From contig CM073321.1 in assembly GCA_037043015.1 (NCBI GenBank), positions 37,530,420 to 37,594,419 on the forward strand: DNA of 64,000 nt, written 5' to 3'. The notes under the pieces are model-generated. The model ran no database searches, was not told the DNA's origin, and worked only from the letters and a program-made list of their open reading frames with translations. Shown here piece after piece: positions 1 through 64,000 of this stretch. The stretch's first letter is position 1, and every line of letters begins with the position of its first letter. This DNA comes from Bryum argenteum (taxonomy: Eukaryota > Streptophyta > Bryopsida > Bryales > Bryaceae). The position numbers and the translations under genes are program-made.

Positions 1-132
1 CTATACTTCATTACAGTATTGGTTTGCAAATTTGATCCGGATGCTGACCTCTTTATCCACGCGGCCACTTTTAGTTTCAACGAGGTGAAGAAGATTCTGG
101 AGGGAGGAATCCTAGACCATGCTACAGATTAG
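1..132 (+). pseudogene. MULE transposase, C-terminal fragment
   Basis: The plus-strand reading frame is open at the window edge and ends with TAG at 130-132. It encodes a C-terminus nearly identical to that of the minus-strand transposase at 6284-6664 (shared segments include LYFITVLVCKFD and GGILDHATD). The SWIM zinc-finger CxC...CxH residues would lie just before the edge. Known family role: SWIM domains occur in MULE/FAR1-type transposases and are thought to bind DNA. Only about 43 residues are visible, so integrity cannot be judged. Confidence 0.65.
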
Positions 133-564
133 AATGCCTTAAGTCTCCTCATCTACGTACGCTATATGTTAGTCTTATGATTGGATGCTTCACACTTTAT
201 GTGATATTTTTTCACAACTTATTAAAAATTATTATACCAGTACCTACATGTACAGCAAACCTTGCCAATTTGTCTAAATCGGAGTACTATTCACTTAGAA
301 ATATTACCTTAGACACCTCTTGACATTTAAAAAATTGTGATTTACTGTCAAGTTTTGTAGCTCAAGTCTCACAAAATTCAGGAAATTAAGCCTTATTTCC
401 ACGGGTTTGGGTCACTAAATCCACGGTTTAAGTCTAGAATATTCGTATATTCCCAAGAATATTCGGAAATTATTCCCAAAATCTTTTTTAAAACTATTTT
501 TAGAAATATTTTTAGAAATATTTTTACTAAAAATACAAACTCAGCCCTAAAAATTCTAAATCTT

Positions 565-612
565 ACCGCTCACCGCTCACCGCTCAACGCTCACACGGTA
601 GCAACGTCCCTA
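565..612 (+). repeat. MULE terminal inverted repeat (A-left)
   Basis: Tandem copies of ACCGCTC (GGTGAGC on the other strand) followed by a GGTAGCAACGTCCCTA terminus. The reverse complement, starting TAGGGACGTTGCTACC, matches the terminus at 5808 (TAGGACGTTGCTACC) and resembles the right end of the MULE at 50945 (TAGGATTGCTACGG). It is read as the outer end of the element because the transposase lies on its inner side. Confidence 0.65.
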
Positions 613-2050
613 TCCGGTCGAATTCCCGTTCGAGAGCAACTACGACAAGATGCACACCATCAGTTATAGCCCTAGCACAATGCTTGTTGATGACGTCCCA
701 ATCCAAGACAAACTTCAATCCATGGATATCGCTCATTGGAGCCATAACCAAGCCGACCAACTAGTCCTCGTTAATGTCGGCACCCAAGCCCATTCTAAGC
801 TACTCAAGTTGAACACCAACATCCGACCTGACCTTAAGGAAAAGGCGAGTGCCTTGTTTAAAGAATTCCTCAACGTATTCGCTTTCTCCTACAACAATCC
901 ACGGGGCATACCGCAGCACATCGCAACATATCGCATCGAGCTCAACCCGACCATCTTGCCTAGTCATCAAGCCTGATATCGAATGAACCCCAAGTACGCC
1001 AAGGCAGTTGAGGACGACCTTGAACGCCTTCTTGCCGCGGGATTCATAGCCCTAGTCGGCCAGGCGACTTGGTTATCCCCAATTGTGGTGCTCCCCAAGA
1101 AAAATGGGAAACTCCGCATCTGTGTTGATTTTTGCCGTTTAAATGTTGCTACAAAGAAGGATCCTTATCCTCTACCCTTCACAGACGAAGTCCTTGAGGC
1201 ACTTGTCGAGTACAAAGCCTACTCCTTTATTGACTATTTTTCTAGCTACCATCAAGTACGCATCCACCCGAGAGATCAACCAAAGACCGCCTTTATCACG
1301 GAATGGGGCGCCTATGTGTGGCTTGTCATGCCTTTTGGCTTAAAGAAGGCACCTCCAACGTACCAACAGATAGTTAATCAAGTGCTCAAAGGGTACCTAG
1401 GCGACTTCATGAAATTATCTCTTGACGATTTCAGTGTGTACAGTGATATCGACTCCCAAAAACAAATCCTTTGCCTGGACAGCCAAATGCGAGGCGGCGT
1501 ACAAGAATATCAAGTATTGCTACCGGTTAGCCCCGATTCTCATCGATGTTGACTGGTCCCTGGAATTCCACATCCACACCAACGCATCGGACTTGCTCTC
1601 GGAGCACTGCTAGCCCAGAATCCAACAGGCAAGATCAACCAGCCGATCGCGTATACCTCCCGACTCCTCAGCAAGGCTGAGGAGAACTATACAACCACGG
1701 CGAATGAGGCACTTCAGTTGCGATCGTGTATGCGGTAAACAAGTTCCGACATTAACCCCTTAGAAATCGTTTCGTGTTTTATGTTGACCACATCGCTTTG
1801 CAGTATTTGATAAATAAACCCCAAGTGTCTGGTCGACTAGCTCGTTGGCTACTATTGTTTCTCGAGTTTGATTTTACGATGGTTTACAAACCAGGGAGGA
1901 CCCATGGATTGCCGATGCATTATCCTGGAACAAGGGAGCGGAACCAGCCATCGCCATACCCGACTAGACGACCAACGCTCAACTATTTGCTGTTGAACCC
2001 GACTAGTGACAACTGATTGTTAACTATTTGCAGACCGGCACATTTCCGTC
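613..2050 (+). pseudogene. Ty3/gypsy pol remnant (RT-RNase H)
   Basis: Decayed plus-strand retrotransposon pol. A pre-RT segment (650-976) stops at 974-976. Reverse transcriptase follows in the 983-1552 frame, with PKKNGKLRICVDFCRLN, VMPFGLKKAPPTYQ and an SLDDFSVYS box where YxDD is expected (the Y is replaced). A frameshift near 1450-1500 moves the RNase H region (FHIHTNASD, then INKPQVSGRLARWLL) to other frames up to about 2000. No LTR, integrase, protease or gag is visible nearby, so this is a truncated fragment between two MULE ends. Family assignment rests on domain order and motifs. Confidence 0.8.
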
Positions 2051-2490
2051 CTCTATGACAAAGGAAGCGCGCAAACGCTTGGCCGTATCAGAACGGTCAC
2101 CTTCTTACCCTCAACGCAATCTACCTGATCAATAGACAACAACAAAGATATGTTGATACCTGATTAAATGATGTAATAGGGTGGGCCGGGAGTGGATAGG
2201 AGCGATGAGCTTCCAAAGTAAGGAGATGATGCACGCATATATTGTTCCGGAGCTGGGCATTATAAACATTGATAGGAATGACAATTAGACACATGCGCAA
2301 GTCACTGAAAAAATATACATCTTTAAGGTTTGTATAAATCTTGACAACTTCTGAATGCAATCGTATAATAGAGTCACAAAAAATTGCCACAGAGAGGGTG
2401 GCCTTCGGCGCGCAATTCATCATGAACCGGTGTTGACACCCTATCAAGACGAAATAATTGATATTAAAAAACATAACTGGAAGCAGTTTC
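2051..2490. other. Unassigned spacer
   Basis: AT-rich sequence between the gypsy remnant and the palindrome-A locus. A 117-codon minus-strand frame (2121-2474) exists but has no recognisable motif, so I do not call it a gene. Confidence 0.4.
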
Positions 2491-2539
2491 TAGAGTGCCG
2501 GATAGCAGACTCCATGCAAGATGGAATCACCTAAAAAAA

Positions 2540-3184
2540 CTAAGGGTCAGATGTCTGTACCTGAATATAGGGATCGTCACTAGCAGGAGGATGATCGGAA
2601 GGAAGAAGGTGTATTTTGTGACCGGCGAAGGCAATGTCCTCAACTGTCAACTCGTAGTCGACCAAATCTACATCCGCTTTGGATGGCGATTGCCACTCCT
2701 TTAAACCTTCTACCACGTCGCCACTATCGGTAGCCGGTAGCCGGAGCAGTTCACAAAGGTTAGTTGTATCGTCGGGTCGACGATAATTCTCAGGCTGTTT
2801 GGCTTCAGCAAGGTCATTCCGGTCTTGCTGATCCTGATCCGCGAGGATTACAATCTCATCGGATGCGCCAACTGCTTGGCTAGCTTCGGTAGCAGCAGAC
2901 TCATGCTCATGGAGGTGAGTCGTATCGTCGAGTCGACAATAAACCTCTGGCTGCTCAACTTCACCAACAACATTGAGGACAAGCTGATTATTACCTAAAG
3001 GGATGGCGACGTCTGAAGATGTCTTAGACATATCGTCGGGTTGATGATAGACATGGACATCATCTCTTCGAGGCTCAGGCAGAGGAGCGCTCATGGACGG
3101 CGACAGAAGAGATGCGGTTGGGATTGGCGGAGTCGTAAGTGATTGGCATTGAGAAGCAGAAGCCGCTGCAGCAAAAGAAGCCAT
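2540..3184 (-). CDS. Acidic, palindrome-bearing exon of unknown function
   Basis: A 214-codon minus-strand open frame, Ala/Ser-rich at the N-terminus and acidic afterwards. It contains three copies of a peptide cassette of the type YRRPDDTTNL, YCRLDDTTHL and YHQPDDMSK. Each cassette is the translation of a family A palindrome (TATCGTC-n5-GACGATA) at 2768, 2923 and 3031. No conserved domain is recognised. It lies downstream, in minus-strand order, of the NPPY-motif gene at 4330-5761 and may be its last exon or exons. The frame is uninterrupted while its neighbours are broken. Function unknown. Confidence 0.4.
   Translation of the reverse strand: MASFAAAASASQCQSLTTPPIPTASLLSPSMSAPLPEPRRDDVHVYHQPDDMSKTSSDVAIPLGNNQLVLNVVGEVEQPEVYCRLDDTTHLHEHESAATEASQAVGASDEIVILADQDQQDRNDLAEAKQPENYRRPDDTTNLCELLRLPATDSGDVVEGLKEWQSPSKADVDLVDYELTVEDIAFAGHKIHLLPSDHPPASDDPYIQVQTSDP
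2768..3049. repeat. Family A palindromes, exonic (3 copies)
   Basis: Three 19-bp copies at 2768-2786, 2923-2941 and 3031-3049. The reference copy is TATCGTCGGGTCGACGATA: 7-bp arms TATCGTC/GACGATA around a 5-bp core. The other two have one or two substitutions. All lie in the same open frame on the minus strand and contribute the repeated PDD peptide. Confidence 0.75.
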
Positions 3185-3524
3185 CTAAGCCTGCAATTGT
3201 TTAAAGTGCTCTCTTGCCTCATCTTGGAAAGCCTGAAGTTTCACAGCAGCCTCTGCCTCAATTTGAGCAACTCTCTCATTGGCAATCCGAGTTGCTTCTT
3301 GAGCATCAACAAGCTTCTTTTGGTCCTCAGTCGCTCTTTCTCTTTCTGCGCCTTAATCTTCCGCCGCTGTACCTTCCTCTCTTACCTCTCCGTCTCCCTC
3401 TTTCAAAAATCCTTCCCCACCTTTATTGTTTTACCCTTATGAACAAGTGCTTTCATGTGGGGTGAGGGAAGATCATCCTCCTCATCATCACTATCGAAAG
3501 AGTGAACCTCAAATTCAATATCAC

Positions 3525-4042
3525 TCAATTAATGATGTGTATTGGATCCGGAGGTCGTCTCTCGACTACGGCGGAGATCACGACAACGTCATCGTTCACG
3601 ACCTCCCGCTCTTCCACAACAGCGTCACCCAAAGGAGCAGCTTCCGATTCTTCAACAACTCCCTCCGGTTGTGCATTAGCAGACTCGACATCGTCTTGTC
3701 CATCTAGCACAACCTCCTTGTTCAGCTGTGGAGCATCTCTGGCACCAAATTGTCATTAGCCTGCTCCGCGACGACTTCTTTTATTGGAGCGTCCGCCCCT
3801 TTGAGTTGATCGTCGGACCTCCCATGATCCTCCTCGTAAATCTCTCCTAGAATTCCTTCAACGACCTTCTCGAGAACTTCTGTAATGACATCGTCGACAA
3901 AAAGGAGTGCAGCGGTGTCATCCAGCTGTTCCATAGCAATGTCCAGAACACCTTCTTCGAAAGGAACGATTGCATTGAAGTCGTTTGAACTTTCTGTGCC
4001 GGGAACTACAGGAGCGCGCCGGAGATGAGATAGGATCATCAC
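3525..4042 (-). pseudogene. Acidic low-complexity exon pieces
   Basis: Two adjoining minus-strand frames (3722-4042 and 3525-3710). Both are strongly acidic and rich in Glu, Asp and Val (for example EESEAAPLGDAVVEEREVV), broken by a frameshift near 3715. The composition matches the 2540-3184 frame, so these may be exons of one gene encoding a disordered acidic tail. No domain is recognised. Assignment to the same gene as 4330-5761 is inferred only from strand and order. Confidence 0.3.
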
Positions 4043-4329
4043 GTGACTCTGTTTCTGAGTTCAAATGTGACCTAGCGTCATTCGTCTCCGTCAGTTGCGC
4101 CTCATTGTCAGATTTGTTGCAGATGGAAAGCCAATTCTCCTAAGCCTAACTCACATCACTCCCTTCCACTATTGGATTTGACGACATTCTTGGGAAAGAC
4201 GACATCAGTGACATGATCTGGAGGTATTTTATCCGAACTGATCGAGACCTTCAATTCCAGGATTGCTGGAGACATGAGGACCCACACACTCAATGTGTCT
4301 AATAGCTGCAGGCAATATCTCCTGGGTGA

Positions 4330-5761
4330 CTATAGAGCAAATGGAGGAGAAAGGAGATAATCAAAGTGCACGATGACGGGCACGCGACTCTTTGGGCGCT
4401 CAAAGGTGTTCGTATATGGAGGATTCGCAAACATAAAATCGTTCTTGTCCATCCTATTTGCGACTCTAGCAACTTTTAAGGCTCCCTTCGCTTTCTTCTG
4501 GTCTGTGAAGCCAAAATAATATGCTCTGAACATCCGCATAAAAACAATCAAGCAGTCAGGTTAGAAGTTTTGAAACGAGTCGGGATGTTATAGTCGTCCC
4601 AACGATATCAACTCCCAAGTCAAATGCTAATGTTGCCCTGACGATACAAGTTAGGTTAGAAACTCCACAAATAATAGAATCTAAGATCTGTGTAGTATAC
4701 TGAATGCTATCGTCGACCTGACGATAAGGACTAATGAGAACCTCACTAACAATGCAATCCGAGAACTGTGTACAACACTGAAGGCTATCGTTGACTCGAC
4801 GATAAGAAAGGATGTGTCATTACCTTTGTCGCTAGAAGAAACTTTGCGCCGGCGTACACCCCGATCACGTTATCCTTGGGTTGGGCACACGCGTGAAGTA
4901 AGTCTAGGTAAAACTCCATGCGGAGTTCAGTTGCGTAATGTCTCCATTTTGCCTTTGTATTCTTGGCAATGTTGTTATAATACAAACAAGTTGCGGAGGT
5001 GGAATATATATTTCTTATTAAATTCTTCGCTAAACCCGCAAACTCGTTGACCTTCTTGAACAAGAAGAGCAGTGTCAAGTTTGGAGAAATTGCCCGGTTT
5101 CTAACGTTATCCAGCATTTCTGCTTTAGCAGGAACAAATGTAGAGACCTTCATCTCGTATCCGGAGAGCTCCTGAGCAGCAAATGCTGATGCGACTCGTA
5201 TGTCGTCTTTATCTAGAAGGATAAAGGGCCAAATTTAGGAGTATTGATTGCAGGCTCAAAATTCTCTTGCAACAAGTTCAAGAACGGATTGATGGCGATT
5301 CGTGTATCGGTGGCGGGGGAACGTGGAATGTTCCGAGCATCCAATACAGTGAGGTTTACCGGCCGACGAGTATTAGTATACATACAACTTACAAGTAGCG
5401 CCCTGGCAGAGAAGTCTATTCCTTTCATCTGTACTCTTCCAGTACTCCCATGTATTCGGTATTTCAAGGCCAGAAACCTTGTGAATATAAACAGTACCTC
5501 GGGATGAACGTCGGCCAGATCTTTTGCTTGCCTATGTCTTGCCACATTGCGGAGCCTTTTCTTGAAGTAATCTGCAGGTGTATGTGCGATAAGATGATCC
5601 CATGTAGCCGACGTGAACTTGTGCCTAGTTTTCTAGGCCGTCCACGTTGCCTTTACATCACTGCCATTTTCTACAAATTTGAGTAAAGGCTTGAAATGGA
5701 TGATTTTTGCCATCACCACCTTCTTGCGCTTATGCCGTTCAACCCAATCAGCGCTGGACAT
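4330..5761 (-). pseudogene. Gene A: NPPY-motif protein, methyltransferase-like candidate
   Basis: Minus-strand gene starting at ATG 5761-5759 (MSSADWVERHKRKK). It has an in-frame TAG at 5635-5633 and a frameshift near 5225, then reads through a helical region to a donor at 4824/4823 (AAAG|GTAATG). An intron follows that holds family A palindromes, and the second exon starts at 4525 (TTCAG|AGCATA). That exon contains NDFMFANPPYTNTFERPKS. The NPPY tetrapeptide is the motif IV signature of amino-methyltransferases; the flanking glycine-rich AdoMet motif is not obvious, so the call is tentative. The gene abuts a MULE terminus at 5808. It is degenerate. Confidence 0.4.
4588..4804. repeat. Family A palindromes, intronic (4 copies)
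   Basis: Two good copies at 4708-4726 (TATCGTCGACCTGACGATA) and 4786-4804 (TATCGTTGACTCGACGATA), plus degenerate copies at about 4588-4610 and 4633-4647. They lie in the intron of gene A. The copies fall within about 200 bp and otherwise share little flanking sequence. Confidence 0.7.
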
Positions 5762-5807
5762 GTTCTCTGCTATGAGAAATTTTGTTCGGTACATTGAAGC
5801 CTTGGAA

Positions 5808-5862
5808 TAGGACGTTGCTACCGTGCGAGCGGTAAGCGGTGAGCGGTGAGCGGTGAGCGGAA
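5808..5862 (+). repeat. MULE terminal inverted repeat (A-right)
   Basis: Starts TAGGACGTTGCTACCGTGCG and continues into tandem GGTGAGC/GGTAAGC heptamers. It matches the reverse complement of 565-612. The same heptamer design is found at both ends of the MULE at 45089-50945. Confidence 0.7.
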
Positions 5863-6283
5863 AGATATCTGAGTTTTTAGGGCTGACTTTGTATTTTTAG
5901 TAAAAACATTTCTTAAAATAGTTAAATATTTTTTATTAGGGAATAATTCTCAAATATTCCTAAGAATATTCAAATATTCCAGACTTATTACCGTGGATTT
6001 AGTGACCCAAACCCGTGGAAATAAGGTTTAAATTCTTTGAATTTGGTTGGACTTGAGCTACAAAACTCGACAATAAATCACAATTTGTGAATGTCAAGAG
6101 GTTCCAAAGGTAATATTTTTAAGTGATTAGTACTCCAAGTTAGACAAATTGGCAAGGTTTGCTGTACATGTAGGTACTGGTATAATTATTTTTAATAAGT
6201 GGTGAAATATATCACGTACTGTGTGGAGCACCCAATCATAGGGCTAACATATAGCGTATGTAGATGAGGAGATTTAAGGCATT

Positions 6284-7693
6284 CTAATCTGTAGCATGGT
6301 CTAGGATTCCTCCCTCCAGAATCTTCTTCACCTCGTTGAAACTAAGAGTGGCCGCGTGGATGAAGAGGTCAGCATCCGCATCAAATTTGCAAACTAATAC
6401 GGTGATGAAGTATAGGTGCTTGCACGGTCGATATGGACCTCTCTGTCCTAACGCAAAAATTGTTTTCTTGAATGTTGGGCACGAGCAATCCGGAAATTTA
6501 CTAATTGAAAGTCTATAAACTGCATCCGAATCCGACTCCAAGTCTACGATACAACCAAAACCACGCTGCGGGATCATGGTCACCTTCAGAATTCTGGCCT
6601 GCATTGAGGTGGCAGACTCAATATTCTTCATGTGCTTTGAAGTCATAGCTAGAATGCGTTTCATGTTCTTCGATCTTCTTGACCTAGGGAACTTGTGTAG
6701 GTTTCCGAGACTGGAATATGCGACAAGTCTCTTGGTGGGGCAGCGTTATTGAAAGTGAAGTTCAAAGGAAGCTGTTGTTTTTGTGGTAGTAAAAAGAGCA
6801 TTCTCTAATGCCTCCATTTGATCACGCGTAAGGTTAGTCCCTATCTTAACAAGCTATATTGAAGGAATAGGGCGTCTTTCCTGACTTAGAGAGAATGGCT
6901 CAATCCACTTGCGACGATGACCCATAACACACCTCTGTATATCATCCGCAAAAAAAAAAAAAAACGATCAGTTTTTTTTGGACCTTCTTGAGGGCGCTGC
7001 CATACTCCGGTGTAAGTTGGAGCTTTGGTCGCCTTCCCCTTCTGAATATTTTGTGAGTCACATCTATTTTTGCATAATACCCCAACAAGCCTTGGCAGAA
7101 TTCTTCCTCAAATGGGCAATGTGCCACAAGCTCTCGTCTACTTTAGTCTCCTGAACAGCGGTCACACGTTTAATTCTAGGTTTAGCAAAAGTAGATGGTT
7201 TAGTCGGTGGCTCCTCAACTTCATCCTCTTCATGGATAGTACTCAGATTTCAGCACAAGCTCGGGTAACCCTTCTCCCAATTCGAGGACATGAGTAGCAC
7301 ACGGTGTCAAGTCTGTGCGTTTCATCATCTGCTCCAATTGGAACATCAGCCTTACGTTTCTTGGATCCGAACACCTCGGCCCCCTCAAGGTGGGCGTCGC
7401 GGGTACAAATCTTTTCAGCTACTGATTACTCAAAAAGTTGCCTTTGTAAGCCCTGATGGATCGCCGGTTCGTTGAGCTTAATGGGCAACACGAAGTAAAA
7501 GTTCTTCGGATGTTGGTCCACTGCCACCCTTGCCACCTCCGTTGAAGTCGCGGTAACCCACTCTTTGGAGGAGAGCACGAACATAGAATTCAACAACTGC
7601 AATTTACAAGTCCCCACCCTTGTTGCCGGACGCTTGTAACCATTTGTTATGGATAGATTCCGCAAGGTTACATAAAGGCATCTCCGCCAGTTC
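6284..7693 (-). pseudogene. MULE transposase, C-terminal half with SWIM zinc finger
   Basis: Minus-strand frames at 7693-6284. The proximal part reads NLAESIHNKWLQASGNKGGD, the middle contains MGHRRKWIEPFSL, and the distal uninterrupted part (6664-6284, 126 codons) holds the SWIM finger: CSC at the start and CKH about 22 residues later (FPDCSCPTF ... YRPCKHLYF). Several stops and frameshifts lie between, so no full product is possible. SWIM fingers are typical of MULE transposases. The same region aligns with the transposase at 45922-46311. The DDE core expected upstream is lost or unrecognised. The ATG at 6664 is an internal Met of the decayed frame, not a true start. Confidence 0.7.
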
Positions 7694-9214
7694 TGTCGCG
7701 ACCCTAATTACTCCAACTCATTTTTTTTCTTAGTGAGCCTTACTTGGTAGCGGAATCCCGGCTCACTTAGTTGGTAGCAACCAGCCACGACTTTGCTAAC
7801 ACTTGCATGTGCCCACACACACAATGTTAGCACCATTCTAAGTCAAGGTGTCCAACCCACCTTGACTCCATAACTCATTACCGGATACTCATTACCCGGA
7901 ACTCCCACCAACACATGGGCATGCCAACCAGGAACTCCCACCAACACATGGGCATGCCACTTGGTGGCACGGGGCGGCCTTCCTCAAATGTCCAAGCTCC
8001 CAAGGGTGCTACTAATCACCCCCGGAGCTAACCGCCCTTATCCATTGTCCAACTTCCCACTAGTTTCCTTCCACTCTTGTTTCCCACCCCATTCGGGACT
8101 TTGCCGGAAATCCTCCCGGAATCCGGCACTAGTTTTCACGGGGACTAGTTTGAAGACGGACTCTTTCCAACCCAATGTTGCGGTATGCTCAAGAGCATCC
8201 CACAATGCCCAAGGTGTAGGAGTGAGGCTTCCTTTCCATGCCTCACCCTTTTGAGCCATTCCCGGTTACTCCCGGGAACCGACACTACTTATCACGGGGA
8301 CTAACTTGGAGAGGGACACTTCCCAACCCCATGTTTAGAGATGCTCCAAAGCACTCTCCATTTTCCACAAGGTGCGGGAGTGAGGCCCCATCCCAAGCCT
8401 CACCCCTTGGAGCCACCCCGGCTCTTCAAGGCACCATGTGCAAGTGAGGAGGGAGACCACCCCTCCTCATAGTACTCTCTGGAGTCTTCGGTAGGCCCCC
8501 CCCCCTCTTGTGTTGAGGGGCCTTCCGTGACACACTTTCTTTTTGGAAGACCACCCGTTTTTGCCTTAGTCTCAAAAACGGGCCGTATCTTCTTCTCGGG
8601 CTAGCTCCTAGCTCAGGTATCTAAATGGGACGTGCGAGCCCATTTTCGACATCTACTCTTTGAGTAGATATCGATGCACTACCTACTTGCGTCAATCGGG
8701 TCTGTCCCAAGGGAGATATGCCCTTCTGAACATTCGGTGTCCCGGGAGGCAACATTCCCGAGTCCCGAAGTCCCGACCACTTTGAGGAGCCATATCTCCT
8801 AAACTATTGCTTTGCTCATCATGAGCTTTAGCATTCTAGAAAGCCCTTGTCATTAGCTTTTCAGAAACATGCAACATGCCGCCCTCCAAGAAGGTCGACA
8901 CATTGAGTTCCAAAAGGCAACACTCCCGAGTCCCGGAGTGTCCCGGAACGCGCTCCAACTTTGGAGAGTCATATCTCATGCCTCACAACTCCAAATCGCG
9001 CGTTCTTTGGACCTATGGGTGCGTGCTTGAACAAGGTTTGCAAATATGTAAGTCACTCCACCAAGTTCGTCCCAAGCACGATGCTATTGCGTGCTGTTTG
9101 CTCAGGACTCTCCTTGGTCACCTCACCTTGTCTCTTGCCAAGCCCGGGGCGTCACTCCCGGGGTCCTCTTGGCTCACCACGGTGTTCGGGCATCCTTTGG
9201 AAAGGGATTTGACA
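7694..9214 (+). mobile_element. Solo LTR (family 1), copy 1
   Basis: A 1,521 bp block starting TGTCGCGACCC and ending GGATTTGACA. It is an inverted relative of 30638-32163. Flanks are AGTTC (7689-7693) and AGCTC (9215-9219), a 5-bp target duplication with one mismatch. No gag or pol adjoins it, so it is a solo LTR left by recombination. It splits an exon of the MULE transposase: reading 9240-9215 into 7693 on the minus strand restores one frame, AEELAEMPLCNLAESIHNK. The open frames inside it have no motifs. Confidence 0.85.
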
Positions 9215-9240
9215 AGCTCCTCTGCAGAATAATTATTTTC
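9215..9240 (-). pseudogene. MULE transposase exon, upstream piece of LTR-split exon
   Basis: Short exon piece after an acceptor CACCTTGCAG (9250-9241 on the minus strand), coding ENNYSAEE and continuing in frame at 7693 beyond the solo LTR. It fixes both the insertion point and the exon start. Exons further upstream are not identified. Confidence 0.5.
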
Positions 9241-9496
9241 CTGCAAGGTGCAAAGACATTTGACTTAGTAACAAAAGAAGTTGATCACGATATCTAAAGC
9301 GGGTTAAACTTGCGGCACTGCAAGTTTAATCTTAAAATAGATTTATTTTTAGAAAAAGAAAATTTAAATAGTTGTTAATGTAAAAGTTCAAAAAAGTAGA
9401 ATATTATATAGTAAAAAAGTGAATATAGTTTACGGATTTACTAGACATAGAAGGATGTGTACATAATTGCTACTGTCACTGACTCACCAATTCCAT

Positions 9497-9640
9497 GACT
9501 CCCACTGCCTGTATCGGAAGTGCCAGAATGCAAGTCAGTGTTCGAGGTGACCTGATCCAAATTCGGAGGTGGCCTGCGCCGACGCCTACCATGCCCAAAT
9601 CGCCTAGTATCTTGTCTCCTCCTCAGCCATGGTGCGTGCA
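9497..9640 (-). CDS. Possible Arg-rich exon
   Basis: Minus-strand frame between a plausible acceptor (AATACAAG, near 9641) and a donor GTGAGT near 9496. It encodes an Arg/Pro-rich stretch (RRFGHGRRRRRPPPNLD) followed by a Ser/Gly-rich tail. It may be the next exon of the FCP1-like gene at 9856-10449, since an intron with two degraded family B palindromes separates them. No domain is seen. Low support. Confidence 0.25.
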
Positions 9641-9715
9641 TCCTTGTATTGCTTATAAATATGTAGTTGTAACGGGTATTTAACTAATTATGGACATATT
9701 TGTAGTCCAGAAATA

Positions 9716-9843
9716 ATATCGGCCTGCGGCCAACACATGGCGAAGATGCATACTTAGAATTCATAACACAATGTGTAAAAGTAAATATATATAAGTTAAA
9801 AAAGAAGTACAGTTTGAAAGGGAGTCGGCGTCCAGCCAATACT
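9716..9843. repeat. Degraded family B palindromes (2)
   Basis: TATCGGCCTGCGGCCAACA near 9717 and GTCGGCGTCCAGCCAATAC near 9825 are recognisable but decayed versions of TATCGGC-n5-GCCGATA. They lie just downstream of the FCP1-like exon, so family B continues on this side of the chromovirus insertion. Confidence 0.45.
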
Positions 9844-9855
9844 CGATATATAGAT

Positions 9856-10449
9856 GTTTACAAGTATTGATAAACAGGTTTTCCGTACTTCAAGGCATGT
9901 GCAACTTCAAAGTATATTTGACCAGGCCTATACGAGTGCTTCCTATACTTGGGAACAGATCGAAACTTATGTAAGGGATAAATGAAGGGGAGAATATCGG
10001 TAACTATATTAGAAATAGTCCTAGTTGGCAATGTTAAATCACCTTGAAAATGCCAAGGCATGTAGCAAGCAGCATCCGGAGTTCTACGGAGAGAGAGAGG
10101 ACTAACTTCAACTAGAAGAACTTGGTCAGGGTGGCACACATCCCGAGATTGGGGCTTACAGTAGAGAGTATTGAGAAGCTTGTAACACCAAGGGTAATTT
10201 TGAGGACGTTCACACTGCTCTCTTCCGAAGACGAATGATAACCTACCAGAAACGCCCTCTGGGAGAATGACTTTGAGGAGTGGCTTCAAATCCCTTAGAG
10301 GCATTTTCGACCACAAGCCAACATTGAATCGCTCTAGCAAAACTTGAAACAACTTCTTCAGACCAGGCCTCTTTACAATGTTCCGATGAGCGTCCCAACG
10401 GTCAACCGCAATATTAGGATCAATGAAGCACAGCAATCCCGACACGCAA
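9856..10449 (-). pseudogene. FCP1-like (HAD) domain, exon part distal to the chromovirus
   Basis: Minus-strand frame that continues the exon piece at 18570-18504 across the chromovirus. It reads CIVLCVSGLLCFIDPN, then KRPGLKKLF and FNVGLWSKM, then VLLVEVSPLSL. These match the order of FCP1/NLI-interacting-factor phosphatases: motif I (DxNGLL), RPGL..FL, V.VWSS, and LLIDDSP. Here the nucleophile Asp of motif I is Cys, the Asn is Ser, and the motif III Asps are lost, so catalysis is unlikely. The exon probably ends at 9856 before a GTAAAC donor. A second, better conserved FCP1-like domain lies at 19080-19806. Confidence 0.5.
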
Positions 10450-11743
10450 TGTCGCAACCCTTGCTAGCTCACCTTGGCTTACACCAACTTTTTCCCAACT
10501 CTAGCAAGTGTCACGAGCGCTAACTCTGCACATCCCCCACATGCACAAAGTTAGCTCTCCATACCAACCACCAAGCTCACCGCTTGGTTATCAATCCCTC
10601 TTACTCATGCAACCGGGACTCAACCCCTTCGTAGGTAGCCAATGGTTAGGTGCGGACTTCCACTTATGTCCAAGGCCCAACTTGGTGGCACTCCCATACC
10701 ACGCGGCCTAACCGCACTTGGTGGTGTCTCCTCACCACCGCCCATGACCACCATGGTGACCCCAAGGCCACCAAGTAATCACAACGCCGGCGGTGAGACA
10801 CCACCCCACATCGGTAGCACTCATGGTCCTCATTTTGCCTATATGAGTCCCCGTGGTGAAGCCCCAACACTAGCTCCCCACCGGGACTCACCTTGTCTTA
10901 TGAGCCACCGTGGTGAAGCCCCAACACTAGCTCCACCCACCGTGCCTCATTTTGCACTTTGAGTCCCCATGGTGGAGCCCCAACACTAGCTCCACCCATT
11001 GGGACTCACCTTGGCTTGGGAGTCCCCATGGTGAGGCCCCAACACTAGCCACACCACTCGGGACTCCCACCTTGGTCACCACCAAGGCACCATGGGAGTG
11101 GGGAGGGAGACCAGCCCTCCCCCTAGTATACTCTGTGGGATTCGGCAGCCCCCTGGTCCTAGGTGAAGGGCTGGACCCTCACACCTCTTAGTTTTGGAAG
11201 ACCACCCAATCTCCCAATGCCTTAGCCGCTGGAAGGCCCCGGGAGACTTCCCGAACCTTCCAGGGCTCGTATCTACCTCGTCCCGCATCCAAACGCGACA
11301 AGCGACCACTCTATCGACATCTACTCGTCAAGTAGATGCCGATAGACACCTTACTTGCCTCATTCCGACAAGTATTGAGGGAGTTATGCCCCTCTGAAGA
11401 TTCGGGAGTCCCGGGCCAGCTTCCCAGTCCAGCACTGTCCCTGGACAGCACTCCCTTTAGTCCCACAATCTTCCAACTCCCATAACTTTTAGCTCACACC
11501 TCCAACTGAGGTGCTCCTTAGCATCCCGGAATCGTGGCAACATGAGCTTCCATAATCTCATGTCCATTCCCTCGTGGCTCCTAGTCTCCGTGGGTGAGAG
11601 GCGTCTCCAACGCCCGGGGTCCTCTCCCACACTAGGCCCACTTAGGTTCCCTTCACCTTGGCACCCCAAGGCCCGGGCGTCACTCCGGTGTCCCCTTTGG
11701 GCCCTTGGTGTTGCGGGCACTCCTCAAGGAGAGGTGCGCGACA
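10450..11743 (-). repeat. Chromovirus 3' LTR
   Basis: 1,294 bp, the left copy and downstream LTR of the minus-strand element. It differs from the 17212-18503 copy at roughly ten sites, mostly single-base indels. Open frames inside it on both strands are shadows with no motifs. Confidence 0.93.
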
Positions 11744-11756
11744 CTCACCCCCACCT
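11744..11756 (-). other. Polypurine tract of the chromovirus
   Basis: On the minus strand the 13 bases immediately before the 3' LTR read AGGTGGGGGTGAG, a purine-rich run in the position where plus-strand DNA synthesis is primed in LTR retrotransposons. Confidence 0.7.
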
Positions 11757-12606
11757 AATGGAGTCGATGCCTCATCGACTATACTTGTAGTTGGTCACAC
11801 CAACTCTTGGGTTGCCATCCCCATTGGTGCAACATTGTGTTTCACCGGGCGCGACCCCACAATGCACTCTCAAACTTTGGCAAAGTCTCAAAGGTGTCGT
11901 CACTAGGTGGTCCGTTTAGTACCCTGGACCTCTTCCAAGGCAACTAAATTACTCTAGACCCACCTACTTTGAGACCCTCTTGGATTGCCCTTACCTTGGC
12001 TCTCAAGTTAGGCTCCACTAGCCTAACACTTCTTCCTTGACTACTAGGCTGGACCTCAATGCTTCCACCAAGTTGTCTTGGTTGCAAAACCCAAGATGGC
12101 TTTTACACCACGACTCGATCGCACGGGGTAATGCCAAGTTCCGCCCAACTCGGATCCCACTATCTCTTTCAAGGCATGGGTTCATGACTCCCATGCACTA
12201 GCTTGCACTAGTTTGTGGGAGTGGCGCTTTTTATGAGCACGCGCCATTACCTTGTCCCCCCAGGACAAGCCCAAGGCCAAGGGACTTCATGGTTTTATCC
12301 ACTCTTTCTCCTAGCCTTGGTCCCCATTACTCGGCCTTCCCAACTCGGTTTCACATCTCTATTCCCCCTCTTCCACCAACTTAGCACAAGTACAAGACTA
12401 GGACTCCATCTCATACTCTTCTCTTTGCACACACCAAAGCCAAACTTTATTGCCAAATCCAAAGAACAAGTACAAGTGTTGTGGATCTACGCCCAAGCTA
12501 CAAGTCATCCTCCCCCACTACGGAGGTTGATGTCCTCATCAATGCCTACGTTGCTTCTTGTTGGAGCTCCTATTCTTCTCAAAGTTCTCCACCACCTCCT
12601 TAGCAT
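11757..12606. other. Chromovirus 3' noncoding region
   Basis: Between the end of the coding region and the polypurine tract. A 273-codon plus-strand frame (12215-13036) is antisense to the integrase end and shows no motif. The minus strand below about 12590 has no coding support. Confidence 0.55.
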
Positions 12607-15600
12607 TCACCATGTCCTTTGCCGCCACCCACGTTGCTTCTTTCTCGTGGTATCTCGCCACTTCACAAGGTATTCCTTGCTCTTGTTTTTGAGGTTCCTA
12701 CTCTTGAGGATGGCCTCTACCTCATATTCCAAATGTTGTCCAACCAACTCTCGGTGGTGGCGAATCACTTGCTTGCGATCCGGCCACAAGGTATCCTCCT
12801 TGAATGGCTTTAACAATGAAACATGGAATGTTGGATGCACTTTGATCTCGGGTGGTAGCTCCAACTTATACACATCTTTGAACACCCGTTCCACAATGGG
12901 AAACGGACCCGCAAACTTGGACATGAACTTTGGAGTGAGGCCTTCGGGCATGGTGAAGTTCTTCACATTCAACAACACCTTTTGTCCCACCTCATACTCC
13001 ACTTCACGTCTTCCGGCATTGACTTGCTTCTCATAGCGCCTTCTTGCCTTCTCCAACAACAACTTGGTTTTTTCCAACATATGTTCCCGCTTCTTGGCCA
13101 AGTCTTCACCATCTTGGTTGAACTACGGTGTTGAATGTGCCCCCTCGAGAGCTAAGTCGGCGAGGTTGGAGTGGCTCCACTCCATAGGCCACTTTGAAAG
13201 GTGACTCCTTAGTCGCCGAGTGTGTGGCCGCATTGTAATCGAACTCCGCCAACCCCACATAGTCTACCCAATCACGTTGGTCCGCACTCACAAAGTTCCT
13301 CAAGTATTGGTTCAAGACCCCATTCACCCTTTCAGTTTGCCCATCTGTTTGGGGATGAAAGGCAGTGCTAAATGTCAACTTGGTTCCCACCTTCCTAAAG
13401 AAGTGTCTCCAAAATGCACTTGTGAACTTTGGGTCTCGATCTGACACAATCACTCTTGGCAACCCGTGATGCTTCCACCATGCATCGAGAAAGATCTTGG
13501 CGGTCTCAAGCGCAGTTGCAGTTCCTCTAGTTGGCACCATATGAGCCAACTTACTAAACCGATCCACCATCACTAAGATGGCATCATACCCTTGCGACTC
13601 GGAAAGGCTTGTGATGAAGTCCATAGACATACTATGCCAAGGACCCGGCGGAATTGGCAATGGTTGCAACAAGCCCGCTTGCTTTTGATATGAAGCCCGG
13701 TTAAGTTGGCACTTCACACAAGTCTTCACAAAGTGGGTTATGTCATCTTTCATCCCCGGCCAATAGTACCTCCTTGACACCGTTGCAATGGTAGCCTTTT
13801 CTCCCCTATGGCCGGCTATGGGACTATCATGTTCCTCCTTCAAAACCAACAATCTAAGCTTGCCTTGAGGAACATACACCCTACTTTGCTTATACTTGAG
13901 CAATCCATTCACCAACTTGATCTCCTTGAGCTTCTTGCCCTTCCTAAGATCACCAAGCATTTGTTGTGCCTCGGGGTCCTTCATGTACCCCTCTCTTATC
14001 CGCCGTTCCCAATTGCCTTCACCCTTATACATGAGCCGCAAGACTTGGGTGGTGCTCATGGCATGAAACTCTTCCTTTCTACTTAGCGCATCCGGCACCA
14101 CATTGTCACGGCCCGGTTTGTGGATCAAGTCCACATTCATGAGCGCCAAGGTATCATGCCACCTCAATTGTTTGGCACTCATTTGTGCTTGTGTCTCAAA
14201 ATACTTCAAAGACACATTATCGGTGTAGACCTTAGTCTTGTGCAACCCCAAGTAATGTTGCCATGTCTTCAAACAATGCACCACCGCAAAGAGCTCCTTC
14301 TCGTGAGTTGGCCATCTCCTTTGACACCCATCCAACTTCTTGCTCTCATAGGCAATTGGCCTACCATCTTGCATCAAGACGCCTCCAATGGCAAAGTCAC
14401 TTGCATCTGTGTGGACCTCAAAGGGCTTATCAAACTCAAGGAACTTCAACACTGGTGGAGATGACAACTTGTTCTTGAGTTCCTCAAAGGCTTGGTAGCA
14501 AAATTCATCCCATACTTGGTTCACCCCTTTTTTCAACAAGTCGGACAAAGGCTTGGCAATCTTAGAGAAGTTGCGTATGAAGCGGCGATAGTAGTTTGCT
14601 AGGCCAAGGAATGACCTAAGTCCCTTTTGTGTAGAAGGCCGCTTCCACTCTTGAATTGCCTTCACCTTCTTCATGTCCGGCTTGATTCCATCTCCGGTAA
14701 CCACATGGCCCAAGAACTCCATCTCAAGTTGTGCAAACTCACTCTTTTCCCCATTAGCATAAAGCTTGTTGTCTCTAAGCTTCATGAGTCACGCCTCAAG
14801 GTGCCTTGCATGTTCCTCGGCCGTCTTGGAAAACACCAAGATGTCATCGATGTAGACAATCACAAAGTCATCCATTTCCTCTCGAAAGATGGTGTTCATA
14901 AGGGTTGTGAATGTTGAGGGTGCATTGCACAACCCAAAGGGCATCACAAGGAACTCATAAGACCCATACCTTGTGCGGCACGCGGCGGTCTTTTCTACAT
15001 CCGCATCCGCAATGCGGATTTGGTAGTAACCCGACTTCAAGTCTATGCGACTAAAGTACTTAGCTCCCGCCAATCTATCAAAGAGATCATCAATTCGAGG
15101 CAAAGGGTAGTTGTTCTTGATGGTCACCTTATTCAAGGCCCTATAATCAATGCACATCCTAAGCTTGCCATCCTTCTTGTCCACAAAGAGGACCGGTGCA
15201 CCATATGGTGACTTGCTTGGTCTCACATAACCCCTTTCCAACAAGTCGTTTAGTTGCTTCTTTAGCTCCATCAACTCTTTTTGGTTTAACCGATAAGGTG
15301 CCTTAGAAGGTGGCTCAGCTCCAGGTAGCACCTCGATCTTGTGATCCACTTCTCTTCTTGGGGGTAGCTCTTTGGGTAACTCATTGGTAAGCACATCCTT
15401 GTACTTGGCCAACACCTCTTGAATTACTTTGGGAAGTGGTTGTTGCACCCCCTTCCCCTCATGCCCAAGTTGCTCTTCACGAGCCATCACCACAAATTGA
15501 TGTTCCAACATTTGGTCTAAAGAGACCAAGTTTAATTTGCCCCCCGCTATTGAAGGGCCACGAGTTAACTTCAACACTAACTCCTTGCCATCACGGCGCA

Positions 15601-15646
15601 CCACTAACCGTGGTGGCTTGCGCCTCACATCCATTGTGTGCGCCAA
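12607..15646 (-). pseudogene. Chromovirus pol: RT, RNase H, integrase, chromodomain
   Basis: Three main minus-strand blocks. 15646-14789 is reverse transcriptase ([43 protein letters not shown]). An in-frame TGA near 14787 interrupts it. 14785-13106 holds the RT thumb, RNase H (FEVHTDASDFAIGGVL), the integrase HHCC finger (H-x-H ... CVKCQ) and the core with VDRFSKLAHMVPTR and FHPQTDGQTERVN. After a frameshift near 13110, 13101-12607 carries the integrase C-terminus (PTFHVSLLKPF) and a chromodomain (YEVEAILKSR ... KEYLVKWR) that is itself frameshifted near 12655. All catalytic motifs can be seen, but the frame is broken at least three times. Confidence 0.93.
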
Positions 15647-16018
15647 AGAAGGTATCCCCTAAGATGAGGTCTACCTCATCCATCTCACATAATGTGAAAT
15701 TCTCAACAAACTCCAATGTCCCACACTTCAAGGTCACTTGCAACGCCACTTCCTCCGTCTTGTGCGGTTCGCCCTTTGCAAAACGCACATTGATGGGCTT
15801 GCTTGCCTTTTGCAGTGGCAAGCCCAACTCCTTGCTAGTTTGGGACTCATGAAGGAGTGCGTTGCCCCTGTATCAACCAAACATGAGACATCTTTGTCCT
15901 TCACTTGGGCCTCAAGAAACAAGAGGCCCGGCCTTGGCTTGAGGCTACTTGCCTTGGCCACAAAACCTCCTTCTAGTATGCGGTCTTCAACACAAGCAAG
16001 ACTTGCAATGGTACTCAC
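15591..16018 (-). pseudogene. Chromovirus aspartic protease region
   Basis: Minus-strand segment with the retropepsin signature CLVDTGATHSFMS (active-site DTGA), followed after a frameshift by [11 protein letters not shown], the usual second conserved block. At least two frameshifts (near 15830 and 15640) separate it from RT. It cleaves the Gag-Pol polyprotein in intact relatives. Confidence 0.85.
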
Positions 16019-16032
16019 CTTCTTGTCGGGGC

Positions 16033-17160
16033 ACTCCGCAATGAAGTGGCCAATCTTGCCACAACCATGGCACCTCTTGGCCTTGGTGTCATCACCTTTG
16101 TCTCCCCCTTTAGATGGCTTTCCCCTTGGTGTTCCCTTTTGTTAGAGGCTCCACCATCCACTTGTCCCTTGTGTTTGTTGCCAAAGCCAAACTTCTTGCG
16201 CTCTTTGCCTCGAGCCGCATTCCTATTTGATCCGCTTTGTTGAGAGGGGCCACTTGACTTCCTCTCGGGTCCATCACCTCAATCCTTTCAACAATCTTGA
16301 TGATGCCCGCCACATCCTCAGGAAGTTTTGGGAACTTGAACAAGGCATCCACCACCCACTTTTGAAGCCCACCCAAAAACATGCACTTCTTAGAGAACTC
16401 ATCCATCTTGGGTGTGGCATTCATTTGGGCATTGAAGTCACGCACATAGGCCTTGAGAGACCCGGTGTGCCTCATTTGCACCAAGTTCATGCCTTCCCTC
16501 AACTCCCGATACTACGGTGTGAAGCGTTCACTCAACAAGTCCTTGAAGCCACCCCAAGTCAAGTTTGCCACCAACTCCGGCTCTTGCTCCTTTTTGCTTG
16601 TCCACCATTGAAGAGCATGATCCTTGAGAAATGTCACCGCAATGGAAACCTTGTCCTCCTCATCCGGCTTTTGGACATCATAGTAGTTATCCATCTCAAG
16701 AAGGAATTCCTTCACCTTCCTTGCCTTACCAAGTCCCCGAGAAGGTGCTTGGCATGTTTACCTTAGCCAACTTTTTGGTGGAAGATGAAGGTCGGGACCC
16801 TTGCAACATGAGGTGTTCAATCAACCTCTCTTGGCGATCCCTTTCTTCCTTCCCACGCTTGAGCTCTTGATTCACGGAGTCCATGAACTCAAGCATTCTC
16901 ATTTGGAAAGCCAATTGAGGATCTTGTTTTTCCACCCCTTGGGAAGACTCTAGGCGTCTCGACCTAGAGCGCTCCTCTTCACCCAAGGGCTCCTCTTGAA
17001 GTGACAATTCCATTTGCTCATTGCCCTCACTAGTGGCAGCTTGCTCATTGGAGTCATGAGAATGAGCCTCACTTGTAGGATCGGGGTCTTTGTTCCCCCT
17101 CGTGCGTGGCCGCTTGGAAGCTCCAGGCTCATCACCCTCAATGGTCTTCTTCTTGCCCAT
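16033..17160 (-). pseudogene. Chromovirus gag with zinc knuckle
   Basis: Starts at ATG 17160 (MGKKKTIEGDEPGASK), with a charged N-terminal coiled region (RGKEERDRQERLIEH). The capsid-like part contains ALQWWTSKKEQ and LSERFTP, then an in-frame TAG near 16510 (CAG to TAG) inside ...RFTP*YRELREGMN. It continues through LGGLQKWVVDALFKFP and finishes with a CCHC knuckle, CHGCGKIGHFIAEC, at about 16078-16037. Frameshifts near 16730 and 16110 break it further. Gag packages the element RNA in intact copies. Confidence 0.88.
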
Positions 17161-17193
17161 TGCTCCTCACAACTTTGCACTTGGCTACTAAAA

Positions 17194-17211
17194 GCCGACT
17201 ACGATACCAAG
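17194..17211 (-). other. Primer binding site of the chromovirus
   Basis: Adjacent to the 5' LTR on the minus strand, after one T, the sequence reads TGGTATCGTAGTCGGC. The first seven bases match the 3' end complement of plant initiator tRNA-Met (TGGTATC...), the usual primer of plant gypsy elements. Later bases diverge, so the primer identity is tentative. Confidence 0.6.
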
Positions 17212-18503
17212 TGTCGCAACCCTTGCTAGCTCACCTTGGCTTACACCAACTTTTTCCCAACTCTAGCAAGTGTCACGAGCGCTAACTCTGCACATCCCCC
17301 ACATGCACAAAGTTAGCTCTCCATACCAACCACCAAGCTCACCGCTTGGTTATCAATCCCTCTTACTCATGCAACCGGGACTCAACCCCTTCGTAGGTAG
17401 CCAATGGTTAGGTGCGGACTTCCACTTATGTCCAAGGCCCAACTTGGTGGCACTCCCATACCACGCGGCCTAACCGCACTTGGTGGTGTCTCCTCACCAC
17501 CGCCCACGACCACCATGGTGACCCCAAGGCCACCAAGTAATCACAACGCCGGCGGTGAGACACCACCCCACATCGGTAGCACTCATGGTCCTCATTTTGC
17601 CTATATGAGTCCCCGTGGTGAAGCCCCAACACTAGCTCCCCACGGGACTCACCTTGTCCTTATGAGCCACCGTGGTGAAGCCCCAACACTAGCTCCACCC
17701 ACCGTGCCTCATTTTGCACTTTGAGTCCCCATGGTGGAGCCCCAACACTAGCTCCACCCATTGGGACTCACCTTGGCTTGGGAGTCCCCATGGTGAGGCC
17801 CCAACACTAGCCACACCACTGGGACTCCCACCTTGGTCACCACCAAGGCACCATGGGAGTGGGGAGGAGACCAGCCCTCCCCATAGTATACTCTGTGGGA
17901 TTCGGCAGCCCCCTGGTCCTAGGTGAAGGGCTGGACCCTCACACCTCTAAGGTTTGGAAGACCACCCAATCTCCCAATGCCTTAGCCGCTGGAAGGCCCC
18001 GGGAGACTTCCCGAACCTTCCAGGGCTCGTATCTACCTCGTCCCGCATCCAAACGCGACAAGCGACCACTCTATCGACATCTACTCGTCAAGTAGATGCC
18101 GATAGACACCTTACTTGCCTCATTCCGACAAGTATTGAGGGAGTTATGCCCCTCTGAAGATTCGGGAGTCCCGGGCCAGCTTCCCAGTCCAGCACTGTCC
18201 CTGGACAGCACTCCCTTTAGTCCCACAATCTTCCAACTCCCATAACTTTTAGCTCACACCTCCAACTGAGGTGCTCCTTAGCATCCCGGAATCGTGGCAA
18301 CATGAGCTTCCATAATCTCATGTCCATTCCCTCGTGGCTCCTAGTCTCCGTGGGTGAGAGGCGTCTCCAACGCCCGGGGTCCTCTCCCACACTAGGCCCA
18401 CTTAGGTTCCCTTCACCTTGGCACCCCAAGGCCCGGGCGTCACTCCGGTGTCCCCCTTGGGCCCTTGGTGTTGCGGGCACTCCTCAAGGAGAGGTGCGCG
18501 ACA
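17212..18503 (-). repeat. Chromovirus 5' LTR
   Basis: 1,292 bp, the right copy and upstream LTR of the minus-strand element. The promoter should lie here, but I could not pick out a convincing TATA box by eye. Near identity to 10450-11743 dates the insertion as recent relative to the decayed MULEs. Confidence 0.93.
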
Positions 18504-18570
18504 CGCAAAGGACAATGCACTTCTTGATGGAATGTTGTCGATCGAAGATGGAATCAATGTGGAGAAGACC
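18504..18570 (-). pseudogene. FCP1-like exon, 5' part, split by the chromovirus
   Basis: After an acceptor TTTTCTTCATGCAG (18584-18571, minus strand) the exon reads HIDSIFDRQHSIKKCIVLC and joins in frame to VSGLLCFIDPN at 10444 when the element and one CGCAA copy are removed. Restored reading across the insertion shows that this was one exon before the retrotransposon arrived. An intron with family B palindromes precedes it. Confidence 0.5.
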
Positions 18571-18638
18571 CTGCATGAAGAAAACATGCAATACAGAAAC
18601 AATTAGGTGTGAGGAATAACAAGACGAGACAGGACTCA

Positions 18639-19032
18639 TATCGGCCGGCAGCCGATATGGAAAGAGGAGGTGAAGTACAAAGAGCAAGAGGGCCATAAAA
18701 AGAATGAGCACAAAGATATTCATATCAAGCAAAACAGAGAGCAAACAAATACTACATGAATCGAATAATAAATGGAGACAACTCAGAGAATCAAAGAATA
18801 AAGTAAAGGCAGCTGAAGAAAAATAATAAAGTCGATTGTCATATACCATGATGAAAAGTTTGTGTACAAAAGGCGGACCTCAAAATGTACAGTTACTAGA
18901 GAAGGCCAACCTGAGTTCAATAAAAAAGTGCTACAGAATATCCAGATGGACGCCTATATATAAATCCTATAAATGTACAGGACTATATACTCCTCCATAA
19001 AAACAGAGCAGAAGTATCGGCCGGCAGCGGAC
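18639..19032. repeat. Family B palindromes between the two FCP1-like parts
   Basis: Copies at about 18639-18657 (TATCGGCCGGCAGCCGATA) and 19014-19032 (TATCGGCCGGCAGCGGACA, decayed). The rest of 18571-19079 is AT-rich with no coding support, and is either an intron or an intergenic spacer. Confidence 0.75.
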
Positions 19033-19079
19033 AAGAAATCCGAGGCCGATCTCCACGGCGTTGCGGAAGACTATGAAGT

Positions 19080-19806
19080 CCTAGCAAGTTTGGACAACTC
19101 CGCGTGCAGAGGATTAGAAGGAAAAATCCTCAACTTCCCATACTCGGAGTTGGCCTGAAAAAACTGAGGAACAGGAAGCTGAAGCTCTTTCAGCTGATGC
19201 AGCAAGGGCTGCAGAATAGTAAGAAGGACTGGCATTGAGGAGGATGACTTCTCCGAATCCTTCGTAAACGTTTCAGGGTGAAAAGCGCTGTAAGGATTAT
19301 TGAGGACGTTTTTGTACGGGGAGTCATCAATGAGAAGCATATTCTCCTCAATGGCTTCATGCGCAACTAACTCAGGGCAACACAAAAGAAGGTGCCTTAT
19401 GCACTTGAGAAAGACAGGAACACCTGGCGTCTGAGGGTCCTGGAAAGCACTTATCAAGCACTTGGATGCCCATAAGCAAAAGTGGGATCCGGGAATGTAG
19501 GAACCCCGTCCCGGATATACTCGAAACGAGATGCCAGGTTTTTCTCCTGAACGGAGGACCACAAGACCACCTCAAAGTTGTTATCCAAACACCAAGGAAG
19601 AAGCTCCTTGAGACCATGCCTAATCCGAGCCACGGCCTTTAGAACTTTCTGCTGAATGATCTTCCCAGGACGAAAGTACATAATGGTCCCATTGATGTCA
19701 AAAAGAAGAAAGTATTTCCGAGGTACCTTAGGTACGGGAGGTACAGATGAAACAGACGCGAGGGGAGCAGACCGCTGCGGAGAGGTCCCCGCAGATCCAT
19801 CTTGCT
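19080..19806 (-). pseudogene. Gene B exon 6: FCP1-like phosphatase domain
   Basis: Starts at an acceptor TTGCAG|AGCAAG; phase matches the exon 5 donor GGAG|GTTTGT. After a Pro/Ser-rich linker (SAPLASVSSVPPVPKV) it reads KYFLLFDINGTIMYF (motif I, DxNGT as in the DLNGT subgroup of FCP1-homology proteins), FEVVLWSS (motif II region) and MLLIDDSPYKNVL (motif III, DDSPYK). A frameshift near 19463 separates the two halves. The frame ends with TAG at 19082-19080. FCP1-like domains are HAD-fold phosphatases. The second Asp of motif I is Asn, so activity is doubtful even without the frameshift. Confidence 0.6.
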
Positions 19807-20125
19807 CTGCAATGCGATAATAAGAAATTCAAATACCAACATCAGAACGTAGAGAGTAAAACTAGGTGGACAGAGACATGTCGGCCGGCGGCCGATACAT
19901 TGTATGAACAGAACGGAAAACCAGATATATGTACACCAAGCAGTACGCAGAATGAGAATTTCAGTAACTGTATCAATAGACAACCGACGAACTATGGGTG
20001 TCGGCTGGCGGCCGATACAATCTGAACTTCTCAGACGGAGCGTATTGCTCGGGAGACTGCGGCTAATTCTAATGTACTGAAGGTATGGATAAAAAGCTAA
20101 ATCTACACCGACGTCTGGAACAAAC

Positions 20126-20924
20126 CTCCAGTTTGTCGGGTCCGCTTCGGAGAAGCCTGTGCACATCGAATAGGAGACAACTCCTCGTTCGGCGAGTCCA
20201 GTGCAGCCGCATTGGGCGGGAAGAACTCAGCATTGGGGTCTGAATCGACAATGCGCTTGCGGGCTTGCGAGCGGCCACCACTTCCTGCTGCATATGCGGA
20301 AGATGTCGGCTGGCAGCCAGCAGCTAAACGGCCGGCTGAGGACCGCGAGACCGCACGCTTCCCTTCGTGAAGGCCGGAAGATCGAGTGCTTCTAGACTGC
20401 GAGTTCACGTCGACAGTGATAACCTCGTCAACAGGCTCGTTCCGCAAGTCCACTTCCATCGATGCTCCTCCCGCATCACGCGGAGCCAGGTCCCGTTCCG
20501 TCGAAGCATCGGTTTCCCAGGAAACCGAATGGTCGACATGGACAGAGTCACCACGGGAGCCGGAACTCGCGGTAGAGGCGCTAAGGTTCTTCCCCGGCGT
20601 GATAGGACATCCAGCTGGCTGCATCGGTGAAGGAGATCGGGCCTCATCGTCCTGTCGGCCGTGGACCGATACATCGAATCCGGACGCAGCAGTCGCTTGA
20701 GGTGCGGAGTCCAAATCAGCCGCCTCATCCATGTGAACGTCCCCATCATCCTGTCGGCTGCCGGCCGATATGGCTCTTCTCTGCATGCTTGCGTGGTCAG
20801 GGCTACCTTTAGAAGACGAAATAGGGAAAACGACCCGGTCCGGATTCATTCCCCTAACCCGATCCTCCGGCATCCTAACATCCTCTACAGACCGAACGAA
20901 CTCCAAAACTGGTCTGCCATTCCT
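20126..20924 (-). CDS. Gene B exon 5: disordered linker with three palindromes
   Basis: Acceptor AAACGCAG|AGGAAT, donor GGAG|GTTTGT. It encodes a Ser/Asp/Arg-rich, apparently disordered region. Three family B palindromes lie inside the exon at about 20303, 20653 and 20751 and are translated in frame (ISAGSRQDD, VSVHGRQDD, LAAGCQPTSS). Basic clusters such as GGRSQARKRIV could be a nuclear signal. No domain is recognised. Confidence 0.5.
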
Positions 20925-20958
20925 CTGCGTTTCACAATAAACCGAAAGTTAGAAATGT

Positions 20959-21108
20959 ATCGGCCGGCAGCCGATAAGTACAGACACTCCAAAAGAGAGG
21001 AAAAAAACCAACGGAATGAAATGTATCGGCCGACAGCCGATAACTCCAGACACTCAAAAAGAAAGAAAAAAAAGCAACGGAATGAAATGTATCGGCCGGC
21101 AGCCGATA
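20959..21108. repeat. Family B palindromes in gene B intron 4 (3 tandem cassettes)
   Basis: Copies at about 20959, 21025 and 21090 (TATCGGCCGGCAGCCGATA or one change), spaced about 65 bp. Each sits in a repeated cassette with flanks such as AACGGAATGAAATG, so the cassette, not only the palindrome, was duplicated. Confidence 0.85.
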
Positions 21109-21145
21109 CATACAGAAAACCAAACAAAATAGGCGAGAAGCTTAC

Positions 21146-22477
21146 CAATGCAATCTCGGTGATGTTCCCACCACCCCAGATATTGATGAGGGTCGTCCGC
21201 TTCGAGCGGAGAACTGGTTTCAAGAACTTCTCCAGCGTAACGTGATCGACTCCGCAGCAACCACCATTCCAGTCGACAACTCCTTCTGGGCGCTCCTGGA
21301 ACCACTCGGTCGGCTTCTGAATCCCAGTGAATTTCTTGAAGACCCTCAAGATGCTGTCGTCTGACCCAGTCTTCGGATATGTGATCGACAACGTGACGAG
21401 CAGAGAAGCGTCCAGCTCAAACCTCTTGAAGCCAACGCGCGCAGAGGGCTTGTAGTCAACGAAATGCGCAGCCCACGTCGCCGTAGCACAGCGCCAGATG
21501 GAAGCGAGTAGATCCCGCTGCTTCGAGGTGCCGATAAAGAACATCGGCACCGGAATGTCCGGCTTAATCGGGGAGACATCCTCATCATCATCCCCGAACA
21601 GATCGAACGCGTCGCTCTCAGTGTCGACGGTTGCGGCCTTCACGATAGCAAACAGCTCGGTCCGGCTGACAACAACGGGCTCCCTACAGGGCGTGTAGCA
21701 AAAAAGAACAAAAACCCTGGGGTCCCTAGTGATAACGGCATGGCGGGTTGCGTCCTCGACCATAGCAAGGACGTCGTTGATGGCGTCAGCACTCTTGCAG
21801 ACGTAAGTGAGGCAGTCCCTGGTTGACGCCCCCCCGCCCGCAACGTGAACGGTGGTGTAAGTCTCCAAAATCTCGGAGACGATGGCCGGCGCAATTCCGT
21901 TCTTCGACTTATCGGTGGTAGGATTCATGGGATTCACACGACCATTTAGCCACTCGTTCCCTGCCGTGACCTTCTTCAGGTCCGTCCATATATTCCTGAC
22001 GAGATCCAGTGTCAGGTTCTTCTCGCGGGCTAGCTCGTCCCACATTTCATCAGTGTAAGGGACCCAGTTTGCGTCCTTGCAGGGTAGTGGGTGGCCCTTC
22101 AACTTCCACATGAGCTCATTTATAATTACTCGGTCGAGCTTCTTGTCGCGGCACCAGTCCTGCAGCGTAAGCATCTCCTTTGTCTTGCTGTTTGACTTGA
22201 TGCAAACCATCTTCGCGATAATCTCCTTCGCGAGGCTGATGAGGTCGGAGTCTCGTAGCCCAAGCGTCGGAACGAGATCCGACTTCGTGATCTCCGTCAG
22301 TGGCAGGCGGGGAACGACACCAGGCTCAGTGCCGTCATCGGCGATCAGCTCTCCGGCCTCCCAAGCGTTGAAAACTTCAATCCAGCTATTCCACGCCTCG
22401 TCACCGGCGAAGACGAGAGGCAGCTTACTGGTTGACTTCTCGGACACGAAGTGCGCCATCACTTGTGCCTTGGCAAG
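21146..22477 (-). CDS. Gene B exon 4: large conserved-looking region
   Basis: 444 codons without a stop between the acceptor TCGCTGCAG|CTTGCC and the donor GCATTG|GTAAGC. Mixed helical composition (for example DWCRDKKLDRVIINELMWKL and SKQRDLLASIWRCATATWAA) with an acidic patch (DLFGDDDEDVS). It ends with KRTTLINIWGGGNITEIAL. The length and the lack of stops suggest recent constraint. I do not recognise a named domain; the position after a ParB-like exon matches the order in the MULE-borne gene at 48685-50555. Confidence 0.55.
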
Positions 22478-22522
22478 CTGCAGCGAACAAGGAATATAAG
22501 AGCACTAACAGATGAAAACTTA

Positions 22523-22612
22523 CTGTATCGGCCGGCGGCTGATACAAACAAAACAGCAATTAAGACAAGGAAAAAATATAATAGCAAGAAGGTATCGGCC
22601 GCCGGCCGATAC
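22523..22612. repeat. Family B palindromes in gene B intron 3
   Basis: Two copies at about 22525 (TATCGGCCGGCGGCTGATA) and 22594 (TATCGGCCGCCGGCCGATA) in a 151-bp intron. Confidence 0.8.
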
Positions 22613-22628
22613 CGAGAAGAAGACATAC

Positions 22629-23111
22629 CTCGTACTCCTTGGAGCTCTTTCCGCCTCCACGGTGGAGTAGCGGACGACCAGCTCGGATCCATGCCCCACG
22701 CCCGAGCTCAGCGCAAGAACGAAAATTCTCCCTCGCAACCTTCTCCGCAATGTTAAGGTTGAGCGCGTTGGAGACGCGAACTAGCTGCCGCGGATCCTTG
22801 TTGTAGACAGGGATGACTTCAAACTCCAGAAGTTCCTTATAAGCATCCGAGTCCTTTGGAAATGTGTCCGCGAGCTCCCGGCAAGCTGTGACGGTGTGCT
22901 GCCCCCCAATGATGTACCAGTGAGTACATGGGTTCTCCCACCACGGAACTATCTTCCCGTCAGGCATGGTGAACGTGTCCTTCTCCGCAGGCATGTAGTC
23001 CATGACCGCATCCATACCAGAATCCGTTGCGAGGGGTTTCCGATTTAGAGGGATCCCGTGAATCTCACGCTTCTTCCGGATAGCACCGTAGCCTTTGTAT
23101 ATGGCCTTCAC
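22629..23111 (-). CDS. Gene B exon 3: ParB-like GGQHT segment
   Basis: Acceptor TATCAG|GTGAAG, donor GAG|GTATGT; 161 codons. It contains HWYIIGGQHTVTACRELA followed by FEVIPVYNKDPRQLVRVSN. The GGQHT box resembles the DGQHR/GxxR nucleotide-binding motif of the ParB/sulfiredoxin fold, where a strand and turn precede a helix (TACREL) and a following strand (FEVIPV). In bacteria ParB-type proteins bind palindromic parS sites. The link to the palindromes here is inference, because parS recognition uses a separate helix-turn-helix that I cannot identify. An unrelated fold is possible. Confidence 0.45.
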
Positions 23112-23151
23112 CTGATACAAACAAGAAGACATCAGAACAGCAGCAGAAATC

Positions 23152-23248
23152 TGTATCGGCCGGCAGCCGATACAAAAGTGCAGATAGGGAGTAGCAAAAT
23201 ATTACAGATAATGAAAGAAGAGCACAATGTATCGGTTGGCGGCCGATA
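23152..23248. repeat. Family B palindromes in gene B intron 2
   Basis: Copies near 23154 (TATCGGCCGGCAGCCGATA) and 23230 (TATCGGTTGGCGGCCGATA) in the 173-bp intron 23112-23284. Confidence 0.8.
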
Positions 23249-23284
23249 CAGAAATAAGGAGAGCAAAAAAAATACAAATTGTAC

Positions 23285-24134
23285 CTGACCCAGACGCTCC
23301 TTCGCGATCCTCCGGTACTTCAGTTCGTCCGGTGCGATGTGCAGCCTCTCCGACGGAATTACCCCTGCAAGCCGCCTTTTCTTGTAAGGGAATGAAGTCG
23401 TCAAGCCCTTCTCCAACGCCTTGTAGATGGCGTCGATTTTGGCATCACTTGTCTTTGTAGACATGCGATTCCCTCTCTCGAGCGCCTCGTCCAGATCGAG
23501 CTCCAAAACCTTGGATGCTGACTTCTTCTTCGAGCGACTGCTCTCCCCAGCCAAGACGGAACGATCCCCTACGCTGACAACCGCGTTGTCAGCGGCACTC
23601 GACTCCTTCCTCTTTCGAGCAGAAGGGACCTTCTTCTTCTGTTTCTCCGCGGCCACCGCAGCAGAATCGAGGTACTTATTCGCCTCGTGCAACGCCCCCC
23701 TGAGCATCTCCCAGGAATCCATAAACTCCTCCACATTCGTTGGAGATGACGCAGCAAAAAACATCCCCAGCTTCACAAAGGTCTCTCCGCAGATTTCCTC
23801 CGTGCACTTATTCCACGGCAAGGATATGGCGATAAAATCTTCCTCCCCTTCCGGTTGGCTGGGGGGCCTAAGGCTGATGAGGAGGTCGATATTCTCCGGA
23901 ATGTTAACGGCCTTCTCAACCGCCACGACGGACCCGTGTCCCGGCATGATGTTCCCCTTTATGAGCACGGAGCAGACGACTTCAACCCTCCCCGTCGGCA
24001 GATCCTGCCAGTGGAGGCCCCAAGCATCAATAATCGGAGACGCCAGCCACGCAGTACAAGGAACGATTCCGTCTACTGAAACGTCAGTGACGCTGAGGCT
24101 GTCCCCGAGAATCTTCTTCAGAAGTCCCGGCTTC
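23285..24134 (-). CDS. Gene B exon 2
   Basis: Acceptor GATTCAG|GAAGCC, donor GGTCAG|GTACAA; 283 codons, no stops. It reads KPGLLKKILGDSLSVTDVSV and continues through PGHGSVVAVEKAVNIPENID, then a basic, Ser-rich region (KKKVPSARKRKESSA, SSRSKKKSASKVLELD) that could be a nuclear localisation signal. The phase requires an upstream exon, consistent with the exon at about 25074-24981. No named domain. Confidence 0.5.
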
Positions 24135-24163
24135 CTGAATCATCGAAGCGCAAGTAAGAGCAT

Positions 24164-24953
24164 GTCGGCCGCCGGCCGATACATACCAGTACAGCTGACA
24201 AGCAATTTAGACCACAAGCAGGAAAATAAACATGCAAGATTGGATAACATATATCGGCTGCCGGCTGATATGCTTATACATATCGGCTGCCGGCCGATAA
24301 GTCATTGCAGTATACAGAGAATTCAATATCAATACATCTAGCATGTAGAGGCCGATACAATGGCATGTATCGGCTGCCAGCCAATAATACACATATATCG
24401 GCTGGCGGCCGATACACATAAATAACATGCAGAAGTACAAATAAATGAAAATGCAGCCTAAAGATTGAGCACAAATATCGGAAGGCATATACAGAAATAA
24501 AAATACATCAAGCATTACAATCGACATAAAGGACGACATCAATGCATCTAGCATAAACCAGGCCAATACGGCATCTATCGGCTGCCTGCCGATAAAACAC
24601 TTATATCGGCTGCCAGCCGATAACGCAGTTGTATCGGCTGCCAGCCGATAACACAGAAATGTATCGGCTGGCGGCCGATACACACAAATGAGAGGGATCA
24701 ATACAGCAGAGAATGGCGCCTAAATACAGAACACACATATCGGACGGCAGCCGATAGAAAGGATTGTATCGGCTGGCAGTCGATAAAACACTTTTATCGG
24801 CTGGCGGCCGATACACACAAATGAGAGGGATCAATACAGCAGAGAATGGCGCCTAAATACAGAACACACATATCATATCGGACGGCAAATGATAGAAAGG
24901 ATTGTATCGGTGGCGGTCGATAAACACTTTTATCTATCGGGCGGCCGATATAA
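24164..24953. repeat. Dense family B palindrome cluster (about 15 copies)
   Basis: Copies at about 24164, 24252, 24281, 24368, 24396, 24576, 24604, 24632, 24662, 24738, 24767, 24795, 24875, 24904 and 24933. Many successive centres are 28-30 bp apart, that is 19 bp plus a spacer of about 10 bp. The copies lie in the first intron or leader of gene B, facing the divergent gene at 26366. Decay is mostly in the 5-bp core and arm ends. Confidence 0.88.
24662..24950. repeat. Imperfect tandem duplication, about 133 bp
   Basis: The segment from 24662 recurs from 24795. Shared sequence includes ATGAGAGGGATCAATACAGC and GAGAATGGCGCCTAAATACA. Each unit carries three palindromes. The second unit has decayed more (for example TATCGGACGGCAAATGATA). 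Confidence 0.75.
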
Positions 24954-24980
24954 ATAACTAAGAAGAAGCAGAGGGCTTAC

Positions 24981-25074
24981 CTTGCGGATTCTCGCCATTC
25001 TTCGACGAGTTGTATCGGCCGCTCGACGCGGATGTCGGCCGATAAGGGATTCGCGCACACCACGATCGGGCCGC
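24981..25074 (-). CDS. Gene B exon 1 candidate
   Basis: Ends at donor CCGCAAG|GTAAGC. In the phase demanded by exon 2 it reads PIVVCANPLSADIRVERPI then QLVEEWRESAR, continuing into KPGLLKK. An in-frame TAG sits upstream near 25100, so either an acceptor lies there or the start is elsewhere. No Met is seen in this frame. Two palindrome-like stretches overlap it. Confidence 0.35.
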
Positions 25075-25099
25075 TCCACTCCGGTATCGGCCGCTACAC

Positions 25100-25800
25100 T
25101 CCACGTATCGCCGCTTCTTTGTTGCACTCGCGTCGGTCGGCCGCCAAGCTCGTGTCGTGTCGCCCGTCGGATAGCAAAAACACAAGAGACAAGAATAGAA
25201 GAGAAAAGAAGTGCGCGGAAAAGAGGGGAGCGGAGAGGTGCGCGGAGGAGGGAGAGAGGAGTGGAGAGGGAGAAGTGCAAATGAGAGAGAAATGGGGGGG
25301 GAAGGGGGTATTCTCCCCCCCCCTCTTGAAATGACTAGTCGCGTCGCTTTCCATGAGGCGGCGCGCCTGCCCGCGACCGTGCCGTCGTCGTCGCCGCGCC
25401 GCGCGCGCCGCCCGCCATCGCCCGATCACGCTCGCGAATGCATTCGGCCGCCGCCGCCAAAACGTCACGAATCAATGCTTGCTCCTCCCCCGCTCTCCAT
25501 TCAAATTTTTGATTTCTTTATTTTTGAAATCTTCTTGATTTTTGAAATTTTCTTTATTTGGGCGCCATTTCCTGAGTGGACTAGGCCTAGGGTACCCATT
25601 CACTCCCATTTTTCACATTTCTCTCTCCCTCTCTCCCTCTCTCTCCTCATGCTGTCATGTCCCCTCACTCTCCTCTTCATGCTGTCCTGTTGCCTTGCCC
25701 TCCTAGACATGCTAATTTCTCTGTTTTAGATATTTCGACATTGTTTTTGCGTCGAATATTCGAGAATATGCACAGATTAATTTTGGATCCCCAAGCTGTA
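25100..25800. other. Low-complexity region between divergent genes
   Basis: Purine-rich run (about 25190-25320) followed by a GC-rich block (25330-25480) and a pyrimidine-rich CTCTCCCT run (25617-25650). Probable promoter territory for gene B by position only; no TATA box or known motif is assigned. Long open frames here are composition artefacts. Confidence 0.35.
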
Positions 25801-25920
25801 GCTTTTACAACAACGCTGGCCGATATTGTCCTCTCATCACCCGATATAATTTAGGTCATAATCACCAGAACCCTAGGCCTTTGTCTGACCAGCCGATATA
25901 ATTTTCTGTCCAGCCAATAT

Positions 25921-26320
25921 AATTTCCTTGATCTATTGTATCGGCTGCCAGCCGATACAGTGTTCTTGATCCCCACGCCTGATCGTGGAAGTCAGATCGG
26001 CCGCCGGCCGATCTGATGTTCTCGATCCCCAAACCCAGTCGTGGAAGCTGTATCGGCTGCCGGCCGATACAGTGTCGGCAGTCCATGCATCCAGCTCAAC
26101 TCTTATCTGTATCGGCTGCCAGCCGATACTACTTTTCCACCCTCTTTGTCCGTAGCCGTATCGGCTGCCGGCCGATACTTTTGTTTTACCTTTTTTCGGG
26201 TGATCCGCTCTTCGCGGTAGAAGAAATCAGTCCAAGATTTAGCCGTGGTCGGCTGCCGGCCGATACTATTTTAGGCAATCCACATTCTAGCACTTCTAAC
26301 TGTATCGGCTGCCGACCGCT
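25921..26320. repeat. Family B palindrome cluster upstream of the plus-strand gene (7 copies)
   Basis: Copies near 25938, 25997 (GATCGGCCGCCGGCCGATC), 26052, 26108, 26159, 26247 and 26302, spaced about 45-90 bp, most reading TATCGGCTGCCGGCCGATA or one change. They end about 45 bp before the ATG at 26366, where promoter or leader elements of the DUF7869-like gene would lie. Confidence 0.88.
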
Positions 26321-26365
26321 ACTCTCCTTCTACTTTCGGATTAGGATAACCTGAAGATCACGGAA

Positions 26366-27470
26366 ATGAAGCGTCTGCTGCCATCAGTTTTGGAAACTGA
26401 ACCGATTGATTCTTTTACTAGGAATGGTGGGTCGGGTAGATGGACGCTAGCTAAGGACGTCGTTGTCGCGTTAACCCACGCCGGATCAGATACGGTCGCT
26501 ACCGCTATCAAGAAGAATGCGCGTCGTGACCCCTCCCTGCTAGAGGTCCTTGTTCTGGATGTAGCAAGTAATATCGAGATGATTATACCATTTCCCACGG
26601 ACGATTTGAAGCTTCTTAGTCAGTGCGTTGGTAAGAGAATCGTCTGGGAGGAGAGATATGTGAGGCCTCTAATTGATGAATTAGATTCTGTTCCGAAACC
26701 TATCGGCTGGCGGCCGATACCCAAAAGTATAGAAGAGAAGCCCATCGAAGAGTTCCTTACTCTTACCGTGAACATGGAGGTTGCGCTTCTGCACGTCGAT
26801 CAGTCTGCACATCACTGCGCTGGAGTTGGACTGATAGTCGAGTGCTCCCCGAAAGGAACATGGGAGGGGTTCCGTGTCCCCGCATGACTTCTTTGTCGTT
26901 GTTCAAACCAAGATATGTAAGGACTTTGTAGGAGTTACTGCTTACTGTGAGGAGCCAGCATTCACTACCCTAGGTGACTGTCTTGGGCACAACATCCTCT
27001 GGAGTGGATACAAGGTCCGACCTGTTCAACTGATGACTGCTCCTGTCACACCTATCGGCTGCCAGCCGATACCCCCTGCTTTGAAGAAGGTCAAGGTCGA
27101 GGATCACGAAGCTGAGCTTTCCGACTCCCCGCCCTCTACCCGATTTTGTGGCGATTCCGCCACCCGTTTCTCGAAAGGGTTTTTCGAGCGCAAAGAATGA
27201 TAGTGGGTCCTCTACCAACTCTCATGTGGGGAATCAGGATCCTCCTCTCCCTACATGTCCCGACGTCAACCACAGCCCTATACCACCCCAACATCGCTCT
27301 CCTTGCCCCAGCGTTGGATCGGAAAGACGTGGAGCGTCGAAGGATGTTGGGTACACATCCCCACCGTCTAATGCCAGTGATGTCGACGCGGGTCTTGAAT
27401 CGGGTCTTCCTTGTCTTGACCGACCGCTTTGGAGAAACAAGTGCTGTGACTTGTTGAGTGAAGATTGTAG
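26366..27470 (+). pseudogene. Gene D, N-terminal part: duplicated module with in-frame palindromes
   Basis: ATG at 26366 (MKRLLPSVLETEPID). Two similar modules are seen: IIPFPTDDLKLLSQCVGKRI then VWEERYVRPLIDELD, and FTTLGDCLGHNILWSGYKVRP. The pattern resembles the small DUF8039-type module of plant transposon proteins (tentative). Each module is followed by a family B palindrome read in frame, giving PKPIGWRPIPK (26700) and TPIGCQPIPP (27052). A one-base expansion of a C run near 26880 shifts the frame into SPHDFFVVVQTK, and another shift near 27140 leads to a Ser/Pro-rich linker. Upstream of the DUF7869-like exon. Confidence 0.5.
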
Positions 27471-27477
27471 CCTTCAA

Positions 27478-27902
27478 CAAGTCACATGCCCCTCCGCCGC
27501 AAATTCTATGCTTGCTCTTTTGAAGCCAGAAGGGAGATCGCTTATGAAGTCCAGAACCAGTTTAATGTTCGCACCCCCGGTGGCAGGAGGTTCATTACTC
27601 TCGAATGCGTGGATGTCTGCGAGAATGCCTTGTACATCATTCACGGTGTCTCCTGATCTGCTTACCACGTCTACAAAGCAGTCGCTATCTCAGGGTCCGT
27701 TAGCGGTTCTCATGGTAATGCACGAACGCTTCGACCGCGGCCGCGAACCATTCAAGCTCGTGCGACATTGAAGAAGATCATTGACGAGAACGCTGACCAG
27801 ATGCCGAATGAGTTCAGACTCGTCGGGAACAAGCGTGTCGATAACCTCAAAGTTGTCCCTTCCACGATGAGCTGGGACCACATGCGCGGCCAAGTCAACG
27901 AT
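27478..27902 (+). pseudogene. Gene D, middle exon
   Basis: Reads MPLRRKFYACSFEARREIA then VRTPGGRRFITLECVDVCEN and ALYIIHGVS, an in-frame TGA (probably from CGA), then SAYHVYKAV and RATLKKIIDENADQMPNEF. It ends at donor AACGAT|GTAAGC (27902/27903). This Cys-containing segment before a DUF7869-like domain fits the usual order of that family (zinc-binding pattern not verified). The following intron (27903-28144, 242 bp) holds two family B palindromes. Confidence 0.55.
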
Positions 27903-28004
27903 GTAAGCTACAACATTCTCACTTTCCTTCTCCCTGTTTACTTCGTCATCTCCGGAATTTCGTTCCTGGAGTCGACAATGTGTGTGCATTATGCTCTAGT
28001 TCTG

Positions 28005-28097
28005 TGTATCGGCCGTCGGCCGATACACTCAGTATTCAGTACTACATGCGTTCTCGAACTTGTCATCCTCTTTGCCTATCCGCTGCCGGCCGATATG
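28005..28097. repeat. Family B palindromes in gene D intron
   Basis: TATCGGCCGTCGGCCGATA near 28007 and TATCCGCTGCCGGCCGATA near 28077. Confidence 0.8.
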
Positions 28098-28144
28098 TTA
28101 TCCTTCCCCCTGTTCTAACTGTATTTTCGCATCATGATTTGTAG

Positions 28145-30154
28145 GTTAATCTGAAGTGTAACATGGCGCCTGTCTCTCAGTCCACGATTAGTCAGCTCCG
28201 AAAATCTCACTTTAAGAATGTAGACGTCAAGGCCGTTGGATCTAGCTTCTCCAAGTGCACCGAGTGTGACTTTTTTGTTGAATGCATAGCCAAATATCCA
28301 AGAGGTTGCGATGAGTGGCAGTCACTTGTCGACGACAGGGAGCGTCATCTTAATTATCAACGTGCTTGCCGGAATATCTACGCAGGTTGGAGTACGCAGT
28401 CTGTTCAGAATCCATCTGAGTTCTTGTGCATTATTCACGACAAGATGGACACAACGAAGACCGCCATTCCGAGGATGCAGAGGACCACGAAGGCTACCGC
28501 ATGCCTTGGTCAGATACCCATTTTGGTCACGGGGATGCTAACTCACGGCCACGGTGACGGTGCCTATGCGCACTATTCTACTGCTCTCTGGCCTGGTGAT
28601 TCTAATTTTACTATATCCTCGCTCTGTCGGGTCCTCCGCGCCCTCAAACGACCGCCTGTTCGCGACTCGAATGTGCTCTTTCCAACACCCCCGCAGAATA
28701 GCTTCTTCGAGGCGCTGCTCCATGGCAAATCGAGATGTTTCTCTTCGATTCCGCCCTCCACCGGGGTCGCCATGGACCCACCACTCCCTGGTCGCCCTGC
28801 GGTTCCTCTTCCTAGGAAGCTTTTCTTACAGCTTGATAACTCTGCCAAAGACAACAAGAACAGATTCGTGATGGCCTTCTGTTCCTTGCTTACTGCGAGG
28901 CGCATATTCAAGGAAGTCACTGTTGGATTCGTAATAGTTGGACATACTCATGAGAACATTGATGCTCATTTCAGCTACTTGTCCAAGCTTATCAAGAGGA
29001 AGAACACCTACGTTGTTGCAGATCTCATGAAGGCTTTTATGGACTCCCAGAAGACCGTGGCTTTTATTCCTGAATTTGTCCAGGAGGTGGCAAATTTCAA
29101 ATCCTATGTCAAGGACTACCATCACGATGGTGTCAACAAGATTGTTGGACTCGGTGATATGCATCTCTTCAAGTTCTTTGTTGAGGAGGAGGGACCGGAT
29201 CGTGGTTGGCCGGTCATGAGGTACAAGAAGCAATCTACTGATTTGTCTTGGCTCCCTCCGGGTCCTCCTATCAGGATGTGGACTCAGGACTCACACGGCA
29301 GACCACGGGTTCCTTCTGGTGATCCACGTCCTGTACCATTCAAGCCTTTATGGGGGGTTACGGACGTTAATCCTCGAAAGCTGAATTCAGAGAAGGAGAA
29401 AGCTCGCGCTTCAGAGTGCAAGGAGAAGCAGGGTTTCATCAGAAACGGTATTTTGAAGTTCATCGAGTTCTGGAAGATGGGCATGGCTCGAAATAGAAGA
29501 TATTGTGAGGAGATGGCTGGATCCGTTGGGTACTGGGAGCGAATCAACGCGGAGATCAACTCACCACTTCCGCTTGCGTCCGCGTCCCTCGTCGAGGGGT
29601 TCTGGCCGCTTTCTGACTGGTCCCGTGATCATGCTCGTCTTGAATCTCAATCTGGTTCTCCTCTGTCATCTTCGCAAGATGTTACACCTGAGGATGATCC
29701 CGACCCTTACCTATACTGTGGTCCAGCAAAGGGCAGACCACGGATGAATTTTAATCCGTTCAGGGACGTTCTCCTTGGTGACTTTGTTCTCTGTCGTCCT
29801 TGCGATAACCATTACCTTCCTGTGTGGCTTGGTCGTGTTCTAGAATGTGTCGAGCTTTCGCCGGGAGTTAACTACGGGAACTTTAAGGTGGAATGGTGGA
29901 CTCCAATGCGATCAAAGAAGGAGGCCAAGTCCTTGGTTGCTAGGGAGTGCTGGTCGCGCCGTTGGCACAGGGAGCCCTGTCTCCCCCAAGTTGTCAACGT
30001 CAGCATCGTTTTATTCTCACATCGAATGCCCTCCCATGCCAGGAATGGGCCACCTGCTACTCACGTCATTCCTGATGCATCCGCCGCTGCTGCACTTGCA
30101 AACCTTGAAGCCGCAGGTGCTGTTATGGTGTGCGAAGATGATGCCGAGAACTGA
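28145..30154 (+). CDS. Gene D main exon: DUF7869-like protein, possible transposase
   Basis: After acceptor TTTGTAG|GTTAAT, a 669-codon open stretch to TGA at 30152-30154. Motifs in order: FCIIHDKMDTTKTAIPRM-like segment (LCIIHDKMDTTKTAIPRM), LFLQLDNSAKDNKNRFVM, and FVIVGHTHENIDAHFSYLSK. These three blocks are characteristic of the DUF7869 family of plants, oomycetes and other eukaryotes. The spacing of D (HDKMD), D (LDN) and E (HTHEN) suggests an RNase H-like transposase or integrase core, which is inference. The C-terminus contains a short chromo/BAH-like stretch (LPVWLGRVLECVE ... FKVEWWTP). It is the best preserved long frame in the window. It is divergent from gene B. Confidence 0.7.
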   Translation, partial: VNLKCNMAPVSQSTISQLRKSHFKNVDVKAVGSSFSKCTECDFFVECIAKYPRGCDEWQSLVDDRERHLNYQRACRNIYAGWSTQSVQNPSEFLCIIHDKMDTTKTAIPRMQRTTKATACLGQIPILVTGMLTHGHGDGAYAHYSTALWPGDSNFTISSLCRVLRALKRPPVRDSNVLFPTPPQNSFFEALLHGKSRCFSSIPPSTGVAMDPPLPGRPAVPLPRKLFLQLDNSAKDNKNRFVMAFCSLLTARRIFKEVTVGFVIVGHTHENIDAHFSYLSKLIKRKNTYVVADLMKAFMDSQKTVAFIPEFVQEVANFKSYVKDYHHDGVNKIVGLGDMHLFKFFVEEEGPDRGWPVMRYKKQSTDLSWLPPGPPIRMWTQDSHGRPRVPSGDPRPVPFKPLWGVTDVNPRKLNSEKEKARASECKEKQGFIRNGILKFIEFWKMGMARNRRYCEEMAGSVGYWERINAEINSPLPLASASLVEGFWPLSDWSRDHARLESQSGSPLSSSQDVTPEDDPDPYLYCGPAKGRPRMNFNPFRDVLLGDFVLCRPCDNHYLPVWLGRVLECVELSPGVNYGNFKVEWWTPMRSKKEAKSLVARECWSRRWHREPCLPQVVNVSIVLFSHRMPSHARNGPPATHVIPDASAAAALANLEAAGAVMVCEDDAEN

Positions 30155-30171
30155 ACTGCACTGTACCTGGT

Positions 30172-30637
30172 TATATCGGCTGCCGGCCGACATATTTTCG
30201 TAGTGCTGCATGGAGATTCTTGTGATTTGTACTTCGACATGCCAATGGTGATCTGGACGTGAAGATGCCCTCGCCCGGTATCGGCTGCCGGCCGACATGT
30301 CTTCGTAGTGCTGCATGGAGATGCTTGTCATGATTCACTGCTTCAAGCCAATGGTGATATGGCCTTTCAGGTGCTTTCGCCGGGTATCAGCTGCAGGCCG
30401 ACAAGTTTTCAGTGTACATCTCTGGATGGTTCCTGTTCCGCGGTCTCAGTACAACGATATTCTTATGATGCTGGACAGCTTCGTGGCGCTGGAGGCTCGC
30501 CCTCATATACTCATTACCATGTAATGATCGTGAGCTTCCGCGACATTACTGCGCGACAAAGATTAAAACCGCGCAACAGAGAGATGCAGATAAGGATCAA
30601 TGTTGCGTGGCAGCAGTAATCGGCCGCCGGCCGACGT
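30172..30637. repeat. Palindrome-headed 106-bp tandem repeats downstream of gene D
   Basis: Three units begin at about 30172, 30279 and 30385. Each starts with a family B palindrome variant (TATCGGCTGCCGGCCGACA) and shares TCGTAGTGCTGCATGGAGAT and CAATGGTGAT. The third is more diverged. A further palindrome at about 30620 (ATCGGCCGCCGGCCGACGT) is cut by the solo LTR at its last bases. Confidence 0.8.
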
Positions 30638-32163
30638 TGTCACATCCCTTTCCAAAGGATGCCCGAACACCGTGGTGAGCCAAGAGGACCCCGGGAGTGA
30701 CGCCTCGGGCTTGGCAAGAGACAAGGTGAAGTGACCAAGGGGAGTCCCGAGCAAACAGCAGGCAATGGCGTCCTGCTTGGGACGAACTGGGTAGTGTGCC
30801 TTACATGGTTGAAACCTTGTTTGAGCACGCACCCATGGGTCCAAAGAACGCGCAATTCGGAGTTGTGAGTCATGAGATATGGCTCTCCAAAGTTGAAGCG
30901 CGTTCCGGGACACTCCGGGACTTGGGAGTGTTGCCTTTTGGGACTCAAAATGTCGTCCTTCTTGGATGGCAGCATGTTGCATGTTTTTGAAAAGCTCTAG
31001 ACAAGAGCTTTCTAAAATGCTAAGGCTCGTGAGGAGCAAAGCAATGCTTTGGGAGATAAGGCTCTCCAAAGCATCGGGACTTCGGGACTCCGGGACTGCT
31101 GCCTCCCGGGACTCCCGAATGTTTAGAGGAGCATAGCTCCCACATGGAAGCTCCGATTGGGACAGGTGAGGAGTCCATCGACAACTACTCAAAGAGTAGA
31201 TGTTGAAAATGGGCTTGCACGTCCCATTTGGATAACTGAGCTACAAGTTAGCCCGAGAAGAAGATACGGCCCGTTTTTGAGGCTAAGGCAAAAACGGGTG
31301 GTCTTCCAAAACAAAAGTGTGTCACGGAAGGCCCCTCAACACAAGAGGGGGGGGGCCTACCGAAGACTCCAGAGAGTACCATGAGGAGGGGTGGTCTCCC
31401 TCCTCACTTGCACATGGTGCCTTGAGGAGCCGGGGTGGCTCCAAGGGGTGAGGCTTGGGATGGGGCCTCACTCCCGCACCTTGTGGAAAATGGAGAGTGC
31501 TTTGGAGCATCTCTAAACATGGGGTTGGGAAGCGTCCCTCTCCAAGTTAGTCCCAGTGATAAGTAGTGCCGGTTCCCGGGAGTAACCGGGAATGGCTCTA
31601 AAGGGTGAGGCATGGAAAGGAAGCCTCACTCCTACACCTTGGGCATTGTGGGATGCTCTTGAGCATCCCGCAACATTGGGTTGGAAAGAGTCCGTCTTCA
31701 AACTAGTCCCCGTGAAAACTAGTGCCGGATTCCGGGAGGATTTCCGGCAAAGTCCCGAATGGGGTGAGAAACAAAAGTGGAAGGGGACTAGTGGGAAGTT
31801 GGACAATAGATAAGGGCGGTTAGCTCCGGGGGTGATTAGTAGCACCCTTGGGAGCTTGGACATTTGAGGAAGGCCGCCCCGTGCCACCAAGTGGCATGCC
31901 CATGTGTTGGTGGGAGTTCCTGGTTGGCATGCCCATGTGTTGGTGGGAGTTCCGGGTAATGAGTATCCGGTAATGAGTTATGGAGTCAAGGTGGGTTGGA
32001 CACCTTGACTTAGAATGGTGCTAACATTGTGTGTGTGGGCACATGCAAGTGTTAGCAAAGTCGTGGCCGGTTGCTACCAACTAAGAGAGCCGGGATTCCG
32101 CTACCAAGTAAGGCTCACTAAGAAAAAAAAAAAAAAAGAGTTGGAGTAATTAGGGTCGCGACA
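30638..32163 (-). mobile_element. Solo LTR (family 1), copy 2
   Basis: 1,526 bp, in inverted orientation relative to 7694-9214. On the minus strand it starts TGTCGCGACCC and ends GGATGTGACA. A perfect 5-bp target duplication GACGT flanks it (30633-30637 and 32164-32168). The left GACGT is the end of a family B palindrome, so the insertion is younger than that palindrome. No internal domain remains. Confidence 0.92.
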
Positions 32164-32540
32164 GACGTACTCTACACATGCATTCTTTTAGATCAGTTAC
32201 TAGCTACCATGACAACTAAGAGTTGTTGGAATAGCCGGCTGTGTATTGGGTTCTTATCGGCTGCCAGCCGATACGTCACTCACTTAGCATGCTAGTATCT
32301 TTGGTCATATGGAATTTCTAAAACTTGTACGTTTTTACTCTATACTAATTTCGTATGATTACATTCATCAATTTTTTTTTGCCACACTCTGTTCGATATG
32401 CTTTTGGGCACCTGCCGCATTTGCAATTAATCCCGCTTCTTACATGTGTGTTTCTTATCTCATGGTCTCATCATATCAGCTGCCCTCCGATACCACATGA
32501 TAACCATTAGGTTTCATCATATCGGCTGCCATCTGATACA
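32164..32540. repeat. Family B palindromes right of the solo LTR
   Basis: Copies near 32256 (TATCGGCTGCCAGCCGATA), 32475 and 32520 (decayed), and a last relic near 32790. The remaining sequence is AT-rich with no coding support. This marks the right limit of family B in the window. Confidence 0.75.
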
Positions 32541-32559
32541 TTCTATGAGATATCGGTCT

Positions 32560-32762
32560 AGGGTTTAGGGTCTAGGGTCTACTGTCTAGGGTCTAGGGTT
32601 TAGGGTTTAAGGTTTAGGGTCTTAAGGTCTTAGGGTTTTAGGGCTTACGGTTAGGGTTTAGGGTTTAGAGTTTAGGGTTTTAGGGTTTTAGGGTTTTAGG
32701 GTTTAGGGTTTAGGGTTTAGAGTTTAGGGTTTAGGATTTAGGGTTTAGGGTTTAGGGTGTAT
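32560..32762 (+). repeat. Interstitial degenerate TTTAGGG telomere-like tract
   Basis: About 200 bp of TTTAGGG-type heptamers with variants (TCTAGGG, TTTTAGGG, TTAAGG). This is the plant-type telomere repeat. Ordinary sequence continues on both sides, so it is interstitial, not a chromosome end. Confidence 0.9.
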
Positions 32763-33060
32763 AGTTACTTGTGGAGCATTTTTTGGTATCGGCTTGGAGC
32801 CCATATTTCTTTTTTTTTCATGTTGAGTCTTCTTTGTTACTAATTTTGTATTGATTCGTTATATTATGAATGCTTTTAAATATTTATGTGTGTGTTTAAG
32901 ATGTATTTATCTTTGTATTAATCTTTTTATTTTTAATTCTTGCCCATATCATATTAAATTCATAAGTATATTGGTTATATTGTTTGAAGTTCCTTCTTTT
33001 GAATTCATTTTAGCCAATATTTCTTGCCTTTTTAGTTTTTTTAAAGGTATTTTTAGAGAT
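32763..33060. other. AT-rich spacer
   Basis: One relic of family B at about 32790. Otherwise AT-rich and without coding or repeat features I can support. Confidence 0.4.
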
Positions 33061-33089
33061 TAAATGTCCATAATTCGTCAAAATGTCCA

Positions 33090-34861
33090 TAATTAGTTCA
33101 ATATCCGTTTTGTTGATCCTGCAGCTCGTGTGGGATGTATTGTTTGGTGTGTTTCTCGTCCAATGGAAGTAGTACACCCGTTTGCGGCCTTCCATGGGCA
33201 CTTTAGGGATCCGGAGCCTTAAATGATCCGCACAGCGTTCTAGTTGGCTTGCGCACTGTTGGCCACGTACCCTTGAAATTGCGGCGCTTGCACTCCGTTC
33301 CTCTCCATGACGTGATGACGTTCTTCTAGGTGACAATTTGAGCTTCTTTCTCTTCGGACTAGAAATCACAGCATGCAATAGTTAGAATGCGGCACATTTT
33401 TGAGTTATAAATGTGGCACGCCATGGTTGTCCAATTCTTGACACGCTTGACGTGGTCGAACATCATCCACGCGTGGGACAGGTCACCTCGGGGCTGCATA
33501 CGACGAACAAGGTCAACACCACATCCAGGGCCGATCTCGGACATCTTGAAAATGAAAACTTTGTCACTTTCATCTACTTGGCCCGGAATCTGGTTACGTT
33601 GGATGTAAGCCCAGTTGCTGAGCCCTTGAAGCTTAGTAATCCCATCAAGAACACCGTATCTGCGCAAGTGCGTAAAAGTAGTAATACGATTTCTGACGCT
33701 CGGAGAGTTCAAATCCTTGCACTGATTGAAGATAGGTTCTAGCTCCTGGAGGGTGAGCTTGGAGGTAACAGGGTCACCTTCTTCACGGAGAAGCAAGTTT
33801 CCGAGTAAGTCCTTGCTTGCCTCCATGACTATTTTGGACGTGGTAGCTTGTAGGTTACGTTCTATGTGCTCCTCTATTAACTCATCAATTATTTTACGTG
33901 CGCATCTGTAGTCTCCGACCTTGACAGGATGTTTGTGAGTACCGATATGCACACACGCCCGCTCTTGACTCTCTTCTCTGAATACGTATAAGATTTTAGA
34001 AGGGCATAGAGCAACACAAACAGGAGGTTTTTTGCGGATCTTACAAACCAATGTTGAAGAAGAAGGAGGCGTTTGGCCGATAGAGAAGGGGTCCTTAGTA
34101 AAGCCCTCGAACTCCACCTCATTCACTTGTGCTCTGCGGTTAGGTCGTAGCAAGAAGCCGCAGTTCTCATTGTGGCATTGAAGATGACCTACACAGTTAG
34201 AGTAGCGGAATGACAAACCGAGGTTGTTACTGATGTTAGTAGTCATCTTCCTGGTCCAGACATGACCGTTGTATCTTTTGTCCATCTCCTCCATAGATTT
34301 GGCTACCTTGACAGCAATAGTTGGTAGAACAAGAGGGAGAATGTACAGGACATCACCATTTATTGTGGGAGGCAAGAAAGAGACGCTGTGGTTACGAATA
34401 GAATGAAAATCAATTTTATTTAGTTTAGTTTTGTTGCGAGACATGCTACCTAGTCTACGGAGCGAGGAAAGAATGTTTTTAGGTTTTACGACTTTGGACG
34501 CGGTAAGAGAAGCGGGGGTGGTTTTGAAACTATGTTCAGAACCAGACGAGGGGGGAGGCAGATTTGATGACAGTCGGCGGGACTGGATGGACGATTTTCT
34601 TTTATCGTCGGATGAATCAGAAATATCAATACGGACTTCGAGTCCGGGTTCGGCCTTCACACGAGCAAGAACTGGAACAATTGTGGAGATGGTAGAAGAA
34701 CTACGAGGAGTGAGGAGGACGGTGGAGGCGTTCATGACAGACTCTGTCAAGCCGAACAGTCGATACTGTCCGGGCGGTAGCTTATACATTTTACGGTTAC
34801 TCTCTAGGGCGACTGGTTCGACAAGGAGTGAGTACTCGACAAGATTAGTGTTTGGATCCAA
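33090..34861 (-). pseudogene. MULE transposase, N-terminal region and decayed core
   Basis: Minus-strand frame from ATG 34861, 500 codons to a TAG near 33360. A Ser-rich, charged N-terminus is followed by a Cys/His zinc-binding segment (VGHLQCHNENCGFLLRPNRR), then VHIGTHKHPVKVGDY and LTIACCDF. Past the stop the frame reads SEEKEAQIVT and, after further damage, FKGYVANSAQAN. This matches FKGFMADNAQAN in the transposase at 46323-46865. The MULE DDE core is therefore decayed past about 33360. The N-terminal 1.5 kb is surprisingly intact. No terminal repeats were found. Confidence 0.65.
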
Positions 34862-35577
34862 GACTTGATTCTCTAATCAGAGAGAGGACTCATCAAACCC
34901 AAAACAAATTGCTAGCTAAGACGGAGTGACTTCTGCCACTCCATCCACCCCCGGAGGAATGCAGATGGGAGGACTTAAGTCTTCAGACCTAATGGCAATG
35001 ACGTCCGGAGCAGGAGGCAGGAAAGCGGAGGATGCCATGATAGATGCAGACGAAGAAGACAACATCAACAAGTGCGCGGAGAAAGAGAGTCTCAGATGCA
35101 TTTCTAATGTTCAAATAGGAAAAAATGGTGTGAGGTGTTTACATACGTATTGAATACTTATGGGACGTACTTTCTTATGATAAAACGTACAGACACCCGA
35201 TATTGTTACTCGTGAGCATATTGATCTGGATTGACATAATTGCATTAAGTAGTCACGATTCAAAATAGTAGATCCCTCAAAAAAATAAATAGGTGTAGAA
35301 GGTAAAGTGACGGCGGGAGTCATTGTCAGAGATATAGTTGGATAATAGATGCGTTCAAAAGTTCGCTTTTAGATTGTCAGACACGTTCATAGCGGGATTT
35401 TAGAGAATACGCGTTGGCTGATTAGAGTTTGTTAGCCGCATATGAAAACTGATATAATGGAGTTGAAACCTGTAGTTCGACCTCTTCATTCGCAGTGAGA
35501 ACTATTAGACTCGTAATATGGGTCGTGTGATAAGTTATTTCCAAGTAAGCAGCATGGACGAAACCGCTAGCGGCAGG
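34862..35577. other. Upstream region of MULE pseudogene
   Basis: A possible first coding exon lies at about 35323-35150 on the minus strand (MTPAVTLPSTPIYFFEGS), and a Ser/Ala/Pro-rich frame at 35101-34916. Neither has a domain. The region ends at a family C element terminus at 35578. Confidence 0.3.
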
Positions 35578-35680
35578 GTTGTCTTATGAGACACTATCGA
35601 ACGTCAAACAGACACGACATGTCAGACAAACATTGAGCCTTTGAATATTTAATTGAATCTACATAATCTTTTTCTACAAA
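35578..35680 (+). repeat. Family C1 element terminus, copy 1
   Basis: Begins GTTGTCTTATGAGACACT and is about 85% identical over 100 bp to 39013-39112, in the same orientation. The copy at 39013 interrupts a gag frame, which shows that GTTGTC is the outer end. Palindromes of family C follow inward at 35813-35955. Confidence 0.7.
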
Positions 35681-35812
35681 AAAGTTATCCTTGATTTACC
35701 CTGTGGCCGTTGAATCCTACGTGGCTGCCACATGGACTGTACAACTCAGCAATACAATGAGCAACTGCGCGACGTAGGATAGGACCGGCAGTCGCCTTGT
35801 CTACCGCAAGTT

Positions 35813-35955
35813 GAGGCGATCGCCGGTCGCCCCTGAGCGACCAACGTTCGCCCCTATGTGACCGACGTTCGCCCCTGGTCAACCGGCGGTCTCGCTGGAC
35901 CAGCGGTCGCCTACTATCGCCCCTCGACCGGCGGTCGCCTAGGGTCGCCTTACAT
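35813..35955. repeat. Family C palindrome cluster 1
   Basis: Repeated GGTCGCC/GGCGACC units, for example CGACCGGCGGTCGCC near 35924 and GCGATCGCCGGTCGCCCC near 35817. Consensus GGGCGAC-n5-GTCGCCC, the same 7-5-7 design as families A and B. Confidence 0.75.
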
Positions 35956-36353
35956 TGGAGGCTTCCCCCGAGTAGAATAAGTCATTTTGCTATTTAACAT
36001 TACCCGGAATTCTTCCGTTTACGTTATCCAAATGTAGATCAAGCATAAAGAGTTTAAGATGAAACAAATTACAACAATCCACAAACCCCCTGAACAAAAG
36101 GCTAACTTCAACCATGAGATCTTAAACTCATGTAACAAATAATGTGGTGACATACATATGTGACTAGTGTAAAAATCGAACATAATCATAAGAGTTGCAA
36201 AAATCTATTAAAACTGGAACAATATGTCAAAAAGTAGATTGTATGTATTGCAAGTATAATTTGTAAATTACATGGCTAAATTAGCTCTCAATCATGTGAC
36301 ATGGTCATCTCTAGGGGCCTGTGAATTGCATGAAGAAATACCAATATTGTATA
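35956..36353. other. AT-rich spacer
   Basis: No coding, repeat or structural feature that I can support. Confidence 0.4.
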
Positions 36354-36356
36354 CTA

Positions 36357-37615
36357 ATTACTCTCTTCTCTCAATACAAACTCTGGTGGAAGCATATGAT
36401 ATGGTTTTCCCATCAAGCGGTTCACCACCTCCCCACAAGTCATTCTCTTCTCCGATTCATGCCTGGTCAGTGATAACACTTTTGATAGGAATGAATCTTG
36501 CACTGTCGAATTTGGAAATACCTCTTTGTCAAATTCGTATTGTACATTAATTAGCTGGATGAGCTTGCCAACTGCATACGAATCTGATGCAACTGTGGTT
36601 GGATGTAGGAGTTCCTGGACGTGCAAATTTGTATCAGAACTTTCTGGTCCATAAGTACAGAACATCTCGGGCGCCACCCACCATCGAAGTCCTATATCGT
36701 CATCTTTTTTCTTCTCCAACTAGTATCCACAACGTGAAGGCTGTTGTTCTACTATACGAGATGCCATCCCCCAGTCACACACTCCAATACAAATCTTGTT
36801 TTCTAGGAGACCTGGAAAATGCAATAGTAAGTTTGAGGAGGATAGGTCGTTGTGGAGTACTCGAGTCTTATGCACCAAATTCATGATGTATACTAAACCC
36901 TAAGCTAGCTTCATCCTATGACAACAAAAAAGGCTAATTCTGATTGCCTCTTGTGTAGTGAGACTCGGAACGTCCTTTACTTTCGACCAGTGAAGATGTT
37001 TGTCGCCAACCTTCTCATCTAACTTCTGCATTTGGTGTAGTGATCCTCCATTCTACCAATATGTGTAAGCCTCGAATGTTCTTGTATGCAACGCCCAAAA
37101 CTTGATATTACGTGGATGATTCAAAGGACATATGAGAGCTTCTGCTGCAGTCTCTATCCTCCTCTTCTGAAGATTCATATTCTTAGAAAGTTTTGCTGCA
37201 AATGGACATGATCTGGAACGTGGTCTACTCCATGAATCCGCACCTTCCGCACCAGTCCATGGCCTCCCTCCATGTCGCGGGCTGATAGAGCTTCTATCCT
37301 AGCGTCTTGAGGAATCCACACCACTCCCGACCCAGTGTCTCGTTCAAATGTGGCTAGCAAAGCGTCTTTTTCCCATGCCATCTCTCCGCTTCTATTTTTC
37401 CTAAGCTTTTGGATTGAGTTTTGCCACCAATCTATCTTCCGTTTAAATTGGTCCTCCTCTTCTGTTAGAGGCCTCTGTCCAAATCGCTTCTTCCACAACT
37501 CTTTCATATTGAAGATGCATTGTTCAATTGCATTCTCCACCCACAAGTGGAATTGCGAATGATAATCCACATCTCTGAATTCTTCCGATTTCGCCATGGC
37601 CTTCATAATTATCAA
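36357..37615 (-). pseudogene. Atypical protein kinase-like gene
   Basis: Minus-strand pieces in kinase order. 37615-37175: helical N-terminus, then the Gly-rich loop EGGHGLVRKVRI. About 36950-36770: VLHNDLSSSNLLLHF (catalytic loop, HND in place of HRD, with the Asn kept) and ICIGVCDWGMAS (DWG in place of DFG). 36719-36357: GLRWWVAPEMF (APE motif), SDSYAVGKLIQLI (helix F) and RMTCGEVVNRL (C-lobe end). Stops near 36905 and 36722 and missing junctions show decay or unresolved introns. The kinase-like gene at 60960-62294 shares the HNx, LLHF and CDWG signatures, so both belong to one family. Confidence 0.6.
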
Positions 37616-37645
37616 CTACAATTTTTCCTTCAGTCTCTCTCGACG

Positions 37646-38436
37646 TGTTACCCGCCACAGCACTGCGGGTATCATTACGAGAGACCAGAGCAGCCACGAG
37701 GAGACCAGGGATTAACAGCTACCACGAGGCTCGAGATCGAGGACACAGTATCCACAGCAACCACGGCGATCGAGACCGATGACGTAGGCAGTTAAGGCAA
37801 ATGCGAGCGCAAAAGGGGATTAGGTTTTAGTATAAATAGAGGATAGAATTACAAAGGATGCACTTCCATGTACCGCACGAATGCAGTGTTAGTTTCACGA
37901 GCGCTTATTGCAAACTTATGTAGCCACTCGGAATTTCACTGATTCAATGCAAAACACGGACTCCGTTTCCTCTACTCTACTCTGTCCTTTCCTAAATCCT
38001 CCCTTCTCTATCTGAATGCTATAACTCCTGTTATCCGTGGCACCGCGGAATTCCTTGGACCGAAGAAGTTGTATCTCAGTCTGTAGAACGCAACATGGTT
38101 GTTGGAGTTGTCAGCGTAGTCCCGTCACGCCAGGGATTAACTATTCCGCGGATCAAACACCTTGGCCAGCGTAGCAGGACAAGAGAAGCGACGCCGCAGG
38201 ACTGTAACCCTGGGAACTCAGGCTGTTCAGTAATACCCGGTCTCCCGAGTTGACCCACCGACGGCCGAGCTAATCACTGTGTGATTACAATTACCGAGTC
38301 AACGGCTGGCGTGCTTTACCCTGACCTCCGGGGATAACCGTGGCTTAACCCACGAACCCCGGTTCTCTCCTATTCCTCCAGCCCTTACCTTCCTCCTCGC
38401 ACCTCAGGCATCTCCATACCCGTACCCCGGCTAACA
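37646..38436 (+). repeat. 5' LTR of truncated gypsy element
   Basis: 791 bp with TG...CA ends, placed directly before a PBS-like leader and gag. Only one copy exists in the window, so the left boundary rests on the TG end alone. ATAAATAGAG near 37835 is a plausible TATA region. Confidence 0.5.
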
Positions 38437-38477
38437 TTTTGGCGATCATACTGGGGATGGAATGCTGAGGTAGATTC

Positions 38478-38508
<31 letters not shown>

Positions 38509-38539
38509 TTTCTGGCTATAAGCCCATAGGAAGGGAAAA

Positions 38540-39011
38540 TGCCCCCAAAAAGAAATGCCGCGGAAAAAGCCGTGGAAAATATAGTCGTAGACATGGAAGA
38601 AATAGTGCAAGACGAATACGAGACCAGGGAACTACCCTAGTGGATGAAGCAACAGATGACGGATCTGGCTGCTAAGAACGATGCCACGAATGCTAAGCTA
38701 GAATTGCTCAGCCTAAAATACCACGACATCCAAGACAACGCTACCACCGAGGTTATTGCTTCTACGCCAAGAACTGTGGAAGAACCAGGAGAAGCAATAA
38801 GGTCTGCAACCATAACCCGTGGAAACAACGCCGCGGCCAGCTCAAGCACCTCGGGAATGCCATTACCGACACCGGTAGCGGTACCCACGAGGATTCCCAC
38901 TGTGTAACACACCCCCGGAAACCTTGATGCCCAGGCCAAGTTACCCAAGATACCTTACCCTGTGTTTGACAAGTCTGGGGATCCGGACTGGCACATCAGG
39001 AGGTTTAAGCA
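38540..39011 (+). pseudogene. Gypsy gag, N-terminal fragment
   Basis: ATG at 38540 (MPPKRNAAEKAVENIVVDME), an in-frame TAG near 38640, then MKQQMTDLAAKNDATNAKLE (coiled coil), a Ser/Thr/Pro-rich linker, a TAA near 38907, and the conserved gag start LPKIPYPVFDKSGDPDWHIR. The frame is interrupted at 39012 by GTTGTC of the family C1 element. Two stops plus truncation make it nonfunctional. Confidence 0.6.
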
Positions 39012-39012
39012 G

Positions 39013-39112
39013 AGTTGTCTTATGAGACACTGTCGAACGTCAGAGAGACACGACATGTCAGATAGACATTGAGCTTCAAAATGTCTAATAGAATCTACAA
39101 AATCTTTTCCTA
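39013..39112 (+). repeat. Family C1 element terminus, copy 2
   Basis: GTTGTCTTATGAGACACTGT onwards, a direct repeat of 35578-35680. It is inserted directly after the gag codons for HIRRFKQ. Inward sequence carries a family C palindrome cluster. Confidence 0.7.
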
Positions 39113-39395
39113 CAGCCGATGGGCGAACGTCGATCAGTGGGGCGACCGCCGATCTAGCTGATGGGCGAACGTAGCTCAGAGGGCGACCGCCGATCCAGCT
39201 GATGGGCAAACATAGCTTAGAGCGCAACCGACGGTCTAGCTGATGGGCAAGGACAAAGTGTCCGCAAGCCTATTTGTACCCCTCCTGTTGGGGCGAACGC
39301 CGATACAACCGATGGGCAAACGTCGGTCAGTGGGGCGACCGCCGATACAACTGATGGGCGAACATAGCTGAGAGGGCGACAAGCGGTCTACCTGA
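39113..39395. repeat. Family C palindrome cluster 2
   Basis: Alternating GGGCGAACGT and GGGCGACCGCCGAT motifs, each about 25-40 bp apart, joined by AGCTGATGGGC. They are variants of the GGGCGAC-n5-GTCGCCC family in half-site or mutated form. Confidence 0.7.
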
Positions 39396-39656
39396 TGGGC
39401 ACAAATATCTACTTCCCCCCCTATTCCTACATATCTTTTTGTTTATATTTGAATTCATGTAGGATTATACTGATTATGACCTTTAGATGTTTTGGGAGGT
39501 TTGTCCAAATTTTTATTGGCTCTAAATACTCGCAAGTAAATCCCACCATATTAGTAGGTAACTCCAACAACTTAGTTACAATTCCAAATTTTAACAAATT
39601 ATTTATCGTTACTTAATCGTGGATTAAGACTAATAAAAGCTTTTAAAAATTCAAAA

Positions 39657-40159
39657 TCTATATATATAATAAATACAGTACGGCGATCCTTCCTATCGAC
39701 TAAACCTTCCTACCCAACGTACCACCCTACCATCCTACCAACCAACCTATCTACCTTTTGTGTTTTTTGGATTGAGTAAATTAAAATGAATTAAAATAAA
39801 ATTATATAATTTTTAAAAAGACAAGGGCCTATATAAATTTAATATGGAATGGTATACACGAGATACTTTTTTTAAACTACCACCATCCAAAGTATCCACC
39901 AACCTACCAACATACAAATCTACCAACTTACGAAATTACCAACCTACCTACAATTCTACCAACCTTATTTTACATTTTTTTAAATCATGCATTTAAAAAT
40001 TAAAAAAATAAATAGAATAAAAAGATGATAAAACTAAAACGGTGGGTATATATAAAAATAATAAACATAACACCGTTCAACGCAATGGTAGACACCTGAT
40101 ACTTTTTTGAGAGTACCATATGAAAAGCTTCTCCGTCAAGACAACGGGTATCTTACTAG
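39657..40159 (+). mobile_element. Non-autonomous Helitron, 503 bp
   Basis: Starts TCTATATATATAATAAATAC (5' TC end) and ends with a short hairpin (CCGT at 40133-40136 pairing with ACGG at 40144-40147) followed by GTATCTTACTAG. The flanking bases are A (39656) and T (40160), the AT target used by Helitrons. Both termini match typical plant Helitron ends. There is no coding capacity; a CTACCAAC-rich repeat fills the interior (39700-39970). Confidence 0.75.
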
Positions 40160-40303
40160 TACAATCATATCATATAATCAAGAAGGTACACTGTATGACA
40201 TATAGCCTTGAACATATCTTGCAAATTTTAATTCAAAAATAAAATAAAATAACTGGATATAACCAACACACAAGCGTCTTTCTAAAATTTAATCCCGCTT
40301 ACT

Positions 40304-40603
40304 CTAATCTTCTTCCATTGTACTCCCACTTTTTTCTCCTTGGTACCATCTCCGATATTTCTCTTTTGTCTTATTTGCAATACATAAATCTTCAATTCTT
40401 GCCTTCAAGAACCTCTCCTCTTCTGCGCATACAAGTAGCTTTTTGACCAACTCCTCAATTGTTTCACTGCCCTGTGAACTTTGATCCTCTTCTACAATTT
40501 CCATGCAATCTACTGGATTGAGTACTAGCTTTTCTTTGTTCTCCCTCAATCTTCCTGATGCTTGACTAGTAGCTAATTTCACCCTTTTGATCTTAGAGCT
40601 CAA
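40304..40603 (-). CDS. Unknown 99-aa charged protein
   Basis: Minus-strand open frame rich in Lys and Glu, predicted to be helical or coiled coil (TIEELVKKLLVCAEEERFL). It ends RRWYQGEKSGSTMEED. It lies between a Helitron and a family C palindrome cluster. No homology is recognised; it could be one exon of an element-encoded gene or a chance frame. Confidence 0.3.
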   Translation of the reverse strand: MSSKIKRVKLATSQASGRLRENKEKLVLNPVDCMEIVEEDQSSQGSETIEELVKKLLVCAEEERFLKARIEDLCIANKTKEKYRRWYQGEKSGSTMEED

Positions 40604-40665
40604 GATACATATACTTCACCGGCATTCCCATCTTTCCAATGCCTTGCTACTGTAAGACAGGTGGT

Positions 40666-40835
40666 GTCAGGGCGACATCATTAGAGCGACGGGCGGTCCA
40701 GAATTTCTTGCAAGACTCGCTCCGGGGCGACCGGCGGTCCAGCTGCACCAGACCTCCGGGGCGACCGACGATGCAGCTGCAAAAGAGGTCCAACCTCAGC
40801 AGCGGTTCGGGGCGACCGACACTCTGCAGGAGCGA
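40666..40835. repeat. Family C palindrome cluster 3
   Basis: Five or so copies of GGGCGACCGGCGGTC or close variants (for example near 40734 and 40760), with GAGCGACGGGCGGTCC at 40684 and GGGCGACCGACACTC near 40810. Confidence 0.75.
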
Positions 40836-40909
40836 CTACGCGGGAGCTCCCGCTCTTGTTCTTGAATCCTCTTTCTTCAATATTCAAATTTTGAATTAAC
40901 GGCTTCAAG

Positions 40910-42085
40910 CATCTCCCCCATTCCCCCCTCCAATCCCCCTCACCCCCCCCTCATTCCCTCTCATTCCCACTCGGTTCTTTCTATTTCTCGTTTCCAAATG
41001 AAAATTATTCTCATGGTCATGGGTATTTTGCCAAGAGCTGTGACCATGATAAATAAAAGATGAAATTTTGAGGGCATTAGATACTCTTCTGGTGTGATAT
41101 GGATTTAGATCGGTACAAGTTTAATCACAATTTTAAAATAGAAATCTCAACATTCTCAAAATTCTCAATATAAAATTCTCAAAAAATATTGGTTTCAACA
41201 GGACCCTAAGTAGTTGGTTGATCAAAATGTCTGCAAATGATTATTCTTGTTGACTTAAAATATTTACCTTCATACGGTAGTCACTCATTTTTTCTCAGAA
41301 CATATAATATGTTATATATCACCCTTTAATTTGGTAAGCATCTATTTCTCTCATTGCTTACTAGGCTATATGCACTAATCCCTCACTCTTAATTGTATTA
41401 AAAGGCGTTATCATTTAACCCGCCAAAATTTTCAAAATCCTCCCCTCTCTCAATTTAACCAATGTTGTAATGTCATGGGGAAATAAACTAATTGCAAGGA
41501 TAATCTATTAGCATACATATACTTGGATATCGTATATGGAGAGCTTATAATTTATTAAAGGCTCCACTGATATAAAAAGAAACTACAAATTATTCTTGAA
41601 TGTGATGTTAGAACATGAGGACTGGTGAAGTTTTGGTGCAAAGATGATATCTTGTCTAGATGCTAGAAATTGAGTGACTGAATTTAATTCTAAGATTGTA
41701 GCTATCAAATCGTTAGATGCATTAAAGTGTTTCATGCATTGAAGAGGCTCATGCTCTATAAATGAATTCTCATTTTATCAATTATTATAAATAGTTAGGC
41801 ACAATATGAATTGTTAAAATATACATCATACAAAAAAATATATATACCATTGATGCCTACGAAGAGGACGAGAAACTCTCACCCCATCCTCCCTCCCATT
41901 CATTATTATCCATTTAGACCTCTCTTGTCCATTTCTTATGAATTGAATGATGATGAAATGGGAATCATGGGACCAACGATCCGTAATTACTACCCTTTGC
42001 GTACCTTGTTAATTTTTAACTAATACATTATAAACTATAGGGCTCTTTTACCCCTCCTCCATCCAATACTCATCCTCATCTCATC
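40910..42085. other. AT-rich region without assigned features
   Basis: No convincing gene. A 70-codon plus-strand frame at 41811-42023 has no motif. Sequence is AT-rich and looks like element interior or intergenic DNA. Confidence 0.4.
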
Positions 42086-42185
42086 CCATGGGCGAACGTC
42101 GGTCACAGGGCGACCGGCGGTGCACATTCTGTAGACCGCCGGTCGCCATATTACTATGCTTAAGAAGGCGACCGGCAGTCCATTT
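42086..42185. repeat. Family C palindrome cluster 4
   Basis: GGGCGAACGTCGGTC, GGGCGACCGGCGGTGC and GACCGCCGGTCGCC within 100 bp. Confidence 0.7.
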
Positions 42186-42450
42186 TCACACTTTGCGAGT
42201 CCCTCCTTTTGCGCATTGACTAGTATCGACTACAGTTTTGCTGCTTGCTTGCACGTAGAGGGAATTTGCATTTCTACGGATTTTTTTGATGGAGGCACTA
42301 CTCGTTGTAGCTGCTATATCCATGGTGCCACATGACTAAGGTTGGAAGATAAAGAAGAGAATTGAGGAGAAGCGCATAGAGATCTTGAAGAATCTGTAGA
42401 TATTAGCGTTTAGAGAATGGGAGGAAGACACGGAGTCGTGGTCTTTTGCC

Positions 42451-42650
42451 ATGTGTGTGGGATATGTGGAGTGGTGCCACATCAACAAGCTCTTTTCTCC
42501 ACATCGGCACAACATTCATTGGTCTCTCAATGCAGCAAACCTCCGAGAGTGCCATAATGACCTATCTAAACACGGATGCATATATGCTTGGCATTTGATA
42601 TACGGTACCAACCATATTTTTAAATATGAGGTTCCCTACTTCTTGGCAGG
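42451..42650 (+). CDS. Possible short exon, function unknown
   Basis: Plus-strand frame reading MCVGYVEWCHINKLFSPHRH then CHNDLSKHGCIYAWHLIYGT, rich in Cys and His but without a named zinc-finger spacing. It runs into family C palindromes. Low support. Confidence 0.2.
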
Positions 42651-42654
42651 GCCC

Positions 42655-42880
42655 TGGGCAATCGTCGCTCGCTCTAGGCAGACCAGCGGTCGCCTAGGCG
42701 CGGTGGTTCGGTCGACCGCCGGTCTCCCCCAAGCGAGCGTCTATTGCCCTGGGCGATCGTCGCTTACTCTAAGGAGACCGGCGGGCGCCTAGGCGTGGTG
42801 GCGAGGGCGATCGGCAATCGCCAAAGGCGACCGTCGATTGCATAGGCCCACTGTCGGTCGCTTACTCCAGCTCGCCCACC
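42655..42880. repeat. Family C palindrome cluster 5
   Basis: Many GACCGCCGGTC, GCGGTCGCCTAGGCG and GGGCGATCGTCG variants packed in 220 bp, immediately inside the family C2 terminal repeat at 42860-43110. This is a subterminal position. Confidence 0.75.
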
Positions 42881-43110
42881 CACGGTCACCTTCTGTGACT
42901 AATATTCCATTTTCCACGTCATTATCGACCCTACGCCACGTATGAGAATAGCATTTTACCTCAATGTCAATCTCGAAAACCCTCAACAAGTTTTTACTAT
43001 GCAATTTCTGGTATGGTCGACATCCCCATCGAGTCGGACGTCAGACAGACATGTCGAGTATGACAATTCAGACATACATTCCGAAAAGTGTATCTAATAA
43101 GACAACCTTG
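42860..43110 (-). repeat. Family C2 terminal repeat, copy 1
   Basis: About 250 bp, inverted copy of 56317-56560. On the minus strand the terminus reads GGTTGTCTTATTAGATACAC, related to the C1 ends at 35578 and 39013. The element extends leftwards from 43110. Shared internal blocks include CTATGCAATTTCTGGTATGG and AATATTCCATTTTCCACGTC. Confidence 0.8.
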
Positions 43111-43470
43111 GCTAGTGGTAGTGAGAGAGGAAAGGAAATAGGTCAGAAAAAAAAGAAGCGGAGGGGTGGTATGAAGTTCAGTAATTCTAAAGCATTGAAG
43201 CATAGTGCTTTGCGGAAGCGTGATGGGACAAGCTCTAGCGGTGATGATCAAGAGCCAGTTGGGTACGATATATTGATAGACGATGATGTGCTACCGCCAT
43301 TAAGGCGGACTATTAAGATGCAAACGCTCAACCTCGACAGTGTCTCGGAGTGTGTCGGGACGGACAAAGCTGAAGAAGAAGAGGAAGGGCGTAGAAGGGA
43401 GTTCAGGACTTCTAGCGAGACTGTTTGCGTGTATGGGGACGACGATGGAGGTGTGGACTCTAAATATGAG
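43111..43470 (+). CDS. Gene C exon: basic/acidic N-terminal region
   Basis: Reads SERGKEIGQKKKKRRGGMKF (basic, nuclear-signal-like), ALRKRDGTSSSGDDQEPVGY, then an acidic tract (DKAEEEEEGRRREF), ending at donor TATGAG|GTAAGG. The upstream part is replaced by the family C2 end, so the start is unknown. It splices in frame to 43569. No domain is recognised. Confidence 0.45.
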
Positions 43471-43568
43471 GTAAGGAATTAGTGTTTTTTACAAATATGT
43501 GGATATTCGTAAAGGTCAAAATATTCCCAAATAGTATATGAATTAATATCGACATGTGTTGTCTTCAG

Positions 43569-43784
43569 GTTTGCAGAGGGTTGGAAGAGGAACACAATCG
43601 ATCAGGAGATGAAGCAGCACTTTTTGAGGAGAAAAGAGTCACTGCTATGGGCGAGAGAGCAGAGGCCTCTAATCATCACGGGATACAGAATGATGTAGCG
43701 GATGGATTTGAGACAAGTGCCAAAGAATTAGAGGAGGTACTTGAGAAACCCTACTCCGTGGTTTATTGGGAGGACCTAGGATTG
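43569..43784 (+). CDS. Gene C exon
   Basis: Acceptor TGTCTTCAG|GTTTGC, donor GGATTG|GTTAAG. It encodes VCRGLEEEHNRSGDEAALFE and ELEEVLEKPYSVVYWEDLGL, a charged helical segment. Continues in frame at 44695. Confidence 0.45.
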
Positions 43785-44225
43785 GTTAAGTATATAATTA
43801 ACGAGAATTTATTCTTTAATTCGATGTAGTTCTAATATGTATGTATTCGAGTATATTTAATCGGGTTTCATCATATATATAGACGCATGAGTAAGTAATA
43901 TATTTTATAGTGATTTTATAGTGCAAAAACTGTTTTGACAATAATATGAATTATACAAATGTAGGAGAAAATGATGTGAATGTGAGGTTTTCATGGTAAA
44001 ATATAATCAAGTATCACATGTTTGCCATGTGAATGTTAAAACGGTTTTCCACGATTGCATGGTTGAGAATTTTCATGTAAGGAAACAGCACAATCTATGA
44101 TAGAGAGGAAATAAACGTATAATTACTGCAGGAAATGAAACAAGAAGTTCTATTTGTTTAATTCTCATATAATTTGTAAAGAATTTGGAGTTATTGTGAA
44201 GAAGATTGGCCTATTAGTAAATTGA

Positions 44226-44605
44226 AATTAGTGTGTTGGTGGTGAAGCTGGTCCTCCTAGCGGTGCTGTGCCGGTCGGTGCTGGCCCGGCCGGTCCAAGT
44301 GATTCCGGTATGTGTCGGGTCGTGCTAGTGCCGGTGCCGGTGTTGATGCTGGGTCGTGGTGGTGCCGGCGCCGGTGCTGGGCCTTGGTGGTGCCGTTGCT
44401 GGTGCCGGTCCCGGGGCCGGTGTTGGGCTGTGGTGGTGCTGACGCCGGTGTCGGTGCCAGTGCTGGGCCGTAGTGGTGCCGGCGCCGGTGCCGGGTCGGG
44501 CTGATGGCCCGCTTGCCAGATGGGGCTGTGCCGGTCGGGCCGATGGCCCGCTTGCCAGATGGAGCTGTGCCAGTCGGGCCGATGGGCCGCTTGCCAGATG
44601 GTGCC
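44226..44605. repeat. GC-rich minisatellite in gene C intron
   Basis: 44226-44500 is GGTGCCGGTGCCGGTG-like. 44500-44600 is a 39-bp tandem repeat, three units (CCGCTTGCCAGATGGGGCTG and close relatives). It lies in the intron between 43784 and 44695. Confidence 0.8.
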
Positions 44606-44694
44606 TTATTACGACCTAAAACCCTAATGAACTTCGGAAATGAGGTTTCCAGTACTCAATTTTTTTTGTTGTACACTCCTATTTGTTTTCGCAG

Positions 44695-44799
44695 AAGGAA
44701 TTTGCCGTCGGAGCACACCAAGAATTGGCAAGAAGGGTTGCACAAGAGCTCACCATCCTAGAGCGAGGCATGAAGAGTTTGGATGTCGCGCTCAAAGCT
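44695..44799 (+). CDS. Gene C exon
   Basis: Acceptor TTTTCGCAG|AAGGAA, donor AAAGCT|GTAAGT. Reads KEFAVGAHQELARRVAQELT and MKSLDVALKA, helical. The next sequence is a satellite unit (44936) and then a MULE. Confidence 0.45.
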
Positions 44800-44935
44800 G
44801 TAAGTCGAGGCTATTTTGAATCTAGCTTTCGTACCGATGTCAACAAGATTCAAGGCCATAAACAATTCGTCACTCAAACGAGAAGTCCAACGAGCTTCAG
44901 CCATTGCGTGATAAACGGCGTCCTCCCAAGAGGTG

Positions 44936-45088
44936 ATTCCTGCTGGTCGGATATTTTGCTCTCCTATTCCACAGTCTTGCGCCGACGACTATAAATGCCA
45001 GCCAGACGCTGGTCATTGTTTCTCGCTGATGGCCGCAGCTCAGGAGGGATCCAGCAAGCCACAAAGGGCGTTTGATTCATTGTTATGG
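44936..45088 (+). repeat. Satellite unit left of the MULE
   Basis: One nearly full unit of the 179-bp satellite that otherwise fills 50946-54180. It shows that the MULE at 45089-50945 inserted near the start of the array. Shared blocks include GATGGCCGCAGCTCAGGAGG and AATGCCAGCCAGACGCTGGT. Confidence 0.85.
45079..45088 (+). repeat. MULE target-site duplication, left
   Basis: ATTGTTATGG, identical to 50946-50955. Its 10-bp length is within the 8-11 bp usual for Mutator-like elements. Confidence 0.9.
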
Positions 45089-45150
45089 CAAGGTGGTGTT
45101 GGTGCGTGCGGTGAGCAGTGAGTGGTGAGCGGTGAGCAGATTTTCACGAG
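45089..45150 (+). repeat. MULE terminal inverted repeat, left
   Basis: Starts CAAGGTGGTGTTGGTGCGTG, then GGTGAGCAGTGAGTGGTGAG. It pairs with 50870-50945. The first 12 bases are diverged; the GGTGCGTGC block and heptamers are conserved. Confidence 0.8.
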
Positions 45151-45494
45151 CAATGGGCAGATTTTCAAGAGCAATGATCAGGTTTTTGAGTGGAAATTAA
45201 CCAGAGTACATCAAAATCATCAATATAGATGGCGACAGCCATAGGGTCGGGGGTTCATTGCATAAACCCATGATTGTGTGAAGAAGTTATCGTTTGTGGC
45301 CGTAGAGGTGGTCGTCGATGAACTGGAATGGTATGGCTCGTCCTTACTTCACGCGGGGGCTAGTGCACTGTGCAGGCGGGGGCGCGTTCCACACACGGGC
45401 GCGCCCGCTGTGCTAGACATGGTGCGTTGTAGCATGCAAGGAGGGTGTGCGAGGGGTAAGATACCCGTGACGGGGTCATGCTTCTGACGGTGAC

Positions 45495-45655
45495 GTTAGT
45501 CGTTAGAGCGAGGGTAGAAGTTGAACAGAATGAGGGTGAGAGTGAGCGAGGGTGAACAGAGTAAGAGTGAGAGAGGGTGAACAGAGTGACACTGTGAGAG
45601 TGAGCGAGGGTGAACAGAGTGAGAGTGAGCGAGGGTTGAAGTTGAACAACAAAAG
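45495..45655. repeat. GAGTGAGCGAGGGTGAACA minisatellite
   Basis: Short tandem units of GTGAGCGAGGGTGAACAGA, about five copies, in the left noncoding part of the MULE. Antisense peptides rich in Leu, Thr and Ser are artefacts of this repeat. Confidence 0.75.
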
Positions 45656-45921
45656 AGAACTCAAGATAAGGTGGTGCATCCAAAATGTTTGTGAGCTATG
45701 TTCATGATTAAGGAAATCTGAAGTCACAACATTTTTTTTAAAAAGTGGGATGTTGGTTAGACTACTTTGGTAGTCTAGACACCGAAGGTTGTGACGTGGA
45801 CCTTCGTGAACAAGAACTACTAATTTTGTACCAGCGTCCTATCCAAAATCCCTGCAAGCAGTACGCGCTTTATCTCGTTGAAGCTTAAGGTGGGGGCCGT
45901 CACAAGGTGGTCGTCTTGGAG

Positions 45922-46827
45922 TCAGAATCCACAAACCATGCGGAAAATGTAGCATAGGTGCTTGCAGTTATACCATCCTCCACGCCCTTTGTGGTGCAAT
46001 GCCATATCTGAGAAATCAATACAAGTGCAGCTAGGGAATGATCCCATTGTAAGCTTGTACTCCGCTGCCTCTGACCCGCTGGTTGATTTCAAATCAATGA
46101 CTGCTCCGATACCCGGGCTAGGAATAAGGGTGATCCGGGCCATCTCTGCGTGTAGAAGCGTTGCCGACTCCCACCTTGCGAGCTGCCTCTCCAAATTCTT
46201 ACGAGTGGCGAAACCCTTACAGGATTTGCCGTTGCCCACCGCCATGTACTTATCTCGTTGTGTTGGGATTGGGATGCATATCACGTCGAGAGAAATATTT
46301 AAGCATATCACATAAACAAAAGTTAAAGCACGCTTACAAGATCCATAAAGCCTCCCCCTTGCCTATGACGAAAATGCCACCGCGCCAGCCAGGACTCCAT
46401 GGCTGACAAATTTGAATCTGTAACACCTTCACTTGACACCCACCACGACCGAATTGCAAGGTAGCGTGTCTCGGCCTCGTCCATATTGATTACATCTTTA
46501 TATTGTGTACAGACTCGCTTATGCTCATCGCGGAGCACCGAGGTTACGTATAAGTTTGTTACTCTGTGCATGCATTTTGTCCAATAGAGTAGACACGATC
46601 TCTCCTTCTCTTTCATGAGCACAATCTTGTCTCCCGTCTCATAAATCTCTCGAACAGCGATCCAGTTGGCTTGAGCGTTGTCAGCCATGAAACCTTTGAA
46701 ATTGACGTTGACGACACCATGACGCGCCATAACTTCGTTAAGTATCCTCCAAAGGTGTGATTGTGCGTCCTTAGTCTCAAATTGCATGTCGCCAATGGCA
46801 ATTGTCATCACCTTGGCGTGTTGACGG
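45922..46827 (-). pseudogene. MULE transposase: DDE core part and SWIM finger
   Basis: Minus-strand frames. 46865-46323: VMTIAIGDMQFETKDAQSHL, then NFKGFMADNAQANWIAVREI, the MULE core segment with the catalytic-type Asp in ADNAQ. 46311-45922: RKNLERQLARWESATLLHAE, then the SWIM finger CTC ... CKH (SFPSCTCIDF, YNCKHLCYIF). A frameshift or short intron near 46315 separates the two. The part before about 46828 appears replaced by an insertion, so the N-terminus is lost. The C-terminus is homologous to 6284-6664. Confidence 0.7.
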
Positions 46828-47476
46828 TGTGACCCGCCCTGTAAGACCGCTGTAGCACTGTCCACTAATGGTGTGTTGGTGTGACCATGATCCCTGTAAC
46901 AACGGTGCAGCCCTCTCTAAAAACACCGGTGTAGCTTCGTGCACTACAAGTGTGATAGTGTGACCCTAAGCTCTGAACCTTAAAAACCCCATGGTTTGTC
47001 AAAAACTTCATCCGTCAATATCACATCCATAGGGTGTCTGATTGCGGCGAATCAAACCATTCCGGAATCCACAGGTCCCGGGCAACACCGTGGACGGACC
47101 CTTGTTAGCAAATTCCACCTCATTCAAAAGTCGATTCTTTGGAGTTGCACATGTAGACGCATAGAGGATCTCTTGATTACGCAAAAAAATCTCAACCACG
47201 CTGTAGGGTACAGCGCAAGGATTCCGAAACCACCTCAAGTTTGCGATTTGAACGTAAGACGGATGAGCCATCTGCGGATGAAGTTTGAGAATCCAAAACT
47301 TCATCCGTCTATAACTCCTCCGTTTTAAGTCCAATCACAACGTACTTTACCGTTTTGGAATAGGAACGACATAGGCTACAGCGTGGTTGCCTTGGATTTA
47401 CGGCCCTTACCCCATCCGGTGCCGGACCATAGTACAGGCAGGTAGCCTCTGTCACTTACTTGGGCCGCATCACAAA
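46828..47476. other. Possible LTR fragment within the MULE
   Basis: Begins TGTGACCCGCCCTG at the point where transposase similarity stops, and ends about CCGCATCACA. It contains a long hairpin (AACTTCATCCGTC against GACGGATGAAG, 46995-47310). TG...CA ends suggest an LTR, but I find no target duplication. Confidence 0.3.
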
Positions 47477-48372
47477 ATAGTGAGTTGAACCGATTGAAGC
47501 CAATTCTCTGCCACTTTAACATGGTAACCAAGGCCTACCAGATGAGCCCTAAACACTGCATCGGGTACCCGATGAGATGAAATAGATGTTTTGCACACTG
47601 AAGCAGCGGCATTGAAGCAGCGCCCGTCACGACACCCAATGGCACCTAAGACCCCATCCGGTACCTGACGGGGGTAAGAAGAAGAATCTTGCATCTCCTC
47701 GATGATATTCTACCGCGCTTGTCATGCCTACTATTCGGCAACTCTGACCTTATCGAGTGATTGGTGGGGACTTTCGATTGATTTTTTCTTCATGGCCAGG
47801 ACAAGATCATCAATGCAAACGAGGTAAGTTTGCCTAATACTTTCGCTAAATCTTCAAATATATTAACGAAAACCTTTGTTGAATGTGCTTGTATTTATGA
47901 ATGTCAAAATTAAATGGAGAACTATAGATTTGTATTTCCCATCGGGTACCCGATAGGGTATTTAATTCGATTTTGTTGCGATTCTGAAAATAATTTGAAG
48001 TTTTTCCAGGTGAATTTGCAATCAAGGAAGGGGTCTGGCGCTTGCTGGTGTCCAAGGGCCCTCACTTGCCGCAACCCAGCGCATGGGCGCAACTTGAGCT
48101 GAGTGAGGTCTGCGTTGCAGTCAGGTGGGGGTCGGGTGGCCGATGGGGTCTTGGGACCCGCTTTCGCCCCACCGCAGCGCCTTGACGTCAGAGGCCTGGG
48201 TTCACCCCTCGGGGACACGGTCACCCCTCTTAGCCATAATTGGCCATGTAGATGGAGGTCGGGTGCCTGATGGGGCCTGGCGCGCTCACCTACCCCGACC
48301 GTAGCGCCGCATGTTTACTCCCCGACGCGGTTGGCGTGGGGGGGTCGGGCGCCCGATGAGGTCCCGCGACCC
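47405..48372. repeat. Family D palindromes between the divergent MULE genes
   Basis: Perfect or near palindromes: CATCGGGTACCCGATG at 47559-47574, CCCATCGGGTACCCGATAGG at 47938, CATCCGGTGCCGGACCAT near 47413, CATCCGGTACCTGACGG near 47655, and GGTCGGGTGGCCGATGGGG, GGTCGGGTGCCTGATGGGG and GGTCGGGCGCCCGATGAGG at about 48130, 48256 and 48345. The design is an even palindrome (ATCGGGT/ACCCGAT), so it is not strictly the 7-5-7 form. Placement between two divergent genes copies family B. Confidence 0.65.
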
Positions 48373-48684
48373 GCAGGGGTCTTACCACGCCGGGGCTTTA
48401 CCTTGCCCCTACCAGCCGTCGAAGGCAGCAAAGGACGCGTTGAGAGAAAGCGAAGGGCGCGTCGGGACACAGCATGCCGAGGCGACAACATCAAACCCCA
48501 ACTTTGACATTGCGCCTAAGAACTATTAATCACCTTATGAAGCAACTCCCATTATTTGCCCTCCCTGGAATAAGCTCCATCAAATGAAGGCAGACAATAT
48601 CAAATAAGATTTGTAACTCATTTCTTGTATAAGTTTTCTTGACTATTCTTCCGTTTCTGTGTTCAAACAGATGAGTTTAGTCAG

Positions 48685-50555
48685 TTGGAAGGGGAGTCGG
48701 CTTTGACGAACACAACCTTCGCCACACCGGCACCTAAGAATCGACCTGCAACTCGATCAACACATACAAATGACGTAGACGATGCTGATCGACTGGCAAA
48801 GATGTCATTGACCTCGAGGCTGGATAATGGCAAAGGTCCCGCTAAGGAGAGCGTCGTTGACCGCGGATGGCCTGCTGAGGAGTCGCGCTCTTTTGAACAG
48901 ATAGTGGTTGAGGGTGGACATCCCAATGAAGGAGTCCAACCATCTGAGGAGAGTTTGGTGGATCACGATAGCATTCCCTTGATAGAGGCTGAGTTCAAGG
49001 AGAGATTAAACAGTCTTGTAAGCGACGGGCTGTTCACACTGGATCCCGGATAGATGCGCTTCGTTTGAAGCCCAAACAAAAGTCACGTCTGAACATTCCT
49101 CTTTGCAGGCTGAAGGGACTGACAGCTGTAAGACCAGCAATGAAGAATGATATCGAACTTCTTCAAAGTCAATTTGTTACTGGAGGATACATTGAGGGCA
49201 CGGCTGTCTTCTACATTGCATTAGAAGACAACAACTCCAAGTCCCATCACGTGACTGAGGAGGACATGCTGTCGTAGAGCGACAACTGGCGTGTTGTTAA
49301 CGACGAGTTTGAAGCGAAATTGAAAGATGATCCAGTCTTGCAACAGTTCTCAAACAAAATGTTTAATGTTTGGGATGGTAATCACCGGTTGCAGGCTTGG
49401 CTACCAATCGTCAACAGAAAGCATGCTCATGACATTGAGTGGCATTTCTCCATTGATTGCATCATTCTGGACGTCAGGGGTAGAGTTATGGACACGCTTT
49501 CGATGTTGTATGACATAAATCAGTAAGTTTCTACCTTCATAATCCTTTCAACCATTTGAATTTGAAATTTAACTCAATCCGTTTTCTCATTTATTGCTTG
49601 CCGTTGATGGATTTTCGGGCGCAATCAAAACAGCCATGTAAAGGAGAATTTTGTGCATAAGTTATATCGACTGTATGCAGTTTGAAAAAAGCCTCTTGAA
49701 TATTTCAAGGGCTTGGTGTCAGAGGCTGATTATAACAAAGCAGAGACCAAAAGTGTTTGGACTTGGTTTTTGCTTACGGTTCCTGGGCTTACAAACTTCC
49801 TCTACCAGGTTAGTTATCGCATATGAGTCCCTGCCAACATACACTTTTGTACCGCCTCTAATAAACCTTTCTTGTGAAATGCAGAGTGAGATATCAAAGG
49901 CTGCTGATACTGCAGCAAAGAATTTAGAGAAGATGTTTCCAAATAGGGACGAATGAACAGGGCACGAGATTAACGAATACATCCACAAGCATGTAACAGC
50001 CAAGAGAGGTACTTTAGAACGGGAGCTGAAGAAGCTTCTTCCAATTTGTGATGAGAAGTACGAAGGTAAGTTCATCGACAAGGTGAAGGAGCATTAAGAG
50101 ACCTTCCATCCCCTCGAGATGCTCATCGGGAAGTTGTACGCATTTGCAACCTCTGCAATGGACATCAACTCCAAGCTCTCCTGGTTGGACAGATGGAATT
50201 GGAACCCGAAGTCTAGGGAGGAATTGAAATTCCCAAAACAGAAGTTCTCCGATGAGCAATTCAATTCCTTCTTGAACAAAACTACTTTCTGGGCACTAGT
50301 AAATGTCGGCAATTGAATTTGGACCTTTGGAATTCAGCTTCTTATGGAATGACGCTTCTCCTTTTCTTGCAGCTTTTGGAAGATTGTCAAACCCAAGTAG
50401 TTGGTGCTCTCAAGGCGTTGAGGGTGGACGTCGTTAATGAACCAGAGGGGCGAGACCGAATCAGGCAAATCCAGGACTTATGCATGGCTCCAAGTCAGAA
50501 TACTAAGGTCGCGATTCTAAGGACCCACCTTTACGTAAATTATATTACACATTAA
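48685..50555 (+). pseudogene. MULE-borne gene with a DGNHR (ParB-like) motif
   Basis: Plus-strand. 48685-49053: MEGESALTNTTFATPAPKNR, disordered. 49065-49280: YIEGTAVFYIALEDNNSKSH. 49320-49523: MFNVWDGNHRLQAWLPIVNR then IEWHFSIDCIILDVRG, ending at donor CAG|TAAGTT-like GTAAGT (49524). Downstream exons give VSEADYNKAETKSVWTWFLL, a 50.0-kb helical block (YGKFIDKV-like) and WALVNVGN. DGNHR with the following helix resembles the DGQHR motif of the ParB/sulfiredoxin fold. Several stops (49052, 49275, 49954, 50096) show decay. It is divergent from the transposase in the same element, the same arrangement as genes B and D. Confidence 0.45.
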
Positions 50556-50869
50556 TGACGTCAGCCCTGAATTTCTTAGTTACAATATATATATATATAT
50601 ATGACGCCAACCCTAATTTCGAGAAAACATAGTAAGAGATGTTCCAACTTAAAACCGTAATATTTCACGGCCAGAGGCACCCTAAAGGCTATAGCACAGT
50701 TATATACACTCCTCCAAAACTCTTTGTCATCAAATCGTTGCATAATCCACCCAAATTGGAGCAACGTCTAATTTATTCTAAGTAAATTGAAGGACCCTCA
50801 TAAGTGGTCCATATAATTTGGCCCAAACCGAGTCAAAACTTCTCTCTAAAAATGGAAAATTGCTCAAGA

Positions 50870-50945
50870 AAATCTGCCCACCGCTCATAAAAGTCTGCTC
50901 ACCGCTCATGGAAATCTGCTCACTGCACGCACCGTAGCAATCCTA
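50870..50945 (-). repeat. MULE terminal inverted repeat, right
   Basis: Reversed it reads TAGGATTGCTACGGTGCGTG then GCAGTGAGCAG and further TGAGCGG units. It pairs with 45089-45150, and its first bases match the A-family MULE ends at 612 and 5808. Confidence 0.85.
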
Positions 50946-50955
50946 ATTGTTATGG
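50946..50955 (+). repeat. MULE target-site duplication, right
   Basis: ATTGTTATGG, identical to 45079-45088. Confidence 0.9.
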
Positions 50956-53900
50956 TGTTTTTGTTGCTTGTCGCATTTTCATTTTCTGCTTGTCAGATTT
51001 TTTTCTCTCCTAATCCTCAATCTTGCGACGACAAATGTGAATGCCAAGTCCTCGTTTCCCGGTGATGGCCGCTGCAGGAGAGAGATCCTGCAAGACAGAG
51101 AGGGCGTTTGATTTATGGTTTTCGTGTTTTTGTTGCTTGTCGCCTTTTCATTTTCTGCTTGTCGAATTTTTTTCTCTCCTAATCCTCTGTCTTGCGGCGT
51201 CGAATGTCAATGCCAGGCTGACGCTGGTCCTCGTTTCTCAATGATGGTCACTGCTCGGGAGGGATCTCGTTAGGCAGGGATGGCGTTTGGTTTATGGTTT
51301 TCGTGTTTTTGTTGCTTCTCGCATTTTCATTTCCTGCATGTCGGATTATTTTCTCTCCTAATCCTCAGTCTTGCGGCGGCGAATGTGTATGCCAGCCCGA
51401 CGCAGGTTTTCGAATCGTAGCGATGGCCGCTGCTGGGGAGGGATCCAACAAGCCACAGAGGGCGTTTGATCTATGGTTTTTGTGATTTTGTTGGTTGTCG
51501 CATATTCATTTCCTGCTTGTCAGATTATTTCTCACCGAATCCTCACTCTTACAGCGGCGAATGTGAATGCTAGCCAGACACTGGTCCTTGTTTCTTGGTG
51601 ATGGCTGCTACTGGGGAGAGATCTTGCAAGCCAAAGAGGGCGATTGATTTGAGGTTCTCGTATTTTTGTTCCTTGTCGCATTTTAATTTACTGCTTGTCC
51701 AATTTTTTCTCTCCTTATGCTCAGTCTTATGGCGGCGATTGTGAATGCTTGCCAGACGCTTGTCCTAGTTTCTCGGTGATGGCCGCTACTAGGAAGGGAT
51801 CCAGGAAGCCAGAGAGGGAGTTTGATTTGTGTTTTTCGTGTCTTCGTTGCTTGTCGCCTTTTCATTTCCAACTTTTCGGATTTTCTTCTCTACTACTCCT
51901 CAGTCTTGGGGCGGCAAATGTGAATGCGAGCCACACGCAAGTCCTCGTTTCTCAGTGATGGCCGCTACTAGGGAAGGATCCACTCAGCCAGAGAGGGCGT
52001 TATATATATGGTTTTCGTGTTTTGGTTGCTTGTCGCATTTTCAATTCCTACTTAATGGATTTTTATCTCTCCTAATCCTCTGTGCCACGGCGGCCAATGT
52101 GAATGCCAGCGAGACGCTGGTCTTTCTTTCTCGGTGTTGGCCGCTACTAGAGAGGGACCCAACAAGCCAGAGAGAGTGTTTGATTTATGGTTTTCGTATT
52201 TTTGTTGCTTGTTGCCTTTTCATTTCGTGCTTGTCGGATTTTTTTTTTCCTAATCCTCACTCATGGGACCATGAATGTGAATGCCAGCCTGACGCTGGTC
52301 CTCGTTTCTTGGTGATGGCCGTTGCAAGGCATGGATCCAACAAGCCAGTGAGGGCGTTTGGTTTATGGATTTTGTGTTTAAGTTGCTTCTCCCCTTTTCA
52401 TTTCCTGCTTGTCGGATTCTTTTCTCTCCTAATCCTTAGTCTTGCGGCAGCGAATGTGAATACGAGCTAGACGCTAGTCCTTATTTTTTGGTGGTGGCTG
52501 CTACTAGGGGGAGATCAAGCAAACCAGAGAGGGCGTTTGATGTATGGTTTTCGTGTTTTTGTTGCTTGTCGCCTTTTCATTTCCTGCTTGTCGGATTATT
52601 TTCTCTCCTAATCCAGAGTCTTGGGCGGCAAATGTGAATGCTAGCCAAACTCTGGTCCTCGTTTCTTATTGATGGCCGCTGCTGGAGAAGTATCTTGCAA
52701 GCCAGAGAGGGCGTTTGATTTATGGTTTTCGTGTTTTTGTTGCCTGTCGCATATTCATTTCCTGCTTGTCGGATTTTTTTGTCTCCTAATCCTCTGTCTT
52801 GCGTTGGCGAATGTGAATGCAAGCTTGAAACTGGTCCTCGTTTCTCGGTGATGGCCGCTGCTGGGGAGGGATCCTGCAAGCCAGAGAGGGCGTTTGATTT
52901 ATGGTTTTGGTGTTTTTCTTGCTTGTCGCCTTTTCATTTCCTGCTTTTCGGAATTTTTTTTGTCCTAATCCTAAGTCTTGCGGCGGCAAATGTGAATGCC
53001 AGCCAGCCGCTTGTCCTCATTTCTCGGTGATGGCAGCTGCTAAGGAGTGATCTAGCAAGCTAGAGAGGGCGTTTGATTTATGGTTTTTGTGTTTTTGTTG
53101 CTTGTTGCCTTTTGATTTTCTGCTTGTCGGAATTTTTTTCCCTTCTAATCCATAGTCTTACGATGGCGAATGTGAATGCCAGCGAGACGATGGTCCTCGT
53201 TTCTTGGTGATGGCCGCTGCTGGGGAGGGATCCACTAATCCAGAAAGAGTGTTTAATTTATGGTTTTCGTGTATTGATGCTTGTCGCATTTTCATTCCCT
53301 GCTTGTCGGAGTTTTTTTCTCTTCTAATCCTCTGTCTTTGGGGGGCGAATGTGAATGCTAGCCAGACGTTGGTCCTCGTTTCTCGGTGATGGCTGCTGCT
53401 GGAGATGGATCCTGGAAGCCAGAGAGGGTGTTTGATTTATGGTTTCTGTGTTTTTATTGCTTGTCGCCATTTCATTTTTTGCATGTTGGATTTTTTACTC
53501 TGCGATTCCTTAGTCTTGCGGCGGCGAATGTGAATGCCAGCCAGACGGTGGTCCTCGTTTCTTGATGATGGCCGCTGCCGGGGAGGGATCTAGCAGGCGT
53601 GAGAGGGCGTTTGATTTATGGTTTTTGTGTTTAAGTTGCTTATCGCATTTTCATTTCCTGCTTGTCGCATTTTTATTCTCTTCTAATTCTTTAGTCTAGA
53701 GGCGGCGAATGTGAATGCCAGGGAGACGCTCGTTCTTGTTTCTTAGTGATGGCCGTTGCTGGAGAAGGTTCCAGCAAGCCGGTAAATGCATTTGATTTAT
53801 GGTTTTCGTGTTTTTGATGCTTGTCCCCTTTTTATTTCTTGCTTGAAAGATTTTTTTTCTGTTCAAATCCATAGTCTTGCGACGGCGAATGTTAATGCCA

Positions 53901-54180
53901 GCCAGACGCCGGTCCTTGTTTCTTGGTGATGGCCGTGCTGGGGAGGGATTGAGCAAGCCTAAAAGAGCGTTTGATTTATAGTGTTCGTGTTTTTGATGCT
54001 TGTCGCATTTTAATTTCCTGCTTGTGGGAATTTTTTTCTCTTCTAACCCTTAGTCTTGCGACAGCGAATGTCAATGCCAACTAGACATGAGTCCTCGTTT
54101 CTTGATGATGGCCGCTGCTAAGGAGGAATCCAGGAAGCCAGAGAGGGTGTTTGATTCCTAGTTTTCGTGTTTTCTTTGCT
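50946..54180 (+). repeat. Tandem satellite, about 179-bp unit, 18 copies
   Basis: The landmark GGTGATGGCCGCTGC recurs near 51060, 51240, 51420, 51598, 51776, 51956, 52134, 52312 and on to 54106, with intervals of 178-180 bp. Copies differ by about 10-20%. Many units keep an open frame coding a hydrophobic peptide (for example FSFPACRIFFSPNPQSCGGE), giving frames up to 213 codons. I regard these as by-products of a near-180-bp period. The first ten bases are the MULE target duplication. Confidence 0.92.
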
Positions 54181-55100
54181 TGTATTAAAATGTGGTTTTT
54201 CTGTTGTCAAAGTTGAGAAATTCTTTGACAAGGTTACTTGGTGGGCTCAAATACATCTACTTATTCACATGTAATGTTTTAAGATTTGAAGTGTATGTGT
54301 AGCATAATATTTTTTTACAGTATAAAGTGTCAACCCAATTCAATTAAATGTATATGATAGTGGGTGAGTTTTGACTTGGATTTCAATTCTAACATATGTG
54401 TTCATGTTTAGAACGTCCTTCCTTATTCTTTGCATTTTATTTTACATTCTTTGCATACAAATCTCATTCTAAACCTTTTATTATGGTTTATGTTTATTGA
54501 GAGTTTATTAACGGCACGTTTAATAATGTTGCAAAGAGTTCACGTACTCAAAGCATTTCTCGTTTGTTTATTTATTAAGCAACAGAATTATTGTGTGTGC
54601 GGTTGGCAAAACAAGTTACAACGTTGTTTGAAGATTCCCTCGCTGAGCTGAATGCAACAATCAACTACGACCCTCTAAATGCAAATCCAAATTCGGAGAT
54701 TTTGGATTACATTGAGCAGTGGAGACTTTCTCTTTGGAGATGACACGTTCTTTAGGAAGTTTAAAGAAGAAAAAGGCGTCAAGGGAAATCATGAACCACA
54801 TCAACAATTCAATTTTAACTCTGCTTGTAGTTGTGTGCTCTACAATTATTATATACATGTTGTTGTTGGCCTTCTCAAAGCTATAGAAAAACTTTCAGCC
54901 TTCTTTACGTTTTAATCTAATTTGAATAACCTCAAGTGCATGTATACACCTATAATGGTGGCGGATTGAAATTTGGTACATTACAAGTTCTGTCAATGGT
55001 ACATAGATTATCCAATGAACAAATGTCCATCCGATAAGCTTGCTATGAGGAACAAGATGGAGCCCTGTCTCATTATCAAGCAATCACTTTGGAAAGTGTT
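54181..55100. other. Region between satellite and downstream exons of gene C
   Basis: Mostly AT-rich. A possible exon near 54625-54735 reads ELNATINYDPLNANPNSEIL and DYIEQWRLSLWR before a TGA; support is limited to its codon-like composition. Confidence 0.3.
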
Positions 55101-55105
55101 AAAGA

Positions 55106-55298
55106 TGAAGAAGTAGGGACTTCAAGAAAAGGCAAGCGAATCATAAAGAAGAAATTTGCAGTTGTTGAGCGTTCAGAGGCTCCTCTTCTAGCTCCACAAC
55201 CTTTAGGAGTTCAAGCATTGCATCCCGCAACTAATGAACCAATTGAAAGTGATAAGAGAATGGATGGTTCTGGACCATTGCCTTTTCAAGATATCTAG
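55106..55298 (+). CDS. Gene C downstream exon
   Basis: Reads DEEVGTSRKGKRIIKKKFAV then LLAPQPLGVQALHPATNEPI, ending at TAG 55296-55298. The basic cluster resembles the tails of DNA-binding element proteins. No domain is recognised. Its place in gene C is inferred from strand and order. Confidence 0.35.
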
Positions 55299-55705
55299 GA
55301 TTTGCAGACCGGAAAGAGATCAAAGAATGTGTTACCTCCGTGGCCCTCTTCACCAACTCACAAGCACCACAAACTGAGCAAAGATGTGTTCCAATTTTCA
55401 TTGTCTCCTACTGCTAGAATTTCACAACTTCCATTGCTCGTAAGAGGGATGTTCATTAATTTACACCAAGTTTGATCATCTTTGTCATCAAAAACATAGC
55501 TAATCAATGATTCTCTGGTTTGTTGGTGTGAGAAGAAATAAGCTAATAAAAAGGAATAGCTAGGAGAGTTCAATGAAATGTTGACTTTTATGAAACTTGT
55601 AAGTAATTTGTACTATCATAAAATGTTTTATTAATTCTTTCGTTTGTCTTGACTATATCATTTTGTTCAAACTTTTGTACACAAGATTCTCAAAATCATT
55701 TGCAG

Positions 55706-56052
55706 GTTGGAGCCGAGCGAGATATGTATTTCAATGGTGTGAAAAACTCATCCCCAGGGTTGACTTGCTAACTGCAGACTACCTAGATGGCCTTCCTGTT
55801 TCTGGAGTGAGCGACTCGGCTCATCAAATTCCCGATTGGAATTCTCATACTCCATGGTTTTTGAAAACAGTTTTGATGCTTTTCAAGAATGTTGTTCATG
55901 GTGATAGTGCACTATTGATTTTTTACACTGAAAGTTCATCTGTAGAACGTAACATTTTGAGATTTTTTCCAAATTTTGATGTTAAGCTAAGAGACAAGTG
56001 GAAGGTTTCTAATTCACAACCCTTTACAAGTGCGTCAAACCGTGTAAAAGAA
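55706..56052 (+). CDS. Gene C exon: methyltransferase-like candidate
   Basis: Acceptor CATTTGCAG|GTTGGA, donor AAAGAA|GTGAGT; open throughout. It reads VFQWCEKLIPRVDLLTADYL, then NVVHGDSALLIFYTESSSVE and RFFPNFDVKLRDKWKVSN. The D-L-L-x-A-D-Y-L strand and the LLIFYTE strand have the look of motifs IV and V of a Rossmann-fold methyltransferase, but the pattern is weak. It may be the C-terminal half of a protein similar to gene A. Confidence 0.4.
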
Positions 56053-56172
56053 GTGAGTTCTCCACCTCTTTGTTTGATTTGCATTTTGGTCGATCATATT
56101 TGTGATATTGTCTATTTTCTTGGTTTATTTTTCAGACCTATATGTCAAAGACAATATTACTAGTACAATCAC

Positions 56173-56316
56173 TTGCACCTTACACTTGCATCTAGACAAC
56201 CAAAGCCACTTGTTATTGCAAAAGATCCATACACACTTGAACTTAACCTCAGAAAACATGATATGATATGTAACTTGGTGGATTCAAAGTCTTTGTTGTG
56301 TAGAGTTGTAGACAAG
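56173..56316 (+). CDS. Gene C last visible exon part, cut by family C2
   Basis: Reads PKPLVIAKDPYTLELNLRKH then DMICNLVDSKSLLCRVVDK and is interrupted by the family C2 terminus at 56317. The frame continues by chance into the repeat. Confidence 0.35.
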
Positions 56317-56560
56317 GTTGTATTATGTTACACACTTTTCAGAATGTGTGTCTGTATTGTCCATATTTGTCATGTCTGTCTGACGTCCAATTTGAGAGGA
56401 ATGTCAACCATACTAGAAATTGCATAGTAAAAACTTGTTGAGGGGTTTAGAGATTGACATTGAGGTAAAAGCTGTTTTCATACGTGGCGAAGGGTCGATA
56501 ATGACGTGGAAAATGGAATATTAGTCACACTAGGCGACCGCGGGTGGGCGAGCTTGGGTA
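56317..56560 (+). repeat. Family C2 terminal repeat, copy 2
   Basis: Starts GGTTGTATTATGTTACACAC and matches the reverse complement of 42860-43110. The element extends rightwards from here and has family C palindromes inside. It is more diverged than copy 1 at the extreme end. Confidence 0.8.
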
Positions 56561-56875
56561 GGCGACTGATGGCCGCCTTGTGCGACCGACGGTCGCCTAT
56601 GGCGATCGTTGGTCGCCCTAGGCCACTACACCTAGGCGACCCGCGGTCCCTCCCCGGGCATTGGGCCGTTGCATTGGCCACAGCGCCTAGGCAATCGCCA
56701 GTCTCCCCGGAGCAATCGACGGTTGTCTAGGGCGATCAACGGTCGCTTATAGCAATCGCCGCTCGCCTATAGCGATTGTTGGTCGCACTGAGACACTGCA
56801 CCTATGGGCGATCAACGGTTGCCTTGGAGGATCGGCGCTCGGCCAAGGCCACCACGCGTGTGGCGACCGGCATTG
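56520..56875. repeat. Family C palindrome cluster 6
   Basis: Dense GGCGACCGCGGGTGGGCGAG, GTGCGACCGACGGTCGCCTA and GGCGATCGTTGGTCGCCCTA variants at 15-30 bp spacing, in the same subterminal position as cluster 5. Confidence 0.8.
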
Positions 56876-57320
56876 TATGGTTGTATACAAAATAGTCAAG
56901 ATAGTTATATATTGATACAAACCGAGCACCAATGTAATTTATAAGTACCTTTTTAAGGAAAACAAGATCAATGCTACATCATTTTATATCTACTAACATA
57001 GTATTCACATATATGATGTAACTATTACATATACTGAACAATGTATACTCCAAAACATACTATATTACCAAAATATTATAAACTAATAGTTATCGACCCT
57101 CACTCGCCAATTGGGCACTTCCGTGTCTTTAGTTGTTTTCTTGTTCACTGTAACGAGCCGCTTCAAGGGCCGTGAAGCATTAGTAAGCTTCAGCGCATTA
57201 AGGGGACCAATGTTCTCTACATCAATCTGGTTTACCAAGTCTTGTTTTGCTAGGCAAGTACTCTCTTGGAGCTATAAATTTGCCACTCCTTCTCCCTCTG
57301 TGTCTATGCCCAAAACCGCA
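56876..57320. other. Spacer between palindromes and hAT gene
   Basis: AT-rich, then a stretch at 57090-57300 that may be 3' untranslated sequence of the hAT gene. No supported feature. Confidence 0.35.
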
Positions 57321-57322
57321 AA

Positions 57323-58793
57323 CTAGCAAAGGTGTTGTAGAACATCCTCATTGTCATTGAACTCAAATGGGTACTTGATAGGAATAGTCATGTTTCCTTT
57401 GTTGTTGTTCCATTTCTCTAGGTCGTTGTGTTTGCTACTGTCATTGAGATTGTTGATGTCATCCGCTTCCAAGATATCCCCCAATACAACATCATCCCAC
57501 TCATTGTCTGGTATATCGTCTTTTTGGTCTGAGTCCTCTTCTTCTAAATAATTTTCATTCCACGTTCTCGGCGATTGTCTACGTTTTTTGCACTTGAGTT
57601 TGGTGTTTGCATAGATGTACACAAAGGCCTGTTCTTAAGAAATGGACAATCAATTCCTCACTTTGTTGTGCACAAAGGAGTACATGCTCCAATTCCTCTT
57701 ACATGATGAAGCTGAACATGTCAATGCCAAAATCCTCTTAGCAATCCTTTTGGCAAGGTATTCCCTCTGACTTGATGCCACCATTGATGTGGTAACAACT
57801 CACATTCAGCGGGATCAGAGGCCTCTGAATTGATGTTAAATGGACTCGTCTTCTCTTCATACTGTATGAATTCCCACACTACTTGTTCATAGACTACTCC
57901 CATAGAGGCACTAAGCTTCCTTACGACTTGATTTAAAGCTCTTTTTGCTTCTCCATTATTTTGAATTGCTCCCATATTTGACTAAAAAGGGTTCAACAAA
58001 GCAGCTGCATAGTAGAGGTCTGTGAGCATCATTTTCCATTGTTTTTGAAATGAATCTTTGTATTTCGTACCTATGTCGGGGGATAGTTCGAATGGAGGTT
58101 CATGCAAAGAGAACACGTATTCTTTAAGGTCCAACATGATCACATATGCCCTGGGCATGGCCGGTACTTCCCCGTCAAACTCCCAAAGAGCTATCAGTAT
58201 TGGTTCAACTACTTTCACAAACTTCGTACAATTCTCCCAGAACTCATCGCTCCTAATGCTTTTCCTCACATTCCTTGCCTTTGTCTACAACTGGTGAGTG
58301 TTTTGCCTGTTAAACAATGTCTGGACAAACGCATGCCACTCCGCATCGATCACCATGTTGTTCAGAGGTTGTTGTAGCTTTAACAACCGCTCTATCATCA
58401 AGTAGTTTGTTGCAAATCGAGTTTGAGGTGATACCTTCAGCTGCAGCTTTGGGGAGTACTTTTTGAATAGAGCAAGTGGCACAAGCGACCCTTTAATAAA
58501 TGTGCACATTCTCTTGGCTTGTTCCACCAAATCTTTAACCCATGCCTGTTTCTCCAAATCTTCTAAAAGGAGGTCTAGAATATGTGCCCACTACCTTGTC
58601 TATATAAGGTTGGATAGTCTATCTGCAACTTCTTGACAGCCCCTAATATGGAGCTTATTTTGTCTGTGCATATCTGAACAATGTTTTCTCGTCCAACCTC
58701 CTCTATGTCCTTCGCCATTTTATTTGCGACATAGGCAATGTCCTTCTTCTTCCCTGTAGTATGCACGGATCCCAAAAAGACCTCCCCAACTGA
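57323..58793 (-). pseudogene. hAT transposase pseudogene (DUF659 type)
   Basis: Minus-strand pieces in order. 58796-58575: IVQICTDKISSILGAVKKLQ and YPTLYRQGSGHIF (the TDN..A and CAAHI positions of DUF659 hAT proteins, altered). 58557-58285: WVKDLVEQAKRMCTFIKGSL and SPQTRFATNYLMIERLL (the conserved T-R-F/W-x-S/T box). 58269-57982: FVKVVEPILIALWEFDGEVP and AAALLNPF. 57975-57721: ECELLPHQWWHQ, the start of the C-terminal dimerisation domain. 57622-57323: CKKRRQSPRTWNENYLEEED, acidic tail. Frameshifts divide every piece. The N-terminus is cut at about 58793 by CACTA-like DNA. Confidence 0.8.
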
Positions 58794-59760
58794 CACTATA
58801 AGAAAATCTGTTTTATTTTAGGTCTAAGCTAGACATCCAAAACCTCTGAGGATGTCCGCGTTGATACTTTGATGTCTAAGAGGACATCCGGATTTGTTGG
58901 ATGTCTAATATGATGTCTTAGACATTAAGAGGACGTCGAGACTGGGATGTCTACGGATGTTGGTCGAAACGTCGAAGTTATTTAGCTGTCTGACTAGACA
59001 TTGCCGAAGACATCTAGTTGCCAAGCTGACAAAGGATTTTGGACAAGGAAGGTAAAAATGACCAAAAGTTACCGGTAGACAGGGTAAAAAGCATTTCTGA
59101 TGTTAAAAAAGTATGTGAATGGGCAACGGTTTTCAAAAGTGAAAAAAAAATCACACTTTTTATTTTATTTTTTTTAATTTTTTTTAAATATTAGATCATT
59201 ATGTGACGTGGCAATAATTGAAAAAACTAATTTTAGGGTATTCTCACTATTTTTTCATTAGTGTAATTTTTGATGATATTAAAACATAAAATTATATTTT
59301 ACTAAAAAATGTATCTCGTAAATTTTTATTATATTAAAATAAATTAGAATATTATAATTCTATCATTTTTTTATGATTCAATAATATTTAAATATTCAAA
59401 AAATAATATCTTTAAAAAATAATATCTATAAAATAACAATGGTACCAAAGAATAGAATTTCAAAATAAAAGTAATTTTGTGGATATTTAATCCTCAAATC
59501 AAAAAACACGTAGACATAGATTAAAAAATTTATTTACAGCGCTTTATCTACATGGCAACAAAAACTCCACTTCAGACCACTTGACAAGTCATACAACATC
59601 TAGTCGGATGTCTAATACAATGTCCAACTTACCATAACTACTGTCAGGCATGAATGTCCGCGTAGACGTCTACTAGGATGTCTATGAAGATGTTTTGCAC
59701 GACATCCTCCTTGACGTCATTTACCGAAAAGCGGCAGTCTCTTAAGAAAAATATCAACTT
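58793..59760. mobile_element. CACTA-like element with GGATGTCTA repeats
   Basis: Begins CACTATAAGAAAATCTG, very like the CACTACAAGAAAA terminus of plant CACTA transposons. It has many GGATGTCTA/TAGACATCC motifs in both orientations at 58830-59015 and 59580-59715, typical of CACTA subterminal repeats, with an AT-rich centre. The expected inverted CACTA end is not found, so the right boundary is a guess. It interrupts the hAT frame. Confidence 0.45.
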
Positions 59761-60360
59761 CTTCTCTTAGTGCTTGTCCTCCATTGGCGCGGGTCTCTGA
59801 TTAGGCTCTGTCTCTGATAACCCTCAATCCTCAAATACTTGAAGAAAATATAAAAAGAAAATAAAAATAATAAACAGTATTTTTTGGCTTACTTCAAGAA
59901 GGAATTTAATACGAATGATTACTTATAGATTAGAGTATTATAGTCTATTCGCATGATAATACATTACTCTGTCATCAACAACCAATTTATACAAATTGAA
60001 GGAAATTTACATGAAATATGAATTTATGAAAGTAGCTATTTAATACAGTTTAGGAGACAATTCTAGAATAGAATTAGTATTAAGAAAGTTAGTTGGAAAG
60101 TTAGTTAGGGTAGAAATAAAAGGTAGTTAAGAGTTAGCATTAGTATCAAAGACGTCAGCATGGACGTCTTTTGAATTTTTTTAGACGTACGTGGGACATT
60201 TGTCCGGACGTCCGTCCGGGGGGTAAATCGGAATTACTATGACAATAGTAAATTTATTAACCGTTTTATCGAATTGGAGGTCGCATCTTGGCCGTTGAAA
60301 GTGTTGTTTTGAGTTTAGGTGGTTACCATTACATTGGATTGGGCAGCCCACTACCGTCCG
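59761..60360. other. AT-rich spacer
   Basis: No coding support. A few further ACGTC-containing motifs at 60150-60215 may belong to the same CACTA-like element. Confidence 0.35.
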
Positions 60361-60374
60361 ATCGACCATGGCTG

Positions 60375-60665
60375 ACTGACCGGTCGACGGCGTCGAATCG
60401 GTCGCAGCCGACGGATTAATCGTCCCATCAGCCGCAGGCCGTCCGATCGGGCGCGGTCTCAGTCAGCCGTCGGATTGGGCGCGGTCGGCATCGGCTCTCC
60501 GATCGGTCGCGATATGCGTTGGCCGATTGATCGGTCGCGGTCGACATCGGCAGTCCGATCGGCGCCGACCGTCCGATCGGTCGTGCTGGTCAGCCAGCAA
60601 CCATGGGATCTAGGTCGGCCGGTCGGCCATGCGACCGCGGCCTACATAAGGCCGACCGGTCCTCC
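60375..60665. repeat. CGATCGG-rich palindromic block (family E)
   Basis: Repeated CCGATCGGTCGCGGTC-like units, including GACCGTCCGATCGGTC, about ten in 290 bp. It resembles families A-C in GC content and palindromic half-sites but has no fixed 7-5-7 unit that I can define. It lies 300 bp upstream of the kinase-like gene. Confidence 0.6.
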
Positions 60666-60879
60666 TCTACCTCACTTCTTTCCTTCCTTTCCAGGGTGCT
60701 GAGTGGCTGTAGGTTGGAAATTTTTTTAGTTTTCATCTACTGGCTTCTTATCCTAGGGAGGAAAGAAGTCTTTCTGTTTGTAAGGGGGAGATTTTGCAAT
60801 TTTTTTCAAAAAGATGGAGCTGGGTGCAGTGGGGGGAATCGAGGCCGGAGGCCTTCGATGTTTTTTAATCATTCGCGTA

Positions 60880-62294
60880 GTGAGCACCCATCGAATAAGT
60901 GCAAAAACTTTATTTGGGAGAATGTAATCGTAAGATTTTATGAGGCCAACAGTCTTTGACGTTTGTTCGGCAAATACGTAAGATATAAAGAGGAAGCCCC
61001 TGCCAAATTCAAAGAGGACATGACGGACCTCATAACCGAAGCGCTCCAAGATCCGGTGTGGAGACCGGAGACTGATAAGCGTGGATTTACGGATTGGTTG
61101 GAGGATAGATTAATTGATGCTCTCTGGACCGCTGTCGACATATTAAAGAGGTATCAGAGAACGGATCGAGCAGATGCTGTAGAGTTTAGGGATGTGATAT
61201 TGAGGGCCGAGGCTTTTCAACAAGCGATGAGGCCGTATTCCAATAATCAATACCGACCCAGCTCCATAAAACGGTGGAATATGGAGGAAGGAAAGTTACT
61301 TGAGCAGGGTCGCATGAAAAATTTGATAGTAATTCCTGTCACGGCTTGTATCATCGAACTTGAGAAGAAGAATCTAAGAGGAGGTTACGGCACAATTTCC
61401 AAAGTTCACATAAGAGAGGTTGCGGCCATTGAAGAGTATTGGGAATTCGCTGCAAAGACTCCCAACCACGCTGTGACACGACCAGACTTGGCCAAGGTGG
61501 AGCATTTGAATGAGGCGTTTGCCGTGAGGATACAACATCCAGGTGTTATTCGTTTTATAGTCATTCACTCAAATAAATTCCAAGGCTATACGTATTGGTG
61601 GAATGGCGGCACGATCCGATCAATGTTGGCCCTTGATGCAAAGTATGGAGCTGATGTTAATGGAGAGATCGGACTCACACCTCATTCCGATGATGAGCTT
61701 ATTCAAGCTTGGCAGTTGGTTCGGTTTTGCAAAAAACAAACTGAGCTTGCTTGGGCTCTAGTGCATATCTTGAGTGAAGTCCACCGGATGAGCTACCTCC
61801 ACAACAATGTGTCACCAGACAACATATTTCTCCACTTCCCTCAAGATGAATCACGAGTGTATATTGGTGTATGCGATTGGGGTTAACCACGAGTATGGAT
61901 GATAAAATGAGGTCCTTGTACACGTTCACGAAACCCCGAAGAGAGAATTGATACTCTACAAGCACGATATTGGGTGGATCCTCGGGTGACGTACTTGTAC
62001 AAACGTAGTGATGACATTGACGTTATTCCCTTCTTTGATAGCGCTTCGGAGTAGTTTGCTACGGCTCGGATAGCACAACGAATCCTCAAGAAGAGCATGT
62101 CGACGGCCTACAGGAATTTGCAAATTACAACACGGCCTGACCGATGGTCAAATCAAGACTTGGCAAATGCTTTTGACCAATACTTGGAGTTGCTGCCTGA
62201 TGCAAAGTATACGCTGACCCACGTTGTCAACCGCTTCATGGAATCATTCCATTGGCCGGTGCCAAATGACCATTTTCGCACCAAGTACGATTAG
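60880..62294 (+). pseudogene. Atypical protein kinase-like gene, second copy
   Basis: A stop at about 60958 precedes an open frame from 60963 to TAA 61886 (307 codons). Helical N-terminus (FTDWLEDRLIDALWTAVDIL), Gly-rich loop RGGYGTISKVHIREVAAI, hinge-side helix QLVRFCKKQTELAWALVHIL, catalytic loop MSYLHNNVSPDNIFLHF (HNN for HRD, Asp-Asn kept as PDN), and VYIGVCDWG (DWG for DFG). It then stops. Beyond, YWVDPRVTYLYKRSDDIDVI fits the APE region and 62097-62294 (SNQDLANAFDQYLELLPDAK) the C-lobe end. Stops at 61884 and 62053 and a frame change break the product. It is paired by motif with 36357-37615. Confidence 0.6.
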
Positions 62295-63215
62295 TAAATT
62301 AGTACTGCGCATCTGTTGTAGTTCTTGCGGCTTTATTAGCTTTTTAGATTCTTCATTGAAATCCTAATGTAGATGTAGGCAATTTTTTGGAGTCAAATGT
62401 ATTACATGCCTTCTATATGTAGGTACTTCAAGTACATTCTTGTTATTATATACCTTGCAATGATTCCAATGAATGACTTCTTCTCCATTGTCTGTTATTT
62501 TGGTTTACAGATTAACATATGGATTCATTAGTTAGAAGTACCTAGTTTTGCACTCCATAGTAACTTCTCTTCCGTAATTTCCGTGAAACAAATTCAAAAC
62601 ACATGCATGGCTTTCTATAGTATTGCATACCATCATTTCTAACAATTCTCACAAGTTGTTAATTTGTCATTATTGTTCAAGCTATAAAAGTCTATAATTT
62701 ACATCTCACCATCGCAACATGTACCCAATTCCAAAGATGTACCCAACTTAATACCTTCAAGAAATATATCTCCAAACCTTCACGACCAACATTTGAGGAT
62801 ATATAATGAACTATGAAACTTCTTCATTATATCAACCTTGCGTAGTTGCGTTATTAATGGTTTGTCCAAAGTCAAGTCAAGTATAATATGACTTTTCTTA
62901 CATATGGCATTTTATGTATAAATTGATGAACATATCATATGTTAGGTAAGAGTGTGAGACCGTGAAAAGAGGCTAAAAGCCAAACAAAAGAAATTATTAC
63001 CGTCAAGTGAACTCATAGTAAAAATACAAGACATCGCGATAAAATCCCTTGAAATTATCAAATTGCATAATATATTAATATATGATATCATTGATATGCT
63101 CATACATTCGGATAATCCATTCATAAACAAAATATGGATTTGAAGATCTTCAAAATTGGCCCCTAGCAAGGCGATAATGATGTAGGCATCATCCGTTGCA
63201 AAAAACTACATAACC
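62295..63215. other. AT-rich region without assigned features
   Basis: Likely 3' flank of the kinase-like gene and intergenic DNA. No open frame with motifs, no repeat recognised. Confidence 0.4.
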
Positions 63216-63219
63216 TTTA

Positions 63220-64000
63220 CTATAATGACACTATGTATGATGATGATACAGTCATTCCTAATCCGAGTCTTACATCATCATGTATACGACTCTTGTATGC
63301 ATTCTGACCATATCCATAATTCGTATAGCCAACAATATCTGATCTTCTATCATATTGACCTCCATACTCGTATGTTTCCTTCGGGTGTGATGGCCTTCGG
63401 TAATTGGGACTTCCGGATGTTGTACCGTATTGGTTCTTACAATTGTATGGGTTTATAGGATGAGTTGAGCTTGAGTTGCCTTGAACATTGGATCCGCTAC
63501 TTTGCTCACCTCCTAAACGATGTGTACCTTCTGTATACATTGGAGATGGGTAGTTCGAACTAGATCCACCTCTACCGTATTCGCGCTCGACTCCGTACGT
63601 GTTTTGCTGATGGGGTGGCATATAACTTACAGGAGTACCAAATTGGTGGTTACCATGATAATACCCTCACTTCCTGTGCCAAAGGATACTGGTGCCTGAC
63701 GATCGTCATGGTTTGAATCTTGGTTAGTGCCCCCATATGCCCTTGGAGTTCCATGTTGTTGAAGTTGGGCATCCATATCAGCTGAACGTTCTGAATAAGT
63801 AGTATAACAATCGCTTGGTCCCATCCAATTCGTTGGAATGAATCGGTTGCTGCGATCCAATAAATGCACGTTCAAACCTATCACAGTGGTCCAGTCAATA
63901 TCCTTGTGCAAGACTATTTCAGCCCACACCATGGCCATGGTAGAATACAACATCAATTCTGGCCTTGTGTTCTTGATTCCAACCGCAATTGTGACTTCAT
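63220..64000 (-). pseudogene. Unknown Tyr/Gly/Ser-rich C-terminal coding region
   Basis: Minus-strand frame entering from the right edge: MVWAEIVLHKDIDWTTVIGL, NVHLLDRSNRFIPTNWMGPS, then a low-complexity region. A frameshift near 63650 shifts to YGVEREYGRGGSSSNYPSPM and KETYEYGGQYDRRSDIVGYT, ending at TAA 63220-63222. The folded part has no recognised family. The tail is rich in Tyr, Gly and Ser and looks disordered. Confidence 0.4.

Follow-up and report, generated by a model that had tools for sequence, protein, structure and literature searches.

The 19-bp palindromes in the stretch of Bryum argenteum DNA analysed here (64 kb in total, hereafter the window) form arrays of lineage-specific sites that are tied to large DNA transposons carrying DUF7869, and arrays of different lineages are separate from one another in the portion of the genome that was listed. 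The best explanation, and in our judgement a fairly probable one, is that a dimeric protein encoded by the elements recognises the palindromes and has diverged together with them, in the manner of VANC and its motifs in the VANDALs of Arabidopsis.

Palindrome families in the window

Perfect inverted repeats of the 7-5-7 form numbered 42 in the window, and 23 of these were family-A or family-B sites; 20 first-order Markov simulations averaged 3.45 such repeats and never exceeded 7. Family A comprised two perfect sites (2767 and 4708), three with one mismatch (2923, 3031, and 4786), and one with two (4589); these are the sites claimed by the initial annotation, with positions shifted by one base. 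Family B (TATCGGC-n5-GCCGATA) had 21 perfect sites spanning 18639–32255, plus many with one or two mismatches; its sites are spread over introns, exons, and intergenic DNA and also occur close to the right end of the element. Only weaker sites (9717 and 9823; 2–3 mismatches) were found near its left end. The family is real, but the range of 9.7–32.8 kb first given to it reaches to imperfect sites (two mismatches at 9717, one at 32787).

A third family, C, had been proposed with the site GGGCGAC-n5-GTCGCCC, of which our pattern search recovered no perfect copy in the whole window. The sites of this region instead fitted a degenerate 17-bp palindrome, GGCGACCGNCGGTCGCC. At ≤4 mismatches this palindrome had 34 sites in the window, 33 of them inside five stretches that were drawn around the sites themselves; shuffling those stretches left a mean of 0.24 sites (maximum 2). 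Given its other length, its degeneracy, its other TSD length, and the fact that no DUF7869 was found in the C region, the inclusion of C in the 7-5-7 plan is not supported. The C element has an 8-bp TSD (GCTAGCGG/GCTAGTGG; 7 of 8 letters equal), its empty site reads GCTAGCGG, and the length of the TSD suggests a hAT-like element. The degenerate 17-bp arrays are located close to the two ends of the element and beside a TIR-like sequence in its interior (39013). Two reading-frame pieces from 57–58.9 kb had no Pfam match at E≤1. That each family keeps to its own territory is true in the window, where the territories are nested transposable elements (Table 1).

Table 1 Features of the window and the evidence on which they were placed.
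Feature	Position	Strand	Evidence or remark
Family-A palindromes, TATCGTC-n5-GACGATA	2767..4804	.	pattern search
A-family element remnant, accessory-gene part	3031..5809	-	alignment to C1:224501-238000
Family-B DNA transposon, 23.4 kb with inserts	9671..33109	+	second copy and diverged empty site
Left terminal inverted repeat of B	9671..9696	+	
LTR retrotransposon inserted in B, gypsy-type by domain order	10450..18507	-	
Family-B palindromes, ≤2 mismatches, n=43 within 18.5-33.1 kb	18639..32805	.	
Divergent accessory gene(s) of B, exons	19071..24139	-	homologues
Densest B palindromes, between two divergent genes of B	24163..26321	.	
Upstream exons of B transposase gene	26366..27953	+	tblastn
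DUF7869 (PF25273) ORF, catalytic part of B transposase	28163..30154	+	
Solo LTR inserted in B, TSD GACGT	30639..32163	+	
Telomere-like TTTAGGG repeat inside B	32555..32758	+	
Right terminal inverted repeat of B	33084..33109	-	
C element, ends CARGGTTGTCTTAT	35574..43110	+	empty site in L034
Second C array	56533..56823	.	adjoins TIR-like sequence at about 56313

Core, arms, and flanks

The 5-bp core, initially described as freely varying, is constrained. Specifically, 36 of 43 B cores matched YGSCR and 36 of 48 cores of sites with TTAGCTC arms matched GASTC, while 106 of 123 A cores had G first and C last with variable inner letters. The centre base was C or G in 40/43 (B), 45/48 (TTAGCTC), and 119/123 (A) sites. 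Arms carried 1.67–1.88 bits per position (a value favoured by site selection), cores 1.04–1.42, and flanks 0.15–0.55. Since the flanks of B sites are unrelated (0.15 bits), these sites are not merely tandem copies.

With regard to rates of change, arms changed less than cores between the A-family stretches A2 and A4, but this comparison is biased because the sites were chosen by their arms (A2 against A4: arms 7/98, core 13/35, flanks 67/254; A4 against A2: 16/126, 16/45, and 83/303). In the A2–A1 pair and the B pair, arms were not clearly better kept than flanks.

The elements that carry the palindromes

The B transposon is ~14 kb once its inserts are removed. Its 26-bp inverted ends, AACGGGTATTTAACTAATTATGGACA, match in 24 of 26 letters between left and right, with the TSD TTGT outside them. 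A second copy was located on C1 at about 1604.6–1619.2 kb (L032/L033; TSD TCAT), so that the TSD was 4 bp in both copies inspected (n=2), and a diverged empty site was found at L034. The LTR retrotransposon in B, whose LTRs (10450–11747 and 17212–18507) are 99% identical, is an insert outside the palindrome system. The solo LTR in B (30639..32163) forms, together with 7693–9215, a 1.5-kb inverted repeat that might wrongly be taken for transposon ends. The telomere-like repeat listed for B was also observed in the A-family stretches A1, A2, and A4.

The DUF7869 ORF of B encodes a transposase with a probable DDE/RNase-H-like fold and a BAH/chromo-like C-terminal part. At E≤0.01 its only Pfam match was DUF7869, and B was accordingly not classified as a MULE (Mutator-type). 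Assignment to CACTA was likewise rejected, as B has ends of the form AACGGGTATTT... and a 4-bp TSD, not CACTA-type ends with a 3-bp TSD. Moss DUF7869 proteins (P0006/P0008/P0011 and others) aligned by tblastn to 26639–27161 and 27486–27953, and these upstream exons contain two in-frame palindromes (26701 and 27053).

The accessory exons of B include one with a GGQH motif (22629–23111) and a next exon at about 21140–22462 (limits set by eye). They have homologues, which lack a Pfam family, and an A element shows a similar exon order. The window copy had no Pfam match and no PDB sequence match, and the predicted structure of an accessory exon was poor (pLDDT 49). A peptide that the B palindrome can encode was present in 11 of 34 homologues of these exons from other collections.

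Family A sits in the remnant of an element related to B. This remnant is 75–82% identical to part of C1:224501–238000, with sites 2767 and 2923 just beyond its aligned end. A diverged DUF7869 gene was detected in two of three fuller A elements; the 19-kb A4 stretch had no DUF7869 match.

Arm types across the genome

Exact copies in the 259-Mb genome, which is moss-like by its protein matches, numbered 7847 (TTAGCTC), 1272 (TCAACTC), 635 (TATCGGC), 393 (TATCGTC), and 15 (TATCCTC), whereas reversed-pattern controls gave one copy for TTAGCTC and none for the other four. A first survey gave 1808 candidate DUF7869 elements. Searching without a preset arm, we examined 12 further DUF7869 loci of the B clade, chosen by gene position (L045–L049 and L051–L057). 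Nine of them held one dominant 7-5-7 family of 5–16 sites; with the exception of one site, these lay on the 5' side, 1.06–2.54 kb from the point where the DUF7869 protein alignment begins, and shuffles of the same loci gave at most 1. L053, the nearest relative of B in the tree, had an even 20-bp palindrome instead, and L052 and L054 had no palindrome array within 4.2 kb. Two cases outside the loci used to form this rule serve as independent checks: a further DUF7869 match (C4:237503) has TATCCTC sites some 2 kb away on its 5' side (C4:235512 and 235689), and a DUF7869 gene was found beside the TCAACTC array at C1:319734 (L058), on the side and strand expected beforehand, with the expectation itself unrecorded. 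At 30 loci of other DUF7869 clades (±1.5 kb each) there was no convincing array; 29 had 0–3 sites, and L015 had seven of an AT-rich word.

As the initial annotation had proposed, arms clustered by locus, and families remained separate within the listed portion of the genome. In C1 0–5.06 Mb, 128 listed sites of four arm types fell into 24 clusters, none of them mixed, compared with a mean of 13.1 (minimum 10) mixed clusters under shuffled labels. Two arm types did occur within 10 kb of each other at L042 and at L045. The likeness of arms between related elements on one 7-5-7 plan was also supported.

For the most part, arm types are grouped in accordance with the tree of the transposases: seven changes were required, the least possible, and 0 of 200 shuffles were as low. 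The stricter expectation of one arm per protein clade failed, as TTAGCTC occurs on two transposase clades that are 52% identical to each other, and a single TTAGCTC clade was disfavoured (p-AU 0.025, in a test chosen after the tree was seen). Arm and transposase are therefore not strictly linked.

Proposed role of the palindromes

We infer that the palindromes are bound as recognition sites borne by large DUF7869 DNA transposons. In every lineage an outer half-site of its own (TATCGG, TATCGT, TTAGCT, TATCCT, or TCAACT) surrounds a centre of odd length, with C or G in the middle at nearly all sites. A DNA-binding protein that is encoded by the element and acts as a dimer could thereby tell kin from others, and we consider it probable that such a protein reads the lineage-specific sites. 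It would be the product of the accessory gene or else the N-terminal portion of the transposase itself. The DNA 5' of the transposase gene is rich in sites, which in B also occupy introns, the intergenic region, and the stretch towards the right end. The likeliest action is VANC-like: the protein may gather on the array of its own element and keep that family active (by anti-silencing or self-activation), leaving other families untouched. We put such an anti-silencing or activating role at somewhat below an even chance.

It is possible, although we consider it unlikely, that the sites serve transposition or self-repression; either the transposase itself or a partner resembling TNPA would then bind them, in the way of the subterminal repeats of CACTA and Ac. 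Some B sites do lie towards the element ends, the C array is subterminal in an element with an 8-bp TSD, and CACTA motifs, which TNPA binds, differ between families in the part of the literature consulted (PMC2613891). However, B sites are for the most part found in the interior of the element, within introns, in intergenic DNA, or on the 5' side of the transposase gene, and those closest to the left end are weak, with 2–3 mismatches.

A host activator or silencer that reads the sites, with transposon lineages having drifted to different host factors, would fit the closeness of the TATCGGC, TATCGTC, and TATCCTC arms and the C or G centre of nearly all sites in three families. This reading is improbable, considering that listed sites of each type are mostly clustered apart from other types and that arm type goes with transposase clade. 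Least of all do we expect satellite growth free of selection, in which slippage or gene conversion would multiply the palindromes within elements and drift would make them differ. Several arrays are indeed tandem (units near 45–55 bp or 75–80 bp), but the 43 B sites occur with unrelated flanks in introns, exons, and promoters, and separate lineages share the 7-5-7 geometry although their arms differ.

Recognition by co-diverged element proteins can be extended, tentatively, to a bryophyte-wide transposon superfamily with a modular address code, in which an odd centre (C/G middle) is combined with interchangeable half-sites, each read by its own co-diverged element protein. If so, thousands of elements in a single genome would sort into self-recognising, mutually blind families, and the principle of the VANC motif would have been invented independently with a palindromic, dimer-read site. 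If right, our main reading would provide a second, unrelated case of family-specific self-recognition evolved by transposons. The five arm types together have >10,000 exact copies in this genome, and protein–site co-evolution would become directly testable by sequence and simple binding assays. The literature collection that was searched contained no paper with the term DUF7869, and the same reading would give this unnamed domain a biological context.

Comparison with known systems

hAT elements have an 8-bp TSD, and in Ac/Ds, which are hAT elements, short repeats lie near the element ends. The C array is also near the ends of an element with an 8-bp TSD, but its palindromes are 17 bp long and degenerate.

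The VANDALs of Arabidopsis are MULEs that encode VANC anti-silencing proteins, which bind the motif and remove DNA methylation. In the sections of the VANDAL study available to us, each family has a motif of its own that is densely arrayed in introns and upstream regions, even related families have different motifs, and co-evolution with an element protein has been proposed (PMC5735166). Family-specific upstream arrays are found here too, with intron sites in B only. The VANC motifs described there are 8–9 bp long, VANC21 arrays have one orientation, and the string "palindrom" is absent from the main text as available (PMC5735166). Our system differs in its 19-bp palindrome, its DUF7869 elements, and its 4-bp TSD.

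Sola elements, as described in the available parts of two reports, have a 4-bp TSD, a DDD transposase, variable TIRs, and sizes to over 15 kb, and are present in the moss Physcomitrella (PMC10741241, PMC9033089). Compared by description, B (two copies) has the 4-bp TSD in common with Sola, whereas those parts mention no palindrome arrays (PMC10741241, PMC9033089).

In CACTA elements (En/Spm, Tam1, and soybean Tgm), subterminal repeats are bound by TNPA-like proteins, according to the portion of the source consulted (PMC2613891). On that account, CACTA differs from B in its ends, its TSD length, and the subterminal position of its repeats, where B sites are mostly internal, but resembles it in combining large elements, a transposase with a second (here putative) DNA-binding protein, and family-diverged motifs (PMC2613891).

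Palindrome families and their elements

The palindrome territories in the window (C1:37530420-37594419) are elements (Table). The initial annotation had described three 19-bp palindrome families, each confined to its own territory and built of 7-bp arms around a 5-bp core (7-5-7). The confinement was borne out, with limits from a second B copy (~C1:1604.6-1619.2 kb; L032, L033) and from L034, a locus just upstream of the window that is a diverged, inverted copy of the element surrounding B; the start and end of B were set by these comparisons. The TSD of B was TTGT in the window copy and TCAT in the second copy, and A sites lay within or just beside the A remnant. Perfect 7-5-7 inverted repeats numbered 42 in the window vs. 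a mean of 3.45 (maximum 7) in simulated sequence. The plan held for family A (TATCGTC-n5-GACGATA; two perfect and three one-mismatch sites at 2.7-4.8 kb) and family B (TATCGGC-n5-GCCGATA; 21 perfect sites) but not for C, which had no perfect 7-5-7 site in the window. C sites instead fit a degenerate 17-bp palindrome (19 exact copies genome-wide), with 33 sites in five stretches drawn round the sites themselves vs. a mean of 0.24 after shuffling.

Features of the window and related loci (window positions unless a locus is named)
Feature	Position	Details	Evidence
B element	9671-33109	inverted ends AACGGGTATTTAACTAATTATGGACA, 24/26 letters matching between ends	second copy and L034
LTR element inserted in B	10450-18507		
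Solo LTR inserted in B	30639-32163		
C element	35574-43110	ends CARGGTTGTCTTAT, 8-bp TSD	empty site in L034
A remnant	3031-5809	75-82% identical to part of element at C1:224501-238000	
Host element	1-609, 5810-7692, 33110-35573, 43111 onward	large inverted pair	L034
SWIM-like zinc finger ORF, host element	6284-6664		E 0.19, below cut-off
NIF/FCP1-like phosphatase match (PF03031) in B	9858-10457, 19457-19828	minus strand	first piece passes the cut-off (E 1.8e-6), second does not (E 0.025)
TTTAGGG telomere-like arrays	32555-32758; L038 2866-2958; L040 3997-4039; L044 (~C1:2130.5k)	within both A- and B-family elements	
179-bp tandem repeat	50946-54183	~17 copies; related piece 44937-45084	

The transposase of B, a DUF7869 protein, had named matches in two mosses, Ceratodon purpureus and Physcomitrium patens, with the liverwort Riccia as a more distant one. 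Together with the TTTAGGG form of the telomere-like repeats, these matches suggest that the genome is that of a moss or a close relative. Because of its 4-bp TSD and probable DDD-like fold, B may belong to the Sola superfamily, which occurs in Physcomitrella (PMC10741241, PMC9033089); its transposase rules it out as a VANDAL element. As for the host of the A remnant, B and C, its below-threshold SWIM-like ORF hints at a MULE.

Distribution of arm types

Across the 259 Mb searched (25 contigs), exact copies numbered 7847 for arm type TTAGCTC, 1272 for TCAACTC, 635 for TATCGGC, 393 for TATCGTC and 15 for TATCCTC, whereas backward-read control patterns gave one for TTAGCTC and none for each of the others. 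Arms were not randomly mixed between families: in the first 5.06 Mb of C1, the 128 sites listed for four arm types (first places only for the common patterns) formed 24 clusters at 10-kb joining, none mixed, vs. a mean of 13.1 and never fewer than 10 after label shuffling. With TTAGCTC included, up to 1.06 Mb, one cluster with two types lying side by side appeared at 10-kb joining and none at 5 kb.

Twelve further loci of the same DUF7869 clade, our own non-random choice from ~150 listed matches, were taken by gene position and searched with any 7-bp arm allowed to win. TATCGTC arrays were recovered at L045, L046, L051 and L057, TTAGCTC arrays at L047, L048, L049 and L056, and a TATCCTC array at L055; L053 had an even 20-bp palindrome instead of the 7-5-7 plan (four exact copies genome-wide, all within L053), and this search found no array in L052 or L054. 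Each array comprised 5-16 sites, which, one stray L048 site apart, fell 1.06-2.54 kb 5' of the point where the alignment to the DUF7869 protein begins. L045 held six additional TCAACTC sites past its gene (8381-8802). Two further checks bore out the link to the transposase: TATCCTC sites also occurred 5' of a second DUF7869 match, and beside a TCAACTC array (L058) lay a DUF7869 gene with a broken frame, up to 71% identical to protein P0047, on the side and strand expected beforehand. In a different DUF7869 clade, L050 followed another palindrome plan (TGACT-n6-AGTCA, 16 sites, 7504-9280), and a convincing array was absent from 30 other-clade loci with only 1.5 kb of flank (0-3 sites in 29, seven of an AT-rich word in L015; no more than 3 in any of ten control stretches).

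The proposal that arm type is tied to a clade of element proteins held in part. On a tree of 19 transposases with eight labels ('none' and 'outgroup' among them), arm labels required seven changes, the minimum possible and a value reached in 0/200 shuffles, a result that near-copies favour. TATCGTC (five rows) formed a single clade (support 100/99), but TTAGCTC (five rows) fell in two places; a one-clade constraint, chosen after the tree was seen, was disfavoured (p-AU 0.025), and an earlier tree leaving out L058 did not settle the question. Possible readings are that TTAGCTC is the older state or that elements exchange arrays. L042, picked because an A site is close to a DUF7869 gene, contained five TTAGCTC and three TATCGTC sites; within 9.5 kb, the TTAGCTC array lies by the transposase, whereas the TATCGTC sites are next to an accessory exon that is A-like (44% identical). 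Either nesting or an exchanged module would account for this mix.

Site anatomy and encoded peptides

In the three families with many sites (B, n=43; A, n=123; TTAGCTC, n=48), information was 1.67-1.88 bits per position in arms, 1.04-1.42 in cores and 0.15-0.55 in 12-bp flanks, although site choice favours the arms. Contrary to the initial annotation, the core does not vary freely, and its centre base was C or G in 40/43 B, 119/123 A and 45/48 TTAGCTC sites. A GASTC core is not common to most families: it occurred in 36/48 TTAGCTC cores but only 16/123 A cores (first G and last C in 106/123), and B cores were mostly YGSCR (36/43), the pattern that would be expected if core CpG decayed to TpG/CpA and arm CpG was kept. 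The anticipated slower change of arms had a mixed outcome: between the A-family stretches A2 and A4, arms changed at 7/98 positions, cores at 13/35 and flanks at 67/254 in a biased comparison, and in A2-A1 and B pairs arm change was similar to flank change.

Some palindromes lie within reading frames: B palindromes at 26701 and 27053 read IGWRPI/IGCQPI, A palindromes at 2767-3049 give YRRPDD-like peptides, and Ceratodon protein P0006 has VGCPPT twice close to its N-terminus. It is peptides only that point to possible B-type sites in other collections. There, a peptide encodable by the B palindrome occurred in 11/34 accessory-exon homologues (some of which stop at the exon), in the tail running past the exon; nine of the 11 are 5-residue peptides only and five are close copies of each other. 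The background was 2/52 DUF7869 proteins, with a 5-residue peptide.

Proposed function and known systems

The best reading, we infer, is that the palindromes are putative lineage-specific binding sites that would be read by an element-encoded dimer, working in a VANC-like manner. The odds for this binding reading rest on the arms, their placing and the tree. VANC targets in VANDAL elements (PMC5735166) resemble the present sites in density, intron/upstream placing and divergence between families. CACTA subterminal repeats (PMC2613891) match the palindrome arrays less closely than do VANC targets in VANDAL.
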